The notes beneath the pieces are model-generated. The model worked only from the letters and a program-made list of their open reading frames with translations. It had not been told where the DNA came from and ran no database searches. From contig NZ_JROO01000024.1 of NCBI RefSeq assembly GCF_000826685.1, forward strand, positions 1-44,450: 44,450 bases of DNA, in the 5' to 3' direction. The translations under genes were made by a program, and so were the position numbers. Below, one piece after another: positions 1-44,450 of this stretch (position 1 is its first letter; each line of letters begins with the position of its first letter). The stretch comes from Streptomonospora alba (GTDB taxonomy: Bacteria; Actinomycetota; Actinomycetes; Streptosporangiales; Streptosporangiaceae).

Positions 1-742
1 GTTCCTCCACGGCAAGATCCGGGAGAAGGTCCACGACCCGGGCGTAGCCGAGCAGCTGCTGCCCAGGGGATACCCCCTGGGCGGCAAGCGGATCTGCGTG
101 GACACCGGGTACTACGAGGCGTTCAACCGGGACAACGTTCACCTCATCGACATCAAGGACACCCCTATCGACGCCGTCACGCCGCGCGGACCGCTGGTCG
201 ACGGCGTCGAGTACCCAGTGGACGTCATCGTGTTCGCGACCGGTTTCGACGCGATGACCGGTGCCCTGTCGCGGATCGAGATCCGCGGACGCGGAGGAGC
301 CGCTCTCAGCGAGAAGTGGGCCGCCGGGCCGACGTCCTACCTCGGGCTGGCGGTCTCCGGCTTCCCCAACCTGTTCCTCGTCACCGGGCCGGGAAGCCCC
401 TCGGTGTTCGGCAACGTGATCGTGTCCATCGAACACGACGTCGACTGGATCACCGAGGCCGTCGCCCACCTTCGCGAGCGGGACCTGGCGCTGATGGAGG
501 CGACGCAGGACGCCGAGGACGCCTGGGTCCAGCACGTCGGCCAGGTCGCCGACAGCACCCTGCTGGCGGACGTCGGTTCCTGGTACACCGGCGCCAACGT
601 GCCGGGCAAGCCACGTGTGTTCATGGGCTATGCCGGCGGCGCCGGGGAGTTCCGTCGGCGCTGCGAGAAGGTCGCCCGGCAGGGCTACACCGGTTTCGCG
701 CTCAGTGCGGAACCGCCGCGCAGCAGGCCGTTCGGCGACGGC
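1..742. repeat. Left arm of a large inverted repeat (partner 43709-44450)
   Basis: Bases 1-742 match the reverse complement of 43709-44450 with no indel: paired positions sum to 44451 throughout, and only scattered single-base differences are seen. Homology stops sharply within the codons for FGDG. Both arms run off the window, so the true repeat is longer. Confidence 0.9.
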
Positions 743-775
743 GCGCCCGGCCCGAGTCGGCGGTTATCACCTTGA
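2..775 (+). pseudogene. Baeyer-Villiger monooxygenase, C-terminal part; hydrolase domain lost
   Basis: The frame is open from base 2, so the gene starts outside the window. The visible 257 residues are the C-terminal part of a class B flavin monooxygenase (NADPH- and FAD-dependent ketone to ester or lactone). The signature stretches are VDTGYYEAFNR (from the GTG at 98) and VIVFATGFDAMTG, typical of cyclohexanone-monooxygenase-like enzymes. Up to about base 742 it is almost identical to the inverted copy at the right end. That copy continues into an alpha/beta hydrolase, whereas this one breaks after FGDG and ends in an unrelated ten-residue tail (APGPSRRLSP). I therefore read it as a truncated duplicate. 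The BVMO module itself may still fold, because ordinary BVMOs have no hydrolase, so loss of activity is not proven. Confidence 0.75.
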
Positions 776-854
776 GTCGGCCAGGTTGGAACAGGACCGA
801 CTACGGCCCCTGGCTTGGCGCGATGAATGGGAGCGCATAACGCCTCGGATGGGT

Positions 855-1604
855 TCACAACTGGTTCTCCCCGCCGTCGACATAGAGGTTGGCGCCGAGG
901 ACGAAACTGCTCTGGTCCGATGCGAGGAAGGCCACCGCGGCGGCGACCTCTTCGGCGGTTCCCATCCGTCCGACCGGGACCTTCGCCGTGAACTCGGCTC
1001 GGACCGCCTCGAGTTCCTCCGCGAGCACCATTCCGGAGAGCGCGGGCGTGTCGATCGTGCCGGGCGAGACCGCGTTCACGCGGATGTTGCGGGCCTTGAG
1101 CTCGTTGGCCCAGGTCCGGGTGTAGGACCGCAGGGCCGCCTTCGAGGCGGCGTAGGTCCCGAACCCCTCGACCCCGTCGTCGGCGCGGACTGACGAGTTG
1201 ATGATCACCGAGGCTCCCTCGTTGAGCAGCGGCAACGCCTTCTGGACGGTGAACAGGGTGCCCCGCAGGTTGGCGTCGATGATCCGGTCGACGTGCTCTT
1301 CGGCCGTCTCCGCCAAGGTCGCGAACCCGGCCGCCCCCGCGTTGGCGAACACCGCGTCCAGCCCCGTGCCCCGCGCTCGGACCGCGTCGTAGAGCCGGTC
1401 CAGGTCGGCCGGGTTCGAGATGTCGCCCGGCACCGCGGTGGCGGTACCGATCGTGTCGACCGCCGCCTTCAGCTCACTCTCGCGCCGGCCGGTGATGAAG
1501 ACGTGCGCGCCTTCCGCTGCCAGCCGCTTCGCGGTCGCCAGCCCGATTCCGGCGCTGCCGCCCGTCACCACTGCAGTCTTGCCGTCGAACTGTCCCATCG
1601 TCAT
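855..1604 (-). CDS. SDR-family oxidoreductase
   Basis: Short-chain dehydrogenase/reductase of classical size (about 249 residues) that uses NAD(P)H on an unidentified carbonyl or alcohol. Visible motifs are the Rossmann TGGSAGIG (residues 14-21), NAG (88-90), catalytic Ser near 137, and YAASK (Tyr151, Lys155). The C-terminus LGANLYVDGGENQL is typical of the family. Two ATGs lie close together. A GGAG box sits only 3 nt from the first (1604) but 9 nt from the second (1598), so 1598 is the better start. The gene diverges from the TetR gene at 1721, and two near-palindromic boxes lie between them, so TetR-controlled expression is likely. The substrate cannot be deduced. Confidence 0.9.
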   Translation of the reverse strand: MTMGQFDGKTAVVTGGSAGIGLATAKRLAAEGAHVFITGRRESELKAAVDTIGTATAVPGDISNPADLDRLYDAVRARGTGLDAVFANAGAAGFATLAETAEEHVDRIIDANLRGTLFTVQKALPLLNEGASVIINSSVRADDGVEGFGTYAASKAALRSYTRTWANELKARNIRVNAVSPGTIDTPALSGMVLAEELEAVRAEFTAKVPVGRMGTAEEVAAAVAFLASDQSSFVLGANLYVDGGENQL

Positions 1605-1648
1605 TGACTCCGCTTCTGAGGGGGTGGTCTGCGGCCACGCGGTTGTTA

Positions 1649-1705
1649 TGTACCGGTCGGTACTGAATGAGAGCGTAGCACAATGTGTACCGATCGGTGC
1701 TGAAT
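1649..1705. promoter_or_regulatory. Twin TetR-type operators between the SDR and tetR genes
   Basis: Two copies of a 20-bp unit lie 37 bp apart. One has GTACCGGTCGGTAC at 1650-1663 and the other GTACCGATCGGTGC at 1687-1700; each is preceded by T and followed by TGAAT. The near-dyad symmetry and the position between divergent genes fit binding sites of the adjacent TetR protein. Binding is inferred. Confidence 0.65.
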
Positions 1706-1720
1706 GGGTAGGATGGTTGC

Positions 1721-2332
1721 ATGCGGGCTCAGCAGAAGGCGCAGCCAGGCCGGCCTCGAGGATTCGATGCGGACGTCGCGCTCGACCGCGCGATGCGCGT
1801 GTTCTGGGAGCACGGGTACGAGGGGACGAGCCTGAGCGACCTCACGGACGCGATGGGCATCACGCGGACGAGCATGTACGCGGCGTTCGGGAACAAGGAG
1901 GAGCTGTTCCTCAAAGCCCTTCAGCGCTACACCGACGGGCCCGCGTCATACGCCTTCCGAGCACTTCGAGAACCCACGGCTCATGCGGTCGCCGACGCAT
2001 TCCTCGCAGGGGCGGTCGAGGCCACGACACACCCCGGAGACCCAGCGGGGTGCCTCGGGGTTCAGGCCGGCCTGGCCGTGGGGCCGGCATCACGCCGGAC
2101 TCAGGAAAGGCTCGCGACATGGCGAAACGACGCCACCGCACTCCTGGCTGATCGATTCCGCCGCGCCGTCGGCGAGGGCGACCTCCCGCAGGACGTCGAT
2201 CCCGAGCTCCTGGCCCGCTATCTCATGACAGTCGCGAACGGCATCGCGGTCCAGGCCGCCGGCGGCGTCGAGCGCGAAACTCTTCGGCACGTCGCGGATC
2301 ATGCTTTGCAGACGTGGCCCGTGAGCACGTGA
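1721..2332 (+). CDS. TetR/AcrR-family transcriptional regulator
   Basis: A 203-residue one-component repressor. The N-terminal helix-turn-helix lies around residues 28-60 ([43 protein letters not shown]), followed by an all-helical ligand-binding half. AGGA seven bases before the ATG supports the start. It diverges from the SDR gene at 855-1604, with the twin dyads at 1649-1705 between them, so it probably represses the SDR and itself until a ligand binds. [11 protein letters not shown] in the C-terminal half resembles the TetR subfamily that sits beside SDR genes and responds to small electrophiles or organic compounds. The ligand is unknown. Confidence 0.9.
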
Positions 2333-2397
2333 CGCGCCGTGGACCGGCTCGGCACGCCCGCGCGAGACCCGCGTCGACGCCTCTGACCGCTGCTCTC

Positions 2398-2675
2398 AGC
2401 CGGTCAGTCCTGCCGGCCGGTCGGCGTCCGGCGAGTCGGCCGCCGCGCTGAACACCACCACCCGCAGATCCGCCGGGTTCACCGTCAGCACGTCCTGTCC
2501 AGCGTGAAGGGAGATCAGGGGCGTCGACGGTGAGTAGTCGGTCCGAACCGGGTTGCGGCCGGTCCGCCGCGACCCACGGACGGGCGATCTCACCGCCGAC
2601 CTCGCGCAGGTCGCGGACGAGGTCGCGCAGTTCGGAGCCGGCAGGGTAGCGGCGGGCCGCGGTACACAGAACTCC
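2398..2675 (-). pseudogene. Remnant of an XRE/MmyB-type regulator (C-terminal domain)
   Basis: There is no intact gene in 2333-2687. Read on the minus strand, one frame gives ARRYPAGSELRDLVRDLREV followed by GGEIARPWVA. A second frame then gives LISLHAGQDVLTVNPADLRVVVFSAAADSP and a stop at 2398. Together these match the end of the MmyB-like ligand-binding domain (pattern: RYP..LxxLVxxLxxxSPEFxxLW, then PxxxLVVYxAxPGSP), also seen intact in the gene at 8467. The frame change in the middle and the absence of the helix-turn-helix part mark it as a decayed fragment. The call rests on motif resemblance only. Confidence 0.45.
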
Positions 2676-2687
2676 GCCCGGACGGAG

Positions 2688-3545
2688 TCAGAACCGGCGC
2701 GCGGCCCAGACGGTTCTCTCGGTGCGTAGCGCGAGGTCGCTACGGCGCAGGATGCTGTGCGGGCTGTCGGTGTCGAGCAGCCGGTCGAGCGCGGTGAGAT
2801 CCTCTTCCGCAAGCTCGGCTGCGGCGGCGCCGCGGATGCGCTGCAGCACGCCCAGGGCGTAGCGGCCGATCTCCGGGTTGCGGAACCCCTCGATCTCGAC
2901 GGCGACGGTGAGCTCGTCCGCCACAGCGAATCCAGCGGCGTCGAGCTCGGGTCCCCAGTCGGCGCCGCGGTGGGGCACGTGCTCTGCGTGGAGGCGGTCG
3001 GCCGCGGCGTGGACGCGCTCTTCCAGACCGGGCCGGTCGGCAGGGGCGTTCTCGGGCAGGAAGCGGGGGTGGCCGGCCAGCTCGACGACGGCGAAGAGGC
3101 CGTCGGGCGCGAGCAGGCCGCGGACGGTGCGCAGGGCGTGATCGGGGTCGGCCATGTGGTGCATGGAGGCCGATGCCCACACGAGGTCGGGCGTCCCGAG
3201 GTCGGGCCAGGCGGTGTCGTCGAGGTCGGCCGGCACGGTGCGCACGTGCTCGCCCACGCCGCGGGCGCGCGCCTTCTCCCGCAGCCGCTGGAGATGTTCG
3301 GGCGAGGCGTCGACGGCGGTTACGTGCGCTTCGGGAAAGCGCTCGAGGAGTGCGAACGTGCCCGCGCCCGTACCGCAGGCCAGGTCCACGATCCGACGCG
3401 GGCGGCTCTCCAGCGGCAGCCACCGGGTGATGACGGTGGTGTGCTCGGCGAGGACCTCCGCGTCCAGGTCGAGGATCTCCGCCTGCCCGTTGCGGGCGTC
3501 GTGCTGCGGGTGGGCGTGTTCGTGGTGGGAGTGCTTTTGCGACAT
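2688..3545 (-). CDS. Class I SAM-dependent methyltransferase
   Basis: A 285-residue protein with the Rossmann-type SAM site VDLACGTGAGTFALLERFP (around residues 53-71). An acidic VDAS follows at the end of beta-2, then DLVWASASMHHMADPDHALRTVRGLLAPDGLFAVVE, the classic motif II/III region of methyltransferases 11/25. The first 16 residues hold six histidines (MSQKHSHHEHAHPQHD), which is unusual and could bind metal or simply be a flexible tail. The acceptor substrate is not evident. The gene stands alone and converges on the MmyB remnant. No neighbouring regulator is clearly tied to it. Confidence 0.85.
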   Translation of the reverse strand: MSQKHSHHEHAHPQHDARNGQAEILDLDAEVLAEHTTVITRWLPLESRPRRIVDLACGTGAGTFALLERFPEAHVTAVDASPEHLQRLREKARARGVGEHVRTVPADLDDTAWPDLGTPDLVWASASMHHMADPDHALRTVRGLLAPDGLFAVVELAGHPRFLPENAPADRPGLEERVHAAADRLHAEHVPHRGADWGPELDAAGFAVADELTVAVEIEGFRNPEIGRYALGVLQRIRGAAAAELAEEDLTALDRLLDTDSPHSILRRSDLALRTERTVWAARRF

Positions 3546-3682
3546 ACCGCAACGGTAGGCGCGTCATGCGGATTCGGCACATACTATTGCGGATTGCGCA
3601 AGGAGATCGTTCGGTGTGCTGCCGGGCGCGCAAGGCGCACCCGTGCGTCGGCTGCATCGGCCGGTGGACGGCGCCGATGTGG

Positions 3683-4288
3683 CTAGGGGCCGGAGTCTTC
3701 CCTGCCGCTGTCGCCGTTCTCGCGCTGACCATCGGTCTCGCGATGTCCGCGGCGGGCGTCGCGGTCGAAGATGAACATCACCTCGCAGGGGCCGCCCTCG
3801 GCGCCGATGGCGTGCGGCAGCATCGTCGGGAACTCGGCGGCCTGGTCGGTCTCGATACGCAAGCGGCGTTGGCCCAGCAGCAGAACCGCGGTGCCGGACA
3901 GCACGACGAGCCATTCCCGGCCGGGGTGGGCGCGCATCTTGGAGGGATTGCCGGGTGGCGGCTCGGTGAGCCGCCGACGCATGACGCTCATGGCCGGGTC
4001 GCCCTTCATGGGCCAGCTCAGGCCGTGGGTGCCGTGGACCATGGGGTTGACGACGACCTCGTCGGCGGCGTTCTCGACGAGCTGATCGAGGGTGGTGTCC
4101 AGGGCGCGGGCCAGGGTCACGAGCTGGTCCAGCGCCAGGCGGCGCCGTCCGCTCTCGATGCGGCTCAGCGATGACTGGCTGAGGTGGGCCCGGGCGGCCA
4201 GTTCCTCCAGGGACAAGCCCTGCGCCACCCGCAGAGCGCGGATGCGCTTGCGTACGAGGCCGTCTAGCGCACCTTCTTCTTGCGTCAT
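3683..4288 (-). CDS. XRE-family regulator with C-terminal cupin domain
   Basis: Starting at ATG 4288 the protein is about 201 residues; an alternative ATG lies at 4297. The HTH_3 domain occupies residues 12-65 (RKRIRALRVAQGLSLEELAARAHLSQSSLSRIESGRR). A small cupin follows (REWLVVLSGTAVLLLGQRRLRIETDQAAEFPTMLPHAIGAEGG, roughly residues 123-165), as in PuuR-like sensors. A polar, charged tail rich in Arg, Glu, Asp and Gly closes it. It diverges from the thioredoxin-reductase-like gene at 4384 across 95 bp that contain the direct repeat GCCAGTTCG/GGCAGTTCG near 4303-4319. It most likely controls that gene. The open frame continues upstream to 4534, but this part lies over the divergent gene and is rejected. 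Confidence 0.85.
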   Translation of the reverse strand: MTQEEGALDGLVRKRIRALRVAQGLSLEELAARAHLSQSSLSRIESGRRRLALDQLVTLARALDTTLDQLVENAADEVVVNPMVHGTHGLSWPMKGDPAMSVMRRRLTEPPPGNPSKMRAHPGREWLVVLSGTAVLLLGQRRLRIETDQAAEFPTMLPHAIGAEGGPCEVMFIFDRDARRGHRETDGQRENGDSGREDSGP

Positions 4289-4383
4289 GGGCAACATGGT
4301 ATGCCAGTTCGGCAGTTCGTGCGTAACGTCGAAGACAGTCGGCCGGGATCTCCGGCTGCGCACGACAGAAGGGGCGTGAGGAG

Positions 4384-5397
4384 ATGTCCGTGCAGACGTC
4401 CGCGTACACGAGCGACGCACTGCCGGGTGCGACTGTGGACGCCGTGGTGATCGGCGGCGGCGCCGCGGGCTTGAACGGTGCGCTGATGCTCGCCCGCTCC
4501 CGCCGCTCCGTCGCCGTGATCGACAGCGGCACACCCCGCAACGCGCCGGCCGAGGCCATGCACGGCTTCATCGTGCTGGACGGTACGCCGCCCACCGAGA
4601 TCCTGGAACGCGGCCGGGAGCAGGTGCGCCGGTACGGCGGCCGGGTCGTCTTCGCCGAGGTGGCCTCGGCGGAGCCTGCCGCCCCTTCGGCCGACGGGGA
4701 TCTGCGGTTCACCGTCACCCTGGCCGACAACCGAGCGATCACGGCGCGCCGCTTGCTGGTGGCCACCGGCCTGCGAGACGTGCTGCCCGACGTGCCCGGG
4801 TTCGCGGAACACTGGGGGCGCAGCGTCGTGCACTGCCCGTACTGCCACGGATGGGAGGTACGCGACGAGCCCATCGGCGTCCTCGCCACCGGCCCTGCAT
4901 CCGTCCACCACACCCTGCTGTTCCGCCAGTTGACCGAGGACCTCGTCTACTTCACCCGCGGCACCGCGCTCGACGAGAACACTCGCGCGCGCTTCGCCGC
5001 CCGGAACATCCGTGTCGTCGACACCCCCGTGAAAGGGGTCGAGAAGGCCGCCGACGGCGGTGTCGCGGGCGTGCGCCTGGCCGACGGCGCGTTCACGGCC
5101 CGCCGCGTCCTCGCGGTCGCCACCCGGATGCAGGCCCGCACCGAGGGCCTGGCCGGACTGGAGCTGCCCATGGAGGACCTGCCCGAGGACACGGGTCGCC
5201 GCTTCGCGTCCGGCATGGCCGGAACCACCGATGTCCCGGGGGTCTGGGTGGCCGGAAACGCCACCGACCTGTCCGCCCAGCTCGGCGCTTCCGCCGCGGC
5301 CGGTGCCCTGGCGGCATCCCACATCAACAGCGTGCTGGCCGCGGCCGATACCGACGCGGCCCTCGCCGCGACCCGGAGCGGCACCACCGCCGCCTGA
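4384..5397 (+). CDS. NAD(P)/FAD-dependent oxidoreductase, thioredoxin-reductase-like
   Basis: A 337-residue pyridine-nucleotide-disulfide oxidoreductase. The FAD-binding GGGAAGLNGALMLARSRRSVAVID is at residues 24-47. The redox pair CPYCHGWE (Cys151 and Cys154) sits where thioredoxin reductase has CATC. The second FAD motif GVWVAGNATD lies near the C-terminus. The CPYCHGWE form is common in actinobacterial TrxB-like enzymes of uncertain partner, and no thioredoxin gene is adjacent. GAGGAG abuts the ATG at 4384, so the GTG six bases further on (4390) may be the true start. It diverges from the XRE-cupin regulator at 3683-4288, which suggests induction by redox or small-molecule stress. Confidence 0.88.
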   Translation: MSVQTSAYTSDALPGATVDAVVIGGGAAGLNGALMLARSRRSVAVIDSGTPRNAPAEAMHGFIVLDGTPPTEILERGREQVRRYGGRVVFAEVASAEPAAPSADGDLRFTVTLADNRAITARRLLVATGLRDVLPDVPGFAEHWGRSVVHCPYCHGWEVRDEPIGVLATGPASVHHTLLFRQLTEDLVYFTRGTALDENTRARFAARNIRVVDTPVKGVEKAADGGVAGVRLADGAFTARRVLAVATRMQARTEGLAGLELPMEDLPEDTGRRFASGMAGTTDVPGVWVAGNATDLSAQLGASAAAGALAASHINSVLAAADTDAALAATRSGTTAA

Positions 5398-5784
5398 CGT
5401 CCGCGGCGCGCCTCGCCTCCTTCCACCCGTGTTCGGGCTTCCGGGCAGAGCCGATCGGCGTCGCCGGAGGCGGCGGCGTCCTGGGCATGCTCCGGTCCGC
5501 GCTTCTCGCCGATGTCGCGGACCGGAGCTGGCCGTCCGTGCTACCGATGGCCCTGGTCGGCATAGCCCTGGGCATGACGCCGACGTCGGCGACCTCCTGT
5601 TGAGGCGCACGCCGCCTCCGAGCGGTCGGCCGATCGAGCGGTCGTCATGGCTCGGCTGCGCCGCTCAGGGGCGGGACGGCGAAGGTTGGAGGCGCGTCGC
5701 GGTCACACAGCACCCGGCAGGTCGCCGGTGTGTTCGCGCACGCGGGGTGGTACGTCGTGCGTCGGGTGTGCGTGCAGGGCGGTG
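5398..5784. other. Gap between genes; no confident feature
   Basis: No gene is supported here. On the plus strand near 5430-5602 one frame reads VADRSWPSVLPMALVGIALGMTP before a stop, faintly like a transmembrane segment of an MFS transporter. It could be a remnant but is too short to call. No hairpin or repeat stands out. Confidence 0.3.
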
Positions 5785-6393
5785 TCATGATCTGACGGCG
5801 GTGACGGCCTCGTCCCAGAGGTCCTCTAGGGGCACGGTGCCGTTGCGGTGTACCCATGCTTCGGTGGCGACGTCGAGGCAGGTCAGGGCGGTGGCGATGA
5901 TCGCGGTGGCGTGGTGGGTGGCGCGCATTTCGTCGATGTCCGCCGCGGCGCGCAAGCGTCGGGTGAGTTCGGGGACGAGCATCTCCTGCCAGGCGAGGTG
6001 CTTCTCCAGGTGGCGTGCGCGCAGGGACGGCGCCTGGAACAGCATCCGGGCGATGCGCAGCTCTGTCTCCGTGCCGGCCCACGCTTCGTCGCGTAGCTCC
6101 AGAAGCGCGGAACGGATGGCGGTCCAGGGTTCTTCCCCGGGAGGGCGTTCGGAGAGTGCGGTACGGACGCGGTGCCCCCGGTCGATCAAATCGCCCAGGA
6201 CGACGTCCTCCTTGGTGGCGAAGTAGCGGAAGAACGAACGTCGGGAGATCCCGGCGGCCTCGGCGATCTGATCGACGGTGATCTCCTCGAAGCCGTGTTC
6301 GAGGAAGAGGGCCATGCCGGTCTCGGCGATCTCCCGGTGTATCGCACGGCGTGTGCGTTCGCGCAGACCGGGCTTGGCTTCTCCACTGTTCAC
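5785..6393 (-). CDS. TetR/AcrR-family transcriptional regulator
   Basis: About 202 residues from the GTG at 6393 (VNSGEAKPGLRERTRRAIHREI). GTG 6402 and ATG 6438 are in-frame alternatives. The HTH is clear: GMALFLEHGFEEITVDQIAEAAGISRRSFFRYFATKEDVV, and SRRSFFRYF is the recognition helix seen in many TetR regulators of transporters and SDRs. The C-terminal half resembles the MftR/TetR_C_17 type (ARHLEKHLAWQEMLVPELTRRL). It diverges from the SDR gene starting at 6468. The intergenic dyad at 6433-6447 is the probable shared operator. Confidence 0.87.
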   Translation of the reverse strand: MNSGEAKPGLRERTRRAIHREIAETGMALFLEHGFEEITVDQIAEAAGISRRSFFRYFATKEDVVLGDLIDRGHRVRTALSERPPGEEPWTAIRSALLELRDEAWAGTETELRIARMLFQAPSLRARHLEKHLAWQEMLVPELTRRLRAAADIDEMRATHHATAIIATALTCLDVATEAWVHRNGTVPLEDLWDEAVTAVRS

Positions 6394-6432
6394 GGAGTTC
6401 ACCCTATAAGACGAGTCACTTAGCGCCGAGTA

Positions 6433-6447
6433 TGGCACTCGGTGTCA
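6433..6447. promoter_or_regulatory. Candidate operator in front of the 6468 SDR gene
   Basis: TGGCACTCGGTGTCA is a near-perfect dyad (TGGCAC against TGACAC). It has the look of the TGGCACn(3)GTGCCA sites bound by several actinobacterial TetR regulators. It lies between the divergent TetR and SDR genes, 21 bp before the SDR start. Binding is inferred. Confidence 0.5.
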
Positions 6448-6467
6448 TCTTGGCATACGGTGTTGTC

Positions 6468-7289
6468 ATGGCTATCGACCATTCCTCCCAGACCACGCTC
6501 ATCACCGGCGCCAGCTCCGGGATCGGGGCCGACCTGGCCCGCAGGCTCGCCGAACGCGGCACCGCCCTGGTGCTCGCCGCACGCCGCACCGAACGACTGG
6601 ATGCTCTGGCTGCCGAACTGCGCACGGCGCACGGTGTCCGGGTCGAAACCGTGTCCGCGGACCTCGCTCGGCCCGGGGCGGGCCGGGACCTGGCCGCCGA
6701 GGTGGACCGCCGAGGCGTCCGCGTGACCAGCCTGATCAACAACGCGGGGATCGGTTCGGACGGAGCCTTCGCCGATCAGGACCCGGACGAACTCGAAGCG
6801 CTGCTCGCCCTCAACGTCACCGCCCTCGTGGACATCACCCGAGCCTTCATCGACCGACTGAGCCGGGCAGAGGGCGGATACCTGGTCAACATCGCGAGCG
6901 GGGCGGCCTATCAACCGATCCCGGGCATGGCCGTCTACGCGGCGAGCAAGGCGTTCGTGCTGAACTTCACCGAGGCGCTGTGGTGGGAAACGCGCGGGAG
7001 CGGACTGCGCACCATGGCGTTCTCGCCGGGGCTCACCCGCTCGGAGTTCTTCGACGAGATCGGCACGCAGGGGTACGGGAGCGGATTCCAGACCCCCGAC
7101 GAGGTCGCACGGGCGTTGGTGCGTGCCCTCGACCGGGACAGGTCCGTGCCGAGCACGGCGGCACGAGCCAGTACCGCCTTCGCCGCAGGGCTGGTACGGC
7201 TCTTCAGCCGTAAGGCCACTGTTCTGCTCACGGCGCGCGGGGCGGGGTCGGCCGGTCTGATGAGTAAGCGGCGCCCTGTCGCACCGTGA
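6468..7289 (+). CDS. SDR-family NAD(P)-dependent oxidoreductase
   Basis: From ATG 6468 the product is 273 residues. It has TGASSGIGADLARRLAERG near residues 13-31, NNAGIGSDG near 90, an Ser in NIASGAAYQP, and YAASKAFVLNFTEAL with the catalytic Tyr and Lys. This is the DltE/YqjQ-like group of SDRs, many of unknown substrate. No strong ribosome-binding site precedes the ATG. The upstream in-frame ATG at 6432 overlaps the operator and would add a short hydrophobic stretch (MALGVILAYGVV). It is divergent from the TetR gene and probably controlled by it. Confidence 0.87.
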   Translation: MAIDHSSQTTLITGASSGIGADLARRLAERGTALVLAARRTERLDALAAELRTAHGVRVETVSADLARPGAGRDLAAEVDRRGVRVTSLINNAGIGSDGAFADQDPDELEALLALNVTALVDITRAFIDRLSRAEGGYLVNIASGAAYQPIPGMAVYAASKAFVLNFTEALWWETRGSGLRTMAFSPGLTRSEFFDEIGTQGYGSGFQTPDEVARALVRALDRDRSVPSTAARASTAFAAGLVRLFSRKATVLLTARGAGSAGLMSKRRPVAP

Positions 7290-7565
7290 GCGGGGTATGC
7301 GTTCCAGGCGCATACCGTCCGTCGGGACGGGTGAACACGACCGCGGTCACGGGTGCGGTGCAGGAGGCGCAGGAGCGCTCGATCATCGCCCGGGCCGACC
7401 GGGGCTTGGTCGCAGACCTGCGGTCTTCGCACGGCGGGGGATCGAGGAGAGGACCTCGGCGCAGAGCGCGTCGAGGTCCTCGCGCAGCTCGTCGACGGCG
7501 GCCGGATCCACGACTGCGATCGTTCCGGATCGGCACGCGGAATTCCGGCACGTGACGAAGTGCTG

Positions 7566-8369
7566 CTAGATGATCTGCTCGGTCGGAAGGATGGTGATCT
7601 CCGTGAGGTTGACGTGCTTGGGGACCGCACTCATGAAGGCGACCGTCTCTGCTATGTCTTCGGACTGGAGGACGTCGATCTGGGCGATCAAGTCGGCCAT
7701 CAGTTCGGTCGCCGCCGGGTCGGTGACGTGGTCCGGGAGCTCGGTGTTCACCATGCCCGGTTCGATCGTCGCCACGCGGATCTTCTTGCGGCCCAGTTCG
7801 GTGCGGAGCAGTCTGGCCAGCTGGGTGACATAGGCCTTGCTCGCCGAGTAGACCTGGAAGCCCTCCAGGATCCGGACGGCGGCGATCGAGGACGTAGTGA
7901 TGAGGTCGGCCCTCCGGTCGGCGGCCGCGGCCGCTTCCAGCGACGGCACGAAGGCCTGGATGGTGTTCATGACGCCGTTGATGTTGAGGTCGATCTGGGC
8001 GTCCCAGTCCGCTGTCGCCAGATCGGTGATCCCGGAGATCAGCTGTACGCCGGCGTTCGCGAAGACCAGGTCGACCCGGCCGAGCTCGTCGGTGATCCGG
8101 TCGGCGGTCTCCAGGACGGCGGCGCGGTCGGTGACATCGGTCGGCAGGGACAATGCGGTACCGCCGTCGGCGCGGATGCGGTCCTCGACCTTGTCGAGCC
8201 GGTCGCCGCGGCGGGCCACCAGCGCGACCTTCGCCCCGAGTTCCGCGAAGCGTGCGGCGGTCGCTTCGCCGATGCCGCTCGACGCACCGGTTACGACGGC
8301 GACGCGTCCGGCGAGCGGCGTTCCGGAGACGACACGGACGGGGGACTGGTTGCTCTGCGTTGTGGTCAT
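7566..8369 (-). CDS. SDR-family oxidoreductase
   Basis: Chosen start ATG 8369 gives 267 residues (MTTTQSNQSPVRVVSG). Motifs are TGASSGIG (residues 27-34), NAGVQL, the Ser in ITTSSIAAVRI, and YSASKAYVTQLARLLRTEL with the catalytic Tyr/Lys. It is close to the YdfG/NADP-dependent clavaldehyde-dehydrogenase-like SDR group. The frame is open up to 8453 but would then run towards the divergent XRE gene. It faces the XRE-MmyB gene at 8467 across about 97 bp, a very common pairing in actinomycetes, where the regulator controls the SDR. The 276 bp on its 3' side (7290-7565) hold no gene I can support. Confidence 0.9.
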   Translation of the reverse strand: MTTTQSNQSPVRVVSGTPLAGRVAVVTGASSGIGEATAARFAELGAKVALVARRGDRLDKVEDRIRADGGTALSLPTDVTDRAAVLETADRITDELGRVDLVFANAGVQLISGITDLATADWDAQIDLNINGVMNTIQAFVPSLEAAAAADRRADLITTSSIAAVRILEGFQVYSASKAYVTQLARLLRTELGRKKIRVATIEPGMVNTELPDHVTDPAATELMADLIAQIDVLQSEDIAETVAFMSAVPKHVNLTEITILPTEQII

Positions 8370-8466
8370 ACCGAAGAGCCTGCATGCGGTGCGGGCGATT
8401 CGGGGGGTAGCGATACGGCCCCCCGCCGACCCGGTCAGGAAGCCTGTTGGCAACTAGAATCTCCGC

Positions 8467-9240
8467 ATGTCGCGCACCGATTTGGGCGAGTTCCTCATGA
8501 CACGGCGTGCCAAGGTCGCGCCGGAAACCCTGGGAATGCCCGCGGTGGGCGATCGCCGTGTCCCCGGTCTGCGCCGCGACGAGGTCGCCGCCGATATGGG
8601 AGTCAGCGTCGACTACTACCGCCGTCTGGAACAGGGCAAGGAAGCGCACCCTTCCGAGGCGGTCCTCGCCGGGATCTCTGCGACACTGCGGCTGACCGCG
8701 GCCGAAGAGCAGCACCTCTATGCCCTGGCGGGTGTCGCGCGGCGGCTGGGCGAAACCGCGACGACCCGGCCGGTGCCCCCCGAACTGCTGAACCTGATGG
8801 ACTCGTGGCACGAGGCCGGGGCGATCGTGCTGGATCCGGTACTCGACGTCCTCGCGATGAACGCCGCCGCGCAGGAGCTGCTATCCGGCTTCTGCGAGAC
8901 CGCGAACCTGCTGGAGATGGTCCTGCTGGACCCCGAGGGGCGCCGCTTCTTCGTGGACTGGGCGGCGTCCGCTGAGGCGACCGTGGCCAATCTCCGCGCC
9001 AGCGCCGATTTCGCCGTGGCCCCCGCCCGGCTCCGTGAACTGCTCACCCTGCTGGAAGCGGAGAGTCCGGAGTTCCCGGCGCTGTGGGCGCGCCACGACG
9101 TGCGGCCCAAAACCCACGAGACGAAGCGGCTCAGCCACCCCACCCGGGGGCTGATAAGCGTCGATTTCCACGCATTCAACGTCGCGAGCGTGCCCGGGTA
9201 TCAGCTGCTGGTCTACCGGGAGCGCCCCGGCAGCACCTGA
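8467..9240 (+). CDS. XRE-family regulator with MmyB-like ligand-binding domain
   Basis: A 257-residue protein. The N-terminal HTH (residues 3-75: LGEFLMTRRAKVAPE, then VPGLRRDEVAADMGVSVDYYRRLEQGKEAHPSEAVLAGI) is the helix_turn_helix/MmyB arrangement. The C-terminal MmyB-like pocket ends with LLEAESPEFPALWARHDV and VASVPGYQLLVYRERPGS. MmyB-type regulators bind fatty-acid-like ligands in the methylenomycin family precedent. The gene diverges from the SDR gene at 7566-8369 and probably controls it. The fragment at 2398-2675 is a decayed relative. Confidence 0.9.
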   Translation: MSRTDLGEFLMTRRAKVAPETLGMPAVGDRRVPGLRRDEVAADMGVSVDYYRRLEQGKEAHPSEAVLAGISATLRLTAAEEQHLYALAGVARRLGETATTRPVPPELLNLMDSWHEAGAIVLDPVLDVLAMNAAAQELLSGFCETANLLEMVLLDPEGRRFFVDWAASAEATVANLRASADFAVAPARLRELLTLLEAESPEFPALWARHDVRPKTHETKRLSHPTRGLISVDFHAFNVASVPGYQLLVYRERPGST

Positions 9241-9274
9241 ACACCGCCCGCTCCACGGCTGGCTTTCGCCGGCT

Positions 9275-9667
9275 GTGCGCAGCCGACGATGAGCACTCCG
9301 TTCCCACGGACGAGGCTGAGCCCGCTGCCAGCCGGCGCCCACCGGTCGGTCCGAGGTCGAGCACACTCCCGAGTCCGAATCGGGTAGCCGCCCACGGCTA
9401 CACGTGGTCGAGGCAGCGGAGCCCGGGGCGACCATCGCCACGGAGACCGCGAGCCCGTCGGATGCGGTTCCGCGGGTTCGGGTCGAGGCCTGCCACCGGG
9501 TCCTGGCCAACTGCCGCGAGGACGGTTCCCTGCCCACGGATTGCGAGATCGCGGCCCGCTTCGGCCACAAGGACCGCTGGGGACGGCCGATCAAGCAGTG
9601 GGGACAGCAAGGCCGCGTCGACAAGGCGGTGGTGTGCGTACCGAAGCCCGGATCCCGGTTTCACTAG
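9275..9667 (+). pseudogene. Truncated, frameshifted copy of the DUF2637 gene (3' part)
   Basis: Bases 9404-9667 encode VPRVRVEACHRVLANCREDGSLPTDCEIAARFGHKDRWGRPIKQWGQQGRVDK. This lines up residue by residue with the C-terminal region of the intact DUF2637 protein at 39407-40198 (EDGSLPTGREIAARFDHKDRWGRLIKQWGQQGRFDR). Just upstream, in another frame, ADDEHSVPTDEAEPA matches ADDEQAVRTAGAEPA of the same protein. The membrane-spanning N-terminal half is missing and there is at least one frameshift. It is a remnant with the same orientation as the intact copy 30 kb away. Confidence 0.75.
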
Positions 9668-9719
9668 CGGCGGATACCCCACGAGTCGGGCGTTCCACTG
9701 GAGCCTTCGATCAGATACG

Positions 9720-9740
9720 CTATTCCAATGAATAGTGGAA
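9720..9740. promoter_or_regulatory. Palindrome over the arsR-like start codon
   Basis: CTATTC-CAAT-GAATAG (9720-9735) is a perfect 6+6 dyad and overlaps TTCCA...TGGAA (9723-9740). It covers the ATG at 9728, as expected for an autoregulatory ArsR site. No ribosome-binding site is visible, so the mRNA may be leaderless. Confidence 0.55.
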
Positions 9741-10414
9741 CAGATGGTCGGGAAGCGGGGCGCGCCGAGTTGTGGGGCGAGTTCGCCCGGGTCGGCAAGG
9801 CGCTGGGCAGCGGCACCCGCCTGCAGATGCTCGACCTGCTGGCCCAAGGCCAGCGCTCGGTGGAGTCGCTGGCCCAGACCCTGGGGTTGGGCGTCTCGAC
9901 CGCCTCGGCGCACCTGCAGACCCTCAAACGCGCGCAGCTGGTGCGCACCCACCGCGTGAAGAACCACGTCTTCTACACACTGGCGGGCGACGACGTCGCC
10001 GCCCTGCTCTCGCTGGTGCAGCGGGTCGCCGGCACCCATCTGGCCGAGGTCGAACGGGCCTGGCACCACTTCACCGGACCCGGCCAAGGCGAAATCGAGG
10101 AGGTCGACCGCGCCGAGTTGCTGGCCCGCCTCGATCAAGGCAGCGCCCTGGTGCTGGACGTGCGGCCCGAGGCCGAGTTCGCCGCGGGCCACCTGCCCGG
10201 GGCGGTGTCGATCCCCGTCGACGAGCTGACCCGGCGCCTGGACGAGGTGCCCGAGGACACCGACATCGTGGCCTACTGCCGCGGCGACTACTGCGTCATG
10301 GCGGTGGACGCGGTGCGCGTCCTGCGCTCCCACGGCCGCCGCGCCTACCGGCTGAACGAAGGACTGCTGGAATGGCGCGCCTCCGGGCGCCCCGTCCACA
10401 CCGGCTCCGCATAA
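9728..10414 (+). CDS. ArsR-family regulator fused to a rhodanese domain
   Basis: 228 residues in two parts. Residues 15-100 form an ArsR winged helix (ALGSGTRLQMLDLLAQGQRSVESLAQTLGLGVSTASAHLQTLKRAQLV). Residues 125-222 form a rhodanese domain with LVLDVRPEAEFAAGHLPGAVSIP and the active loop CRGDYC (catalytic Cys184, second Cys189). This fusion is a recognised family, usually beside transporters. The rhodanese cysteine is thought to sense or carry sulfane sulfur or thiophilic oxyanions. It heads an apparent operon with the MFS gene (10463) and a methyltransferase (11792), which suggests detoxification of a thiol-reactive or metalloid compound. The compound is not identified by sequence. Confidence 0.9.
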   Translation: MNSGTDGREAGRAELWGEFARVGKALGSGTRLQMLDLLAQGQRSVESLAQTLGLGVSTASAHLQTLKRAQLVRTHRVKNHVFYTLAGDDVAALLSLVQRVAGTHLAEVERAWHHFTGPGQGEIEEVDRAELLARLDQGSALVLDVRPEAEFAAGHLPGAVSIPVDELTRRLDEVPEDTDIVAYCRGDYCVMAVDAVRVLRSHGRRAYRLNEGLLEWRASGRPVHTGSA

Positions 10415-10462
10415 CCCCAGGGCACTCGACGCAGATCCGCCCCCATGGAAGGGACGCCGCAC

Positions 10463-11740
10463 ATGGCCGCCACCACCTCTCATGCCCGCGGCGCGGGCGC
10501 CGTTCCCGACGCGCTGCAGCGCCGCACGCTGATCACCGTGGCCGCCGCCCAGGTCCTGGGCGGCGCCGGGCTGGCCGCCGGAGTCACGGTCGGCGCGCTG
10601 CTGGCCCAGGAGATGCTGGAGACCAGCAGCCTGGCCGGGCTGCCCGCCGCCCTGTTCACCCTGGGCTCGGCCGGCGCCGCGTTCCTGGTGGGCCGGATCT
10701 CCCACCGCCGGGGGCGGCGCACGGGTCTCGTCGCGGGCTATGCCGCAGGCGCCGCGGGCGGTGCGGGGGTGGTGGCCGCGGCCGCACTCGACAGCATCGG
10801 GCTGTTCTTCGCCGCGCTGCTGGTCTACGGCGCGGGTACGGCCACCAACCTGCAGGCCCGCTACGCCGCAGCCGACCTCGCCGAGCCCCGCCGGCGGGGG
10901 CGCGCGATCAGCACCGTCCTGGTCGCCACCACTCTGGGCGCGGTGGCCGGACCCAACCTCACCGAGGCCACCCAGCCCCTTGGACGTGTCGTCGGGGCGC
11001 CCGCCCTAGCCGGTCCGTTCGTCCTGGCCGCGGCCGCCTACGGCCTGGCAGCCCTGGTCCTGTGGGTGTTCCTGCGCCCCGACCCGCTGCTGCACGCCCG
11101 GAACGTCGCTCTTACGCCGGCGGCCGCGGGAGTGCCCGCGGGTGAGGAGGCGTCCGGAACTCCGGCTCCCGCGCGGGGGCGCTTCAACCCGGGTATCGCG
11201 CTGGGCGGGGCCGCGATGGTGCTCACCCAGATCGTGATGCTGGCCATCATGACCATGACCCCGATCCACATGCAGGCCCACGGCCACGGCCTGGGTGCCA
11301 CCGGGCTGGTCATCGCCGTGCACATCGCCTTCATGTACCTGCCCTCGCCCCTCACCGGCGTCCTGGTGGACCGCATCGGCCGCAAACCCGTGCTGGTCGC
11401 CTCGGGTGCGACGCTGCTCGCCGCCGGCCTGGTAGCCGCGACGGCCCCGGTCGAGTCGGTGGCCGTGCTCGCGACCGCGCTGGCACTGCTGGGGCTGGGC
11501 TGGAACTTCGGCCTTCTCGCCGGTACCGCGATGGTCACCGACGCCGCCGCCTTGGCGACCCGGGCCCGTACCCAGGGCGGGGTGGACGTGGGCGTGGCCC
11601 TGGCCGGTGCCGGCGGCGGAATGCTCAGCGGTGTGGTGGTCGCCGCCGCGGGATTCCCCGCCCTGGCCGTGGGCGGGGGCGTGCTCGCGCTGGCGATCGT
11701 GCCCTTCGCCGCCCGGCCCGCCCGCCGCCCGGCAGGTTGA
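10463..11740 (+). CDS. MFS transporter, drug-efflux-like
   Basis: About 425 residues from ATG 10463, which has GGAAGG about 10 bases upstream; the in-frame ATG at 10445 precedes that box and is less likely. Around twelve hydrophobic segments are seen. The MFS loop-2 signature appears as [12 protein letters not shown], and its second-half counterpart as GVLVDRIGRKPVLVASG. It lies 48 bp after the ArsR-rhodanese gene and 51 bp before the methyltransferase start, so the three are probably co-transcribed. The likely role is proton-driven export of the compound sensed by the regulator. The substrate is unknown. Confidence 0.87.
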   Translation: MAATTSHARGAGAVPDALQRRTLITVAAAQVLGGAGLAAGVTVGALLAQEMLETSSLAGLPAALFTLGSAGAAFLVGRISHRRGRRTGLVAGYAAGAAGGAGVVAAAALDSIGLFFAALLVYGAGTATNLQARYAAADLAEPRRRGRAISTVLVATTLGAVAGPNLTEATQPLGRVVGAPALAGPFVLAAAAYGLAALVLWVFLRPDPLLHARNVALTPAAAGVPAGEEASGTPAPARGRFNPGIALGGAAMVLTQIVMLAIMTMTPIHMQAHGHGLGATGLVIAVHIAFMYLPSPLTGVLVDRIGRKPVLVASGATLLAAGLVAATAPVESVAVLATALALLGLGWNFGLLAGTAMVTDAAALATRARTQGGVDVGVALAGAGGGMLSGVVVAAAGFPALAVGGGVLALAIVPFAARPARRPAG

Positions 11741-11791
11741 CACGGTCCCGCACCCGCCCTCCACCCGCCACCCGTCGAGAGGAGTTTCGCC

Positions 11792-12458
11792 GTGCCCACC
11801 GAACCGGACTCGTCTGGCAGAGCAGCAGCGCACGCATTGGCAGCACACCTATACCGACCATCCGCGCATGTACGGCCGCGCTCCCTCGGCCCCGGCCGTG
11901 CACGCCGCCGCGGTCTTCGCCGACGCGGGGGCAGGTGATGTGCTGGAGCTGGGTGCGGGACACGGGCGCGACGCCCTGCACTTCGCCCGCGCGGGCTTTC
12001 GCGTCACCGCCACCGACGTCAGCCAGAGCGGCCTGGCCCAGCTCCGACACGACGCCGAGGCCGAACGGCTCACCGGTCGGCCGGCGACCGTGGCCCACGA
12101 CGCCCGCGACCCGCTGCCGCTGGCCGCGGGCAGTGTGGACGGGGTGTTCGCGCACATGCTGCTGTGCATGGCACTGTCCACCGCCGAGATCACCGCCCTG
12201 GTGAGCGAGGTCGCGCGCGTGCTGCGCCCGGGCGGCACCTTCGTCTACACCGCCCGCCACACCGGCGACGCCCACTACGGCGCCGGGACCGCCCACGGCG
12301 ACGACATCTTCGAACACGGCGGATTCGCCGTGCACTTCTTCTCCCGGCGATTGGTCGAGCGCCTCGCCCAAGGGTGGGACCTCATCGAGGTCCATCCCTT
12401 CGAGGAGGGCGACCTGCCGCGCCGCCTCTGGCGCATCACCCAGCGGCGCCGCCGGTGA
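11792..12458 (+). pseudogene. SAM-dependent methyltransferase with an early 1-nt frameshift
   Basis: A GAGAGGAG box sits 7 bases before GTG 11792, which encodes MPTEPDSS. The conserved body lies in another frame and starts near AEQQRTHWQHTYTDHPRMYGRAPSAP. It continues with VLELGAGHGRDALHFARAGFRVTATDVS, the SAM site, and VARVLRPGGTFVYTARH. Removing one T in the run gactcgtctgg (about 11808-11815) would give MPTEPDSLAEQQRTHW and a single product of about 221 residues. Either the gene is frameshifted, or the sequence has an error there, or translation starts at ATG 11869. The TehB/arsenite-methyltransferase-like body and operon position suggest methylation of a toxic species. Confidence 0.65.
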
Positions 12459-12648
12459 GCGGCCCCGCGCCGATGCGGGGCGCCGATGCGGTCGTCGGCA
12501 TCCGGACGCCGTTGGCGCCGTCGGAGACCGGGATGGCGGATCCGGTCTCGAACCTGGACCAGTCGCCGAGGTCGACGGCTGCGGCGTCCCGAACGGTGAA
12601 TTCGGTAGCTTACCTTTTAAAGCACAAACCCACGAAACGAGGCACATT

Positions 12649-13104
12649 GTGAGTGGAACCATCGCGGCGGAGCCGTGGGACAGCGGGGACGGCGTCCGGC
12701 TGCGCCGCGATATGCAGGTCGAACTGGCCGCCCGCTACAACATGCCCGACCAGGAGACCGAGCCGCCGACCGCCGAAACGGTGAGCGTGTTCCTCATTGC
12801 CCGCGATCCGGGTGGCGACGCGACCGGTTGCGGCGCCCTCCGCCTGCTGGACGACGGCACTGCCGAGATCAAACGGATGTACGTGACCCCGCAGGCACGC
12901 GGCACCGGCGTGGCGATCCGCATTCTGCGCGCGCTCGAGGACCACGCCCGGTTGCACGGGATCAGCTCACTGGTCTTGTCGACGGGCGTGAAGCAGCCCG
13001 ACGCGATCCGGTTCTACGAGCGTGAGGGCTATCAACGGTTCGACGGCTACGGGCCCTACGTCGGCGAACCGCTGGCCAAGTGCTTCACCCTTCAGCTCAG
13101 CTGA
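12649..13104 (+). CDS. GNAT-family N-acetyltransferase
   Basis: 151 residues from GTG 12649 with GAGG about 9 bases upstream. The acetyl-CoA-binding core is visible: ATGCGALRLLDDGTAEIKRMYVTPQARGTGVAIRILRALEDHARLHG, with motif A as QARGTG. It ends LVLSTGVKQPDAIRFYEREGYQRFDGYGPY, a common PhnO/WecD-like arrangement. The acceptor could be a small amine or amino acid. A short AT-richer stretch (ttaccttttaaagcac, near 12610) lies just upstream and may hold the promoter. The 190 bp before the gene contain a protein-like stretch on the minus strand (EFTVRDAAAVDLGDWSRFETG, near 12535-12600) that I cannot assign. Confidence 0.87.
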   Translation: MSGTIAAEPWDSGDGVRLRRDMQVELAARYNMPDQETEPPTAETVSVFLIARDPGGDATGCGALRLLDDGTAEIKRMYVTPQARGTGVAIRILRALEDHARLHGISSLVLSTGVKQPDAIRFYEREGYQRFDGYGPYVGEPLAKCFTLQLS

Positions 13105-13339
13105 ATAGGGGCTGATCGGGGCAGGTGGGCGAAGGGCTGCGCCCCCGGGCTACGCGCAAGCGTCGACTGTGTGGCGACGATCTCGGGCCACCGGCCGCAT
13201 GGCCTTCGTGACATCCCCGGCGCCGCGACTGCGGAGCCCGGAACGGCCGAATCGAACGAGCTGTTGCGCCGGCCCGGGTGCTTCGCGTTGCCGCCCGGTG
13301 GCACCGATCCGGCGAAAACGTGAAAACCGCCCGGGGAAA

Positions 13340-13400
13340 GGGCTCTTCTTCCCAGATTCGTAGGTATCGAGCGAGAACGGACACCACGGAAGAAGAGCCC
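13340..13400. repeat. 61-bp element with 13-bp inverted ends
   Basis: GGGCTCTTCTTCC (13340-13352) and GGAAGAAGAGCCC (13388-13400) are perfect inverted copies separated by 35 bp. It could be a terminator-like hairpin, a pair of insertion-sequence ends brought together by deletion, or a tiny MITE. Bases 13105-13339 upstream hold nothing else I can support. Confidence 0.55.
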
Positions 13401-13499
13401 GGTGGAACCGTATTGGGAAGCCGCCAGGCGGTCGCCGTCGAAGAATGATCCGCCGAGGTAGACCAGCGGCGCGGCACCGCACCTGGTCGATCAGTGGGG

Positions 13500-13737
13500 C
13501 GTCGACCCACGCCGCAGCAGTGGGAGTTGCCACGTGGGGGGCGCCGTCTTCGGCGGCGGGATCCGATCCGGCGACCGCTCCGCATGTGCGGTGGATCTTC
13601 GCGGAGCGGCCGGCCGGGCGGAGCAGGGCCGGTATCGCCCGGTGGCTCAGCGAGCGGGGGTGGCGTGCCCCTCGGGCGCGGATCGGGAGCGCAACCTCCA
13701 TCGCGCTGGAGAGGTGTGGACGGTACTTTCCCGTTCG
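13500..13737 (+). pseudogene. Serine recombinase/integrase remnant, several frameshifts
   Basis: No single frame is long, but joined pieces reproduce the DNA-recombinase domain of large serine recombinases. RRLRRRDP is in one frame; DPATAPHVRWIFAERPAGRSRAGIARWLSERG is in a second. VACPSGADRERNLHRAGEVWTV is in a third and follows a missing base in the G run near 13657. In intact actinobacterial relatives this block reads as DP..APHVRWIFA.RLAG.S.AGIAR.LNE.GVPCPS..D..RN.HR.G..WT. The catalytic resolvase domain and the C-terminus are absent. It is a footprint of an integrated element. Confidence 0.6.
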
Positions 13738-13740
13738 ACG

Positions 13741-15258
13741 TTAATTCAGCACTAGCTGCACCTTTCTAGTGAGGGGGTGATCGGGGCCCAGGACGCGCAC
13801 GGCGTCGTCGCCGTGGAGGTCGCGCAGCCGGTTCCGGGCGTTGTCGAGCTCGCCCAGAGCCGCGTAGCAGCGGGCGAGTTCGAAACGGACCTCAATGGCG
13901 TCCTCTGTCTCCTCCTCGCCGAGTGCGCGGTAGTTGTCCAGCAGGTCGAGCAGCACCTCGACGGCCTCGGCGTAGCGGTCCAGCTCGACCAGGCACGCGG
14001 CCAGAGCGTCCCGGCAGTCGATGACGTCGGTCGCCCCCTCTCCGTGATGCTCGATGAGCAGCGGGAGCAGCCTCCGGTACTCCCGCTCGGCCTGGTCGAT
14101 GCGGCGGGCGTAGAACCAGGTGTCGGCCCGCATCCGGGTGAACCGCAGACAGACGTCGTCGGGAAGCTCCTCCGCGTTGACGAGCGCGTCGGACAGGACG
14201 TCGCCGGCCTGGATGAATCGCTGATCGTCCACGAGGCGGTCCACCTCGTCGTACACCTCATCCGGGTCGATCGGCCCGGTCGGATACGGCGCGGGGAAGG
14301 CGGGAGCGGCCGCCCGCGCGGTGCCGCCGCCGGTTCGGGAACGGGGCGCGAACGGGTACCGGAACGGGCGGGTCGGGTCGTGCTCCCCGCTCGTGTCGGG
14401 GGTTCCCACCGGTCGCGGTGCCGGCAGGAAGGGAGCCAGCCGGGTGAGGACCTCGTCGGCATGGGCCGGGCGCTCGGCCGGCTCCTTGTGGAGGAGGCCG
14501 GCTATGAGCGCGGCGAGCGGCGCGGGCGCGTCGTCGCGGAGCTCGCCCAGAGGGGGCGGTGCGGTGTGCACCTGGTGGAACAAGAGCGCCTCGGTGCGCG
14601 CGCCGGTGAACGGGGGACGGCCGGTGAGCACCTCGAACAGCAGGCAGCCCAGCGAGTACAGGTCGGTGCGCGCGGTGGCGTCTGCGCCGGTACAGACCTC
14701 GGGAGCCATGTACGGAGCGCTGCCGAGGGCCTCGTGGCTCCGGGTGAGCCGGGGGATGCTCGGATCGAGCAGGATCGCGATGCCGAAGTCGAGGAGTTTC
14801 ACGGCGCCGTCGGGGCCCACCATGACGTTGGGGGGCTTGATGTCGCGGTGCACCAGGAAGCCGGAGTGGGCTGCGGCGAGGACGGAGGCGAGCTGCGCCC
14901 CGATGGCGACCGCGCTCTCCACGGGCAGCGGGCCCCGCTGCGCGAGGAAATCGCCGAGGTTCCGCCCCTCCACGAGCTGCATGACGAGGTACAGTTCCCC
15001 GTTCTCGGTTCCGGCGTCGTAGACGGCCGGAACGCCGGGGTGCTCGACGCGCGCGGTCATCCTGGTCTCCCGCAGGAAGCGTTCGACCAGCACGCCGGCC
15101 TGCGTGTCGGAGGCGCTCAAGTCCTTTTGACTCATGAGTTTCACGGCGATCCGCCGGTCGAGCCGGCGGTCGTAGCCGCGGAGGACCACGCCCATGCCGC
15201 CCTGGCCTATGGGGGTGGTCAGTTCGTAGCGGTCGGCGATGACGCGTTGCTGGAACAT
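13741..15258 (-). CDS. Serine/threonine protein kinase with TPR-like C-terminal region
   Basis: 505 residues from ATG 15258. The kinase domain (residues 11-275) has every catalytic element: G-loop GQGGMG (18-23), Lys40, Glu64 in the C-helix, HRDIKPPN (137-144), DFG (157-159) and APE (185-187). No transmembrane segment follows, unlike PknB-type receptors. A Pro-rich linker leads to about 180 residues of helical repeats (AGDVLSDALVNAEELPDD, YRRLLPLLIEHHG, AEVLLDLLDNYRALGEEE, ELARCYAALGELDNARNRL), consistent with TPRs. It starts 41 bp after the stop of hsdR on the same strand, so the two are probably one operon. This suggests a kinase tied to restriction, perhaps phosphorylating a subunit or signalling infection. 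That role is inference. Confidence 0.88.
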   Translation of the reverse strand: MFQQRVIADRYELTTPIGQGGMGVVLRGYDRRLDRRIAVKLMSQKDLSASDTQAGVLVERFLRETRMTARVEHPGVPAVYDAGTENGELYLVMQLVEGRNLGDFLAQRGPLPVESAVAIGAQLASVLAAAHSGFLVHRDIKPPNVMVGPDGAVKLLDFGIAILLDPSIPRLTRSHEALGSAPYMAPEVCTGADATARTDLYSLGCLLFEVLTGRPPFTGARTEALLFHQVHTAPPPLGELRDDAPAPLAALIAGLLHKEPAERPAHADEVLTRLAPFLPAPRPVGTPDTSGEHDPTRPFRYPFAPRSRTGGGTARAAAPAFPAPYPTGPIDPDEVYDEVDRLVDDQRFIQAGDVLSDALVNAEELPDDVCLRFTRMRADTWFYARRIDQAEREYRRLLPLLIEHHGEGATDVIDCRDALAACLVELDRYAEAVEVLLDLLDNYRALGEEETEDAIEVRFELARCYAALGELDNARNRLRDLHGDDAVRVLGPDHPLTRKVQLVLN

Positions 15259-15299
15259 CGAAAAACCGTGATTCCGTGATTCCGTGGAGCAGGGGGCAC

Positions 15300-18200
15300 T
15301 CAGGCGGCGTCGCGGCGCAGCCGCCGGTAGGCGCGTCCGCGGGCCTTGCGCACGAACTCCTCCCGGAATTCGTCGTTGTCGCTGAACATCCGCAGGAACT
15401 CGGTCCGGCTCTCGGCGATCTCGTACACCTTGTCCTCGAAGGCGGTGTCGAAGACCAGGCCGAAGTCCTCCTCGCCGTTGGCGTCGGCGGCGCTGGCCAT
15501 CTCTTCGCCGAGGACCGCGTCGAGGGGGTCGCCCATGTCGCCCGGGTGCGCGTTCCCGCCGTACTTCTTGTTGAGCTCGTCGATGAGCTCCTGCAGGGAA
15601 CCGGTCTCGGGTTCCTCCGCGGTGCCGCTCCCGCCTTCGGAGAACCCGGGCAGCACCTGAGCGCCCTCGGAGGCCAGGCGTTCGTCGTGCACACCGGTCT
15701 GCTTGAGCCGGAACTGCTCGACGGCGGTCCCGGAGAGGTCGATGTCGGATTCCTCCTTGCGGTTGGGCAGCCGGTTCAGCAGCAGCTTGCCGTACTGGAA
15801 CAGCCGCTCCAGCCCGCTGTCGGTGAACGGCACGATCTGGGCGAGGAAGGCGTACATCCGGACGAAGTCCCGCAGGGCGGCGCGGAAGGACTCCGCGGCG
15901 TCGGGGTCCTCCTCCTGCAGCCGGACGAACCGTTTCGCGGCGGGTTCGGTGTGCCGGTTCATCTCCGCGTGCAGGCGCTGCCGTTCGCGGCCTTCGGCGG
16001 GGGAGCGGTCGGCGGCGGCGAACGCTTCGGCGAAGTCGGCGAGTTCGTGCTCGACGAGCAGCTGGTGCTCCATGACCTCGCGTTCGGCCGTGTAGAGCAG
16101 GTTGGGGTCGGTGGGGGTGGTCAGGGTGGTCTCGTAGTACCGCTGGAAGGACTTGCGGATGTCCTCGGCGTCGTTGGCGAAGTCGAGGACGAACAGGTCG
16201 TCCTGGCTTTTGGCGGGGTGGGTGCGGTTCAGCCGCGACAGGGTCTGCACCGCCTGCACGCCGGTGAGTCTGCGGTCCACGAACATGGTGGTCAGTAGCG
16301 GCTGGTCGAAGCCGGTCTGGTACTTGTCGGCGACGACGAGGATGCGGTACTCGGGTTTGCCGTTCGCCGGGGCGCCGGGGTCGTCGGCGCGCGTGTAGCC
16401 GAACCGTTCGGGCAGTTCCTTCTCGCCGAACCCGTTGAGGGTGGTTTCGGTGACCTTGTCGTCGGGGTTGCCGTCGACCTCCAGTTCGCCGGAGATCGCG
16501 ACGAGCGCCCTGCAGTCGCCGTATCCCAGTGTCGCCGCGTACTCGGTGATGGCCCGGTAGAGCTTCACGGCGTGGTTGCGCGACCCGGTGACGACCATCG
16601 CCTTGGCGCGGCCGCCCATGCGGCGCCGGGTGTCCCGGTGTACGTGCTCCACGATGACCTCGGCGCGCTGCTGCATGCTTTCGGGGCTGAGCATCGCGAA
16701 CCGCACCAGCGCCGAGCGGGCTTTCTTGGTGTCGACTTCGTGGTCGTCTGTGTCGGGGCCGGCCAGTCGGAAGTAGTTGGCGTAGGTGATGTAGTTGCCG
16801 AGCACGTCGAGGATGAAGCCTTCCTCGATGGCTTGGCGCATCGAGTAGGTGTGGAACGCCTCGGGGGTGCCGGTGACCGGGTCGGGGGTGCCGAACAGTT
16901 CGAGGGTTTTGGGTTTCGGGGTGGCGGTGAACGCGAAGAACGACAGTTCCGGGTGGCGGCCGCGCGCCAGAGCCGAGGCGGTCAGGGGGTCGCCGTCGGC
17001 GTCGATGTCGTCGCTGCCGAGTTTGCGCAGGGCCCGCTTCATGGCTGAGGCGGAGTCGCCGGACTGGGAGGAGTGGGCTTCGTCGGCGACGATCGCGTAC
17101 CGGTTCCCGCGCAGCGCGGTGACCTGTTCCAGCACATAGGGGAAGGTCTGCAGGGTCACGATGATGATCTTCGTGGTGGCGTCGGCGAGCGCCGCCGCGA
17201 GCTGGCCGGACTTGCTGCCGTCGGTGGTGGTGATGCGTTTGACCACGCCGGGGGTGTGGTCGAACTGGTAGATGGTGTCGCCGAGCTGCTTGTCCAGCAC
17301 GGAGCGGTCGGTGACCACGATGGTCTTGTCGAACACCAGCTGGTCGGCGCCCAGCCCGGCCCCGGGGTCGAGGTCGGCGGGGTCGGGCACCGTGTGCAGG
17401 GTGGACAGCCGGTGCGCCAGCCAGGCGATGGTGTTGGACTTGCCGGAGCCGGCGGAGTGCTGGACGAGGTAGTTGCGGCCGCTGCCGTGCCGGGCGACGT
17501 GGTCGGTGATCCGTTCCACGGCGTGCCACTGGTGGTAGCGCGGGAAGATGAGCCGCCGTTCGTGCGGGGGTGTCCTGGCGCCTTTCTCCGGCAGTTCCAG
17601 GTGCAGGAACCGGCGCAGCAGGTCGAGCCAGGTGTCGCGTCGCCAGATCTGTTCCCACAGGTAGCCGGTGGCGTACCCGGAGGGTCCGGCGGGCGGGTTG
17701 CCTTTGCCGCCGGAGACACCGGGGCCTCTGGAGCCGGTGTTGAACGGGAGGAAGGAGGTGGCGTCCCCGGCGAGCCGCGTGGTGAGGTGCACCTCGTCGG
17801 TATCGACCGCGAAGTGCACCAGAGCGCGTTTGCGCAGCAGCGGTTCGCGGGGGTCGCGGTCGGTGCGGTACTGCCGTTTGGCGTGTTCCACGGTCTGCCC
17901 GGTGAGGGGGTTTTTCAGCTCGGCGGTGGCGATCGGTACCCCGTTGCAGAACAGCACCAGGTCGAGGGATTTCTCCGGCGTTTTCGCGGAGTAGTGCAGT
18001 TGCCGGGTGACGGTGAGGATGTTGGCGCGGTATTCGGCGTGGGCGTCGGCGCCGCCCGCGCCGGCGGGTTTGAAGAACGCGAGCCGTAGCTGCACTCCGC
18101 GGTCTTTGACGGGGTGCCGCAGCACGTCGAGCGCTCCTCGCCGGTCGATCTCGCCGGCGACGTGTTCGGCGAAGCGCCGCTGGAATTCCGCGGTGTCGCC

Positions 18201-18398
18201 GCCGTAGAGTTCGGTGAGCCGTTCGCACTCGTCGGGCTGGGTGCGGCCGAGGAACTGGAACAGCCGCCGGGTGTCGAGCGCGAGCCGCTGGTCGTAGTCC
18301 TGCTGGAGTCCTTCCACCCATTCGCCGGTCCCGGTGAGCGAGTCGACGATGACCGTCTCGAACGCCGCTTCGTGATGCGGGGGTTTCGGCGAGGGCAT
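15300..18398 (-). CDS. hsdR: Type I restriction enzyme, R (translocase/nuclease) subunit
   Basis: 1032 residues. It has an N-terminal PD-(D/E)xK nuclease with LDLVLFCNGVPIATAELKNPLTGQT (Asp146, Glu160, Lys162). Walker A follows in HSAGSGKSNTIAW (residues 314-325), then DEAH (439-442) and FFAFTATPKPKTLELFG (motif III). The second RecA lobe shows YRILVVADKYQTGFDQPLLTTMFVDR and QTLSRLNRTHP (motif VI). It would translocate and cut unmodified DNA with HsdM/HsdS, whose genes lie separately at 24775-28052. The C-terminal 250 residues include a low-complexity acidic stretch (EGGSGTAEEPETG). The kinase gene follows directly. The 194-bp region upstream is a divergent promoter shared with the gene at 18593. 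Confidence 0.95.
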   Translation of the reverse strand: MPSPKPPHHEAAFETVIVDSLTGTGEWVEGLQQDYDQRLALDTRRLFQFLGRTQPDECERLTELYGGDTAEFQRRFAEHVAGEIDRRGALDVLRHPVKDRGVQLRLAFFKPAGAGGADAHAEYRANILTVTRQLHYSAKTPEKSLDLVLFCNGVPIATAELKNPLTGQTVEHAKRQYRTDRDPREPLLRKRALVHFAVDTDEVHLTTRLAGDATSFLPFNTGSRGPGVSGGKGNPPAGPSGYATGYLWEQIWRRDTWLDLLRRFLHLELPEKGARTPPHERRLIFPRYHQWHAVERITDHVARHGSGRNYLVQHSAGSGKSNTIAWLAHRLSTLHTVPDPADLDPGAGLGADQLVFDKTIVVTDRSVLDKQLGDTIYQFDHTPGVVKRITTTDGSKSGQLAAALADATTKIIIVTLQTFPYVLEQVTALRGNRYAIVADEAHSSQSGDSASAMKRALRKLGSDDIDADGDPLTASALARGRHPELSFFAFTATPKPKTLELFGTPDPVTGTPEAFHTYSMRQAIEEGFILDVLGNYITYANYFRLAGPDTDDHEVDTKKARSALVRFAMLSPESMQQRAEVIVEHVHRDTRRRMGGRAKAMVVTGSRNHAVKLYRAITEYAATLGYGDCRALVAISGELEVDGNPDDKVTETTLNGFGEKELPERFGYTRADDPGAPANGKPEYRILVVADKYQTGFDQPLLTTMFVDRRLTGVQAVQTLSRLNRTHPAKSQDDLFVLDFANDAEDIRKSFQRYYETTLTTPTDPNLLYTAEREVMEHQLLVEHELADFAEAFAAADRSPAEGRERQRLHAEMNRHTEPAAKRFVRLQEEDPDAAESFRAALRDFVRMYAFLAQIVPFTDSGLERLFQYGKLLLNRLPNRKEESDIDLSGTAVEQFRLKQTGVHDERLASEGAQVLPGFSEGGSGTAEEPETGSLQELIDELNKKYGGNAHPGDMGDPLDAVLGEEMASAADANGEEDFGLVFDTAFEDKVYEIAESRTEFLRMFSDNDEFREEFVRKARGRAYRRLRRDAA

Positions 18399-18592
18399 AC
18401 GGGGCGGCTCCTTGGGCGCTGGGCTCCTTCCGAGGCCCCAGTATGGCCGAGTTCACCGGCCACGGCGGCGAAACAGGGTGAATCGGTCATACATCCGCCT
18501 GGCCGGATCGCGCCAATCGGGGGGTATCGAGTGTCCGACGCGCCGAGGCGGGAATGGTTTCTGGCCCGCCCCCTGCACATGGGAGGATCCCA

Positions 18593-18862
18593 GTGGAACG
18601 CCTGTGGGATGTCGACCTTTCCGCTCGTTTCGCGCGGCGTATGGGCAAGACCGCAGCCGAACTCGACAAGAGCCGGGTCAACGACGACTGCCCGGAGATC
18701 TGGGAACTCGACAACGGTGATGTGGCGATCGTGGGGCGCGACGTCACCGAGCGCTTCAGCGACCGCCTCCCGGCCGGTCTGAGCATAAGCGCCGATGAGC
18801 GGCTGGTGGTCATCCCCGGTGAGATGCTGCGCGCCGCCAAGGAGGACATCGCCGATGTTTGA
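18593..18862 (+). CDS. Small conserved actinobacterial protein upstream of DUF6879
   Basis: 89 residues from GTG 18593, which has an ideal GGGAGGA six bases upstream. It begins VERLWDVDLSARFARRMGKTAAELDKSRVNDDCPEIWELDNGDVAIVGRDVTERF. I recognise the type as a small protein commonly encoded before DUF6879 genes, but its function is not known. There is no signal peptide or membrane segment. The last codons overlap the next gene: its ATG at 18855 precedes this stop (ATGTTTGA), so translation is coupled. It diverges from hsdR. Confidence 0.8.
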   Translation: MERLWDVDLSARFARRMGKTAAELDKSRVNDDCPEIWELDNGDVAIVGRDVTERFSDRLPAGLSISADERLVVIPGEMLRAAKEDIADV

Positions 18863-19472
18863 CGGTATCCGTGCCGCCGAGGGCACCTACCTGGACCGCC
18901 GCGCCTACCACGCCGACGCCGCCGCCCTGCGCGCGAACCCGGCCATGACCGGCGAGGTCTGGAAACTGGAGCGGTCGCAGTTCTTCCACGAGACCGGGGA
19001 CCCCGCCTGGGAGGCGTTCTGCTCCGGCGACTGGGGCCGCGTCCTGGAGATCTTCGAGAGCGAGCGCACCGCCATCCGGGGCGAGGCCGAGGAGTACGCG
19101 CGTCTGGGGCTTAGGCTGCGGCGGCTGCGTATCGTCGAACTCCCGCCCACCCCCTACCTCCGGTGGGAGATGTACAGTCATCGGATATTCGTCGAGAGCG
19201 GTTTCGAAATCGGAGTACTCGACGCCGGCCGGGTCCGCTGGTTCGAGCGGGAACGGCCCCTACCGGAACTCATGGTGTACGGCGGAGAAGTTGTCTACCA
19301 AGTCCACTACGACGAGCATTGGGCCCCGGCCGGGGCGAAGCGGATCGATGATCCGGCGCTGGCGCGTGCCGCCGCACGCACTGTCTCCGCTCTGTACCGG
19401 CAGGCCGAACCGTTCATGGAGTTCTTCGAACGGGAGATCGCTCCCCGGACTCCGGAGCCCGTCACGGCCTGA
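18855..19472 (+). CDS. DUF6879-family protein
   Basis: 205 residues from ATG 18855, overlapping the preceding gene by 8 bases. Characteristic blocks are WKLERSQFFHETGDPAWEAFCSGDWGRVLEIFESERTAI, LRRLRIVELPPTPYLRWEMYSH and GEVVYQVHYDEHWAPAGAKRIDDPA, ending in a helical tail (ALYRQAEPFMEFFER). DUF6879 proteins are widespread in actinomycetes, usually beside small XRE- or DUF397-type regulators, and have no settled function. The frame upstream of 18855 runs over the previous gene and is not used. Confidence 0.85.
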   Translation: MFDGIRAAEGTYLDRRAYHADAAALRANPAMTGEVWKLERSQFFHETGDPAWEAFCSGDWGRVLEIFESERTAIRGEAEEYARLGLRLRRLRIVELPPTPYLRWEMYSHRIFVESGFEIGVLDAGRVRWFERERPLPELMVYGGEVVYQVHYDEHWAPAGAKRIDDPALARAAARTVSALYRQAEPFMEFFEREIAPRTPEPVTA

Positions 19473-19527
19473 GCCGAGGCGGTGGACGCTCGGGCCGTCC
19501 TCCGCCGCCGATCGCGGAAGCACCCGG

Positions 19528-20367
19528 CCGCTGACGGTTGCCACGGTTCTGCTGCTCGTCGTGGTGGCGGTCGCGCTCGTCGGCGTTTCCCCGCTGGGGT
19601 TGCGGGCCTTCGGCGGGGCCGACGGGGAGTGGGAGCGGTTGAGTCTCATCGGGCAGACCTACGGCGCGGTCTCCGCGCTGATCGCGGTCCTGGCACTGGT
19701 CGGTGTGGCGGTGACGCTGGTCTTCCAGGCGCGGGAGACGCGCCACTCGGTCGAGGAGAGCCGCCGCCAGGCGATGGGCGAGCTGCTCCAAATGGCCATG
19801 GACGATCCCGATCTCGACGAGTGCTGGGGACCGGTGCCCGGTGACGAGGATCCCAAGACCCGCAAGCAGCAGCTCTACACGAACATGATCGTGACGCAGT
19901 GGGGAACGGCGTTCCGGGCGGGCGCGATGCCGGAGAGGCGGCTGCGGGCGAACGCCGCCGAGATGTTCCGCGGGCCGGTGGGGCGTGCCTACTGGGCTGC
20001 CGCCCGCGAGTCCCGGCTGAGGACGACCGGCCATCGGTTGGACCGGCGGTTCAACGAGATCCTCGACGAGGAGTATCAAAAGGCGGTCCCTGCTGAGCCC
20101 GCGCAGCACGGCGGCAACCGGGAGGGCGCGCCCCCGGAGGGAGAGGAACGCACCCGCAGCGGCGCGGGGCGCCTGCTGCTCGCTTTGGCGAGCGGAGCGG
20201 CGATCGCCGGTGCCGCCGCCGGAATCGTCCAGTACCTGCGCCGGAATCGTCATCTCTCGCAAGGAACATCAGGACCTACTCAAGAAGTGTCGCCTTGTCC
20301 CGAAGGCCCGCCTTCAGGGCGTCGTCGCGGACGCTTTTCAGCGTGGCCTTACCGCCGGCTTTCTTGA
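19528..20367 (+). CDS. DUF6082-family membrane protein (start uncertain)
   Basis: The protein body starts near PLTVATVLLLVVVAVALVGVSPLGLRAF, a first membrane segment. A second follows (YGAVSALIAVLALVGVAVTLVFQARETRHSVEESRRQAMGELLQMAMDDPDLDECWGPV). The soluble part has QQLYTNMIVTQWGTAFRAGAMPERRLRANAAEMFRGPVGRAYWAAARE, as in DUF6082. A third hydrophobic stretch (LLLALASGAAIAGAAAGIVQYLRR) lies near the end. No good start codon exists in this frame just before the first segment. GTG 19481 is in another frame (VDARAVLRRRSRK), so a frameshift near 19500-19530 is possible. The 3' end overlaps the convergent DUF262 gene by about 90 bp. Confidence 0.7.
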   Translation, partial: PLTVATVLLLVVVAVALVGVSPLGLRAFGGADGEWERLSLIGQTYGAVSALIAVLALVGVAVTLVFQARETRHSVEESRRQAMGELLQMAMDDPDLDECWGPVPGDEDPKTRKQQLYTNMIVTQWGTAFRAGAMPERRLRANAAEMFRGPVGRAYWAAARESRLRTTGHRLDRRFNEILDEEYQKAVPAEPAQHGGNREGAPPEGEERTRSGAGRLLLALASGAAIAGAAAGIVQYLRRNRHLSQGTSGPTQEVSPCPEGPPSGRRRGRFSAWPYRRLS

Positions 20368-22483
20368 CGTGCCAGAAGGTCCAACCGTTGGCGGACTGCC
20401 GGTTCAGGACGAACATGGCCGCCGATGACACGGCGGTGAAGATCTCCCCGGAGTCGACCTTCACATGGCCGTCGCCGAGGATGGTGGCGGTATAGCGCTC
20501 ACCGGCGCGGGTGCCGAATATCTCCTGCCCGGCAGCCAGGTAGCCGTTCTGGATGAGTTCGCCCACGGTGACGTCGTAGCGCGCTCGGCCTCGCCGGGCG
20601 GCACGCCGCTCGGGCGTCACCTGCTTGGGGATCTTGAATCCGTAGTTCTCCGGTGCCCACACCAGTTCGCACAACCGCTGGTACAGCTTCTGGCGCTCGT
20701 CGATGGCTTTCGCGGTGAACTCGGAGTCGTCCTTGTAGCTCTGGAACAGTTTCGCCAGCCCGTACTCCCTGTTGTTGCGGAGCTTGCGGAAACCGGGGTT
20801 CCTGGCGCGGTGGAACTCCGGGTGGAGTGAGGCGGCGAGCACGTTCTGCTGTCGGTATGCCGCGATCTTCTCGCTGAGGGGAACGTCCCGGTAACTCGCG
20901 TTCTCGCTCTTGTTCAGGAGCAGCAGGGCGCCGAGCCGGTCACGCAGGGCGTTGAACTTGGCGAGTGTCGGGGCTTCGGACTGGTAGCGCTCGGGCTTGT
21001 TGGCCCAGATGTGTTCGATCTCGTACGGGCGCTGCCGGTCCAGGTAGCTGGCGATGGGGTCGGGTTTGCCGCATTCCTTCTCAACCCAGGCGGTGACCCG
21101 GGCGAGCAGGTAGCGCACCTGTTTCCTGTTGTCGTGCCGCAGGCCGAACTTGGTCGCGGTGATCCCGGTGAAGTCATCGTCGAGTCCGGCGATCTCCTGG
21201 CTGAGCAGGTTCCTGACGTCCTCACTGGTTCGGCAATCGCGGAGCCGCGGCACCAGATGGGCGACGTCGTCGTCCAGGGCGTCGGGTTGGCGCGCCTTGT
21301 CGTTCACGAAGCGGCGAACGTAGAGGAGGTCGAGGTATCCAGCGACCAGGACCGCCTTGCTCCAGAACTCGTCGAGGTCGTCGGTGGGGGAGACGGTGGC
21401 GAGGATTGCGGTGTACTGCTGGTCGAGGCCGTTCACCGCGTTGTGGAAGAGGGGCTCACGGTCCTTGTAGGGCTCTTTCGCGGCCCGCAGCAGGGAGACG
21501 TACCGGTCGGCGAGACCGCAGATTTCCTTGGTGACGAAGCGGTGGTACGAGTCCTTGCCGTGCAGGTTGAGCCGGCCGTGGTTCTCGCGGACCCATTCGT
21601 GCGCCGCCGTGCCGATCCTGTCGGTGTCGCTGCCCGGTCCGGTTTCGGAGAGATCGGCGTACTTGGCGGTCAGCATGGCGGTGATGAAGTCGCTGGGGGT
21701 GTAGGGCTCGTTGGCGATGATCCGGGCGAGCATCGTGCGCCATTCCACGTCGAGTTGGTGACGGTCGTGCGCGTGGGAGAGCAGGAAGCCCTTCAGCAGT
21801 TCGATGGGGTCGAGCTTGACGCCCCGGTCGTTCATCGTCTTGAAGATCTCCCAGCCCTGTTCGCGGCTGTCGGCTTTGATACCGACGAGGCACACGCGGT
21901 CGCGGAGCCAGTCCAGGAAGGGGAGGAGGCTTTCACCGCGTAGCTCGGGCGGGAAGGTCTCGTCGAGGTCGCGGGCGCGTTCGTAGAGGTTGCGCACCGA
22001 GGGCGTGGAGTTCTCCGGGAGGGTGTAGGGCCCTCCCTTGTAGATGGAGTCGAGTAGTGCGCTCCGCTCGTCGATGGCGATGGTGTAGGTGCGCCGGCCG
22101 TGTTTGGAGACGCGGATCAGTTTGTCGAGTTCGCTCAGGTCGTCGTCGGCGTCGATCTGCTGCTCGACGAGCAGTCGGCGGAGGTGCATCAGCAGCAGGT
22201 GGAGCGTGGTGATGCGCTGCTGGCCGTCGACGAGGTAGGTGGTCTCACCTTCCTCGAAGTACACGAACGGCCCGAGGAAGTACGGGGCGTACTCGGACGT
22301 CTGGGACCTGCTGTGCTCGGGGTGCCACGAGGCGGCGAACCGCTGGTACAGGTCCTCGACGAGGGAGCCGACGTGCTTGCGGGTCCAGACGTATTCACGC
22401 TGGTAGTAGTCCAGTCCGAACCGCTGCCCGGAGAAGAGTTGCTCGATGGTGAAGCCGTGACCACTGATGGGGGATTCGGCCAT
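20276..22483 (-). CDS. DUF262-DUF1524-RAMA protein (GmrSD-like type IV restriction candidate)
   Basis: 735 residues from ATG 22483; the open frame beyond it lacks conservation. The N-terminal DUF262 (GmrS-like nucleotidase) has FGLDYYQREYVW (23-33), LVDGQQRITTLHLLL (84-98) and MNDRGVKLDPIELLKGF (217-233). The DUF1524 nuclease-like module has YEIEHIWANKPERY (487-500) and LGALLLLNKSENASYRDVPLSEKIAAY (517-543). The C-terminal 70 residues (ERYTATILGDGHVKVDSGEIFTAVSSAAMFVLNRQSANGWTFWHVK) match the RAMA domain, linked by prior comparative genomics to reading modified DNA. GmrSD enzymes cut glucosylated phage DNA, so this one may target modified invaders. It lies between hsdR and hsdSM. Confidence 0.88.
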   Translation of the reverse strand: MAESPISGHGFTIEQLFSGQRFGLDYYQREYVWTRKHVGSLVEDLYQRFAASWHPEHSRSQTSEYAPYFLGPFVYFEEGETTYLVDGQQRITTLHLLLMHLRRLLVEQQIDADDDLSELDKLIRVSKHGRRTYTIAIDERSALLDSIYKGGPYTLPENSTPSVRNLYERARDLDETFPPELRGESLLPFLDWLRDRVCLVGIKADSREQGWEIFKTMNDRGVKLDPIELLKGFLLSHAHDRHQLDVEWRTMLARIIANEPYTPSDFITAMLTAKYADLSETGPGSDTDRIGTAAHEWVRENHGRLNLHGKDSYHRFVTKEICGLADRYVSLLRAAKEPYKDREPLFHNAVNGLDQQYTAILATVSPTDDLDEFWSKAVLVAGYLDLLYVRRFVNDKARQPDALDDDVAHLVPRLRDCRTSEDVRNLLSQEIAGLDDDFTGITATKFGLRHDNRKQVRYLLARVTAWVEKECGKPDPIASYLDRQRPYEIEHIWANKPERYQSEAPTLAKFNALRDRLGALLLLNKSENASYRDVPLSEKIAAYRQQNVLAASLHPEFHRARNPGFRKLRNNREYGLAKLFQSYKDDSEFTAKAIDERQKLYQRLCELVWAPENYGFKIPKQVTPERRAARRGRARYDVTVGELIQNGYLAAGQEIFGTRAGERYTATILGDGHVKVDSGEIFTAVSSAAMFVLNRQSANGWTFWHVKKAGGKATLKSVRDDALKAGLRDKATLLE

Positions 22484-22633
22484 GCGGGGCGACGCTCCTC
22501 GTTGATCGACGCGCTGCACAGGGGACGCTGATCGTCGTACCCCTTGGACGGGTGGAGCGAATCCCGGTTGGTGACCTGACCCGGCCACTGCGACTCCCGA
22601 GCCACCGGTATTCGGCCGACGAGTCGAAGAGTT

Positions 22634-22849
22634 CTACAGGCGGGCGGCCTTCACAGCGGTGAGGAACGCCGACCACTCGGAGCCGGAGAAGGACAGGTGC
22701 CCCGCCTGCGGGTGCTTGGAGTCCCGCACGGCGACCGAGGAGGGGAGGGCGGCGCTGGAGCACTCGACGCAGTCGGCGTTAGTTCCGCTGTAGGAGCTCT
22801 TGCGCCAGGTTTCCGCTGAGAGTCGGGTGCTCATAGGGGATGCCTTCAT
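22634..22849 (-). CDS. DUF397-domain protein
   Basis: 71 residues from ATG 22849, or 66 from ATG 22834 (MSTRLSAETWRKSSYSG). It has the DUF397 hallmark WRKSSYSGTNADCVEC...SVAVRDSKHPQAGHLSFSGSEWSAFL. These small proteins almost always accompany an XRE/DUF5753 regulator in actinomycetes and are thought to form regulator/antagonist pairs, as in the WhiJ-type loci. The ATG at 22849 overlaps the stop of the XRE gene (ATGA), so they are translationally coupled. Confidence 0.92.
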   Translation of the reverse strand: MKASPMSTRLSAETWRKSSYSGTNADCVECSSAALPSSVAVRDSKHPQAGHLSFSGSEWSAFLTAVKAARL

Positions 22850-23694
22850 TCCTGATCGAGTTCCTTTGCGATGGCCGCAACAGTATCCACGGAGTCTTGG
22901 CGCGTCAGCGCGACTGACTTCAGCCTATCGGCCTCGGTTCGGAAGAAGGCGACTTGCTCGGGTTCCTCCAGGAAGAGCCCGGAGATCTTGTGGTCCAGGT
23001 AGACCACGGGGCCGTCCTTGACGAAGTCGAACAGCGCGAAGGCGCCGTCCAGGCCGGTGTGCGCGCCCACGGTGTAGCGCAACACCCACAGGTGCACGTT
23101 GGGACGCTCGGTCGCTTCGGCGAGGTGGCGGAGTTGGCGTGCCATGGTCTTCGCGCTGCCGACGACCCTCCGGAGTGCGCACTCGTCCAGGATGACCTCG
23201 AAAGTCGGGGGGTTCTCCCGGCTGAGGATCGCCTGCCGGCTCATTCGCGCCGCCACCCGGATCTCGGCGTCGTCTTCCGAAACGCCACCGGCTTTCATCA
23301 ACGCCCGAGTGTAGTCCGGGGTCTGCAACAGGCCGGGCAGGAGCAGCGGCTGAAAGTTGAGGATGCTGGTCGCGGCGGGTTCGATCTGGATGAGGGTTCT
23401 CGACTCCTGGGAGAGCGGTCCCTGGATCTCCCACAGGTTCGGTTCGTCGGCCCGCTCGGTCTTGGCCAGCAGACGATCGCGCTCCTCCCCGGTGACGCCG
23501 TAGATGACCAGGAGCGAGGCCACGTCTTCGGTCGTGATGCCCTGCTTCCCGGTCTCGATCCGGGAGAGTCGGGAGGGTTGCCAGCCAAGTTGTGTTGCGA
23601 CGTGTCGGAGGCTGAATCCCCGCATGTTGCGCAACGCTCGCAGATCAGCTCCCAAGCCGCGACCGGCGATGGTGCTCTGGCGTGCGTGGGACAT
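22846..23694 (-). CDS. XRE-family regulator with DUF5753 domain
   Basis: 282 residues. The N-terminal HTH (LGADLRALRNMRGFSLRHVATQLGWQPSRLSRIETGKQGIT, residues 14-54) is followed by the DUF5753 domain. That domain has ILNFQPLLLPGLLQTPDYTRALM, ARMSRQAILSRENPPTFEVILDECALRRVVGS, HLWVLRYTVGAHTGLDGAFALFDF and VVYLDHKISGLFLEEPE. It is coupled to the DUF397 gene by ATGA overlap. It diverges from 23870-24726, a conserved actinobacterial arrangement in which the regulator probably controls the RsbW-like unit. The dyad at 23825-23846 is a candidate site. Confidence 0.93.
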   Translation of the reverse strand: MSHARQSTIAGRGLGADLRALRNMRGFSLRHVATQLGWQPSRLSRIETGKQGITTEDVASLLVIYGVTGEERDRLLAKTERADEPNLWEIQGPLSQESRTLIQIEPAATSILNFQPLLLPGLLQTPDYTRALMKAGGVSEDDAEIRVAARMSRQAILSRENPPTFEVILDECALRRVVGSAKTMARQLRHLAEATERPNVHLWVLRYTVGAHTGLDGAFALFDFVKDGPVVYLDHKISGLFLEEPEQVAFFRTEADRLKSVALTRQDSVDTVAAIAKELDQE

Positions 23695-23824
23695 GCGTTC
23701 CTCCGTGGCTGGTTCGCGGGCGTAGCGGGACGACTGGGAGTACAGACTTCGCGAATGTGGACATGTTTCTCGGGTTTCGAGTTTTTCTGGGAAAGCCTGT
23801 CACGTTGCTTCGGTGTTGAGCTAC

Positions 23825-23846
23825 TGTTGCGGCAATTATAGCAACA
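23825..23846. promoter_or_regulatory. Dyad/promoter region between XRE and the RsbW-like unit
   Basis: TGTTGC (23825-23830) and GCAACA (23841-23846) form a perfect 6+6 dyad around the AT-rich centre GGCAATTATA. On the minus strand this centre contains TATAAT just before GCC, a good -10 box. Placed 24-45 bp before the ATG at 23870, it may be the operator of the XRE protein. Confidence 0.5.
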
Positions 23847-23869
23847 CTTCAACGTTGGGAGGAGTCAGC

Positions 23870-24256
23870 ATGCCCATGCCCTCGCCCGAACCGTCCATAG
23901 GATCTGTCCGCCGCTCCCTGCTCTCCCGCTTGCAGGAAGAGATCCACGGGTTCGGCCGGCCCGCTCTGATCGCCTTGGCGGGTTCCGACCATCCGGTGAT
24001 GCACACCATCGGTCCCGACGGCCGCCGGGTCGCCGTCGTAGCCATGTGGCTGGGGGACTCCTGGTGGTTCGTCTGGGGCCGGGACGGTCAGGCTCCGGCG
24101 GACTCTCCGCGCGACGTTGCCGCGATCCTCGCCGGGCTCCGCCCGGCGGACGGGGGCGGCGCGGGAAAAGTCCGGGATCTGTTCAGCCGCCGCCCTCGCG
24201 CACGTGGTAAGCAGGTCGCGCACGCCGCCTCGGGTGCGTTCGCGGAGGTGGCGTGA
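23870..24256 (+). CDS. Small conserved protein paired with an RsbW-like ATPase
   Basis: 128 residues from ATG 23870, with GGGAGGAG upstream. It reads MPMPSPEPSIGSVRRSLLSRLQEEIHGFGRPALIALAGSDHPVMHTIGPDGRRVAVVAMWLGDSWWFVWGRDGQAP and ends in a basic, low-complexity tail. I do not recognise a catalytic motif. Its stop codon overlaps the ATG of the RsbW-like gene (TGATG), so the two are translated together, probably as partners in a small signalling unit. Confidence 0.78.
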   Translation: MPMPSPEPSIGSVRRSLLSRLQEEIHGFGRPALIALAGSDHPVMHTIGPDGRRVAVVAMWLGDSWWFVWGRDGQAPADSPRDVAAILAGLRPADGGGAGKVRDLFSRRPRARGKQVAHAASGAFAEVA

Positions 24257-24726
24257 TGGAAGACGTACTCTCTCCGTTCACGCTCAGCGCCTACCGGTCC
24301 TTTCCCGGTACGGCGGAGCAGTGCCGTGAGGTCCGCCTTTGGGCGCGGGCGCTGGTGCGCGACTTTCACGACGTGGCCGACGCCGTGGAAGTGGTCGCCA
24401 GCGAGTTCTTCAGCAACGCCCTGCGCCACACCGCCTCAGGCCGCCCCGACGGTGAGGTGGACGTGGGCTTGGTGGGTCTGGCGGCCGGTGTCCTCCACCT
24501 GGAGGTGATCGACCAGGGGCAGGCCATCACCCGAGCCGAGAGCCGCCCCCTCGACCCGATGCGCCCCGGCGGCTGCGGCCTGGCCCTCGCCGGTGCCCTT
24601 TCCCACGGCTGGGGCCGCGTGCCCGCCGAAGCCGACCCGTGCTGCGGTGTCCACACCCCCACCCCCGACGACTACACCGGCCCGATGGTCACCTGGGCCC
24701 ACTTCCACACCAAGATCAGACGCTGA
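24256..24726 (+). CDS. RsbW/SpoIIAB-like ATP-binding protein (HATPase_c)
   Basis: 156 residues from ATG 24256, with GGAGG 7 bases upstream. The GHKL fold is visible: VVASEFFSNALRHTASGRPDGEVDVGLVG (N box, Asn in SNALRH), LHLEVIDQGQ (the D-x-G box), and RPGGCGLALAGALSHGWGRV (the G-x-GL box). Anti-sigma-factor kinases of this type phosphorylate an anti-anti-sigma protein, and Streptomyces genomes carry dozens beside XRE/DUF397 pairs. No sigma factor or antagonist is encoded next to it here. Confidence 0.88.
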   Translation: MEDVLSPFTLSAYRSFPGTAEQCREVRLWARALVRDFHDVADAVEVVASEFFSNALRHTASGRPDGEVDVGLVGLAAGVLHLEVIDQGQAITRAESRPLDPMRPGGCGLALAGALSHGWGRVPAEADPCCGVHTPTPDDYTGPMVTWAHFHTKIRR

Positions 24727-24774
24727 CCCTCACCCCCCTGTCCGGTAGGGCGGCCGTCGATCCGCGCCCCGGCG

Positions 24775-26061
24775 TCACCCCACGGCCGCCCGCCCCGCTG
24801 TCGTGACATCGAGCTGGCCGGTGACAGCGGCAGTGATGAGCGCCTGGCGTCGCTCAGCGAGGAGGGAGAGCTGGCGGTCGATTGCGTCTTTGGCTTCTCT
24901 GATGCTTTCCAACGACTTATAGACGGCGGAGACCAGTTCCCGCTGTCGGGAGACCTCAGGTAGCGGAATGGGGAACGCAAGAACCTTGCTGCTGTTGGTC
25001 GAAGCGAGATTTGTGCTGCGCACACCGGTGCTCTCGAAATAGCAGCGTCCATGCAACGACCGTGTGAGAAGGGCTAGGTAATCGGGATCGAGATGGTCTT
25101 TAGACGGGCGCAGAGCGAATATGTGATTTTGGTGTAGCGCGCCGGGGATCTCGCCGCGCCAGACCGTCCCTCGTCCCAATTTGTCGATGTCTCCTCCTTC
25201 GGTCATGAGAACATCGCCTGCCCGCAGTGTGGAACGCGCAGCGACTGGAACCGGGACCGTGATCTGCGACACGGAAGAAAGGTCCACATGATCCGCTTGT
25301 ACGTTGGCGACACGCAAATAGGGAAGGGTGACGCTTCTTTCGCCAGTATCCCTGGACTCGTCGAGGGTAACACCGCCCTGGATTCGACATACGTACCCGA
25401 GTCGGACCAATGGAGTGGAATCCTCCAGTCGTGGGAGCCATTTCCAGGGATATGTTCCGAGTGGCGAGGTGAGGATTCCCGGAAATAAGGACTCCGATAC
25501 TTCTGCATAGGCGCGTTCGGCGAGTTTGTTGGACTGGCGTTCACGGGTTTGGATTAGCCGATCAATCCGCCCCGTCTCGGTATCGAGAAAGTCGGCGATG
25601 CGTCGTTGGTCGTCCATGCTGGGATTGGGTAGGGTGAGGTTGCCAACTTGTTCGGCGTTGAGGTTTGATTGTGTGTTGCTTCGCGCGAATTGATGGATAT
25701 TGGGGCGGATGCTTATCAATGCATAATTGAGGAAGCGTCCGTCAACTGTTCTGTTTGGGGTAATACCGAGGATTGCCTGGTTCCAAGTTCCGCTCGGTTC
25801 AAGCCAAGCGGTGTGCCCTAAACTGGCGTACATGCTGAAAAGTAGTGTTTTGGGAGGGGAAGGTCTGAGTCGCGCGGCGACTAACCCCTTCTTAGTGATC
25901 CGGCTATTTGTGCCAGTGACCTTATCGTGGGTTGACATATCAGATATGGAAACCCAGGGGTATCCGTAATCGTCATCAGACCAGTATTCTTCTACGTCTG
26001 ATTTCGGTGTTCCCCCGGCTGTTAGTTTGGCTATGTATTTAAGGCGAACGGTTGGCCACAT
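24775..26061 (-). CDS. hsdS: Type I restriction-modification, S (specificity) subunit
   Basis: 428 residues from ATG 26061, whose A overlaps the TGA of hsdM (TGATG). There are two target-recognition domains. The first has TAGGTPKSDVEEYWSDDDYGYPWVSISDM, FSMYASLGHTAWLEPSGTWNQAILGI and QSNLNAEQVGNLTLPNPSMDDQRRIADFLDTETGRIDRLIQT. The second has RLGYVCRIQGGVTL, GDVLMTEGGDIDKLGRGTVW, and a C-terminal coil ESIREAKDAIDRQLSLLAERRQALITAAVTGQLDV. It sets the bipartite DNA target. Bases 25450-26050 are visibly poorer in G+C than the flanks, as expected for a frequently exchanged specificity gene. Confidence 0.95.
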   Translation of the reverse strand: MWPTVRLKYIAKLTAGGTPKSDVEEYWSDDDYGYPWVSISDMSTHDKVTGTNSRITKKGLVAARLRPSPPKTLLFSMYASLGHTAWLEPSGTWNQAILGITPNRTVDGRFLNYALISIRPNIHQFARSNTQSNLNAEQVGNLTLPNPSMDDQRRIADFLDTETGRIDRLIQTRERQSNKLAERAYAEVSESLFPGILTSPLGTYPWKWLPRLEDSTPLVRLGYVCRIQGGVTLDESRDTGERSVTLPYLRVANVQADHVDLSSVSQITVPVPVAARSTLRAGDVLMTEGGDIDKLGRGTVWRGEIPGALHQNHIFALRPSKDHLDPDYLALLTRSLHGRCYFESTGVRSTNLASTNSSKVLAFPIPLPEVSRQRELVSAVYKSLESIREAKDAIDRQLSLLAERRQALITAAVTGQLDVTTAGRAAVG

Positions 26062-28052
26062 CACTCCGTCACCTCCCCCAACAAACACTGGATCTCTCCC
26101 TCAAGCTCCTTAAGCTCGGCATCGATCTCTTCCAGTGGTCTTGGAGGGGTGTATTGGTAGAAATGCCTGGTGAAGGGAATCTCGTAGCCCACCTTGGTCT
26201 TACTCTCGTCGATCCAGGCGTCAGGGACGTGCGGGAGGACCTCGCGCTCCAGGTAGGCGTGGATGTCCTCGTCCAGCGGAACGTTTTCGTAGTCGCGCAG
26301 GTCCGTGTCGGGAAGGACATCGCCCTTCTTGTCCTTCTGCAGCTCGCCTTCGGGGTCGCTGACGCCGACCGCGTTCCACACCTGCTTGGTGACGGCGGCC
26401 GGGATGCCGGTCAGCCCCGCGTCGGCGTAGGCGGCCTTCAGCGTGGCGTCGAAGTCGGCCCTGCTGTAAACCGGATCCCGGCCGGCCAGAGGGCGCAGCG
26501 CGGCGAGGACCTTGTCCCGCAGATCGGTGTCCTTGGCGAGGGTCTTGTTGGCCTCCAGCTCGGCCAGCGCCTCCTCGGTCACCTCGAAACGCAGCCGCAG
26601 CGGGCGCTCGACCGTGATTCGCCGGTACCCGAAATCCCTCGGCCGGAACACCTTCACCCGCGAGTCCGACTCCGCCTCGGAGAGGGCGTTCACGTACACC
26701 TTCGTCAGCTCTGCGATCCGGTCGTCCGGGATGAACTTGCGCTTGTCGCCGAGACTCTTGCGCATCTTCTCCCACTCCTCGCGGGCGTCCAGCAGGATCA
26801 CCCTGCCCCTGTGGGCCGGATCCTTCTTGTTCGACAGGATCCAGAAGTACGTAGAGATCCCCGTGTTGTAGAAGAGCTGGTCCGGCAGGGCCACGATCCC
26901 TTCCAGCCAGTCGTTCTCCAGGATCCACCGGCGGATATTGGACTCGCCCGACTCCGCACCGCCCGTGAACAGCGGGGAACCGTTGAACACGATCGCCACG
27001 CGCGCTCCCCCCTCGTCGGGTGTTCGCATGTGGTGGATCATGTGCTGCAAAAAGAGCAGCGAACCGTCGTTGATCCGGGGCAGCCCCGCCCCGAACCGGC
27101 CCCGGTACCCCTTGTTCTCGTGCTCGGCCTCGACCTCGGCGCGGGCCTGCTTCCACTCCACCCCGAACGGCGGATTGGCCAGCAGGTAACTGAACGACCG
27201 TGCGGCGTGCCGGTCGTCGGTGAAGGAGTTGCCGAGCTTGATGTTGTCGGCCTGCTCACCTTTGATCAGCGTGTCCGAGCGGCTGATCGCGTAGGACTCC
27301 GGATTCATCTCCTGGCCGAACAGCTTCACGGTCGCGTTCGGGTTGTGCTCGGTGATGAAGTCCTCGGCCGCGGTGAGCATGCCCCCGGTTCCGCACGCCG
27401 GGTCCAGCACGGTGAAAACCCTGTTCGGGGTGAGTAGATCGGCCTCGTCCGGCGACAGCAGCAGCTTCACCATCAGGTTGATGACCTCTCGCGGGGTGAA
27501 GTGCTCACCGGCGGTCTCGTTGGAGATCTCGGAGAACCTGCGGATCAGCTCCTCGAACAGGTAGCCCATTTGATGGTTGGACACCCGCTCCGGGCTCAGA
27601 TCCACCTCGGCGAACTTGCCCGCCACCTGGTACAGCAGTCCCGACTTCTCCAACCGGGCGATCTGGTTGGTGAAATCGTAGTGCTCGAAGATGTCCGCGG
27701 CCGTCGTGGAGAAACCGCCGATGTAGGTACGCAGGTTCCGCGCGATGACGTGCTCGTCGGTCTCGGACCCCACGATCCTCGTCAGGCTCAGATTCGACTC
27801 GTTGAAGAAGCTCAACCCCAGCGGCCGGACGAACGACAGGAGCTGGCGCTCCCGGTTCTCGATCCCCTTCTCCTTGAGCTCGTCGCGCTTTTCGATGATG
27901 GCGGCCTTGTGCGGCTCCAGCACGCACTCCAGCCGCCGCAGCACGGTGAACGGCAGCACCACCCGGCCGTACTCCGACTGCTTGTAGCTGCCGCGCAGCA
28001 GGTCGGCCACCGACCAGAGGAAGCCGGCGAGCCGCTGGTGCTCAGAACTCAT
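26061..28052 (-). CDS. hsdM: Type I restriction-modification, M (N6-adenine methylase) subunit
   Basis: 663 residues with the HsdM_N helical domain (SVADLLRGSYKQSEYGRVVLPFTVLRRLE), SAM motif I LDPACGTGGMLTAAEDFI (216-233) and catalytic motif IV NPPF (293-296). The C-terminal coil ARPLEEIDAELKELEGEI-type stretch contacts HsdS. AAGGAAAA precedes the ATG. With HsdS it protects host DNA by methylating adenine; with the distant HsdR it forms the restriction complex. It lies 93 bp after the HTH-methylase gene, probably in the same transcript. Confidence 0.96.
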   Translation of the reverse strand: MSSEHQRLAGFLWSVADLLRGSYKQSEYGRVVLPFTVLRRLECVLEPHKAAIIEKRDELKEKGIENRERQLLSFVRPLGLSFFNESNLSLTRIVGSETDEHVIARNLRTYIGGFSTTAADIFEHYDFTNQIARLEKSGLLYQVAGKFAEVDLSPERVSNHQMGYLFEELIRRFSEISNETAGEHFTPREVINLMVKLLLSPDEADLLTPNRVFTVLDPACGTGGMLTAAEDFITEHNPNATVKLFGQEMNPESYAISRSDTLIKGEQADNIKLGNSFTDDRHAARSFSYLLANPPFGVEWKQARAEVEAEHENKGYRGRFGAGLPRINDGSLLFLQHMIHHMRTPDEGGARVAIVFNGSPLFTGGAESGESNIRRWILENDWLEGIVALPDQLFYNTGISTYFWILSNKKDPAHRGRVILLDAREEWEKMRKSLGDKRKFIPDDRIAELTKVYVNALSEAESDSRVKVFRPRDFGYRRITVERPLRLRFEVTEEALAELEANKTLAKDTDLRDKVLAALRPLAGRDPVYSRADFDATLKAAYADAGLTGIPAAVTKQVWNAVGVSDPEGELQKDKKGDVLPDTDLRDYENVPLDEDIHAYLEREVLPHVPDAWIDESKTKVGYEIPFTRHFYQYTPPRPLEEIDAELKELEGEIQCLLGEVTE

Positions 28053-28145
28053 TGCGGGTTTTCCTTACCGAGAACGAAGGGGGGTCAGGGAAAGTCTGGG
28101 ACGCGGTTACGACAAGCGCGACCGGTTCCGCCGATCCGGCGCCGC

Positions 28146-30206
28146 TCATCCGCCGGGAGTGCCGTCCGGCCCGTCGGCGATCGGGCGGAGCGCGCCGTGG
28201 ATCAGGCCGTCGACCATCGTGCGCCGCGCCTCGTCACCCGCCCGGTACAGCCCGTCAAGGGCGGTGCGGAACTCATCCAGCCGGCGGAAGGCCGCCCCGA
28301 TCCGCTGCTGGTCCAGCAGCGGCAGGCGCGGTAGCTCCACCCGCCGGACGTCGACGAGGGAGGAACGGTGCAGTGAGGAGGAGCGCTGGGCCACCTCGGA
28401 GCCGCTGAACACGGCGGCCAGGAACCACGGATCGACCGCGTCGGGGTCCGGGCGCACGACCACTACGTTGCCCGCGACGGGTGTTCCCGCTTCGGTGTCT
28501 GCGACCACCCGAGCCGCCGGGCGGGCGAGGGGCGCGCGCGGCACCAGCACATCACCCGGTCGGGCCCGCACCGTGTCCGCACCCTCCGGTATCCGCTGCG
28601 ACGGCGGGCCCCCGGACAGCACGTCCTTGACCGTGAACGCCAGAAGGGCCTCCGGCCCGGCGGCGTCGTCCTCCCCGCGGCGGTGCGACGGTGTCCAGAG
28701 CAGCTCCACCTGCCCGCGGCGCACCAGATCATGCACGGTCACCGCGGCCCGCGACCCGGGCGACGCCTCGGCGACCTCCGGCAGCAGCCCCGGGAGCCGC
28801 CCGGCGAGCCCGGCCAGGGCCTTACGGGCCTCACCGAGCCCGGACACATCGGGGGCGGCCGGGCTGAGGTGCCGGGCCGGGGTGACATCCACGTCCTCGC
28901 CGAGAAGGTCGACCACCGGCACCGCCCGTCGGTAACCGGCCTCCTCGCCGCCGGTCTCCCGGCCGGCCGCGAACGGCTCGTAGGCGTCCAGCACCGCCTC
29001 GCGCACCTTCGGCCAGGCGGGTTCGGCGACCGCCGCGGCGGCATCCACCATCAGCACATCGGAGGGCGCGGGCTCGTTCTCGGCGGGGCGCCGCAACACC
29101 CACAGTGTGAGGGGAACGCCCATCGGGGGTGCGAGCCCGGCGGGCAGGGCGACCACCGCGCGCAACGCCCCCCGGCGCAGCAGCTCCGAGCGGATCCGGC
29201 GCCCGGAACGCCGCGACGCCACCCCTGGCGGGAGGACCACGACGACCGCGCCGCCGGGCCGGACACGGGCGAGTGCGTGCTGCACCCAGGCGAGTTCCGA
29301 GTCCCCTTTCGCCGGCAGCCCGTACTCCCAGCGGGCGTCGAAGCCCAACTCTTCGACACCCCAGTCCCGCTGGTTGAACGGCGGGTACACCAGGACCGCG
29401 TCCGCAGACAGATCGGGGAAGGCGTCTGCGCGCAGCGAATCGCCCGCGCGGATATCTGGTTCGGCACCGGCCAGCGCCAGCCGCACCCTGCCCAGCCGTG
29501 CCAAGCCCGCGGCCAACTCCTGACCGACGGGACGCACCCCCCGGCCGCGCAGGAACGCCGTGCGCAGCAGGGTGGCCGCCCCGCACGCCGGGTCGAACAC
29601 GGTGCCCCCGGGGCGGCCGGCGAGATCCACCATCAGTTCGGCGAGCTCATCGGGGGTGGCGGTGAACTGGCGGGTGACCGAGGTGAGGAAGCGCTCGTAG
29701 AGCCGCTCGAAGGCCTCCTGCGGGCCGCCCTCCTCACGGGCCAGCTCGGCGAGGGCCTCCAGTGCCTCCCGGAACGTGTGAACAGGGGGGAGCTCCGGTG
29801 CGCCGGTGTCGGGGACGGCTGTGAACACCGCCCGGATACGGTCGTCCAGCTCGGCGTCCGCCACTGCCGCCGTGTCGCGCTCCGAGGCCGCCACCAGCAG
29901 TGCCGCACCCGCGAACGCCACCGCGTCGGCGGTGTCCAGCCGGCCCCGCGCGGCGTCCATGAGCTGCCACACCGACTCCACGCTCGGCGCGCGGGCGAGC
30001 TTGCCCTGCTGCTCCAGCCAGCCGCGCACCTCGCGCAGGTCGAACGACGGGCTGGTGTCCGTGCCGCCCACCGGTTCCGGGAAATCGCCGTACCTGCGCC
30101 GCCAGTTGCTCACCGCGGCGCGCCCCACCCCCGCCAGGCGGGCGATCTCGGCCGCGCTGACGGTCGCGGCGTCGCCGTCGCCGGTGTCCGGCATCGATCC
30201 TGCCAT
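28146..30206 (-). CDS. HTH + N6-methylase-like protein with altered catalytic motifs
   Basis: 686 residues from ATG 30206. An HTH sits at residues 16-37 (VSAAEIARLAGVGRAAVSNWRRR). A methylase-like core follows: FERLYERFLTSVTRQFTATPDELAELMV, then VFDPACGAATLLRTA (motif I, 203-217) and VLVYPPFNQRDWG (271-283). Active N6-adenine methylases need the Asn of NPPF/NPPY; here it is Tyr (codon TAC, not AAC), and the second Gly of motif I is Ala. The C-terminus resembles an S-type half (VDPWFLAAVFSGSEVAQRSSS, LPLLDQQRIGAAFRRLDEF). It may therefore bind DNA without methylating it, perhaps as regulator or decoy subunit. It is upstream of hsdM and divergent from the DUF6119 gene. Confidence 0.82.
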   Translation of the reverse strand: MAGSMPDTGDGDAATVSAAEIARLAGVGRAAVSNWRRRYGDFPEPVGGTDTSPSFDLREVRGWLEQQGKLARAPSVESVWQLMDAARGRLDTADAVAFAGAALLVAASERDTAAVADAELDDRIRAVFTAVPDTGAPELPPVHTFREALEALAELAREEGGPQEAFERLYERFLTSVTRQFTATPDELAELMVDLAGRPGGTVFDPACGAATLLRTAFLRGRGVRPVGQELAAGLARLGRVRLALAGAEPDIRAGDSLRADAFPDLSADAVLVYPPFNQRDWGVEELGFDARWEYGLPAKGDSELAWVQHALARVRPGGAVVVVLPPGVASRRSGRRIRSELLRRGALRAVVALPAGLAPPMGVPLTLWVLRRPAENEPAPSDVLMVDAAAAVAEPAWPKVREAVLDAYEPFAAGRETGGEEAGYRRAVPVVDLLGEDVDVTPARHLSPAAPDVSGLGEARKALAGLAGRLPGLLPEVAEASPGSRAAVTVHDLVRRGQVELLWTPSHRRGEDDAAGPEALLAFTVKDVLSGGPPSQRIPEGADTVRARPGDVLVPRAPLARPAARVVADTEAGTPVAGNVVVVRPDPDAVDPWFLAAVFSGSEVAQRSSSLHRSSLVDVRRVELPRLPLLDQQRIGAAFRRLDEFRTALDGLYRAGDEARRTMVDGLIHGALRPIADGPDGTPGG

Positions 30207-30267
30207 GGTGTTGACCCTATCGCAGCCGTATGTGCAGGGGAACACCCGTACACAGAAGTATGTTTGT

Positions 30268-30285
30268 TGACTACGTTCACAGTCA
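30268..30285. promoter_or_regulatory. Dyad in the HTH-methylase / DUF6119 divergent promoter
   Basis: TGACT (30268-30272) and AGTCA (30281-30285) flank 8 bp in the 164-bp intergenic region. That region is also noticeably richer in A+T (30255-30300) than its surroundings. It is a plausible site for the HTH domain of the adjacent methylase-like protein. Confidence 0.4.
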
Positions 30286-30370
30286 TAGTTTACATTGACG
30301 GAGTCGCCGCAGAGATTGTGTTCGGCGATGTGTTCACGACAGTGTCCCGCTACTTCCCCGGGAGATCGCA

Positions 30371-32068
30371 ATGACCCGAACGGCACTTCCCAGCCCCCAG
30401 CCGCCCCAAGCCGCCCGCGTCCGCGAGGTCACGCTGTACCGGCTGACCGGTGTCGGCGCGGACGAGCAGAGCATGCGCGCCGTCTTCGACGAAGCCGGAA
30501 CCGCCCGCCGAGAGCTCGACCTCAGCACAACCCGCATCGACGGCATGCCCGCGGTGGTGCTGTTCGGGATGCGCGGCGGAGAACGCCCGCCCGACTGGCA
30601 GGCCGACGCCACCCGGACCACCGATGTCGACCTGGACCTGCGCGCGACCTCCCCGGTCGCCGCCGTCCTCGTCGCGGTGGACGACCGCGTCTACGCGTTC
30701 AGCTACGGGCACGGACACCACCTCATCCCGAGAGACCTCAGGGATCCGGACTTCGGACGGACGTTCGCCGCCTGCGCCCTCGACCCGGCGACGGTGGCCA
30801 CGGTCAACACCCGCGACATGGACACCGTGAACCGCTACGGCAGTATCCACATCCCCAAGGGGCGGGAGGTGCGCACCTTCGGGCTCCAGCACGAAAGGGA
30901 GCTGGTGAACCGCCTCAAAGCCAGGTGCGGGCTGAACGAGCTCACCGCCGCGCGGGGCGGTGAGAAGGCGCGCTTCGCCGAATGCGGGGACGCCATCCGC
31001 ACCCACTTCGGAGTCGAGCAGGCCGACCTCGTCAACGACATCCGATTCATCGCCGCGACCGTGGAAGAACACTCCGTGCGCAAGGAGCTGCGGTTCCTTC
31101 AGGACCGCAAGGAGGTCCGCTCCCCTCAGCAGGCCGAGACGCTCTGGTCGCTGGTCGAGGAGGGGCTGCGCGACCCGGAGTCCATCGGGCTGGCGATCTC
31201 CCCGCCGCTGGACGTCTTCGACCAGCTTGAGGAGGCGCGGTCCTTCCAGGTCCGCATCGGGCCCGCAACGTGCCCGCTGCGTACCGAACTCCGGGTGGAG
31301 GACCTGGTGGCGCGGCTCCGCCACCTGAGGAAGGGGACCCTCGCCCAGGCCCTCAAGAACGGGTGGATCAAGCTGTTCGAGGACGTCGGCGGCCGGCGGG
31401 AGATCGCCACGCACCGCAACCTGTGCTACTGGATCGAGGCCACGGTGTCGCCGGGAAGCGAGATGTACGTGCTGCGGGACGGGCGCTGGTACGAGTACGG
31501 CCCCCGCTACCTGGAGGAGGTGCGCAGCGAGGTCGCGGACCTCCTCGCGCGCGGCTCCTGCCTGGACCTCCCCGACTGGCCGGCCCGGCTGGCATACCAG
31601 GGCGACAAGGAGTCCCCCGAAGCCGCCTACAACCGGCACGCCGGCAAGACGCAGGGCTACCTCTGCCTGGACAAGAACCTCGCCCGCACCGGGGTCCACT
31701 CCGGCAAGGGAGTGGAGCTGTGCGACATTCTCGGCCCGGGCAACGAGCTGGTCCACGTCAAGCAGGGGGCGTCGGCATCGGGCCTGAGCCACCTGTTCAA
31801 CCAGGCCAAGTCGGCCGTGGAGAGCCTGCACTACGAGAAGCAGGCCCGCGAGTGGTTCGCCAACGCCGTGGCCCGCATGGAGCCCGAGCGCGATCTCACC
31901 GGTTTCCGGCCGAGGACCGTCGTCTTCGCCATCCGGCTGGCCAAGCACTCCCAGATCACCGTGAACAACCTCTACCCGCTGGCCCAGGTCGAGCTGTACC
32001 GCACCGCCGTGGCGCTGCGCCGGTGCGGGATCGAGGTGGAGGTCGCCGCCATCGGGCACGGCGGCTGA
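30371..32068 (+). CDS. DUF6119 / TIGR04141-type protein
   Basis: 565 residues from ATG 30371. It resembles the sporadically distributed TIGR04141 (DUF6119) proteins of defence loci. It opens with VREVTLYRLTGVG and shows VDDRVYAFSYGHGHHLIPRDLRDPDFGRTFAACALDPATVATVNTRDMDTVNRYGS and HRNLCYWIEATVSPG. The most conserved block is YLCLDKNLARTGVHSGKGVELCDILGPGNELVHVKQGASASGLSHLFNQAKSAVESL. Family members often sit beside restriction-modification genes; the mechanism is undetermined. It diverges from the HTH-methylase and ends before a strong hairpin at 32127-32153, marking the island's right edge. Confidence 0.82.
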   Translation: MTRTALPSPQPPQAARVREVTLYRLTGVGADEQSMRAVFDEAGTARRELDLSTTRIDGMPAVVLFGMRGGERPPDWQADATRTTDVDLDLRATSPVAAVLVAVDDRVYAFSYGHGHHLIPRDLRDPDFGRTFAACALDPATVATVNTRDMDTVNRYGSIHIPKGREVRTFGLQHERELVNRLKARCGLNELTAARGGEKARFAECGDAIRTHFGVEQADLVNDIRFIAATVEEHSVRKELRFLQDRKEVRSPQQAETLWSLVEEGLRDPESIGLAISPPLDVFDQLEEARSFQVRIGPATCPLRTELRVEDLVARLRHLRKGTLAQALKNGWIKLFEDVGGRREIATHRNLCYWIEATVSPGSEMYVLRDGRWYEYGPRYLEEVRSEVADLLARGSCLDLPDWPARLAYQGDKESPEAAYNRHAGKTQGYLCLDKNLARTGVHSGKGVELCDILGPGNELVHVKQGASASGLSHLFNQAKSAVESLHYEKQAREWFANAVARMEPERDLTGFRPRTVVFAIRLAKHSQITVNNLYPLAQVELYRTAVALRRCGIEVEVAAIGHGG

Positions 32069-32126
32069 GCGGCACCGCATCCACCGAGCGGTCCGCTCGT
32101 GCGCACGGTCCGCGGCATCCGCGGGG

Positions 32127-32153
32127 GATCCCGGGGCACCAGGCCCCGGGATC
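32127..32153 (+). terminator. Strong hairpin after the DUF6119 gene
   Basis: GATCCCGGGGC (32127-32137) pairs perfectly with GCCCCGGGATC (32143-32153) around a 5-base loop, 59 bp after the stop. There is no U tract, as is common for GC-rich actinobacterial terminators. Confidence 0.65.
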
Positions 32154-32197
32154 GATCCGCCCGGCGCAAGCGCGGTGTGTGTCCACCGACCAGGCGG

Positions 32198-32213
32198 CTT
32201 GACCTACGTCAAG
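32198..32213. promoter_or_regulatory. Crp/Fnr-type box in front of copZ
   Basis: CTTGAC-CTAC-GTCAAG is a perfect 6+6 dyad with the TTGAC-N4-GTCAA form of Fnr-like sites, 78 bp before the copZ ATG. A beheaded Crp/Fnr gene lies downstream at 33194-33500, so this may be its former target. Confidence 0.5.
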
Positions 32214-32290
32214 GCGAGGTGGGGCGGTCATTCCTACGGCTGTTCCTGAAAGCCCTGAACAGGGAGAAAAACACACCGGGAGGAACGGCC

Positions 32291-32530
32291 ATGAGCGCCA
32301 CAACCCCCAGCACGACCACCACGATTCTGCGGGCAGAGGGCTTCTCCTGCCCCTCCTGCGTGGCAAAGATCGAGAAGCGGGTCGGCCGCCTCAAGGGCGT
32401 GGAGTCGGTCAAGGTGCACTTCGCCTCCGCCCGGATCGCAGTCCAGCACGAGCCGACCGTGTCGAGTGCCGAGGACCTGGTCGAGGCAGTCGGCAAGGCC
32501 GGATACACCGCCCGGCCTGCCGCGTTCTGA
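32291..32530 (+). CDS. copZ: Copper chaperone / heavy-metal-associated domain protein
   Basis: 79 residues from ATG 32291 with GGGAGGAACGG upstream. It is a single HMA ferredoxin-like domain: [44 protein letters not shown]...[14 protein letters not shown]. The metal-binding pair is in SCPSCV (a CxxC site). It would deliver Cu(I) to an exporter. Its natural partner directly downstream is only the tail of a P-type ATPase, so the chaperone may be orphaned. The symbol copZ is by family resemblance. Confidence 0.82.
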
Positions 32531-32555
32531 GCCGACCGCCCCGACGACGGCCGCG

Positions 32556-33036
32556 ACGGCTGCTGCCCGAGCAGAAGCTCGAAGCCGTGGACGGCCTCAA
32601 GCGCCAGGGCCACACCGTGGCCAGGGTCGGTGACGGCGTCAACGATGCGCCCGCGCTGGCCACCGCCGACATCGGAGTGGCCATGGGAGCGGCCGGCACC
32701 GGGGTGGCGATCGAGACCGCCGACATCGCTCTGATGAAGGACGACCTGCTCAAACTGCCCCAGGCGGTCTCCCTGGCCCGGCGCACGGTCAACAACATGC
32801 GCCAGAACATCGTCGTGGCCCTGGGTACCGTCGCCGCACTCCTCGGCGGTGTCCTCTTCGGCGGCCTCACCATGGCCATCGGGATGCTGGTCCACGAGGT
32901 CTCAGTCCTGGTCGTCATCGCCAACGCGATGCGCCTCCTGCGCCGGCGGGCCCAGGGGCGGGCCCGGCGGCACACCGGCGAGGCCGGCGAACAGGCGGGC
33001 ATTACCGGGGAAGCCCGTCCCGTACAGGCGACCTGA
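32556..33036 (+). pseudogene. C-terminal fragment of a heavy-metal P1B-type ATPase
   Basis: Beginning about 25 bp after copZ, the frame reads [70 protein letters not shown]. This is the hinge [10 protein letters not shown] and actuator-distal part of a copper-type exporter. The last two membrane helices follow ([44 protein letters not shown]). The CPC membrane motif, TGES and the phosphorylated DKTGT are missing, so roughly the first 500 residues were deleted and it cannot pump. GTG 32587 could still start a small peptide. Confidence 0.85.
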
Positions 33037-33058
33037 CCGGCACCCCGGCGACCGACCC

Positions 33059-33094
33059 GGCCGCGCGACCCCGGGAAAGGGGCGTCGCGCGGCC
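33059..33094 (+). terminator. Hairpin after the ATPase fragment
   Basis: GGCCGCGCGACCCC (33059-33072) pairs with GGGGCGTCGCGCGGCC (33079-33094) with a small bulge and the loop GGGAAA. It probably terminates the copZ transcript. Confidence 0.6.
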
Positions 33095-33193
33095 GATCGC
33101 ATGGACACGGCGTCCCCGCAACGCCCTCCGGGGGCGCAGGGGTCGCCCGTCTCCACTCCGGCCGCTCTGCCGGCCCGAGTCGGCCGGGCCGGC

Positions 33194-33500
33194 TCAACCC
33201 TGTGCCGACAACTCCATCAGCGAGTCGAGGTCGCCGATCACCAGTCTGCGTCCCTCCTGGGCGATGATCACACCGGACTGCCGCAGCCGGCGCAGCTCGC
33301 GGCTCAGCGACTCCGGCGTGGTGTCCAGCAGCGAAGCGACGTCCTTCTTCGCTACCGGCAGCTCCACCTCCAGCCCTCCCCGGTGCGGGCGCCCCGGCAG
33401 CGACAGCAGGTAGTCGGCCAGCCGGGAACCCACATCGTCGGAGATGACCGACGCCAGCCGCGTTTCCGCCTCCGATCCGCGCGGGGGCGCTACCCGGCCT
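33194..33500 (-). pseudogene. Crp/Fnr-family regulator, C-terminal HTH fragment
   Basis: The minus strand encodes AETRLASVISDDVGSRLADYLLSLPGRPHRGGLEVELPVAKKDVASLLDTTPESLSRELRRLRQSGVIIAQEGRRLVIGDLDSLMELSAQG. This is the dimer-helix end and full winged helix (HTH_Crp) of an Fnr-like regulator. TTPESLSRELRRL is the recognition helix. The N-terminal cyclic-nucleotide-type sensor domain is absent; upstream sequence is low-complexity and leads into the TetR gene. A short translated product from GTG 33433 is possible. Together with the truncated ATPase it shows that this copper locus has decayed. Confidence 0.7.
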
Positions 33501-33547
33501 CCGGCCCCGGCGCCACTGCCGGTCCCCTCGCTCTCCGCGCCGGGGCG

Positions 33548-34186
33548 TCAGCGGTCCAGGTCGGCTGCGAGGCCGTCGAGAACGACGCCGAGCTGCCGCT
33601 CGAACCTGTGCTCGCCGTCGTCGCGGAGGTGCCCGGCGGCCTTGACCAGTTCGGCACCGTCGCCCAGCCACGCGTCACGCTCGGCGAGGGAGTAGCGGTC
33701 GGGGTCTGCGCCGAACGACTGGCCCCGCTCCTGCTCCTCGATCACGAAGCCGACCACGAACGCGGTGACCAGGTCGAGGGCGTCGTCCGCCCCGGCGAGT
33801 GTGAAGCCGGCCCCCCTCAAGCGCGCGAGCCAGGGCTCTTTCGCCTTCACCACGTCGGGATCGGAGATCCGCGTGCCGCTGAAGATGCGTGCCCCGTCCC
33901 GGTGGAGCAGGTATTGCGAGCGCAGGACGCGGGCGTAGGCGGCCACGTCGTCGCGCCAGCTCGCCCCGGGAGGGACCTGGGAGAGCGCGTCGGTGACGCG
34001 GCGCATGACGAACGTGCTCATCTCGTCGAGCAGTTCCTGCTTGTTGCGGACGTGCCAGTACAGCGCGGGGGCCGCTACCTGGAGCCGGGAAGCGAGCGCG
34101 CGGACGGTGAGGGCGTCCATGCCCTGGTCGTCGAGCAGTTCGAGTGCTGCCGCCACGATGCGTTCCCGCGTGATGCCCTTCGCCAC
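33548..34186 (-). CDS. TetR-family regulator (TetR_C tetracycline-repressor-like)
   Basis: 212 residues from GTG 34186 (VAKGITRERIVAAALELLDDQGMDALTVRALASRLQVAAPALYWHVRNKQELLDEM). VAAPALYWHVRNKQELLD is the recognition region of true TetR-type repressors. The C-terminal part has HRDGARIFSG and LVTAFVVGFVIEEQERG, as in TetR_C_1. Longer in-frame extensions overlap the divergent gene and are rejected. It faces the quinone-oxidoreductase and TetX-like monooxygenase genes, with paired operators between. Regulation by an aromatic or polyketide ligand is plausible but unproven. Confidence 0.9.
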   Translation of the reverse strand: MAKGITRERIVAAALELLDDQGMDALTVRALASRLQVAAPALYWHVRNKQELLDEMSTFVMRRVTDALSQVPPGASWRDDVAAYARVLRSQYLLHRDGARIFSGTRISDPDVVKAKEPWLARLRGAGFTLAGADDALDLVTAFVVGFVIEEQERGQSFGADPDRYSLAERDAWLGDGAELVKAAGHLRDDGEHRFERQLGVVLDGLAADLDR

Positions 34187-34196
34187 GCTTGACAGT

Positions 34197-34245
34197 TTAA
34201 CAAAGTTCAGTGACGGTGGGGAGCAGTCGAATTGAACTAAGTTAA
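34197..34245. promoter_or_regulatory. Paired inverted operators between tetR and the oxidoreductase gene
   Basis: TTAACAAAGTTCA (34197-34209) and its inverted counterpart TGAACTAAGTTAA (34233-34245) differ only in the central two bases. They lie in the 69-bp divergent promoter and fit a TetR dimer site for each direction. Confidence 0.65.
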
Positions 34246-34255
34246 GGAACTTGCC

Positions 34256-35218
34256 GTGCGTGCTGCAGTCGTCAACACCCCCGAAGCGGTCCCCGTCTGC
34301 GCGGACTTCCCGGACCCCGAACCGCGGCAGGACCGGCCGCCGCTGCGACTCGTGGGCGCGGGTCTGCACCACGTCGTGCGCGGACTGGCCTCCGGCCGCC
34401 ACTACGGCAGCGGACAGGCCTATCCCCTCGTGCCGGGCATCGACGCCGTGGCCCGGACCGACGACGGGCGGTTGGTCTACACGGGCCTGGCCCCGTCGCC
34501 GTGGGGCACGATGGCCGAGCGGCTGGTCACCCCGTTCGAGGTGGAACTGCCCGCCGGGGCCGACCCGCTCGCGGTCGCCGCCGGCATGAACCCCGCCATG
34601 TCGGGCTGGATGGCGCTGGCCGCCCGGTGCGAGGAGGCCGGCGAGCCGGGCACCGTGCTGGTGCTGGGCGCGACCGGCATGTCGGGCAGCCTGGCTGTGC
34701 GGGCGGCGCTGTCCCTCGGCGCGAAACGCGTCATCGCGGCCGGGCGCGACCACGAGTCCCTTGAGCGGCTGCGCGGCCTCGGCGCCGTCACCTTCGCCCC
34801 CGCCGGAGACGGGCCCGATGCCTGGGCGACCGCCCTCGGCGCGGCCGTCGCCGAGGCCCGGCCCGCCCTCGTCCTCGACTTCGTGTGGGGCCCCGTGGCC
34901 GAGGCCGCCTTCACCGCACTGGCAGGGCCCGGCCCGGACGACGACGCCAGCGGGACCCTCGACTACGTGCAGATCGGCTCGCTCGCCGGAACCGAGGCGG
35001 CGCTGCCCGCGGCGCTGCTGCGCAGCCGAAGGATCCGCATCAGCGGTAGCGGCGCGGGCTCGGTGACGAGGGAGCGGATGATCGCCGAGGCTCCCGCGGT
35101 CATCGCCCGGTTCGCCGACGGCACCTTCGACGCGCCCTACAGCCCCTACCCGCTCAGCCGCGTCGGCGAGGCCTGGGCGCACCAGGGGCGCACCCGCGCC
35201 GTCGTCGTCCCGGACTGA
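34256..35218 (+). CDS. Zinc-independent quinone oxidoreductase-like MDR protein
   Basis: 320 residues from GTG 34256 with AAGGA seven bases upstream. It is a medium-chain dehydrogenase/reductase without zinc ligands. The substrate end has YPLVPGIDAVARTDDGRLVYTG and the NADPH site is GTVLVLGATGMSGSLAVRAALSLGAKRVIAAGRD. It probably reduces quinones or enones. It is the first gene of a run (34256, 35254) under the divergent TetR, suggesting a resistance or catabolic unit with the FAD monooxygenase and perhaps the MFS exporter. Confidence 0.87.
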   Translation: MRAAVVNTPEAVPVCADFPDPEPRQDRPPLRLVGAGLHHVVRGLASGRHYGSGQAYPLVPGIDAVARTDDGRLVYTGLAPSPWGTMAERLVTPFEVELPAGADPLAVAAGMNPAMSGWMALAARCEEAGEPGTVLVLGATGMSGSLAVRAALSLGAKRVIAAGRDHESLERLRGLGAVTFAPAGDGPDAWATALGAAVAEARPALVLDFVWGPVAEAAFTALAGPGPDDDASGTLDYVQIGSLAGTEAALPAALLRSRRIRISGSGAGSVTRERMIAEAPAVIARFADGTFDAPYSPYPLSRVGEAWAHQGRTRAVVVPD

Positions 35219-35253
35219 GGCAGCCGATTCGAGGAGCGAAGGAGAGCGGCATC

Positions 35254-36441
35254 GTGCACAAGCGCGCATTGGTCGTCGGTTTGGGGATCGCGGGCATGTC
35301 CGCGGCTCTCGGGCTGCGCCAGGCCGGCTGGACACCGGTGATCGTCGAACGGGCGCCGCAGCGGCGAACGGGGGGCTACTTCGTCGGCCTGATGACGGAG
35401 GGCAGGCGGGCGGCCCGCGACCTCGGTATCGCCGGCCACCTCCACACCCGCAACCCGCCCGACGGCGGGAAAGTGTGGTCGCTGACCCGGCGCGGCGATC
35501 GCGAGCCGGGCCTGGGATTCCTGCACCAGCCGGGCGACCCCGCGGCGGTGGTCCGCGGCGACATCGAAGCCGCCCTGTGGCGCAGCATCAGCGGAGAGGC
35601 GACGGGCGAGCCCGTCGAGGTGCGCTTCGCCACGGCCCCCGTAGAGATCGAGGACACCGGCGGCGGCGTGCGGGTGCTGCTGGAGGATGGCGGGACCGGC
35701 ACACGCTACGGCGAGGACTTCGACCTGGTCGTCGGCGCCGACGGGTTGCGCTCGCGCGTGCGCCGCATGGCTTTCGGCCCGCACGAAAACTACATGCGGG
35801 ACTGGGACGCGATGATCTGCGCGTTCGAGCTCCAGGAGCAGATGCCGTCCTTCGCCGCGGCCGACAGCCTCATCAGCGCCCAGGCGGGCCGTGCGGTGTG
35901 GGTGTTCGGGTTCGCCGACCGGCCGCCCACCGTCCTGCTGACCTACCGCACCGGCGACACCCGGGGGCAGTTCGCCGGATCCGCGGTCCAGCGCCTGCGT
36001 GCGGTCTTCTCCGGGATGGAGGACCCCGTGGTGCGGCATGCCCTGGCCGCCCTGGAACAGGCTCCGGAGTTCGTGTTCGACTCGGTGCACCAGGTGAGGA
36101 TGCCCCGCTGGAGCGAGGGGCGGGTCCTCCTGTCGGGCGATGCGGCGTGGTGCCCCAACCTCTACTCGGGCATGGGTGCCACGGCCGCCCTCTGCGGCGG
36201 CGCCGAGCTGGGCAGGGCACTGCGGGAGTCCGCCGACGACCTCGACGCCGCCCTGGAGGCATGGGAGTCGCGGTTGCGCCCGTTCATCACCAAGCACCAG
36301 CGCCTCGCACGCCTGAAGCAGCAGATGTTCGTGCCGTCGAGCCGCCCCGTCGAGGCACTTCGCTCGGTGGTCCTGCGCGTGGCGTGCACGGTGCGGGAGC
36401 GGCGGTTGGCCAAGCAGGCCCGGGCCGGGATACCGGCGTGA
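35254..36441 (+). CDS. FAD-dependent monooxygenase (TetX/PHBH-like)
   Basis: 395 residues from GTG 35254 with GAAGGAGA upstream. It has the FAD motif RALVVGLGIAGMSAALGLRQAGWTPVIVERAPQRRTGGYFVGL, the DG motif FDLVVGADGLRSRVRRMAFG and the second FAD motif GRVLLSGDAAWCPNLYSGMGATAALCGGAELGRAL. Relatives hydroxylate aromatics, polyketides or tetracyclines. The combination with a TetR_C_1 repressor and a downstream MFS exporter resembles an antibiotic-inactivation or tailoring unit. The substrate is not deducible. The last 40 residues are basic (RLKQQMFVPSSR, VRERRLAKQAR). Confidence 0.88.
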   Translation: MHKRALVVGLGIAGMSAALGLRQAGWTPVIVERAPQRRTGGYFVGLMTEGRRAARDLGIAGHLHTRNPPDGGKVWSLTRRGDREPGLGFLHQPGDPAAVVRGDIEAALWRSISGEATGEPVEVRFATAPVEIEDTGGGVRVLLEDGGTGTRYGEDFDLVVGADGLRSRVRRMAFGPHENYMRDWDAMICAFELQEQMPSFAAADSLISAQAGRAVWVFGFADRPPTVLLTYRTGDTRGQFAGSAVQRLRAVFSGMEDPVVRHALAALEQAPEFVFDSVHQVRMPRWSEGRVLLSGDAAWCPNLYSGMGATAALCGGAELGRALRESADDLDAALEAWESRLRPFITKHQRLARLKQQMFVPSSRPVEALRSVVLRVACTVRERRLAKQARAGIPA

Positions 36442-36957
36442 ACAAGGCAGCGGTACGCAGGCGGCAGCGCGATCGACCGGCGTCCTACAGCAGCGGCGCA
36501 ACGCCGGCTTCGGACGGCCGAAAAGACCGCGATCGCGCCTGTGTGACCCGTAGTACCGCGTCTTGTGCGGTGAGGCAGCGCAACCGGAGTGCGGCCGGCT
36601 TCGAGACGCTGCCTGCCTGGTCGAACGGCAGCGGCGGTTGCCGATGTGGCCGGGCCCCGGAGCCCCGGGGCCGCCTGGTGGAGGACCACCCCACGGACTG
36701 CACCCTGCACGCCGGAGACGCCCGCGCCCACCCGTCCGCAGGCGGCCAATGAACCCCTGCATCCGGGGCCGCCTGCGCCCCCGGTCGGCAACGCGCCGGT
36801 GCGCTCGGCGGCGCCGTCCCCGGGCCGGCGGACACCTGCAGCCCGGACACCGCACGGCCGCCCGCCCGTGCGTCGGTACGGCGATGAACGGGCGGTTCAG
36901 CCCCTCCCGGGCTACCCGGTCTGCGCCATACGATTCCAGAAAGGGCCCTGAGCGCCT
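36442..36957. other. 516-bp gap with no supported feature
   Basis: Both strands and all frames give only Arg/Pro-rich shadow translations. No RNA, repeat or recognisable remnant is seen. It separates the monooxygenase from the MFS gene, so these are probably not one transcript. Confidence 0.5.
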
Positions 36958-38412
36958 ATGCACACCGGTATCGACGACAGCCCGCCCGAATCGTCGGGCG
37001 CCGGCAAACACACCCGCTGGAGCGCCCTCCTCTTCAGCCAGTTGGCCGCACTGCTCGTGGTCAACGCCCTGGCCGACACGGTCATCGTGGCGCCGACAAT
37101 GGTCCTGCCGCAGCTGCTGGAGCACTTCGGCACCGACCAGGCGGCGTGGCTGACTTCCAGTGCGATGCTGGCGGGAGCGATGTGGGCCCCGCTCATCGGC
37201 AAGTGCGCCGACATCTACGGCAAACGCAGAATGCTCGTGATCGCGCTGCTCAGCGCCTGTGCAGGCTCCCTCGTGTGCCTCGCGGCACCCAACATCTGGG
37301 TGTTCGTCTCCGGACGCCTGGTGCAGGGAGCCGCCGTGGCAGCGATATTCCTCTCGATGGCCATCGTCCGCGATCTCTGCACACTCCGTATCGCGATGCC
37401 CGTCATCGGCATCGTGGGGACCGGTGCCGGAGTACTCGGCATGGCCACCCCCTTCCTCTACGAGGTGCTGTCCGCGGAGTTCGGCTACCGGATCGTGTTC
37501 GTCGCGGCGGCGCTGATCGCGCTCATCGCGGTGATCGGCGTGCGCTCCCTCATCCCCGAGTCCGCGAACAAGACACCGGGCACCATCGACGTCGCCGGAG
37601 CCGTCCTGCTCGGCGGAGGCTTGGCGGCGGTACTCAGCTACATCAGCCTCGGGCCGGAGTTCGGCTGGCTCGCCGGGGGGCCGCTCCTCGTTCTCGGCGG
37701 CGGCACCGCGGCCCTGGCCCGGTGGTTCCTGGTATCGAGCCGCAAGCGCGAGCCGGTGATCGACATCCGGAACCTGGACGGACCGCTGGCGCTCACGCTC
37801 CTCGTGATCGTCCTCGGAGCCGGGGCGGTCCGGGCGATCGACCCGATCATCAGCATCATCGCGCGTGTCTCGCCGGATGAGCAGCTCGGCTACGGGATCG
37901 CCGGTCCGACGGGTACTGTCGGCCTGCTGTTCGCCCTACCGGGGGTCGGAATGCTGATCGCGGGAACGCTGGCCGGATGGGGCGCCACGCGCGTCGGACC
38001 GCCCGCGACACTGGCCGCCGGCGCGGCCATCGGCACGGTGGGCACGATCGGCATGCTCCTGGGGGCCACCGACCTCTACGCCGCGCTCTTCTTCTCCTTC
38101 CTGATGGCCCTCTCGGCGGGGGCGCTTATGACGTCCGGGTTCAACATGGTGGCGGTCCATGCCCGCGAAGAACAGCAGGCCGTCATGTCCAGCCTGGTCA
38201 CGGTCATGACGGCGATCAGTTCAGTGGTCATGACGTTCGTGGTCTCGGCGGTGTTCTCAGCCACCGACACGGTCGTCGCCGGAGAGAACGTGCAATCGGC
38301 GACGGGGGTGTTCGGCAGTATCGGAGTCCTCGCCGGTTTCTACGCGCTCGCCGCCGTGGCCGCCGGCGCCCTGGTGCGGAGGCTGGGCATCACGTCGGCC
38401 TACCGCGTCTAG
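36958..38412 (+). CDS. MFS transporter, DHA2 (EmrB/QacA-like)
   Basis: 484 residues from ATG 36958 with about 14 hydrophobic segments. Typical blocks are LLVVNALADTVIVAPTMVLPQLLEHFGTDQAAWLTSSAMLAGAMWAPLIGKCADIYGKRRMLV (motif A as GKCADIYGKRR). They are followed by GRLVQGAAVAAIFLSMAIVRDLC and IGIVGTGAGVLGMATPFLYEVLSAEFGYRIVF (motif C-like). The protein is likely a proton-coupled multidrug or metabolite exporter. The neighbouring TetR/monooxygenase genes suggest a shared role in handling one toxic compound. Confidence 0.88.
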   Translation: MHTGIDDSPPESSGAGKHTRWSALLFSQLAALLVVNALADTVIVAPTMVLPQLLEHFGTDQAAWLTSSAMLAGAMWAPLIGKCADIYGKRRMLVIALLSACAGSLVCLAAPNIWVFVSGRLVQGAAVAAIFLSMAIVRDLCTLRIAMPVIGIVGTGAGVLGMATPFLYEVLSAEFGYRIVFVAAALIALIAVIGVRSLIPESANKTPGTIDVAGAVLLGGGLAAVLSYISLGPEFGWLAGGPLLVLGGGTAALARWFLVSSRKREPVIDIRNLDGPLALTLLVIVLGAGAVRAIDPIISIIARVSPDEQLGYGIAGPTGTVGLLFALPGVGMLIAGTLAGWGATRVGPPATLAAGAAIGTVGTIGMLLGATDLYAALFFSFLMALSAGALMTSGFNMVAVHAREEQQAVMSSLVTVMTAISSVVMTFVVSAVFSATDTVVAGENVQSATGVFGSIGVLAGFYALAAVAAGALVRRLGITSAYRV

Positions 38413-38592
38413 CCGGACGGACCCTCCCGAACGCCTGCGCGCGCAGAGCGGGTGCCCGCGATCCGGCGCGGCCCGTAGGACCGCGTCGACGCCGCTCCGG
38501 CGGCGCGTGGATTTCACCGCTGCGCGGCGCTGTACGCAGAAAAAACCGTGCGCCGGATGGCGTCACGGGAGGGCCCCACGCCGGGTGGCGTG

Positions 38593-38928
38593 TCAGGACC
38601 GCCAGGTCCGCACCACGTGCAGCACGATCGCGACCACGGCGAGGATCGCCCACGGCGGCAGCGCCTCGGGGGCGGACTCGGCCGCCCAGGCGGCGGCGAT
38701 ACCAAGCGCGCCCCACCCGGCGACCTTGCGCGTCCGTGCGCTGCGTGTGGCGGAGCCGGGCCGATCACGCTCCCCCTCGCGCTCCGGTGCGGTCTCCGAT
38801 TCCATGCGCGTGGCCAGCCAGTCGGCGACCTCGGTGTCGAACTCCGGGCCGAGTTCGCGTCAGGTGGAGAGCGCGGTGGTGATCTCGCCGTGCAGGTCGG
38901 TGGTGCGGCCGGGGGGCGTGGTGGCCAT
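38593..38928 (-). pseudogene. Small membrane protein gene with an in-frame TGA
   Basis: GGAGGAG precedes ATG 38928, which gives MATTPPGRTTDLHGEITTALST and then TGA at 38862-38860 (codon 23). The same frame then continues RELGPEFDTEVADWLATRMESETAPEREGERDRPGSATRSARTRKVAGWGALGIAAAWAAESAPEALPPWAILAVVAIVLHVVRTWRS. There are two hydrophobic segments at the end. The good ribosome-binding site, the unbroken frame and the protein-like join argue that this was one 111-residue gene, broken by a single substitution. ATG 38805 could still give a 70-residue membrane protein. Confidence 0.6.
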
Positions 38929-39065
38929 GGCGCTACTCCTCCGACGGTGTTGCAAGCCGTGGCCGCCCGAGGGCGGAGCTCTCAGTGTATGGGAGACGGC
39001 GTTCCGGGGAGGGCCGCGGCACGGTCTCCGCGGCACTGCTCCAGGGTGTAGCCGCGCGGGGCAGC

Positions 39066-39094
39066 CTGCTCCCCGCGCACGCGGGGATGGCCCC
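39066..39094 (+). CRISPR. Solitary type I-E-like CRISPR repeat (no array)
   Basis: A 29-bp unit starts CTGCTCCCCGCGCACGCGGG and ends GATGGCCCC. It matches the length, the CCCCGCG...CGCGGGG hairpin and the end sequence of actinobacterial type I-E repeats. No second repeat is found about 60 bp to either side, and there are no cas genes in the window. Confidence 0.5.
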
Positions 39095-39228
39095 CCAGGA
39101 CGACATCATGAGCATCGTTGACGCGCTCGGCAACATCGCCGAGGTGCTCCATGACGCGGAGCCCGCGGACAAGAGCGAGGTCTATAAGGGGCGGCCTGCG
39201 ACAGCGCTACAAGCCCGTAGAAAACACT

Positions 39229-39258
39229 GTGCGGGCCGAGATGAATCTCGACCCGCAC
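39229..39258 (-). terminator. Hairpin, probably terminating leftward transcription
   Basis: GTGCGGGCCGAGA (39229-39241) pairs with TCTCGACCCGCAC (39246-39258) across one mismatch around the loop TGAA. On the minus strand it is followed by AGTGTTTTC, a short U-rich tail, as in intrinsic terminators after tRNAs. Confidence 0.5.
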
Positions 39259-39293
39259 CACGTGATCAACCAGTCCCATGGGGAAATGGTTCG

Positions 39294-39315
39294 TGTCCGA
39301 GGGGGGACTTGAACC
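39294..39315 (-). other. tRNA-Leu 3'-end footprint (candidate att site)
   Basis: On the minus strand this reads GGTTCAAGTCCCCCCTCGGA followed by CA. That equals the T-loop, T-stem 3' side and acceptor 3' side typical of actinobacterial tRNA-Leu. The 5' side does not fold into a tRNA (the T-stem partner is TTTGG, not GGGGG, and no proper acceptor or anticodon arm is found). Such isolated 3' ends are what tRNA-targeting integrative elements leave. The adjacent DUF2637 gene belongs to a family common on such elements. Confidence 0.35.
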
Positions 39316-39406
39316 AAATTCCTATAGCCCCTCGGCCCGCTCGTCCTTCTCCACCACTCGGGTCCGCCTGACCGCCCAGCTGGATCTGGCGGGGCGGTGA
39401 CCTGGT

Positions 39407-40198
39407 ATGAGTTCTTCCCGCTGGTCGCGCTGGACAACCATTCTCGCCGTGTTCATGCTGGCCGTGATCGCCGCGGTGGTTAGCTACAGCCACATGTACG
39501 AGCTGGCCCATCGCCACGGCGAGCCCGCCTGGCGCGCGGCCCTGTTCCCCCTATCCGTCGACGGGATGATCGTCGCGTCGTCGATGGCGCTGCTGGCCGA
39601 CGCCCGGCACGGCCGGCGCGGCGGCCTGCTGCCGTGGACGCTGCTCATCCTCGGCAGCGTCGCGAGCCTGGCCGCGAACATCGCGGTGGCCGATCCGACC
39701 CTGTGGTCGCGGGTGATCCACGCCTGGCCGAGCTTCGCGCTGATGGGTGCCTACGAGTTGCTCATGCGCGAGTTCCGCATCGACGCCCGCGGCGTACGCA
39801 CGGCGAACGCCGACGATGAGCAAGCGGTACGCACAGCCGGGGCCGAACCAGCCGATCCGGAGGTGCCCGCTCCGTCCGAGGAGGTCGATACGCCCAAGGC
39901 GACCGGGGACGGCCGTCCCCGGCTGCACGTGGTCGAGGCAACCAACGAAGCCACATCGGCAGTCGCTACAGAAACCGCCGTCCCGACGGAGTCGGTACCG
40001 CGGATTCAGATCGAAGCCTGGCACTGGGCGTTAGACAACCGCGGCGAGGACGGCTCGCTGCCCACCGGCCGCGAGATCGCGGCCCGCTTCGACCACAAGG
40101 ACCGTTGGGGCCGGTTGATCAAGCAGTGGGGCCAGCAGGGACGCTTCGACCGGGGAGCGACCACTTCACCGGCCTCCTTTTCCTCGCATGCGGCGTGA
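39407..40198 (+). CDS. DUF2637 membrane protein with C-terminal HTH-like region
   Basis: 263 residues. Four hydrophobic segments lie in the first 125 residues (TTILAVFMLAVIAAVVSYSHM, FPLSVDGMIVASSMALL, LLPWTLLILGSVASLAANIAV, AWPSFALMGAYELLM), the DUF2637 pattern. It is often found on actinobacterial integrative and conjugative elements near transfer or spread functions. An acidic linker follows. The C-terminal 60 residues (EDGSLPTGREIAARFDHKDRWGRLIKQWGQQGRF) look like a small HTH seen in plasmid and phage regulators. No tra, rep or integrase gene accompanies it here. A truncated copy lies at 9275-9667. Confidence 0.85.
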   Translation: MSSSRWSRWTTILAVFMLAVIAAVVSYSHMYELAHRHGEPAWRAALFPLSVDGMIVASSMALLADARHGRRGGLLPWTLLILGSVASLAANIAVADPTLWSRVIHAWPSFALMGAYELLMREFRIDARGVRTANADDEQAVRTAGAEPADPEVPAPSEEVDTPKATGDGRPRLHVVEATNEATSAVATETAVPTESVPRIQIEAWHWALDNRGEDGSLPTGREIAARFDHKDRWGRLIKQWGQQGRFDRGATTSPASFSSHAA

Positions 40199-40345
40199 TC
40201 TGCCTTTCGCTGCGGTGGGTGGGTCTCTTATTCCCATTCGGCTCTCGGGCAACGGCGGGTTGATGTAGCTTCGGATGCTGACTACTCGCCGGGCCTACCT
40301 CTCACTCAGCCGAAGCACACCTGCACTGTCCGGACAAGGAACGGC

Positions 40346-41860
40346 ATGGGACGCTGGGATCCGCTCAACGAACTGCAGTTGTCGGTGCTGTCGCGGATCG
40401 CTGACGGTGACGACCTCAGCGATCCGGCGCAAGCCGGGTACCGCCGTTCGGCCTACGTGCTGCGCGATCGGGGCCTGGTCACGGCGCGCAAGCGCCACGG
40501 CCGGTGGCAAGCGCACATCACGGAAGCCGGCCGCTTCTACCTGGAGAACGGACGCCACCCGGACAAACCAACCGGGAAGGCGTCCACGAAACGGACACCT
40601 CCCGCCGGCGCAAAGCAGGCGAAGTCTAAGAGCCCCCAGGCCAGGGCTGGGAGCGACGCCGCGAAGCTGATCGAGCAGTTGCTCTCGGCCGAAGGCGGTC
40701 TGCACATCGAGAACCCGGATCCCGAGACCCGGGCCCGTTACCGCAGGGCACTGGACCGCGCCAAGCGGGACGGGATCGTCCCGGCGGGTAAATCGCTCCG
40801 GCACACCGGGCGCAGTTCCGGAGACCTGATCATCCAGCTGATCGATCCGGCCAACGGCGGCGAGACAGAGTGGAACCGGATCCGGGGTAGCGCTGGCACC
40901 ACATGCACCGGTACAGCGGCGATCGTGGACGAGCTCCGTCGTGATCCTTCGATGGTTCAGGTGTCCGAGCAGATGCGGCCTCGCGCCATAGCTGTCATCG
41001 AGGCTGTCGGCACCGCGGTGAACAAGAGCGGCTACCGGCTCGTGCTGACCAGGAAGCCCCGAAACACCGGCCTGTTCGTCACGGTCGACGGTCACCAGTA
41101 CGACCTGACCGTCACGGAGGATAAAGAGCGGGTGGGGGAACCGACGCCCCCGGGATTCAAGCGCTCAGGCGACCGCTATCGGTGGCATCCGCCGAAGTAC
41201 AAGCACAGGTGGACCGGTCGGCTGCGACTCGGGATCTCACCGGAGACGCACGCCGAATGCGCCGACTGGAGTGACAAGGGGCGCCGCCGGCTGGAGAACC
41301 AGGTGCGGGCTCTTGTTCCGGAGTTGAAGCACCGTTCACAGGCCGCGGACGAGGAGAAGCGCGCCCTGGAGCGCCGGCTCAGGGAGTGGGAAGAGGAACA
41401 GGAGCGCCGGGACCGCGAAAAGCGCGCCGCGTGGGAAAAGGCGATGGCCGAAGCCCGAAGCCAAGCTGTCGTGGCGAAACGCAATGCGCTCCTGCGCGAG
41501 GCGGTCGAATCGTGGACCACGGTCGGTGAGATCCGGCGCTTCTGTCGGGACTTGGAGGAAGAGGCCAGCGGCTGTGCCGATCCCGAGCACGCCGAGCGGC
41601 TGAGGCAGTGGGCGCAGTGGGGCGAGGAAACCGCCCAGGGCCGGGACCCCGTCCGATCCGCCTCAGGGCTGCGAAGCCAGTCCTTCGACGCAGCCCCCAC
41701 TCCGGACGAGCTGCGCCCCTTCCTCGGGGACTGGAGCCCTCACGGGCCGCACCGGGAATACCGGTACCGGCCGTTCCCGAAGGAGTCGCCGTCGGAGGCG
41801 CCGGAGTACAGCGACGGCGGGTACTTCCGCAATCGGGGAATTCCGTCGTGGCGGCGTTGA
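40346..41860 (+). CDS. Large conserved actinobacterial protein, winged-helix-like N-terminus, coiled coil
   Basis: 504 residues from ATG 40346 with AAGGAACGG upstream. The first 70 residues (LNELQLSVLSRIADGDDLSDPAQAGYRRSAYVLRDRGLVTARKRHGRWQAHITEAGRFYLENGRHP) look like a winged helix. A basic linker follows, then a domain with HTGRSSGDLIIQLID. A highly charged coiled coil covers about residues 325-390 (ADEEKRALERRLREWEEEQERRDREKRAAWEKAMAEARSQAVV), followed by a helical tail. I recognise the family as common and uncharacterised in actinomycetes, often on accessory DNA. Its function is unknown. It follows DUF2637 by 147 bp and may be on the same element. Confidence 0.75.
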   Translation: MGRWDPLNELQLSVLSRIADGDDLSDPAQAGYRRSAYVLRDRGLVTARKRHGRWQAHITEAGRFYLENGRHPDKPTGKASTKRTPPAGAKQAKSKSPQARAGSDAAKLIEQLLSAEGGLHIENPDPETRARYRRALDRAKRDGIVPAGKSLRHTGRSSGDLIIQLIDPANGGETEWNRIRGSAGTTCTGTAAIVDELRRDPSMVQVSEQMRPRAIAVIEAVGTAVNKSGYRLVLTRKPRNTGLFVTVDGHQYDLTVTEDKERVGEPTPPGFKRSGDRYRWHPPKYKHRWTGRLRLGISPETHAECADWSDKGRRRLENQVRALVPELKHRSQAADEEKRALERRLREWEEEQERRDREKRAAWEKAMAEARSQAVVAKRNALLREAVESWTTVGEIRRFCRDLEEEASGCADPEHAERLRQWAQWGEETAQGRDPVRSASGLRSQSFDAAPTPDELRPFLGDWSPHGPHREYRYRPFPKESPSEAPEYSDGGYFRNRGIPSWRR

Positions 41861-41999
41861 CCGCTCCCGCTCGGCAGGCAGAGGGATGAACAGCCCCGTT
41901 CGCGCATGCGCTTGCGTAGGGGGTGGCGTCGATGCCCGGCGCGGATCTCGCGCCACCTTCGCCGGTTCGCTTGCTGCTCCCTCTGCCGTCGCAGACTCG

Positions 42000-42891
42000 C
42001 CGGAGATCACCCCACGCCCGGTGGCCTATCACCAGGCGGGGCGCTCTGCACGCACAGGGTGGGCCGCAGCGGGGCGCGCACCAGGTGGTCCTGTTCGGGC
42101 TGGATGGTGACGACGATGTCGCGCATCGGGCCGGTGCGGGGCCGCTCGATTTCGGCCGTCAGCAGCGACTGTCCGGCGTCGCCGTCGTGCGCGGCCCCGG
42201 AGGCGGTCAGGGGCTCGTCCTCGTAGGCGGTGAGCTCGGCGTCGTCGGAGAAGCCGTAGCGGCGGCGCAGCAGCGCGCCCTGGGGATCGCCGGGGCCGGC
42301 GCTGTAGAAGGCGGATGAGACGCGGGCGTGCCAGTCGATCACCAGGGGAGCGCGCCGTCGATGTCGTGGACGTGGCGGCGCCCGATGTAGACCCGGTCGC
42401 TTTCGCTCGCGCGGGTGCGGGTGGCCGGCTCTTGGGGTTCGCGTTCGTAGACGGCGCCGGCCGGGTTAGTTCATGCGGCCGAAGAACAGCGGGGTGTCGC
42501 CGAGGTCGACCAGGGCGTCGGCGCGGCGTTGGCGGTCGGCGACCAGGAGCCGGTTGGTGAAGGTGTAGTCGGCGTCCTCGGAGTAGTCCTGGACGGTTTC
42601 GGTGGTGACGACGTCGGTGTGCATGCGGGCGAGGGCCGCGCGCGCGTCGGTGAGGAAGGCGCGTTCGGCCCGGAGTTCGGCGTCGTCGGAATGGTCGCGC
42701 TACTGCTGACCGCGCGGCGCGTCGCTCTCGGCCGTCAGCTCGCCGTCGCGGTCGAATCCGTAGCGGCGGCGCGCGCGAACGTCCATGGGGTTCTTGGAGT
42801 CGGCCTGGTCCAAGGCGGTTGCGATGCGGGCGCGCCAGTCCACGACCATCCGCGCGCCCGCCGCATCGTGGACTCTCGCCTGGCAGGGCAC
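42000..42891 (-). pseudogene. HelD/HelR-like helicase N-terminal region, shattered and partly duplicated
   Basis: Minus-strand pieces match the N-terminal third of HelD-type RNA-polymerase-associated helicases. From 42891 to 42700: ARVHDAAGARMVVDWRARIATALDQADSKNPMDVRARRRYGFDRDGELTAESD, then a stop. From about 42700 to 42466: DAELRAERAFLTDARAALARMHTDVV...DTPLFFGRMN, then a stop. After a frame change comes AGAVYEREPQEPATRTRASESDRVYIGRRHVHDIDG. After another comes VIDWHARVSSAFYSAG, continuing as ALLRRRYGFSDDAELTAYEDE and then IERPRTGPMRDIVVTIQPEQDHLVRA, to 42007. Thus DWxARxxxAL...RRRYGF occurs twice. The Walker A site is destroyed (QSAPPGDRPPG) and the rest of the gene is absent. Confidence 0.7.
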
Positions 42892-42922
42892 GGGCCGTGG
42901 GGCGTTGCCTGCGGGCGAGTTT

Positions 42923-44449
42923 TCAGGTCAAGGGAGGATCGGTGAGGAACTTCAGAACCAGGTCGGCGAACTCTTCGGGGCGCTCCATGAGCAGTGCGTG
43001 GCTGGATCCGGGGCCGGTGAACAGTTCGAACGAGGCAGTCGCAATCGTTTCCGCGACGAGGCGCCCTTGGTAGGCGGGCGTGAGCAGGTCCTTCTCCCCG
43101 GCGACGACGAGCGTGGGCGCCGCGATGCCGCCCAGGCGGTCGAGGCTGTCGTGTGCGAGGTCCGCATCCCACTGCTCGGCGACCGTGGCGAGCTCTTCGT
43201 CCGTACTGGGAAACAGCGGATCGAGCTGTGCCATCAGCGGGCCGAGCTCCTCGGAGTCCAGCAGCTCCCGCGAATAGGTGATGCCGAGCGCGGTGAGTGC
43301 TCTGTCCCGGTGTCCGGTGTGCCAGGGATGGGCCAGCGCGGTGACGAGGGGCCGTTGAAAGGCGTCGGTACGCCCCCAGGTGCCGCACAGAATCAGCGAT
43401 GTAACAAGATCGGGGTGGCGCAGCGCGAACTCTTGGACGACCGCGCTGCCCAGCGACCAGCCCAGCACGTGGGAGGGGGCGGCACCGAGCCCCCTCAACA
43501 GGTCGGCGAGGTCGTCGGCGAGGTCGGCCATGGTGATGGCCCGGCCGCCGCGTTCGGAGCCGCCGATGCCGCGGTGGTTGTAGGTGATCACCCGGTGCCG
43601 GCAAGCCAGTGCGGGCAGCAGTGGGGCCCATAGCCGGTGATCCTGGCTGTTTCCGCACACCAGCACGAGGGGTGTGCCGGTCCCGGTCTCGGTGATTTCG
43701 AGCCGGGTGCCGTCGCCGAACGGCCTGCTGCGCGGCGGTTCCGGCCTGAGCGAGAAACCGGTGTAGCCCTGCCGGGCGACCTTCTCGCAGCGCCGACGGA
43801 ACTCCCCGGCACCGCCGGCATAGCCCATGAACACACGTGGCTTGCCCGGCACGTTGGCGCCGGTGTACCAGGAACCGACGTCCGCCAGCAGGGTGCTGTC
43901 AGCGACCTGCCCGACGTGCTGGACCCAGGCGTCCTCGGCGTCCTGCGTCGCCTCCATCAGCGCCAGGTCCCGCTCGCGAAGGTGGACGACGGCCTCGGTA
44001 ATCCAGTCGACGTCGTGTTCGATGGACACGATCACGTTGCCGAACACCGACGGGCTTCCCGGCCCGGTGACGAGGAACAGGTTGGGGAAGCCGGAGACCG
44101 CCAGCCCCAGGTAGGACGTCGGCCCGGCGGCCCACTTCTCGCTGAGAGCGGCTCCTCCACGTCCGCGGACCTCGATCCGCGACAGGGCACCGGTCATCGC
44201 GTCGAAACCGGTCGCGAACACGATGACGTCCACTGGGTACTCGACGCCGTCGACCAGCGGTCCGCGCGGCGTGACGGCGTCGATCGGGGTGTCCTTGATG
44301 TCGATGAGGTGAACGTCGTCCCGGTTGAACGCCTCGTAGTACCCGGTGTCCACGCAGATCCGCTTGCCGCCGAGGGGGTATCCCCTGGGCAGCAGCTGCT
44401 CGGCGACGCCCGGATCGTGGACCTTCCCCCGGATCTTGCCGTGGAGGAA
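42923..44449 (-). CDS. Baeyer-Villiger monooxygenase fused to an alpha/beta hydrolase (5' end outside window)
   Basis: 508 residues are visible; the start is beyond the window. The N-terminal part equals the BVMO at 2-742 (GTG 44353: VDTGYYEAFNRDDVHLIDIKDTP; FATGFDAMTG). After FGDG comes a complete alpha/beta hydrolase: TRLEITETGTGTPLVLVCGNSQDHRLWAPLLPAL, ITYNHRGIGGSERG, and the nucleophile elbow GWSLGS. TLVVAGEKDLLTP supplies the Asp and GPGSSHALLMERPEE the His. A ketone would be oxidised to an ester by the first module and could be hydrolysed to acid plus alcohol by the second. Such coupling is biochemically sensible, but the substrate is unknown. Confidence 0.88.
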   Translation of the reverse strand, partial: FLHGKIRGKVHDPGVAEQLLPRGYPLGGKRICVDTGYYEAFNRDDVHLIDIKDTPIDAVTPRGPLVDGVEYPVDVIVFATGFDAMTGALSRIEVRGRGGAALSEKWAAGPTSYLGLAVSGFPNLFLVTGPGSPSVFGNVIVSIEHDVDWITEAVVHLRERDLALMEATQDAEDAWVQHVGQVADSTLLADVGSWYTGANVPGKPRVFMGYAGGAGEFRRRCEKVARQGYTGFSLRPEPPRSRPFGDGTRLEITETGTGTPLVLVCGNSQDHRLWAPLLPALACRHRVITYNHRGIGGSERGGRAITMADLADDLADLLRGLGAAPSHVLGWSLGSAVVQEFALRHPDLVTSLILCGTWGRTDAFQRPLVTALAHPWHTGHRDRALTALGITYSRELLDSEELGPLMAQLDPLFPSTDEELATVAEQWDADLAHDSLDRLGGIAAPTLVVAGEKDLLTPAYQGRLVAETIATASFELFTGPGSSHALLMERPEEFADLVLKFLTDPPLT

Positions 44450-44450
44450 C
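43709..44450. repeat. Right arm of the large inverted repeat (partner 1-742)
   Basis: The reverse complement of bases 1-742 with scattered substitutions; it is inside the BVMO part of the fusion gene and extends past the window. Confidence 0.9.

Follow-up and report, generated by a model that had tools for sequence, protein, structure and literature searches.

It is still debated what stops a type I enzyme from destroying a host that it has just entered; a 2025 review (PMC12707154) lists ClpXP proteolysis, possible phosphorylation of HsdR and the supply of subunits. The locus analysed here lies in a 44,450-nucleotide stretch of Streptomonospora alba DNA (contig NZ_JROO01000024.1, positions 1 to 44,450; hereafter the window), and its Ser/Thr kinase gene directly after hsdR makes the question of host protection genetically testable. 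A preliminary description had proposed that the kinase, a split type I system, an HTH-methylase, a DUF6119 gene and a DUF262-RAMA gene might form a novel defence island. We asked which of these genes belong together. Many actinobacteria show this gene arrangement, so the predicted set looks like a conserved unit and not a chance cluster. The features of the window are as follows.

13741..15258, minus strand: KIN, predicted cytosolic Ser/Thr kinase with a C-terminal TPR-like region (Pkinase E 3e-46; TPR_12 E 3e-6, under its cut-off)
15300..18398, minus strand: hsdR, type I restriction subunit with HSDR_N nuclease and SNF2 translocase (Pfam HSDR_N E 2e-13, SWI2_SNF2 E 1e-20, ResIII)
18795..24726: cargo between hsdS and hsdR (DUF6879 gene, DUF6082 gene, DUF262-RAMA, XRE/DUF5753 regulator, HATPase_c_2 gene)
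20276..22588, minus strand: DUF262-RAMA (GmrSD_N, GmrSD_C, RAMA)
22846..23694, minus strand: XRE/DUF5753 regulator, cargo
24253..24726, plus strand: HATPase_c_2 gene, cargo
24775..26088, minus strand: hsdS, type I specificity subunit (Methylase_S E 5e-19; PADLOC Specificity_I E 1e-171)
26061..28052, minus strand: hsdM, type I methylase (N6_Mtase, HsdM_N; PADLOC MTase_I E 8e-270)
28146..30194, minus strand: HTHM, the HTH-methylase, with an HTH, an HsdM fold and an HsdS-like tail whose last element is a long helix (N6_Mtase E 6e-33; HTH matches weak, below cut-off)
30195..30370: HTHM/DUF6119 intergenic region, with an operator-like TGTGTTCACG at 30329-30338
30371..32068, plus strand: DUF6119/TIGR04141 gene, divergent from HTHM (PF19614 E 5e-94; TIGR04141 E 2e-95)

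KIN lies 41 bp downstream of hsdR and carries the K, HRD and DFG motifs; its peak 19-residue hydropathy of 1.5 gives no evident membrane segment, in agreement with the soluble kinase described previously. A 1571-aa open reading frame at 13741-18456 was rejected as a single protein, being the KIN frame continued through the out-of-frame hsdR, and the two are separate genes. HsdR matched TIGR00348 with E 5e-47 at 160.8 bits, under the 284.55-bit cut-off. The coordinates of hsdS and hsdM overlap, and the catalytic motifs of HsdM are intact (DPACGTGG, NPPF). Judged from sequence, the parts that define type I restriction-modification are thus present, namely HsdR with HSDR_N and an SF2 translocase, an active-looking HsdM, and HsdS. 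In the variants shown, the motor motifs of HsdR were conserved and its ELK motif was seen (23 of 49 rows shown); the listed HsdM variants (46 and 45 of 47 rows shown) all kept their motifs.

Among 249 genomes drawn from across the order, 48 homologous hsdR loci were obtained, the hsdR of genome G234, present as two contig-end fragments, being left out. The usual order was DUF6119 (optional, divergent), HTHM, hsdM, hsdS, cargo (optional), hsdR and KIN, and the order and strand of HTHM-hsdM-hsdS-hsdR-KIN were kept across genera and families over about 50% protein divergence. The search for a conserved kinase-hsdR neighbourhood called for by the preliminary description bore it out: KIN was the first gene after hsdR, on the same strand and with a gap of 1-202 bp, in 39 of the 48 loci, and lay within four genes of hsdR in 41. 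Six of the remaining seven had a KIN match 3.1-11.8 kb downstream of hsdR on the same strand, so that a tight hsdR-KIN operon is unnecessary; the seventh stops at a contig end. L157, which belongs to the 48, breaks off 1.5 kb past hsdR. KIN was absent from all 15 control loci, whose HsdR is more remote (40-44% identical). Among actinobacterial named loci, KIN lay within 3.5 kb of hsdR in 26 of 28, at least four of the 28 being the same contigs as order loci.

The kinases linked to hsdR formed nearly one clade. Against 28 generic kinases, the 64 sequences required 3 changes, compared with a mean of 27 after shuffling; the support of the clade was 89, not starred, and it included three rows without an hsdR link. 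The KIN-clade and HsdR trees were quick and FastTree trees, and three of 80 named loci (L286, L306, L307) were dropped from the latter. Co-divergence was high for HsdR and KIN (r 0.916, n=42), for HsdR and HsdM (r 0.913, n=45) and for KIN and HTHM (r 0.891, n=35), Mantel values of this size being expected for any genes inherited together. At the level of sequence, hsdM, hsdS, hsdR and KIN are co-inherited. This HsdR was found in none of five genomes of the same genus, and its nearest relative, 97% identical, belongs to another genus. Comparison of HsdR with plasmids gave 761 matching records, all below 60% identity, with a Streptomyces mirabilis plasmid ranked first at 50%.

The gap of about 6.4 kb between hsdS and hsdR, from which the system had been called split, is real in the window, but it does not characterize the system as such. 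In 6 of the 48 loci no hsdS was seen; the two genes adjoin in 27 of 42 related loci, and insertions longer than 1 kb were seen in 14 of the 42, which identifies the split as inserted cargo. For the same reason all genes at 18795-24726, DUF262-RAMA included, were rejected as core. Relatives of DUF262-RAMA occurred in 18 of 249 genomes, but of the 48 order hsd loci only that of the nearest relative, G031, had a full-length match between hsdS and hsdR, which removes this gene from the proposed system. Weaker DUF262-type matches (31%) were located between hsdS and hsdR in the non-actinobacterial loci L290 and L314, and DUF262 genes at this place are known as RloF (PMC4619093, accessible part).

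HTHM was directly upstream of the predicted hsdM in most loci examined, with a 4-bp overlap in 12. The window copy has DPACGAA at motif I and YPPF at motif IV, and thus departs from the motifs expected of a putatively active N6-adenine methylase (DPxCGxG; (N/D)PP(F/Y/W)). That hsdMS is preceded by an HTH-methylase with altered catalytic motifs therefore stood for the window but not for the family: the motifs were altered in 19 of 40 hsd-linked copies, with EPPF and HPPF as other forms of motif IV, and intact in 21 of 40, so that a 'dead methylase' fails family-wide.

HTHM is also tied to KIN outside the hsd loci. At least 32 HTHM-KIN pairs without hsdR were present among the 150 KIN matches listed, HTHM being upstream on the same strand in 31 of 32 listed pairs, and in some loci HTHM adjoins KIN and the stretch retrieved around them contains no hsdM; for 75 KIN matches no partner was listed, and 10 of these were fetched. 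KIN was found without HTHM in five Streptomyces loci (L253, L255, L256, L257, L262), and L124, L125 and L157 are likewise devoid of HTHM; KIN can thus do without it. An independent-pairs test of KIN against HTHM, in which KIN was scored as present only within 3.5 kb and displaced copies were coded as absent, gave four pairs with a median p of 1. The gains of KIN and HTHM fall mostly on one lineage, and their association may not be phylogenetically independent.

The DUF6119 gene is transcribed divergently from HTHM, as described previously, and its product gave full-length matches to PF19614 (316.2 bits; cut-off 27) and TIGR04141 (320.3 bits; cut-off 35). The proposed pairing with the HTH-methylase recurs in many genomes but is not obligatory: DUF6119 was found in 22 of 49 loci, the window included, and the predicted gene is an optional divergent neighbour of HTHM; 32 of 48 DUF6119 matches were examined. 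Its modelled C-terminus may hold a PD-(D/E)XK domain; the best Foldseek match had E 1.5e-3 and a TM-score of 0.09, and the structure-comparison (VIA) list was also weak. The intergenic region of the window contained two imperfect direct repeats and no inverted repeats. TGTGTTCACG, a motif picked after looking, is two mismatches from TGTGTACACA. Across loci, operator-like motifs showed enrichment over control intergenics (13/61 versus 3/301 and 17/61 versus 15/301), the motifs having been picked by eye from the same set, near-copies included.

The reading that we favour, at an even balance of probability, is that the locus represents a mobile form of type I restriction-modification that has acquired a kinase of its own, KIN, as a restriction switch. 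As in other type I systems, HsdM and HsdS would mark host sites, and HsdR would translocate on and cut unmarked DNA. KIN, with its TPR region as input, would phosphorylate a partner in the complex, most likely HsdR or HTHM, and thereby license or restrain restriction, for example upon infection or while the locus becomes established in a new host. HTHM would be an HsdM-S-like DNA reader and a promoter-bound regulator with an HTH, feeding KIN, and DUF6119 an auxiliary nuclease under its control. We infer the licensing of restriction by the kinase; the reported phosphorylation of HsdR in EcoKI (a 2007 paper, reference 343 of PMC12707154) offers a precedent. HTHM and KIN may further constitute a transferable cassette, because some DISARM loci contain this pair as well. 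In a wider form of this proposal, plausible though short of an even chance, the HTHM-KIN phospho-signalling cassette would relay a 'foreign DNA' signal and the kinase would license type I restriction, DISARM, or a locus with another HsdR and a YgjP-like metallopeptidase, the exchangeable nuclease-like genes divergent from HTHM (DUF6119, NYN, RNase H, DnaQ-type) being added effectors that HTHM controls.

It is unlikely, though the best of the alternatives, that the kinase instead executes an alarm, with the restriction complex as sensor and KIN phosphorylating host targets to arrest the infected cell, HsdR itself going unregulated. The kinase domain of KIN matched the PADLOC defence kinases PD-T4-6 (E 4e-88) and mad6 (E 2e-67), and its presence in DISARM loci means that it may act on something other than the type I enzyme; these matches, however, span the common kinase domain, and KIN co-diverges with HsdR as closely as HsdM does, which fits a partner within the system. 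Rather more doubtful is a reading in which the kinase is incidental, against which stand the HTH and S-like tail that HTHM itself possesses, its occurrence with KIN where no hsdM was in the fetched stretch, and its non-canonical motif IV. An ordinary defence island, in which unrelated genes cluster by proximity with no joint function, is improbable: loci do differ greatly in what lies between hsdS and hsdR and in which gene diverges from HTHM, and Druantia III-like genes adjoin HTHM in some, but the recurrent gene order and a KIN clade nearly exclusive to hsdR-linked loci speak against it. For KIN and HTHM this reading is largely refuted; it may apply to DUF6119, and it holds for DUF262-RAMA.

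Should type I and DISARM loci indeed share an HTHM-KIN cassette, this would link systems now treated apart, and the pair would provide a new marker for search programs.

No named system with this gene set was found by PADLOC and NCBIfam scans or by a literature search of open-access text, in line with the earlier statement that the combination was not known as one. MADS comprises Mad1-8, with Mad6 as its kinase. A divergent MADS locus is very improbable, for although both hold an HTH, a methylase, an S subunit and a Ser/Thr kinase in a single locus, parts that parallel Mad1, Mad2, Mad5 and Mad6 in the PADLOC matches, the curated MAD2 and MAD6 cut-offs were far missed (HTHM 30.9 and HsdM 55.6 of 720 bits; KIN 145.2 of 460 bits), no Mad3, Mad4, Mad7 or Mad8 was among the matches listed for the island's proteins (up to 25 families listed for each protein; Pfam alone for 10 flank genes), and the window has HsdR, which MADS is not known to include.

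BREX type 2/Pgl, with the PglW kinase, PglX and PglZ, likewise occurs in actinomycetes and couples defence by methylation with a Ser/Thr kinase. Membership was rejected, as KIN reached 66.7 of 990 bits against PglW, and neither PglZ nor PglX was among the families listed for the island's proteins; a KIN relative, in L340, lies beside a PglW gene. DISARM consists of DrmABC with DrmD or a methylase. Four DISARM loci (L322, L335, L339, L341) contain the HTHM-KIN pair, and in four others (L336, L337, L338, L342) KIN follows DrmC; the nuclease and methylase parts, however, are unlike those of the window locus, and with no Drm family among those listed for the window proteins scanned its membership was rejected. 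RloF/GmrSD resembles the window in the position of the DUF262 gene, which here is cargo outside the core. The non-canonical M1M2S (m6A/m4C) system PacII also combines two dissimilar HsdM-type proteins in a single type I locus, whereas HTHM carries an HTH together with an S-like tail of its own, and roughly half of its copies have altered motifs. The locus agrees with type I restriction-modification in its R, M and S subunits, whose motifs are conserved, and its HsdMSR family is found in many phyla. Unlike other type I systems, it adds an upstream HTHM and a dedicated downstream kinase, here only in actinobacteria, and on its predicted proteins it is a new variant of type I restriction-modification.

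The locus in the window, an HTH-methylase gene, hsdMSR and a Ser/Thr kinase gene (HTHM-hsdMSR-KIN), is a variant of type I restriction-modification for which no earlier description was found. Its features are:

13741-15258, minus strand: Ser/Thr kinase gene (KIN)
15300-18398, minus strand: hsdR
18795-24726: cargo genes between hsdS and hsdR, including DUF262-RAMA and an XRE/DUF5753 regulator
28146-30194, minus strand: HTH-methylase gene (HTHM), upstream of hsdM
30371-32068, plus strand: DUF6119 gene, divergent from HTHM
32099-33036: region of a heavy-metal-associated domain (HMA) gene and the ORF after it

The transcription order on the minus strand is HTHM, hsdM, hsdS, a 6.4-kb insert, hsdR and KIN, with hsdM and hsdS overlapping and a gap of 41 bp between hsdR and KIN. 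The window is one entire contig of a draft genome of 5.9 Mb, and the closest named relatives of its HsdR are from Nocardiopsaceae bacterium YIM 96095 (96%) and Allosalinactinospora lopnorensis (90%). Nine of the ten flanking genes scanned had Pfam matches, including short-chain dehydrogenases, MFS transporters and FAD oxidoreductases, and by predicted function the flanks are ordinary metabolism. The HMA gene adjoins the DUF6119 gene; the ORF following it, which had no Pfam match at E 0.001, resembles by eye the C-terminal portion of a P-type ATPase and is perhaps a remnant at the island edge.

Of 249 genomes drawn across the order, 60 contained an HsdR match (E <= 1e-50); for 48 close matches the surrounding genes were retrieved and annotated. 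KIN was the first downstream gene, on the same strand as hsdR and with gaps of 1-202 bp, in 39 of the 48 loci, and lay within four genes in 41, so the pairing of kinase and hsdR remarked on in the preliminary description is conserved. Six of the remaining seven loci had one of the best 150 KIN matches further downstream on the same strand, at 3.1, 3.6, 4.8, 4.9, 7.6 and 11.8 kb; the seventh, L157, is cut off by the end of its contig. Where HsdR was 40-44% identical (15 loci), no KIN was found within four genes after hsdR. KIN is broken into two overlapping pieces in locus L152 (genome G213), by decay or sequencing error.

Gene calls place HTHM immediately before hsdM in 39 of the 48 loci, 12 of these with a 4-bp overlap (companion loci L151, L186 and L190 standing in for L152, L120 and L119); a further HTHM upstream of hsdM was found by profile in L145. 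HTHM is missing from five Streptomyces loci that have KIN and from L124, L125 and L157. In L112 (genome G162), HTHM and hsdM are each split over two frames, again decay or sequencing error. The neighbourhood of HTH-methylase and DUF6119, also proposed earlier, recurs as a divergent pair in 22 of 49 loci, namely 20 fetched loci, the window and genome G199 (by coordinates, upstream of hsdM); G052, whose hsdR is on another contig, was counted by its HTHM.

The gene divergent from HTHM varies (L116, L117, L131, L130, L138 and similar loci): besides DUF6119 it may be NYN-like, RNase H-like, a DnaQ-type exonuclease with BRCT, a Druantia III-like DruE with a 1134-aa partner, or a Ppl-like protein. 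DUF6119 also occurs beside type I loci that carry a pair of HsdM-like genes and encode a distant HsdR (L162, L163, L165, L168, L169); in the first three it is divergent from an HTHM-like gene, and no KIN was found in about 4 kb downstream of hsdR. Two palindromes, both chosen post hoc as candidate HTHM operators, are enriched among 61 intergenic regions preceding HTHM, that of the window (30195-30370) among them: GTTGATNNNATCAAC is in 13 of the 61 versus 3 of 301 control regions, and TGTGTACACA in 17 of the 61 versus 15 of 301.

The separation of hsdR from hsdMS, previously taken as a trait of the system, holds for the window with its 6.4-kb insert, but in 27 of the 42 loci where hsdS was seen it adjoins hsdR (<=150 bp), and in 14 the two are separated by over 1 kb; the window is among the loci with cargo. 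DUF262-RAMA, formerly counted as a part, is cargo in the window, of the RloF kind by its place between hsdS and hsdR, where DUF262 genes of this kind are reported (PMC4619093). XRE/DUF5753-type relatives of the window regulator are recurrent cargo in the insert and flanks of many loci, where a small partner gene often accompanies them.

Eighty named loci were fetched beyond the order, 28 of them actinobacterial (at least 4 on the same contigs as order-set loci) and including Streptomyces, Micromonospora, Catellatospora, Kribbella, Frankia and Amycolatopsis. KIN lay within 3.5 kb of hsdR in 26 of the 28, and the other two (L251, L263) had a KIN match 9 kb downstream. Among the 49 non-actinobacterial rows of the HsdR tree, KIN was found in 0 of 38 loci with enough downstream sequence and HTHM in 0 of 36 with enough upstream sequence. 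On this distribution the HsdMSR core is widespread, and HTHM and KIN appear to have been added to it in actinobacteria. The HsdR tree requires at least 6 changes for KIN (counted within 3.5 kb) and 4 for HTHM, and an independent-pairs test did not tie the presence of one to that of the other apart from the tree (median p of 1 from 4 pairs).

In a quick tree, 64 hsdR-linked kinases formed nearly one clade (support 89) against 28 generic kinases from the window genome and G130, with 3 changes versus a shuffled mean of 27. Three non-hsd rows were nested within it, L194, L206 and L240; HTHM is adjacent to the kinase in the latter two (the context of L240 being L322) and about 8 kb off in L194. Distance correlations were 0.916 for KIN-HsdR (n=42), 0.913 for HsdM-HsdR (n=45), 0.855 for HTHM-HsdR (n=39), 0.891 for KIN-HTHM (n=35), and 0.796, 0.702 and 0.682 for DUF6119 with HTHM, KIN and HsdR (n=20), each with P at the test's floor of 2e-4. 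None of the 5 genomes drawn from the same genus has the window HsdR, while a 97% identical copy is in one from another genus; the locus is therefore probably mobile as a whole.

The gene content and order of the locus, its co-inheritance and its motif states are observed; the signalling steps are all inferred. Most likely, KIN would control restriction by phosphorylating HsdR or HTHM; HTHM would read DNA and control transcription, and DUF6119 may be an optional effector. As a precedent, PMC12707154 cites phosphorylation of HsdR in EcoKI (its reference 343). In line with the preliminary description, no named system with this set was found: none of the PADLOC or NCBIfam models seen names it, and no description of it turned up in the open-access listings and passages searched, those on kinases with DISARM genes included. 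The same search gave nothing on TIGR04141, DUF6119 only in unrelated work, and no paper on type I restriction with kinase and hsdR in Streptomyces.

HTHM and KIN also pair outside hsd loci. Of the best 150 KIN matches in the order set, 43 had a close hsdR within 12 kb, 32 had a listed HTHM within 1.5 kb and no hsdR (in 31 of them HTHM precedes KIN on the same strand), and 75 had neither among the matches listed. Ten of these 75 were fetched: HTHM was adjacent in five, two of these also with DrmC; KIN directly followed DISARM DrmC in four; and in one (L340) KIN is beside, and divergent from, a PglW (BREX type 2) gene. Gene orders at such loci include:

L322 and L335: DrmA-DrmB-DrmC-HTHM-KIN-UvrD helicase-GmrSD_N
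L331 and L332: another HsdR, YgjP-like metallopeptidase, HTHM, KIN
L170: DUF6119-HTHM-kinase-DrmD-like-methylase, the kinase outside the KIN clade

No hsd or drm gene was noticed in the short stretches fetched around the HTHM-KIN pairs of L343, L344, L345, L333 and L334; the last two have a convergent UvrD-type helicase gene. The DISARM-type loci, with DrmC assigned by PADLOC, are of two forms: HTHM stands between DrmC and KIN in L322, L335, L339 and L341 (the DrmC gene of L341 seen in part), whereas KIN directly follows DrmC, without HTHM, in L336, L337, L338 and L342.
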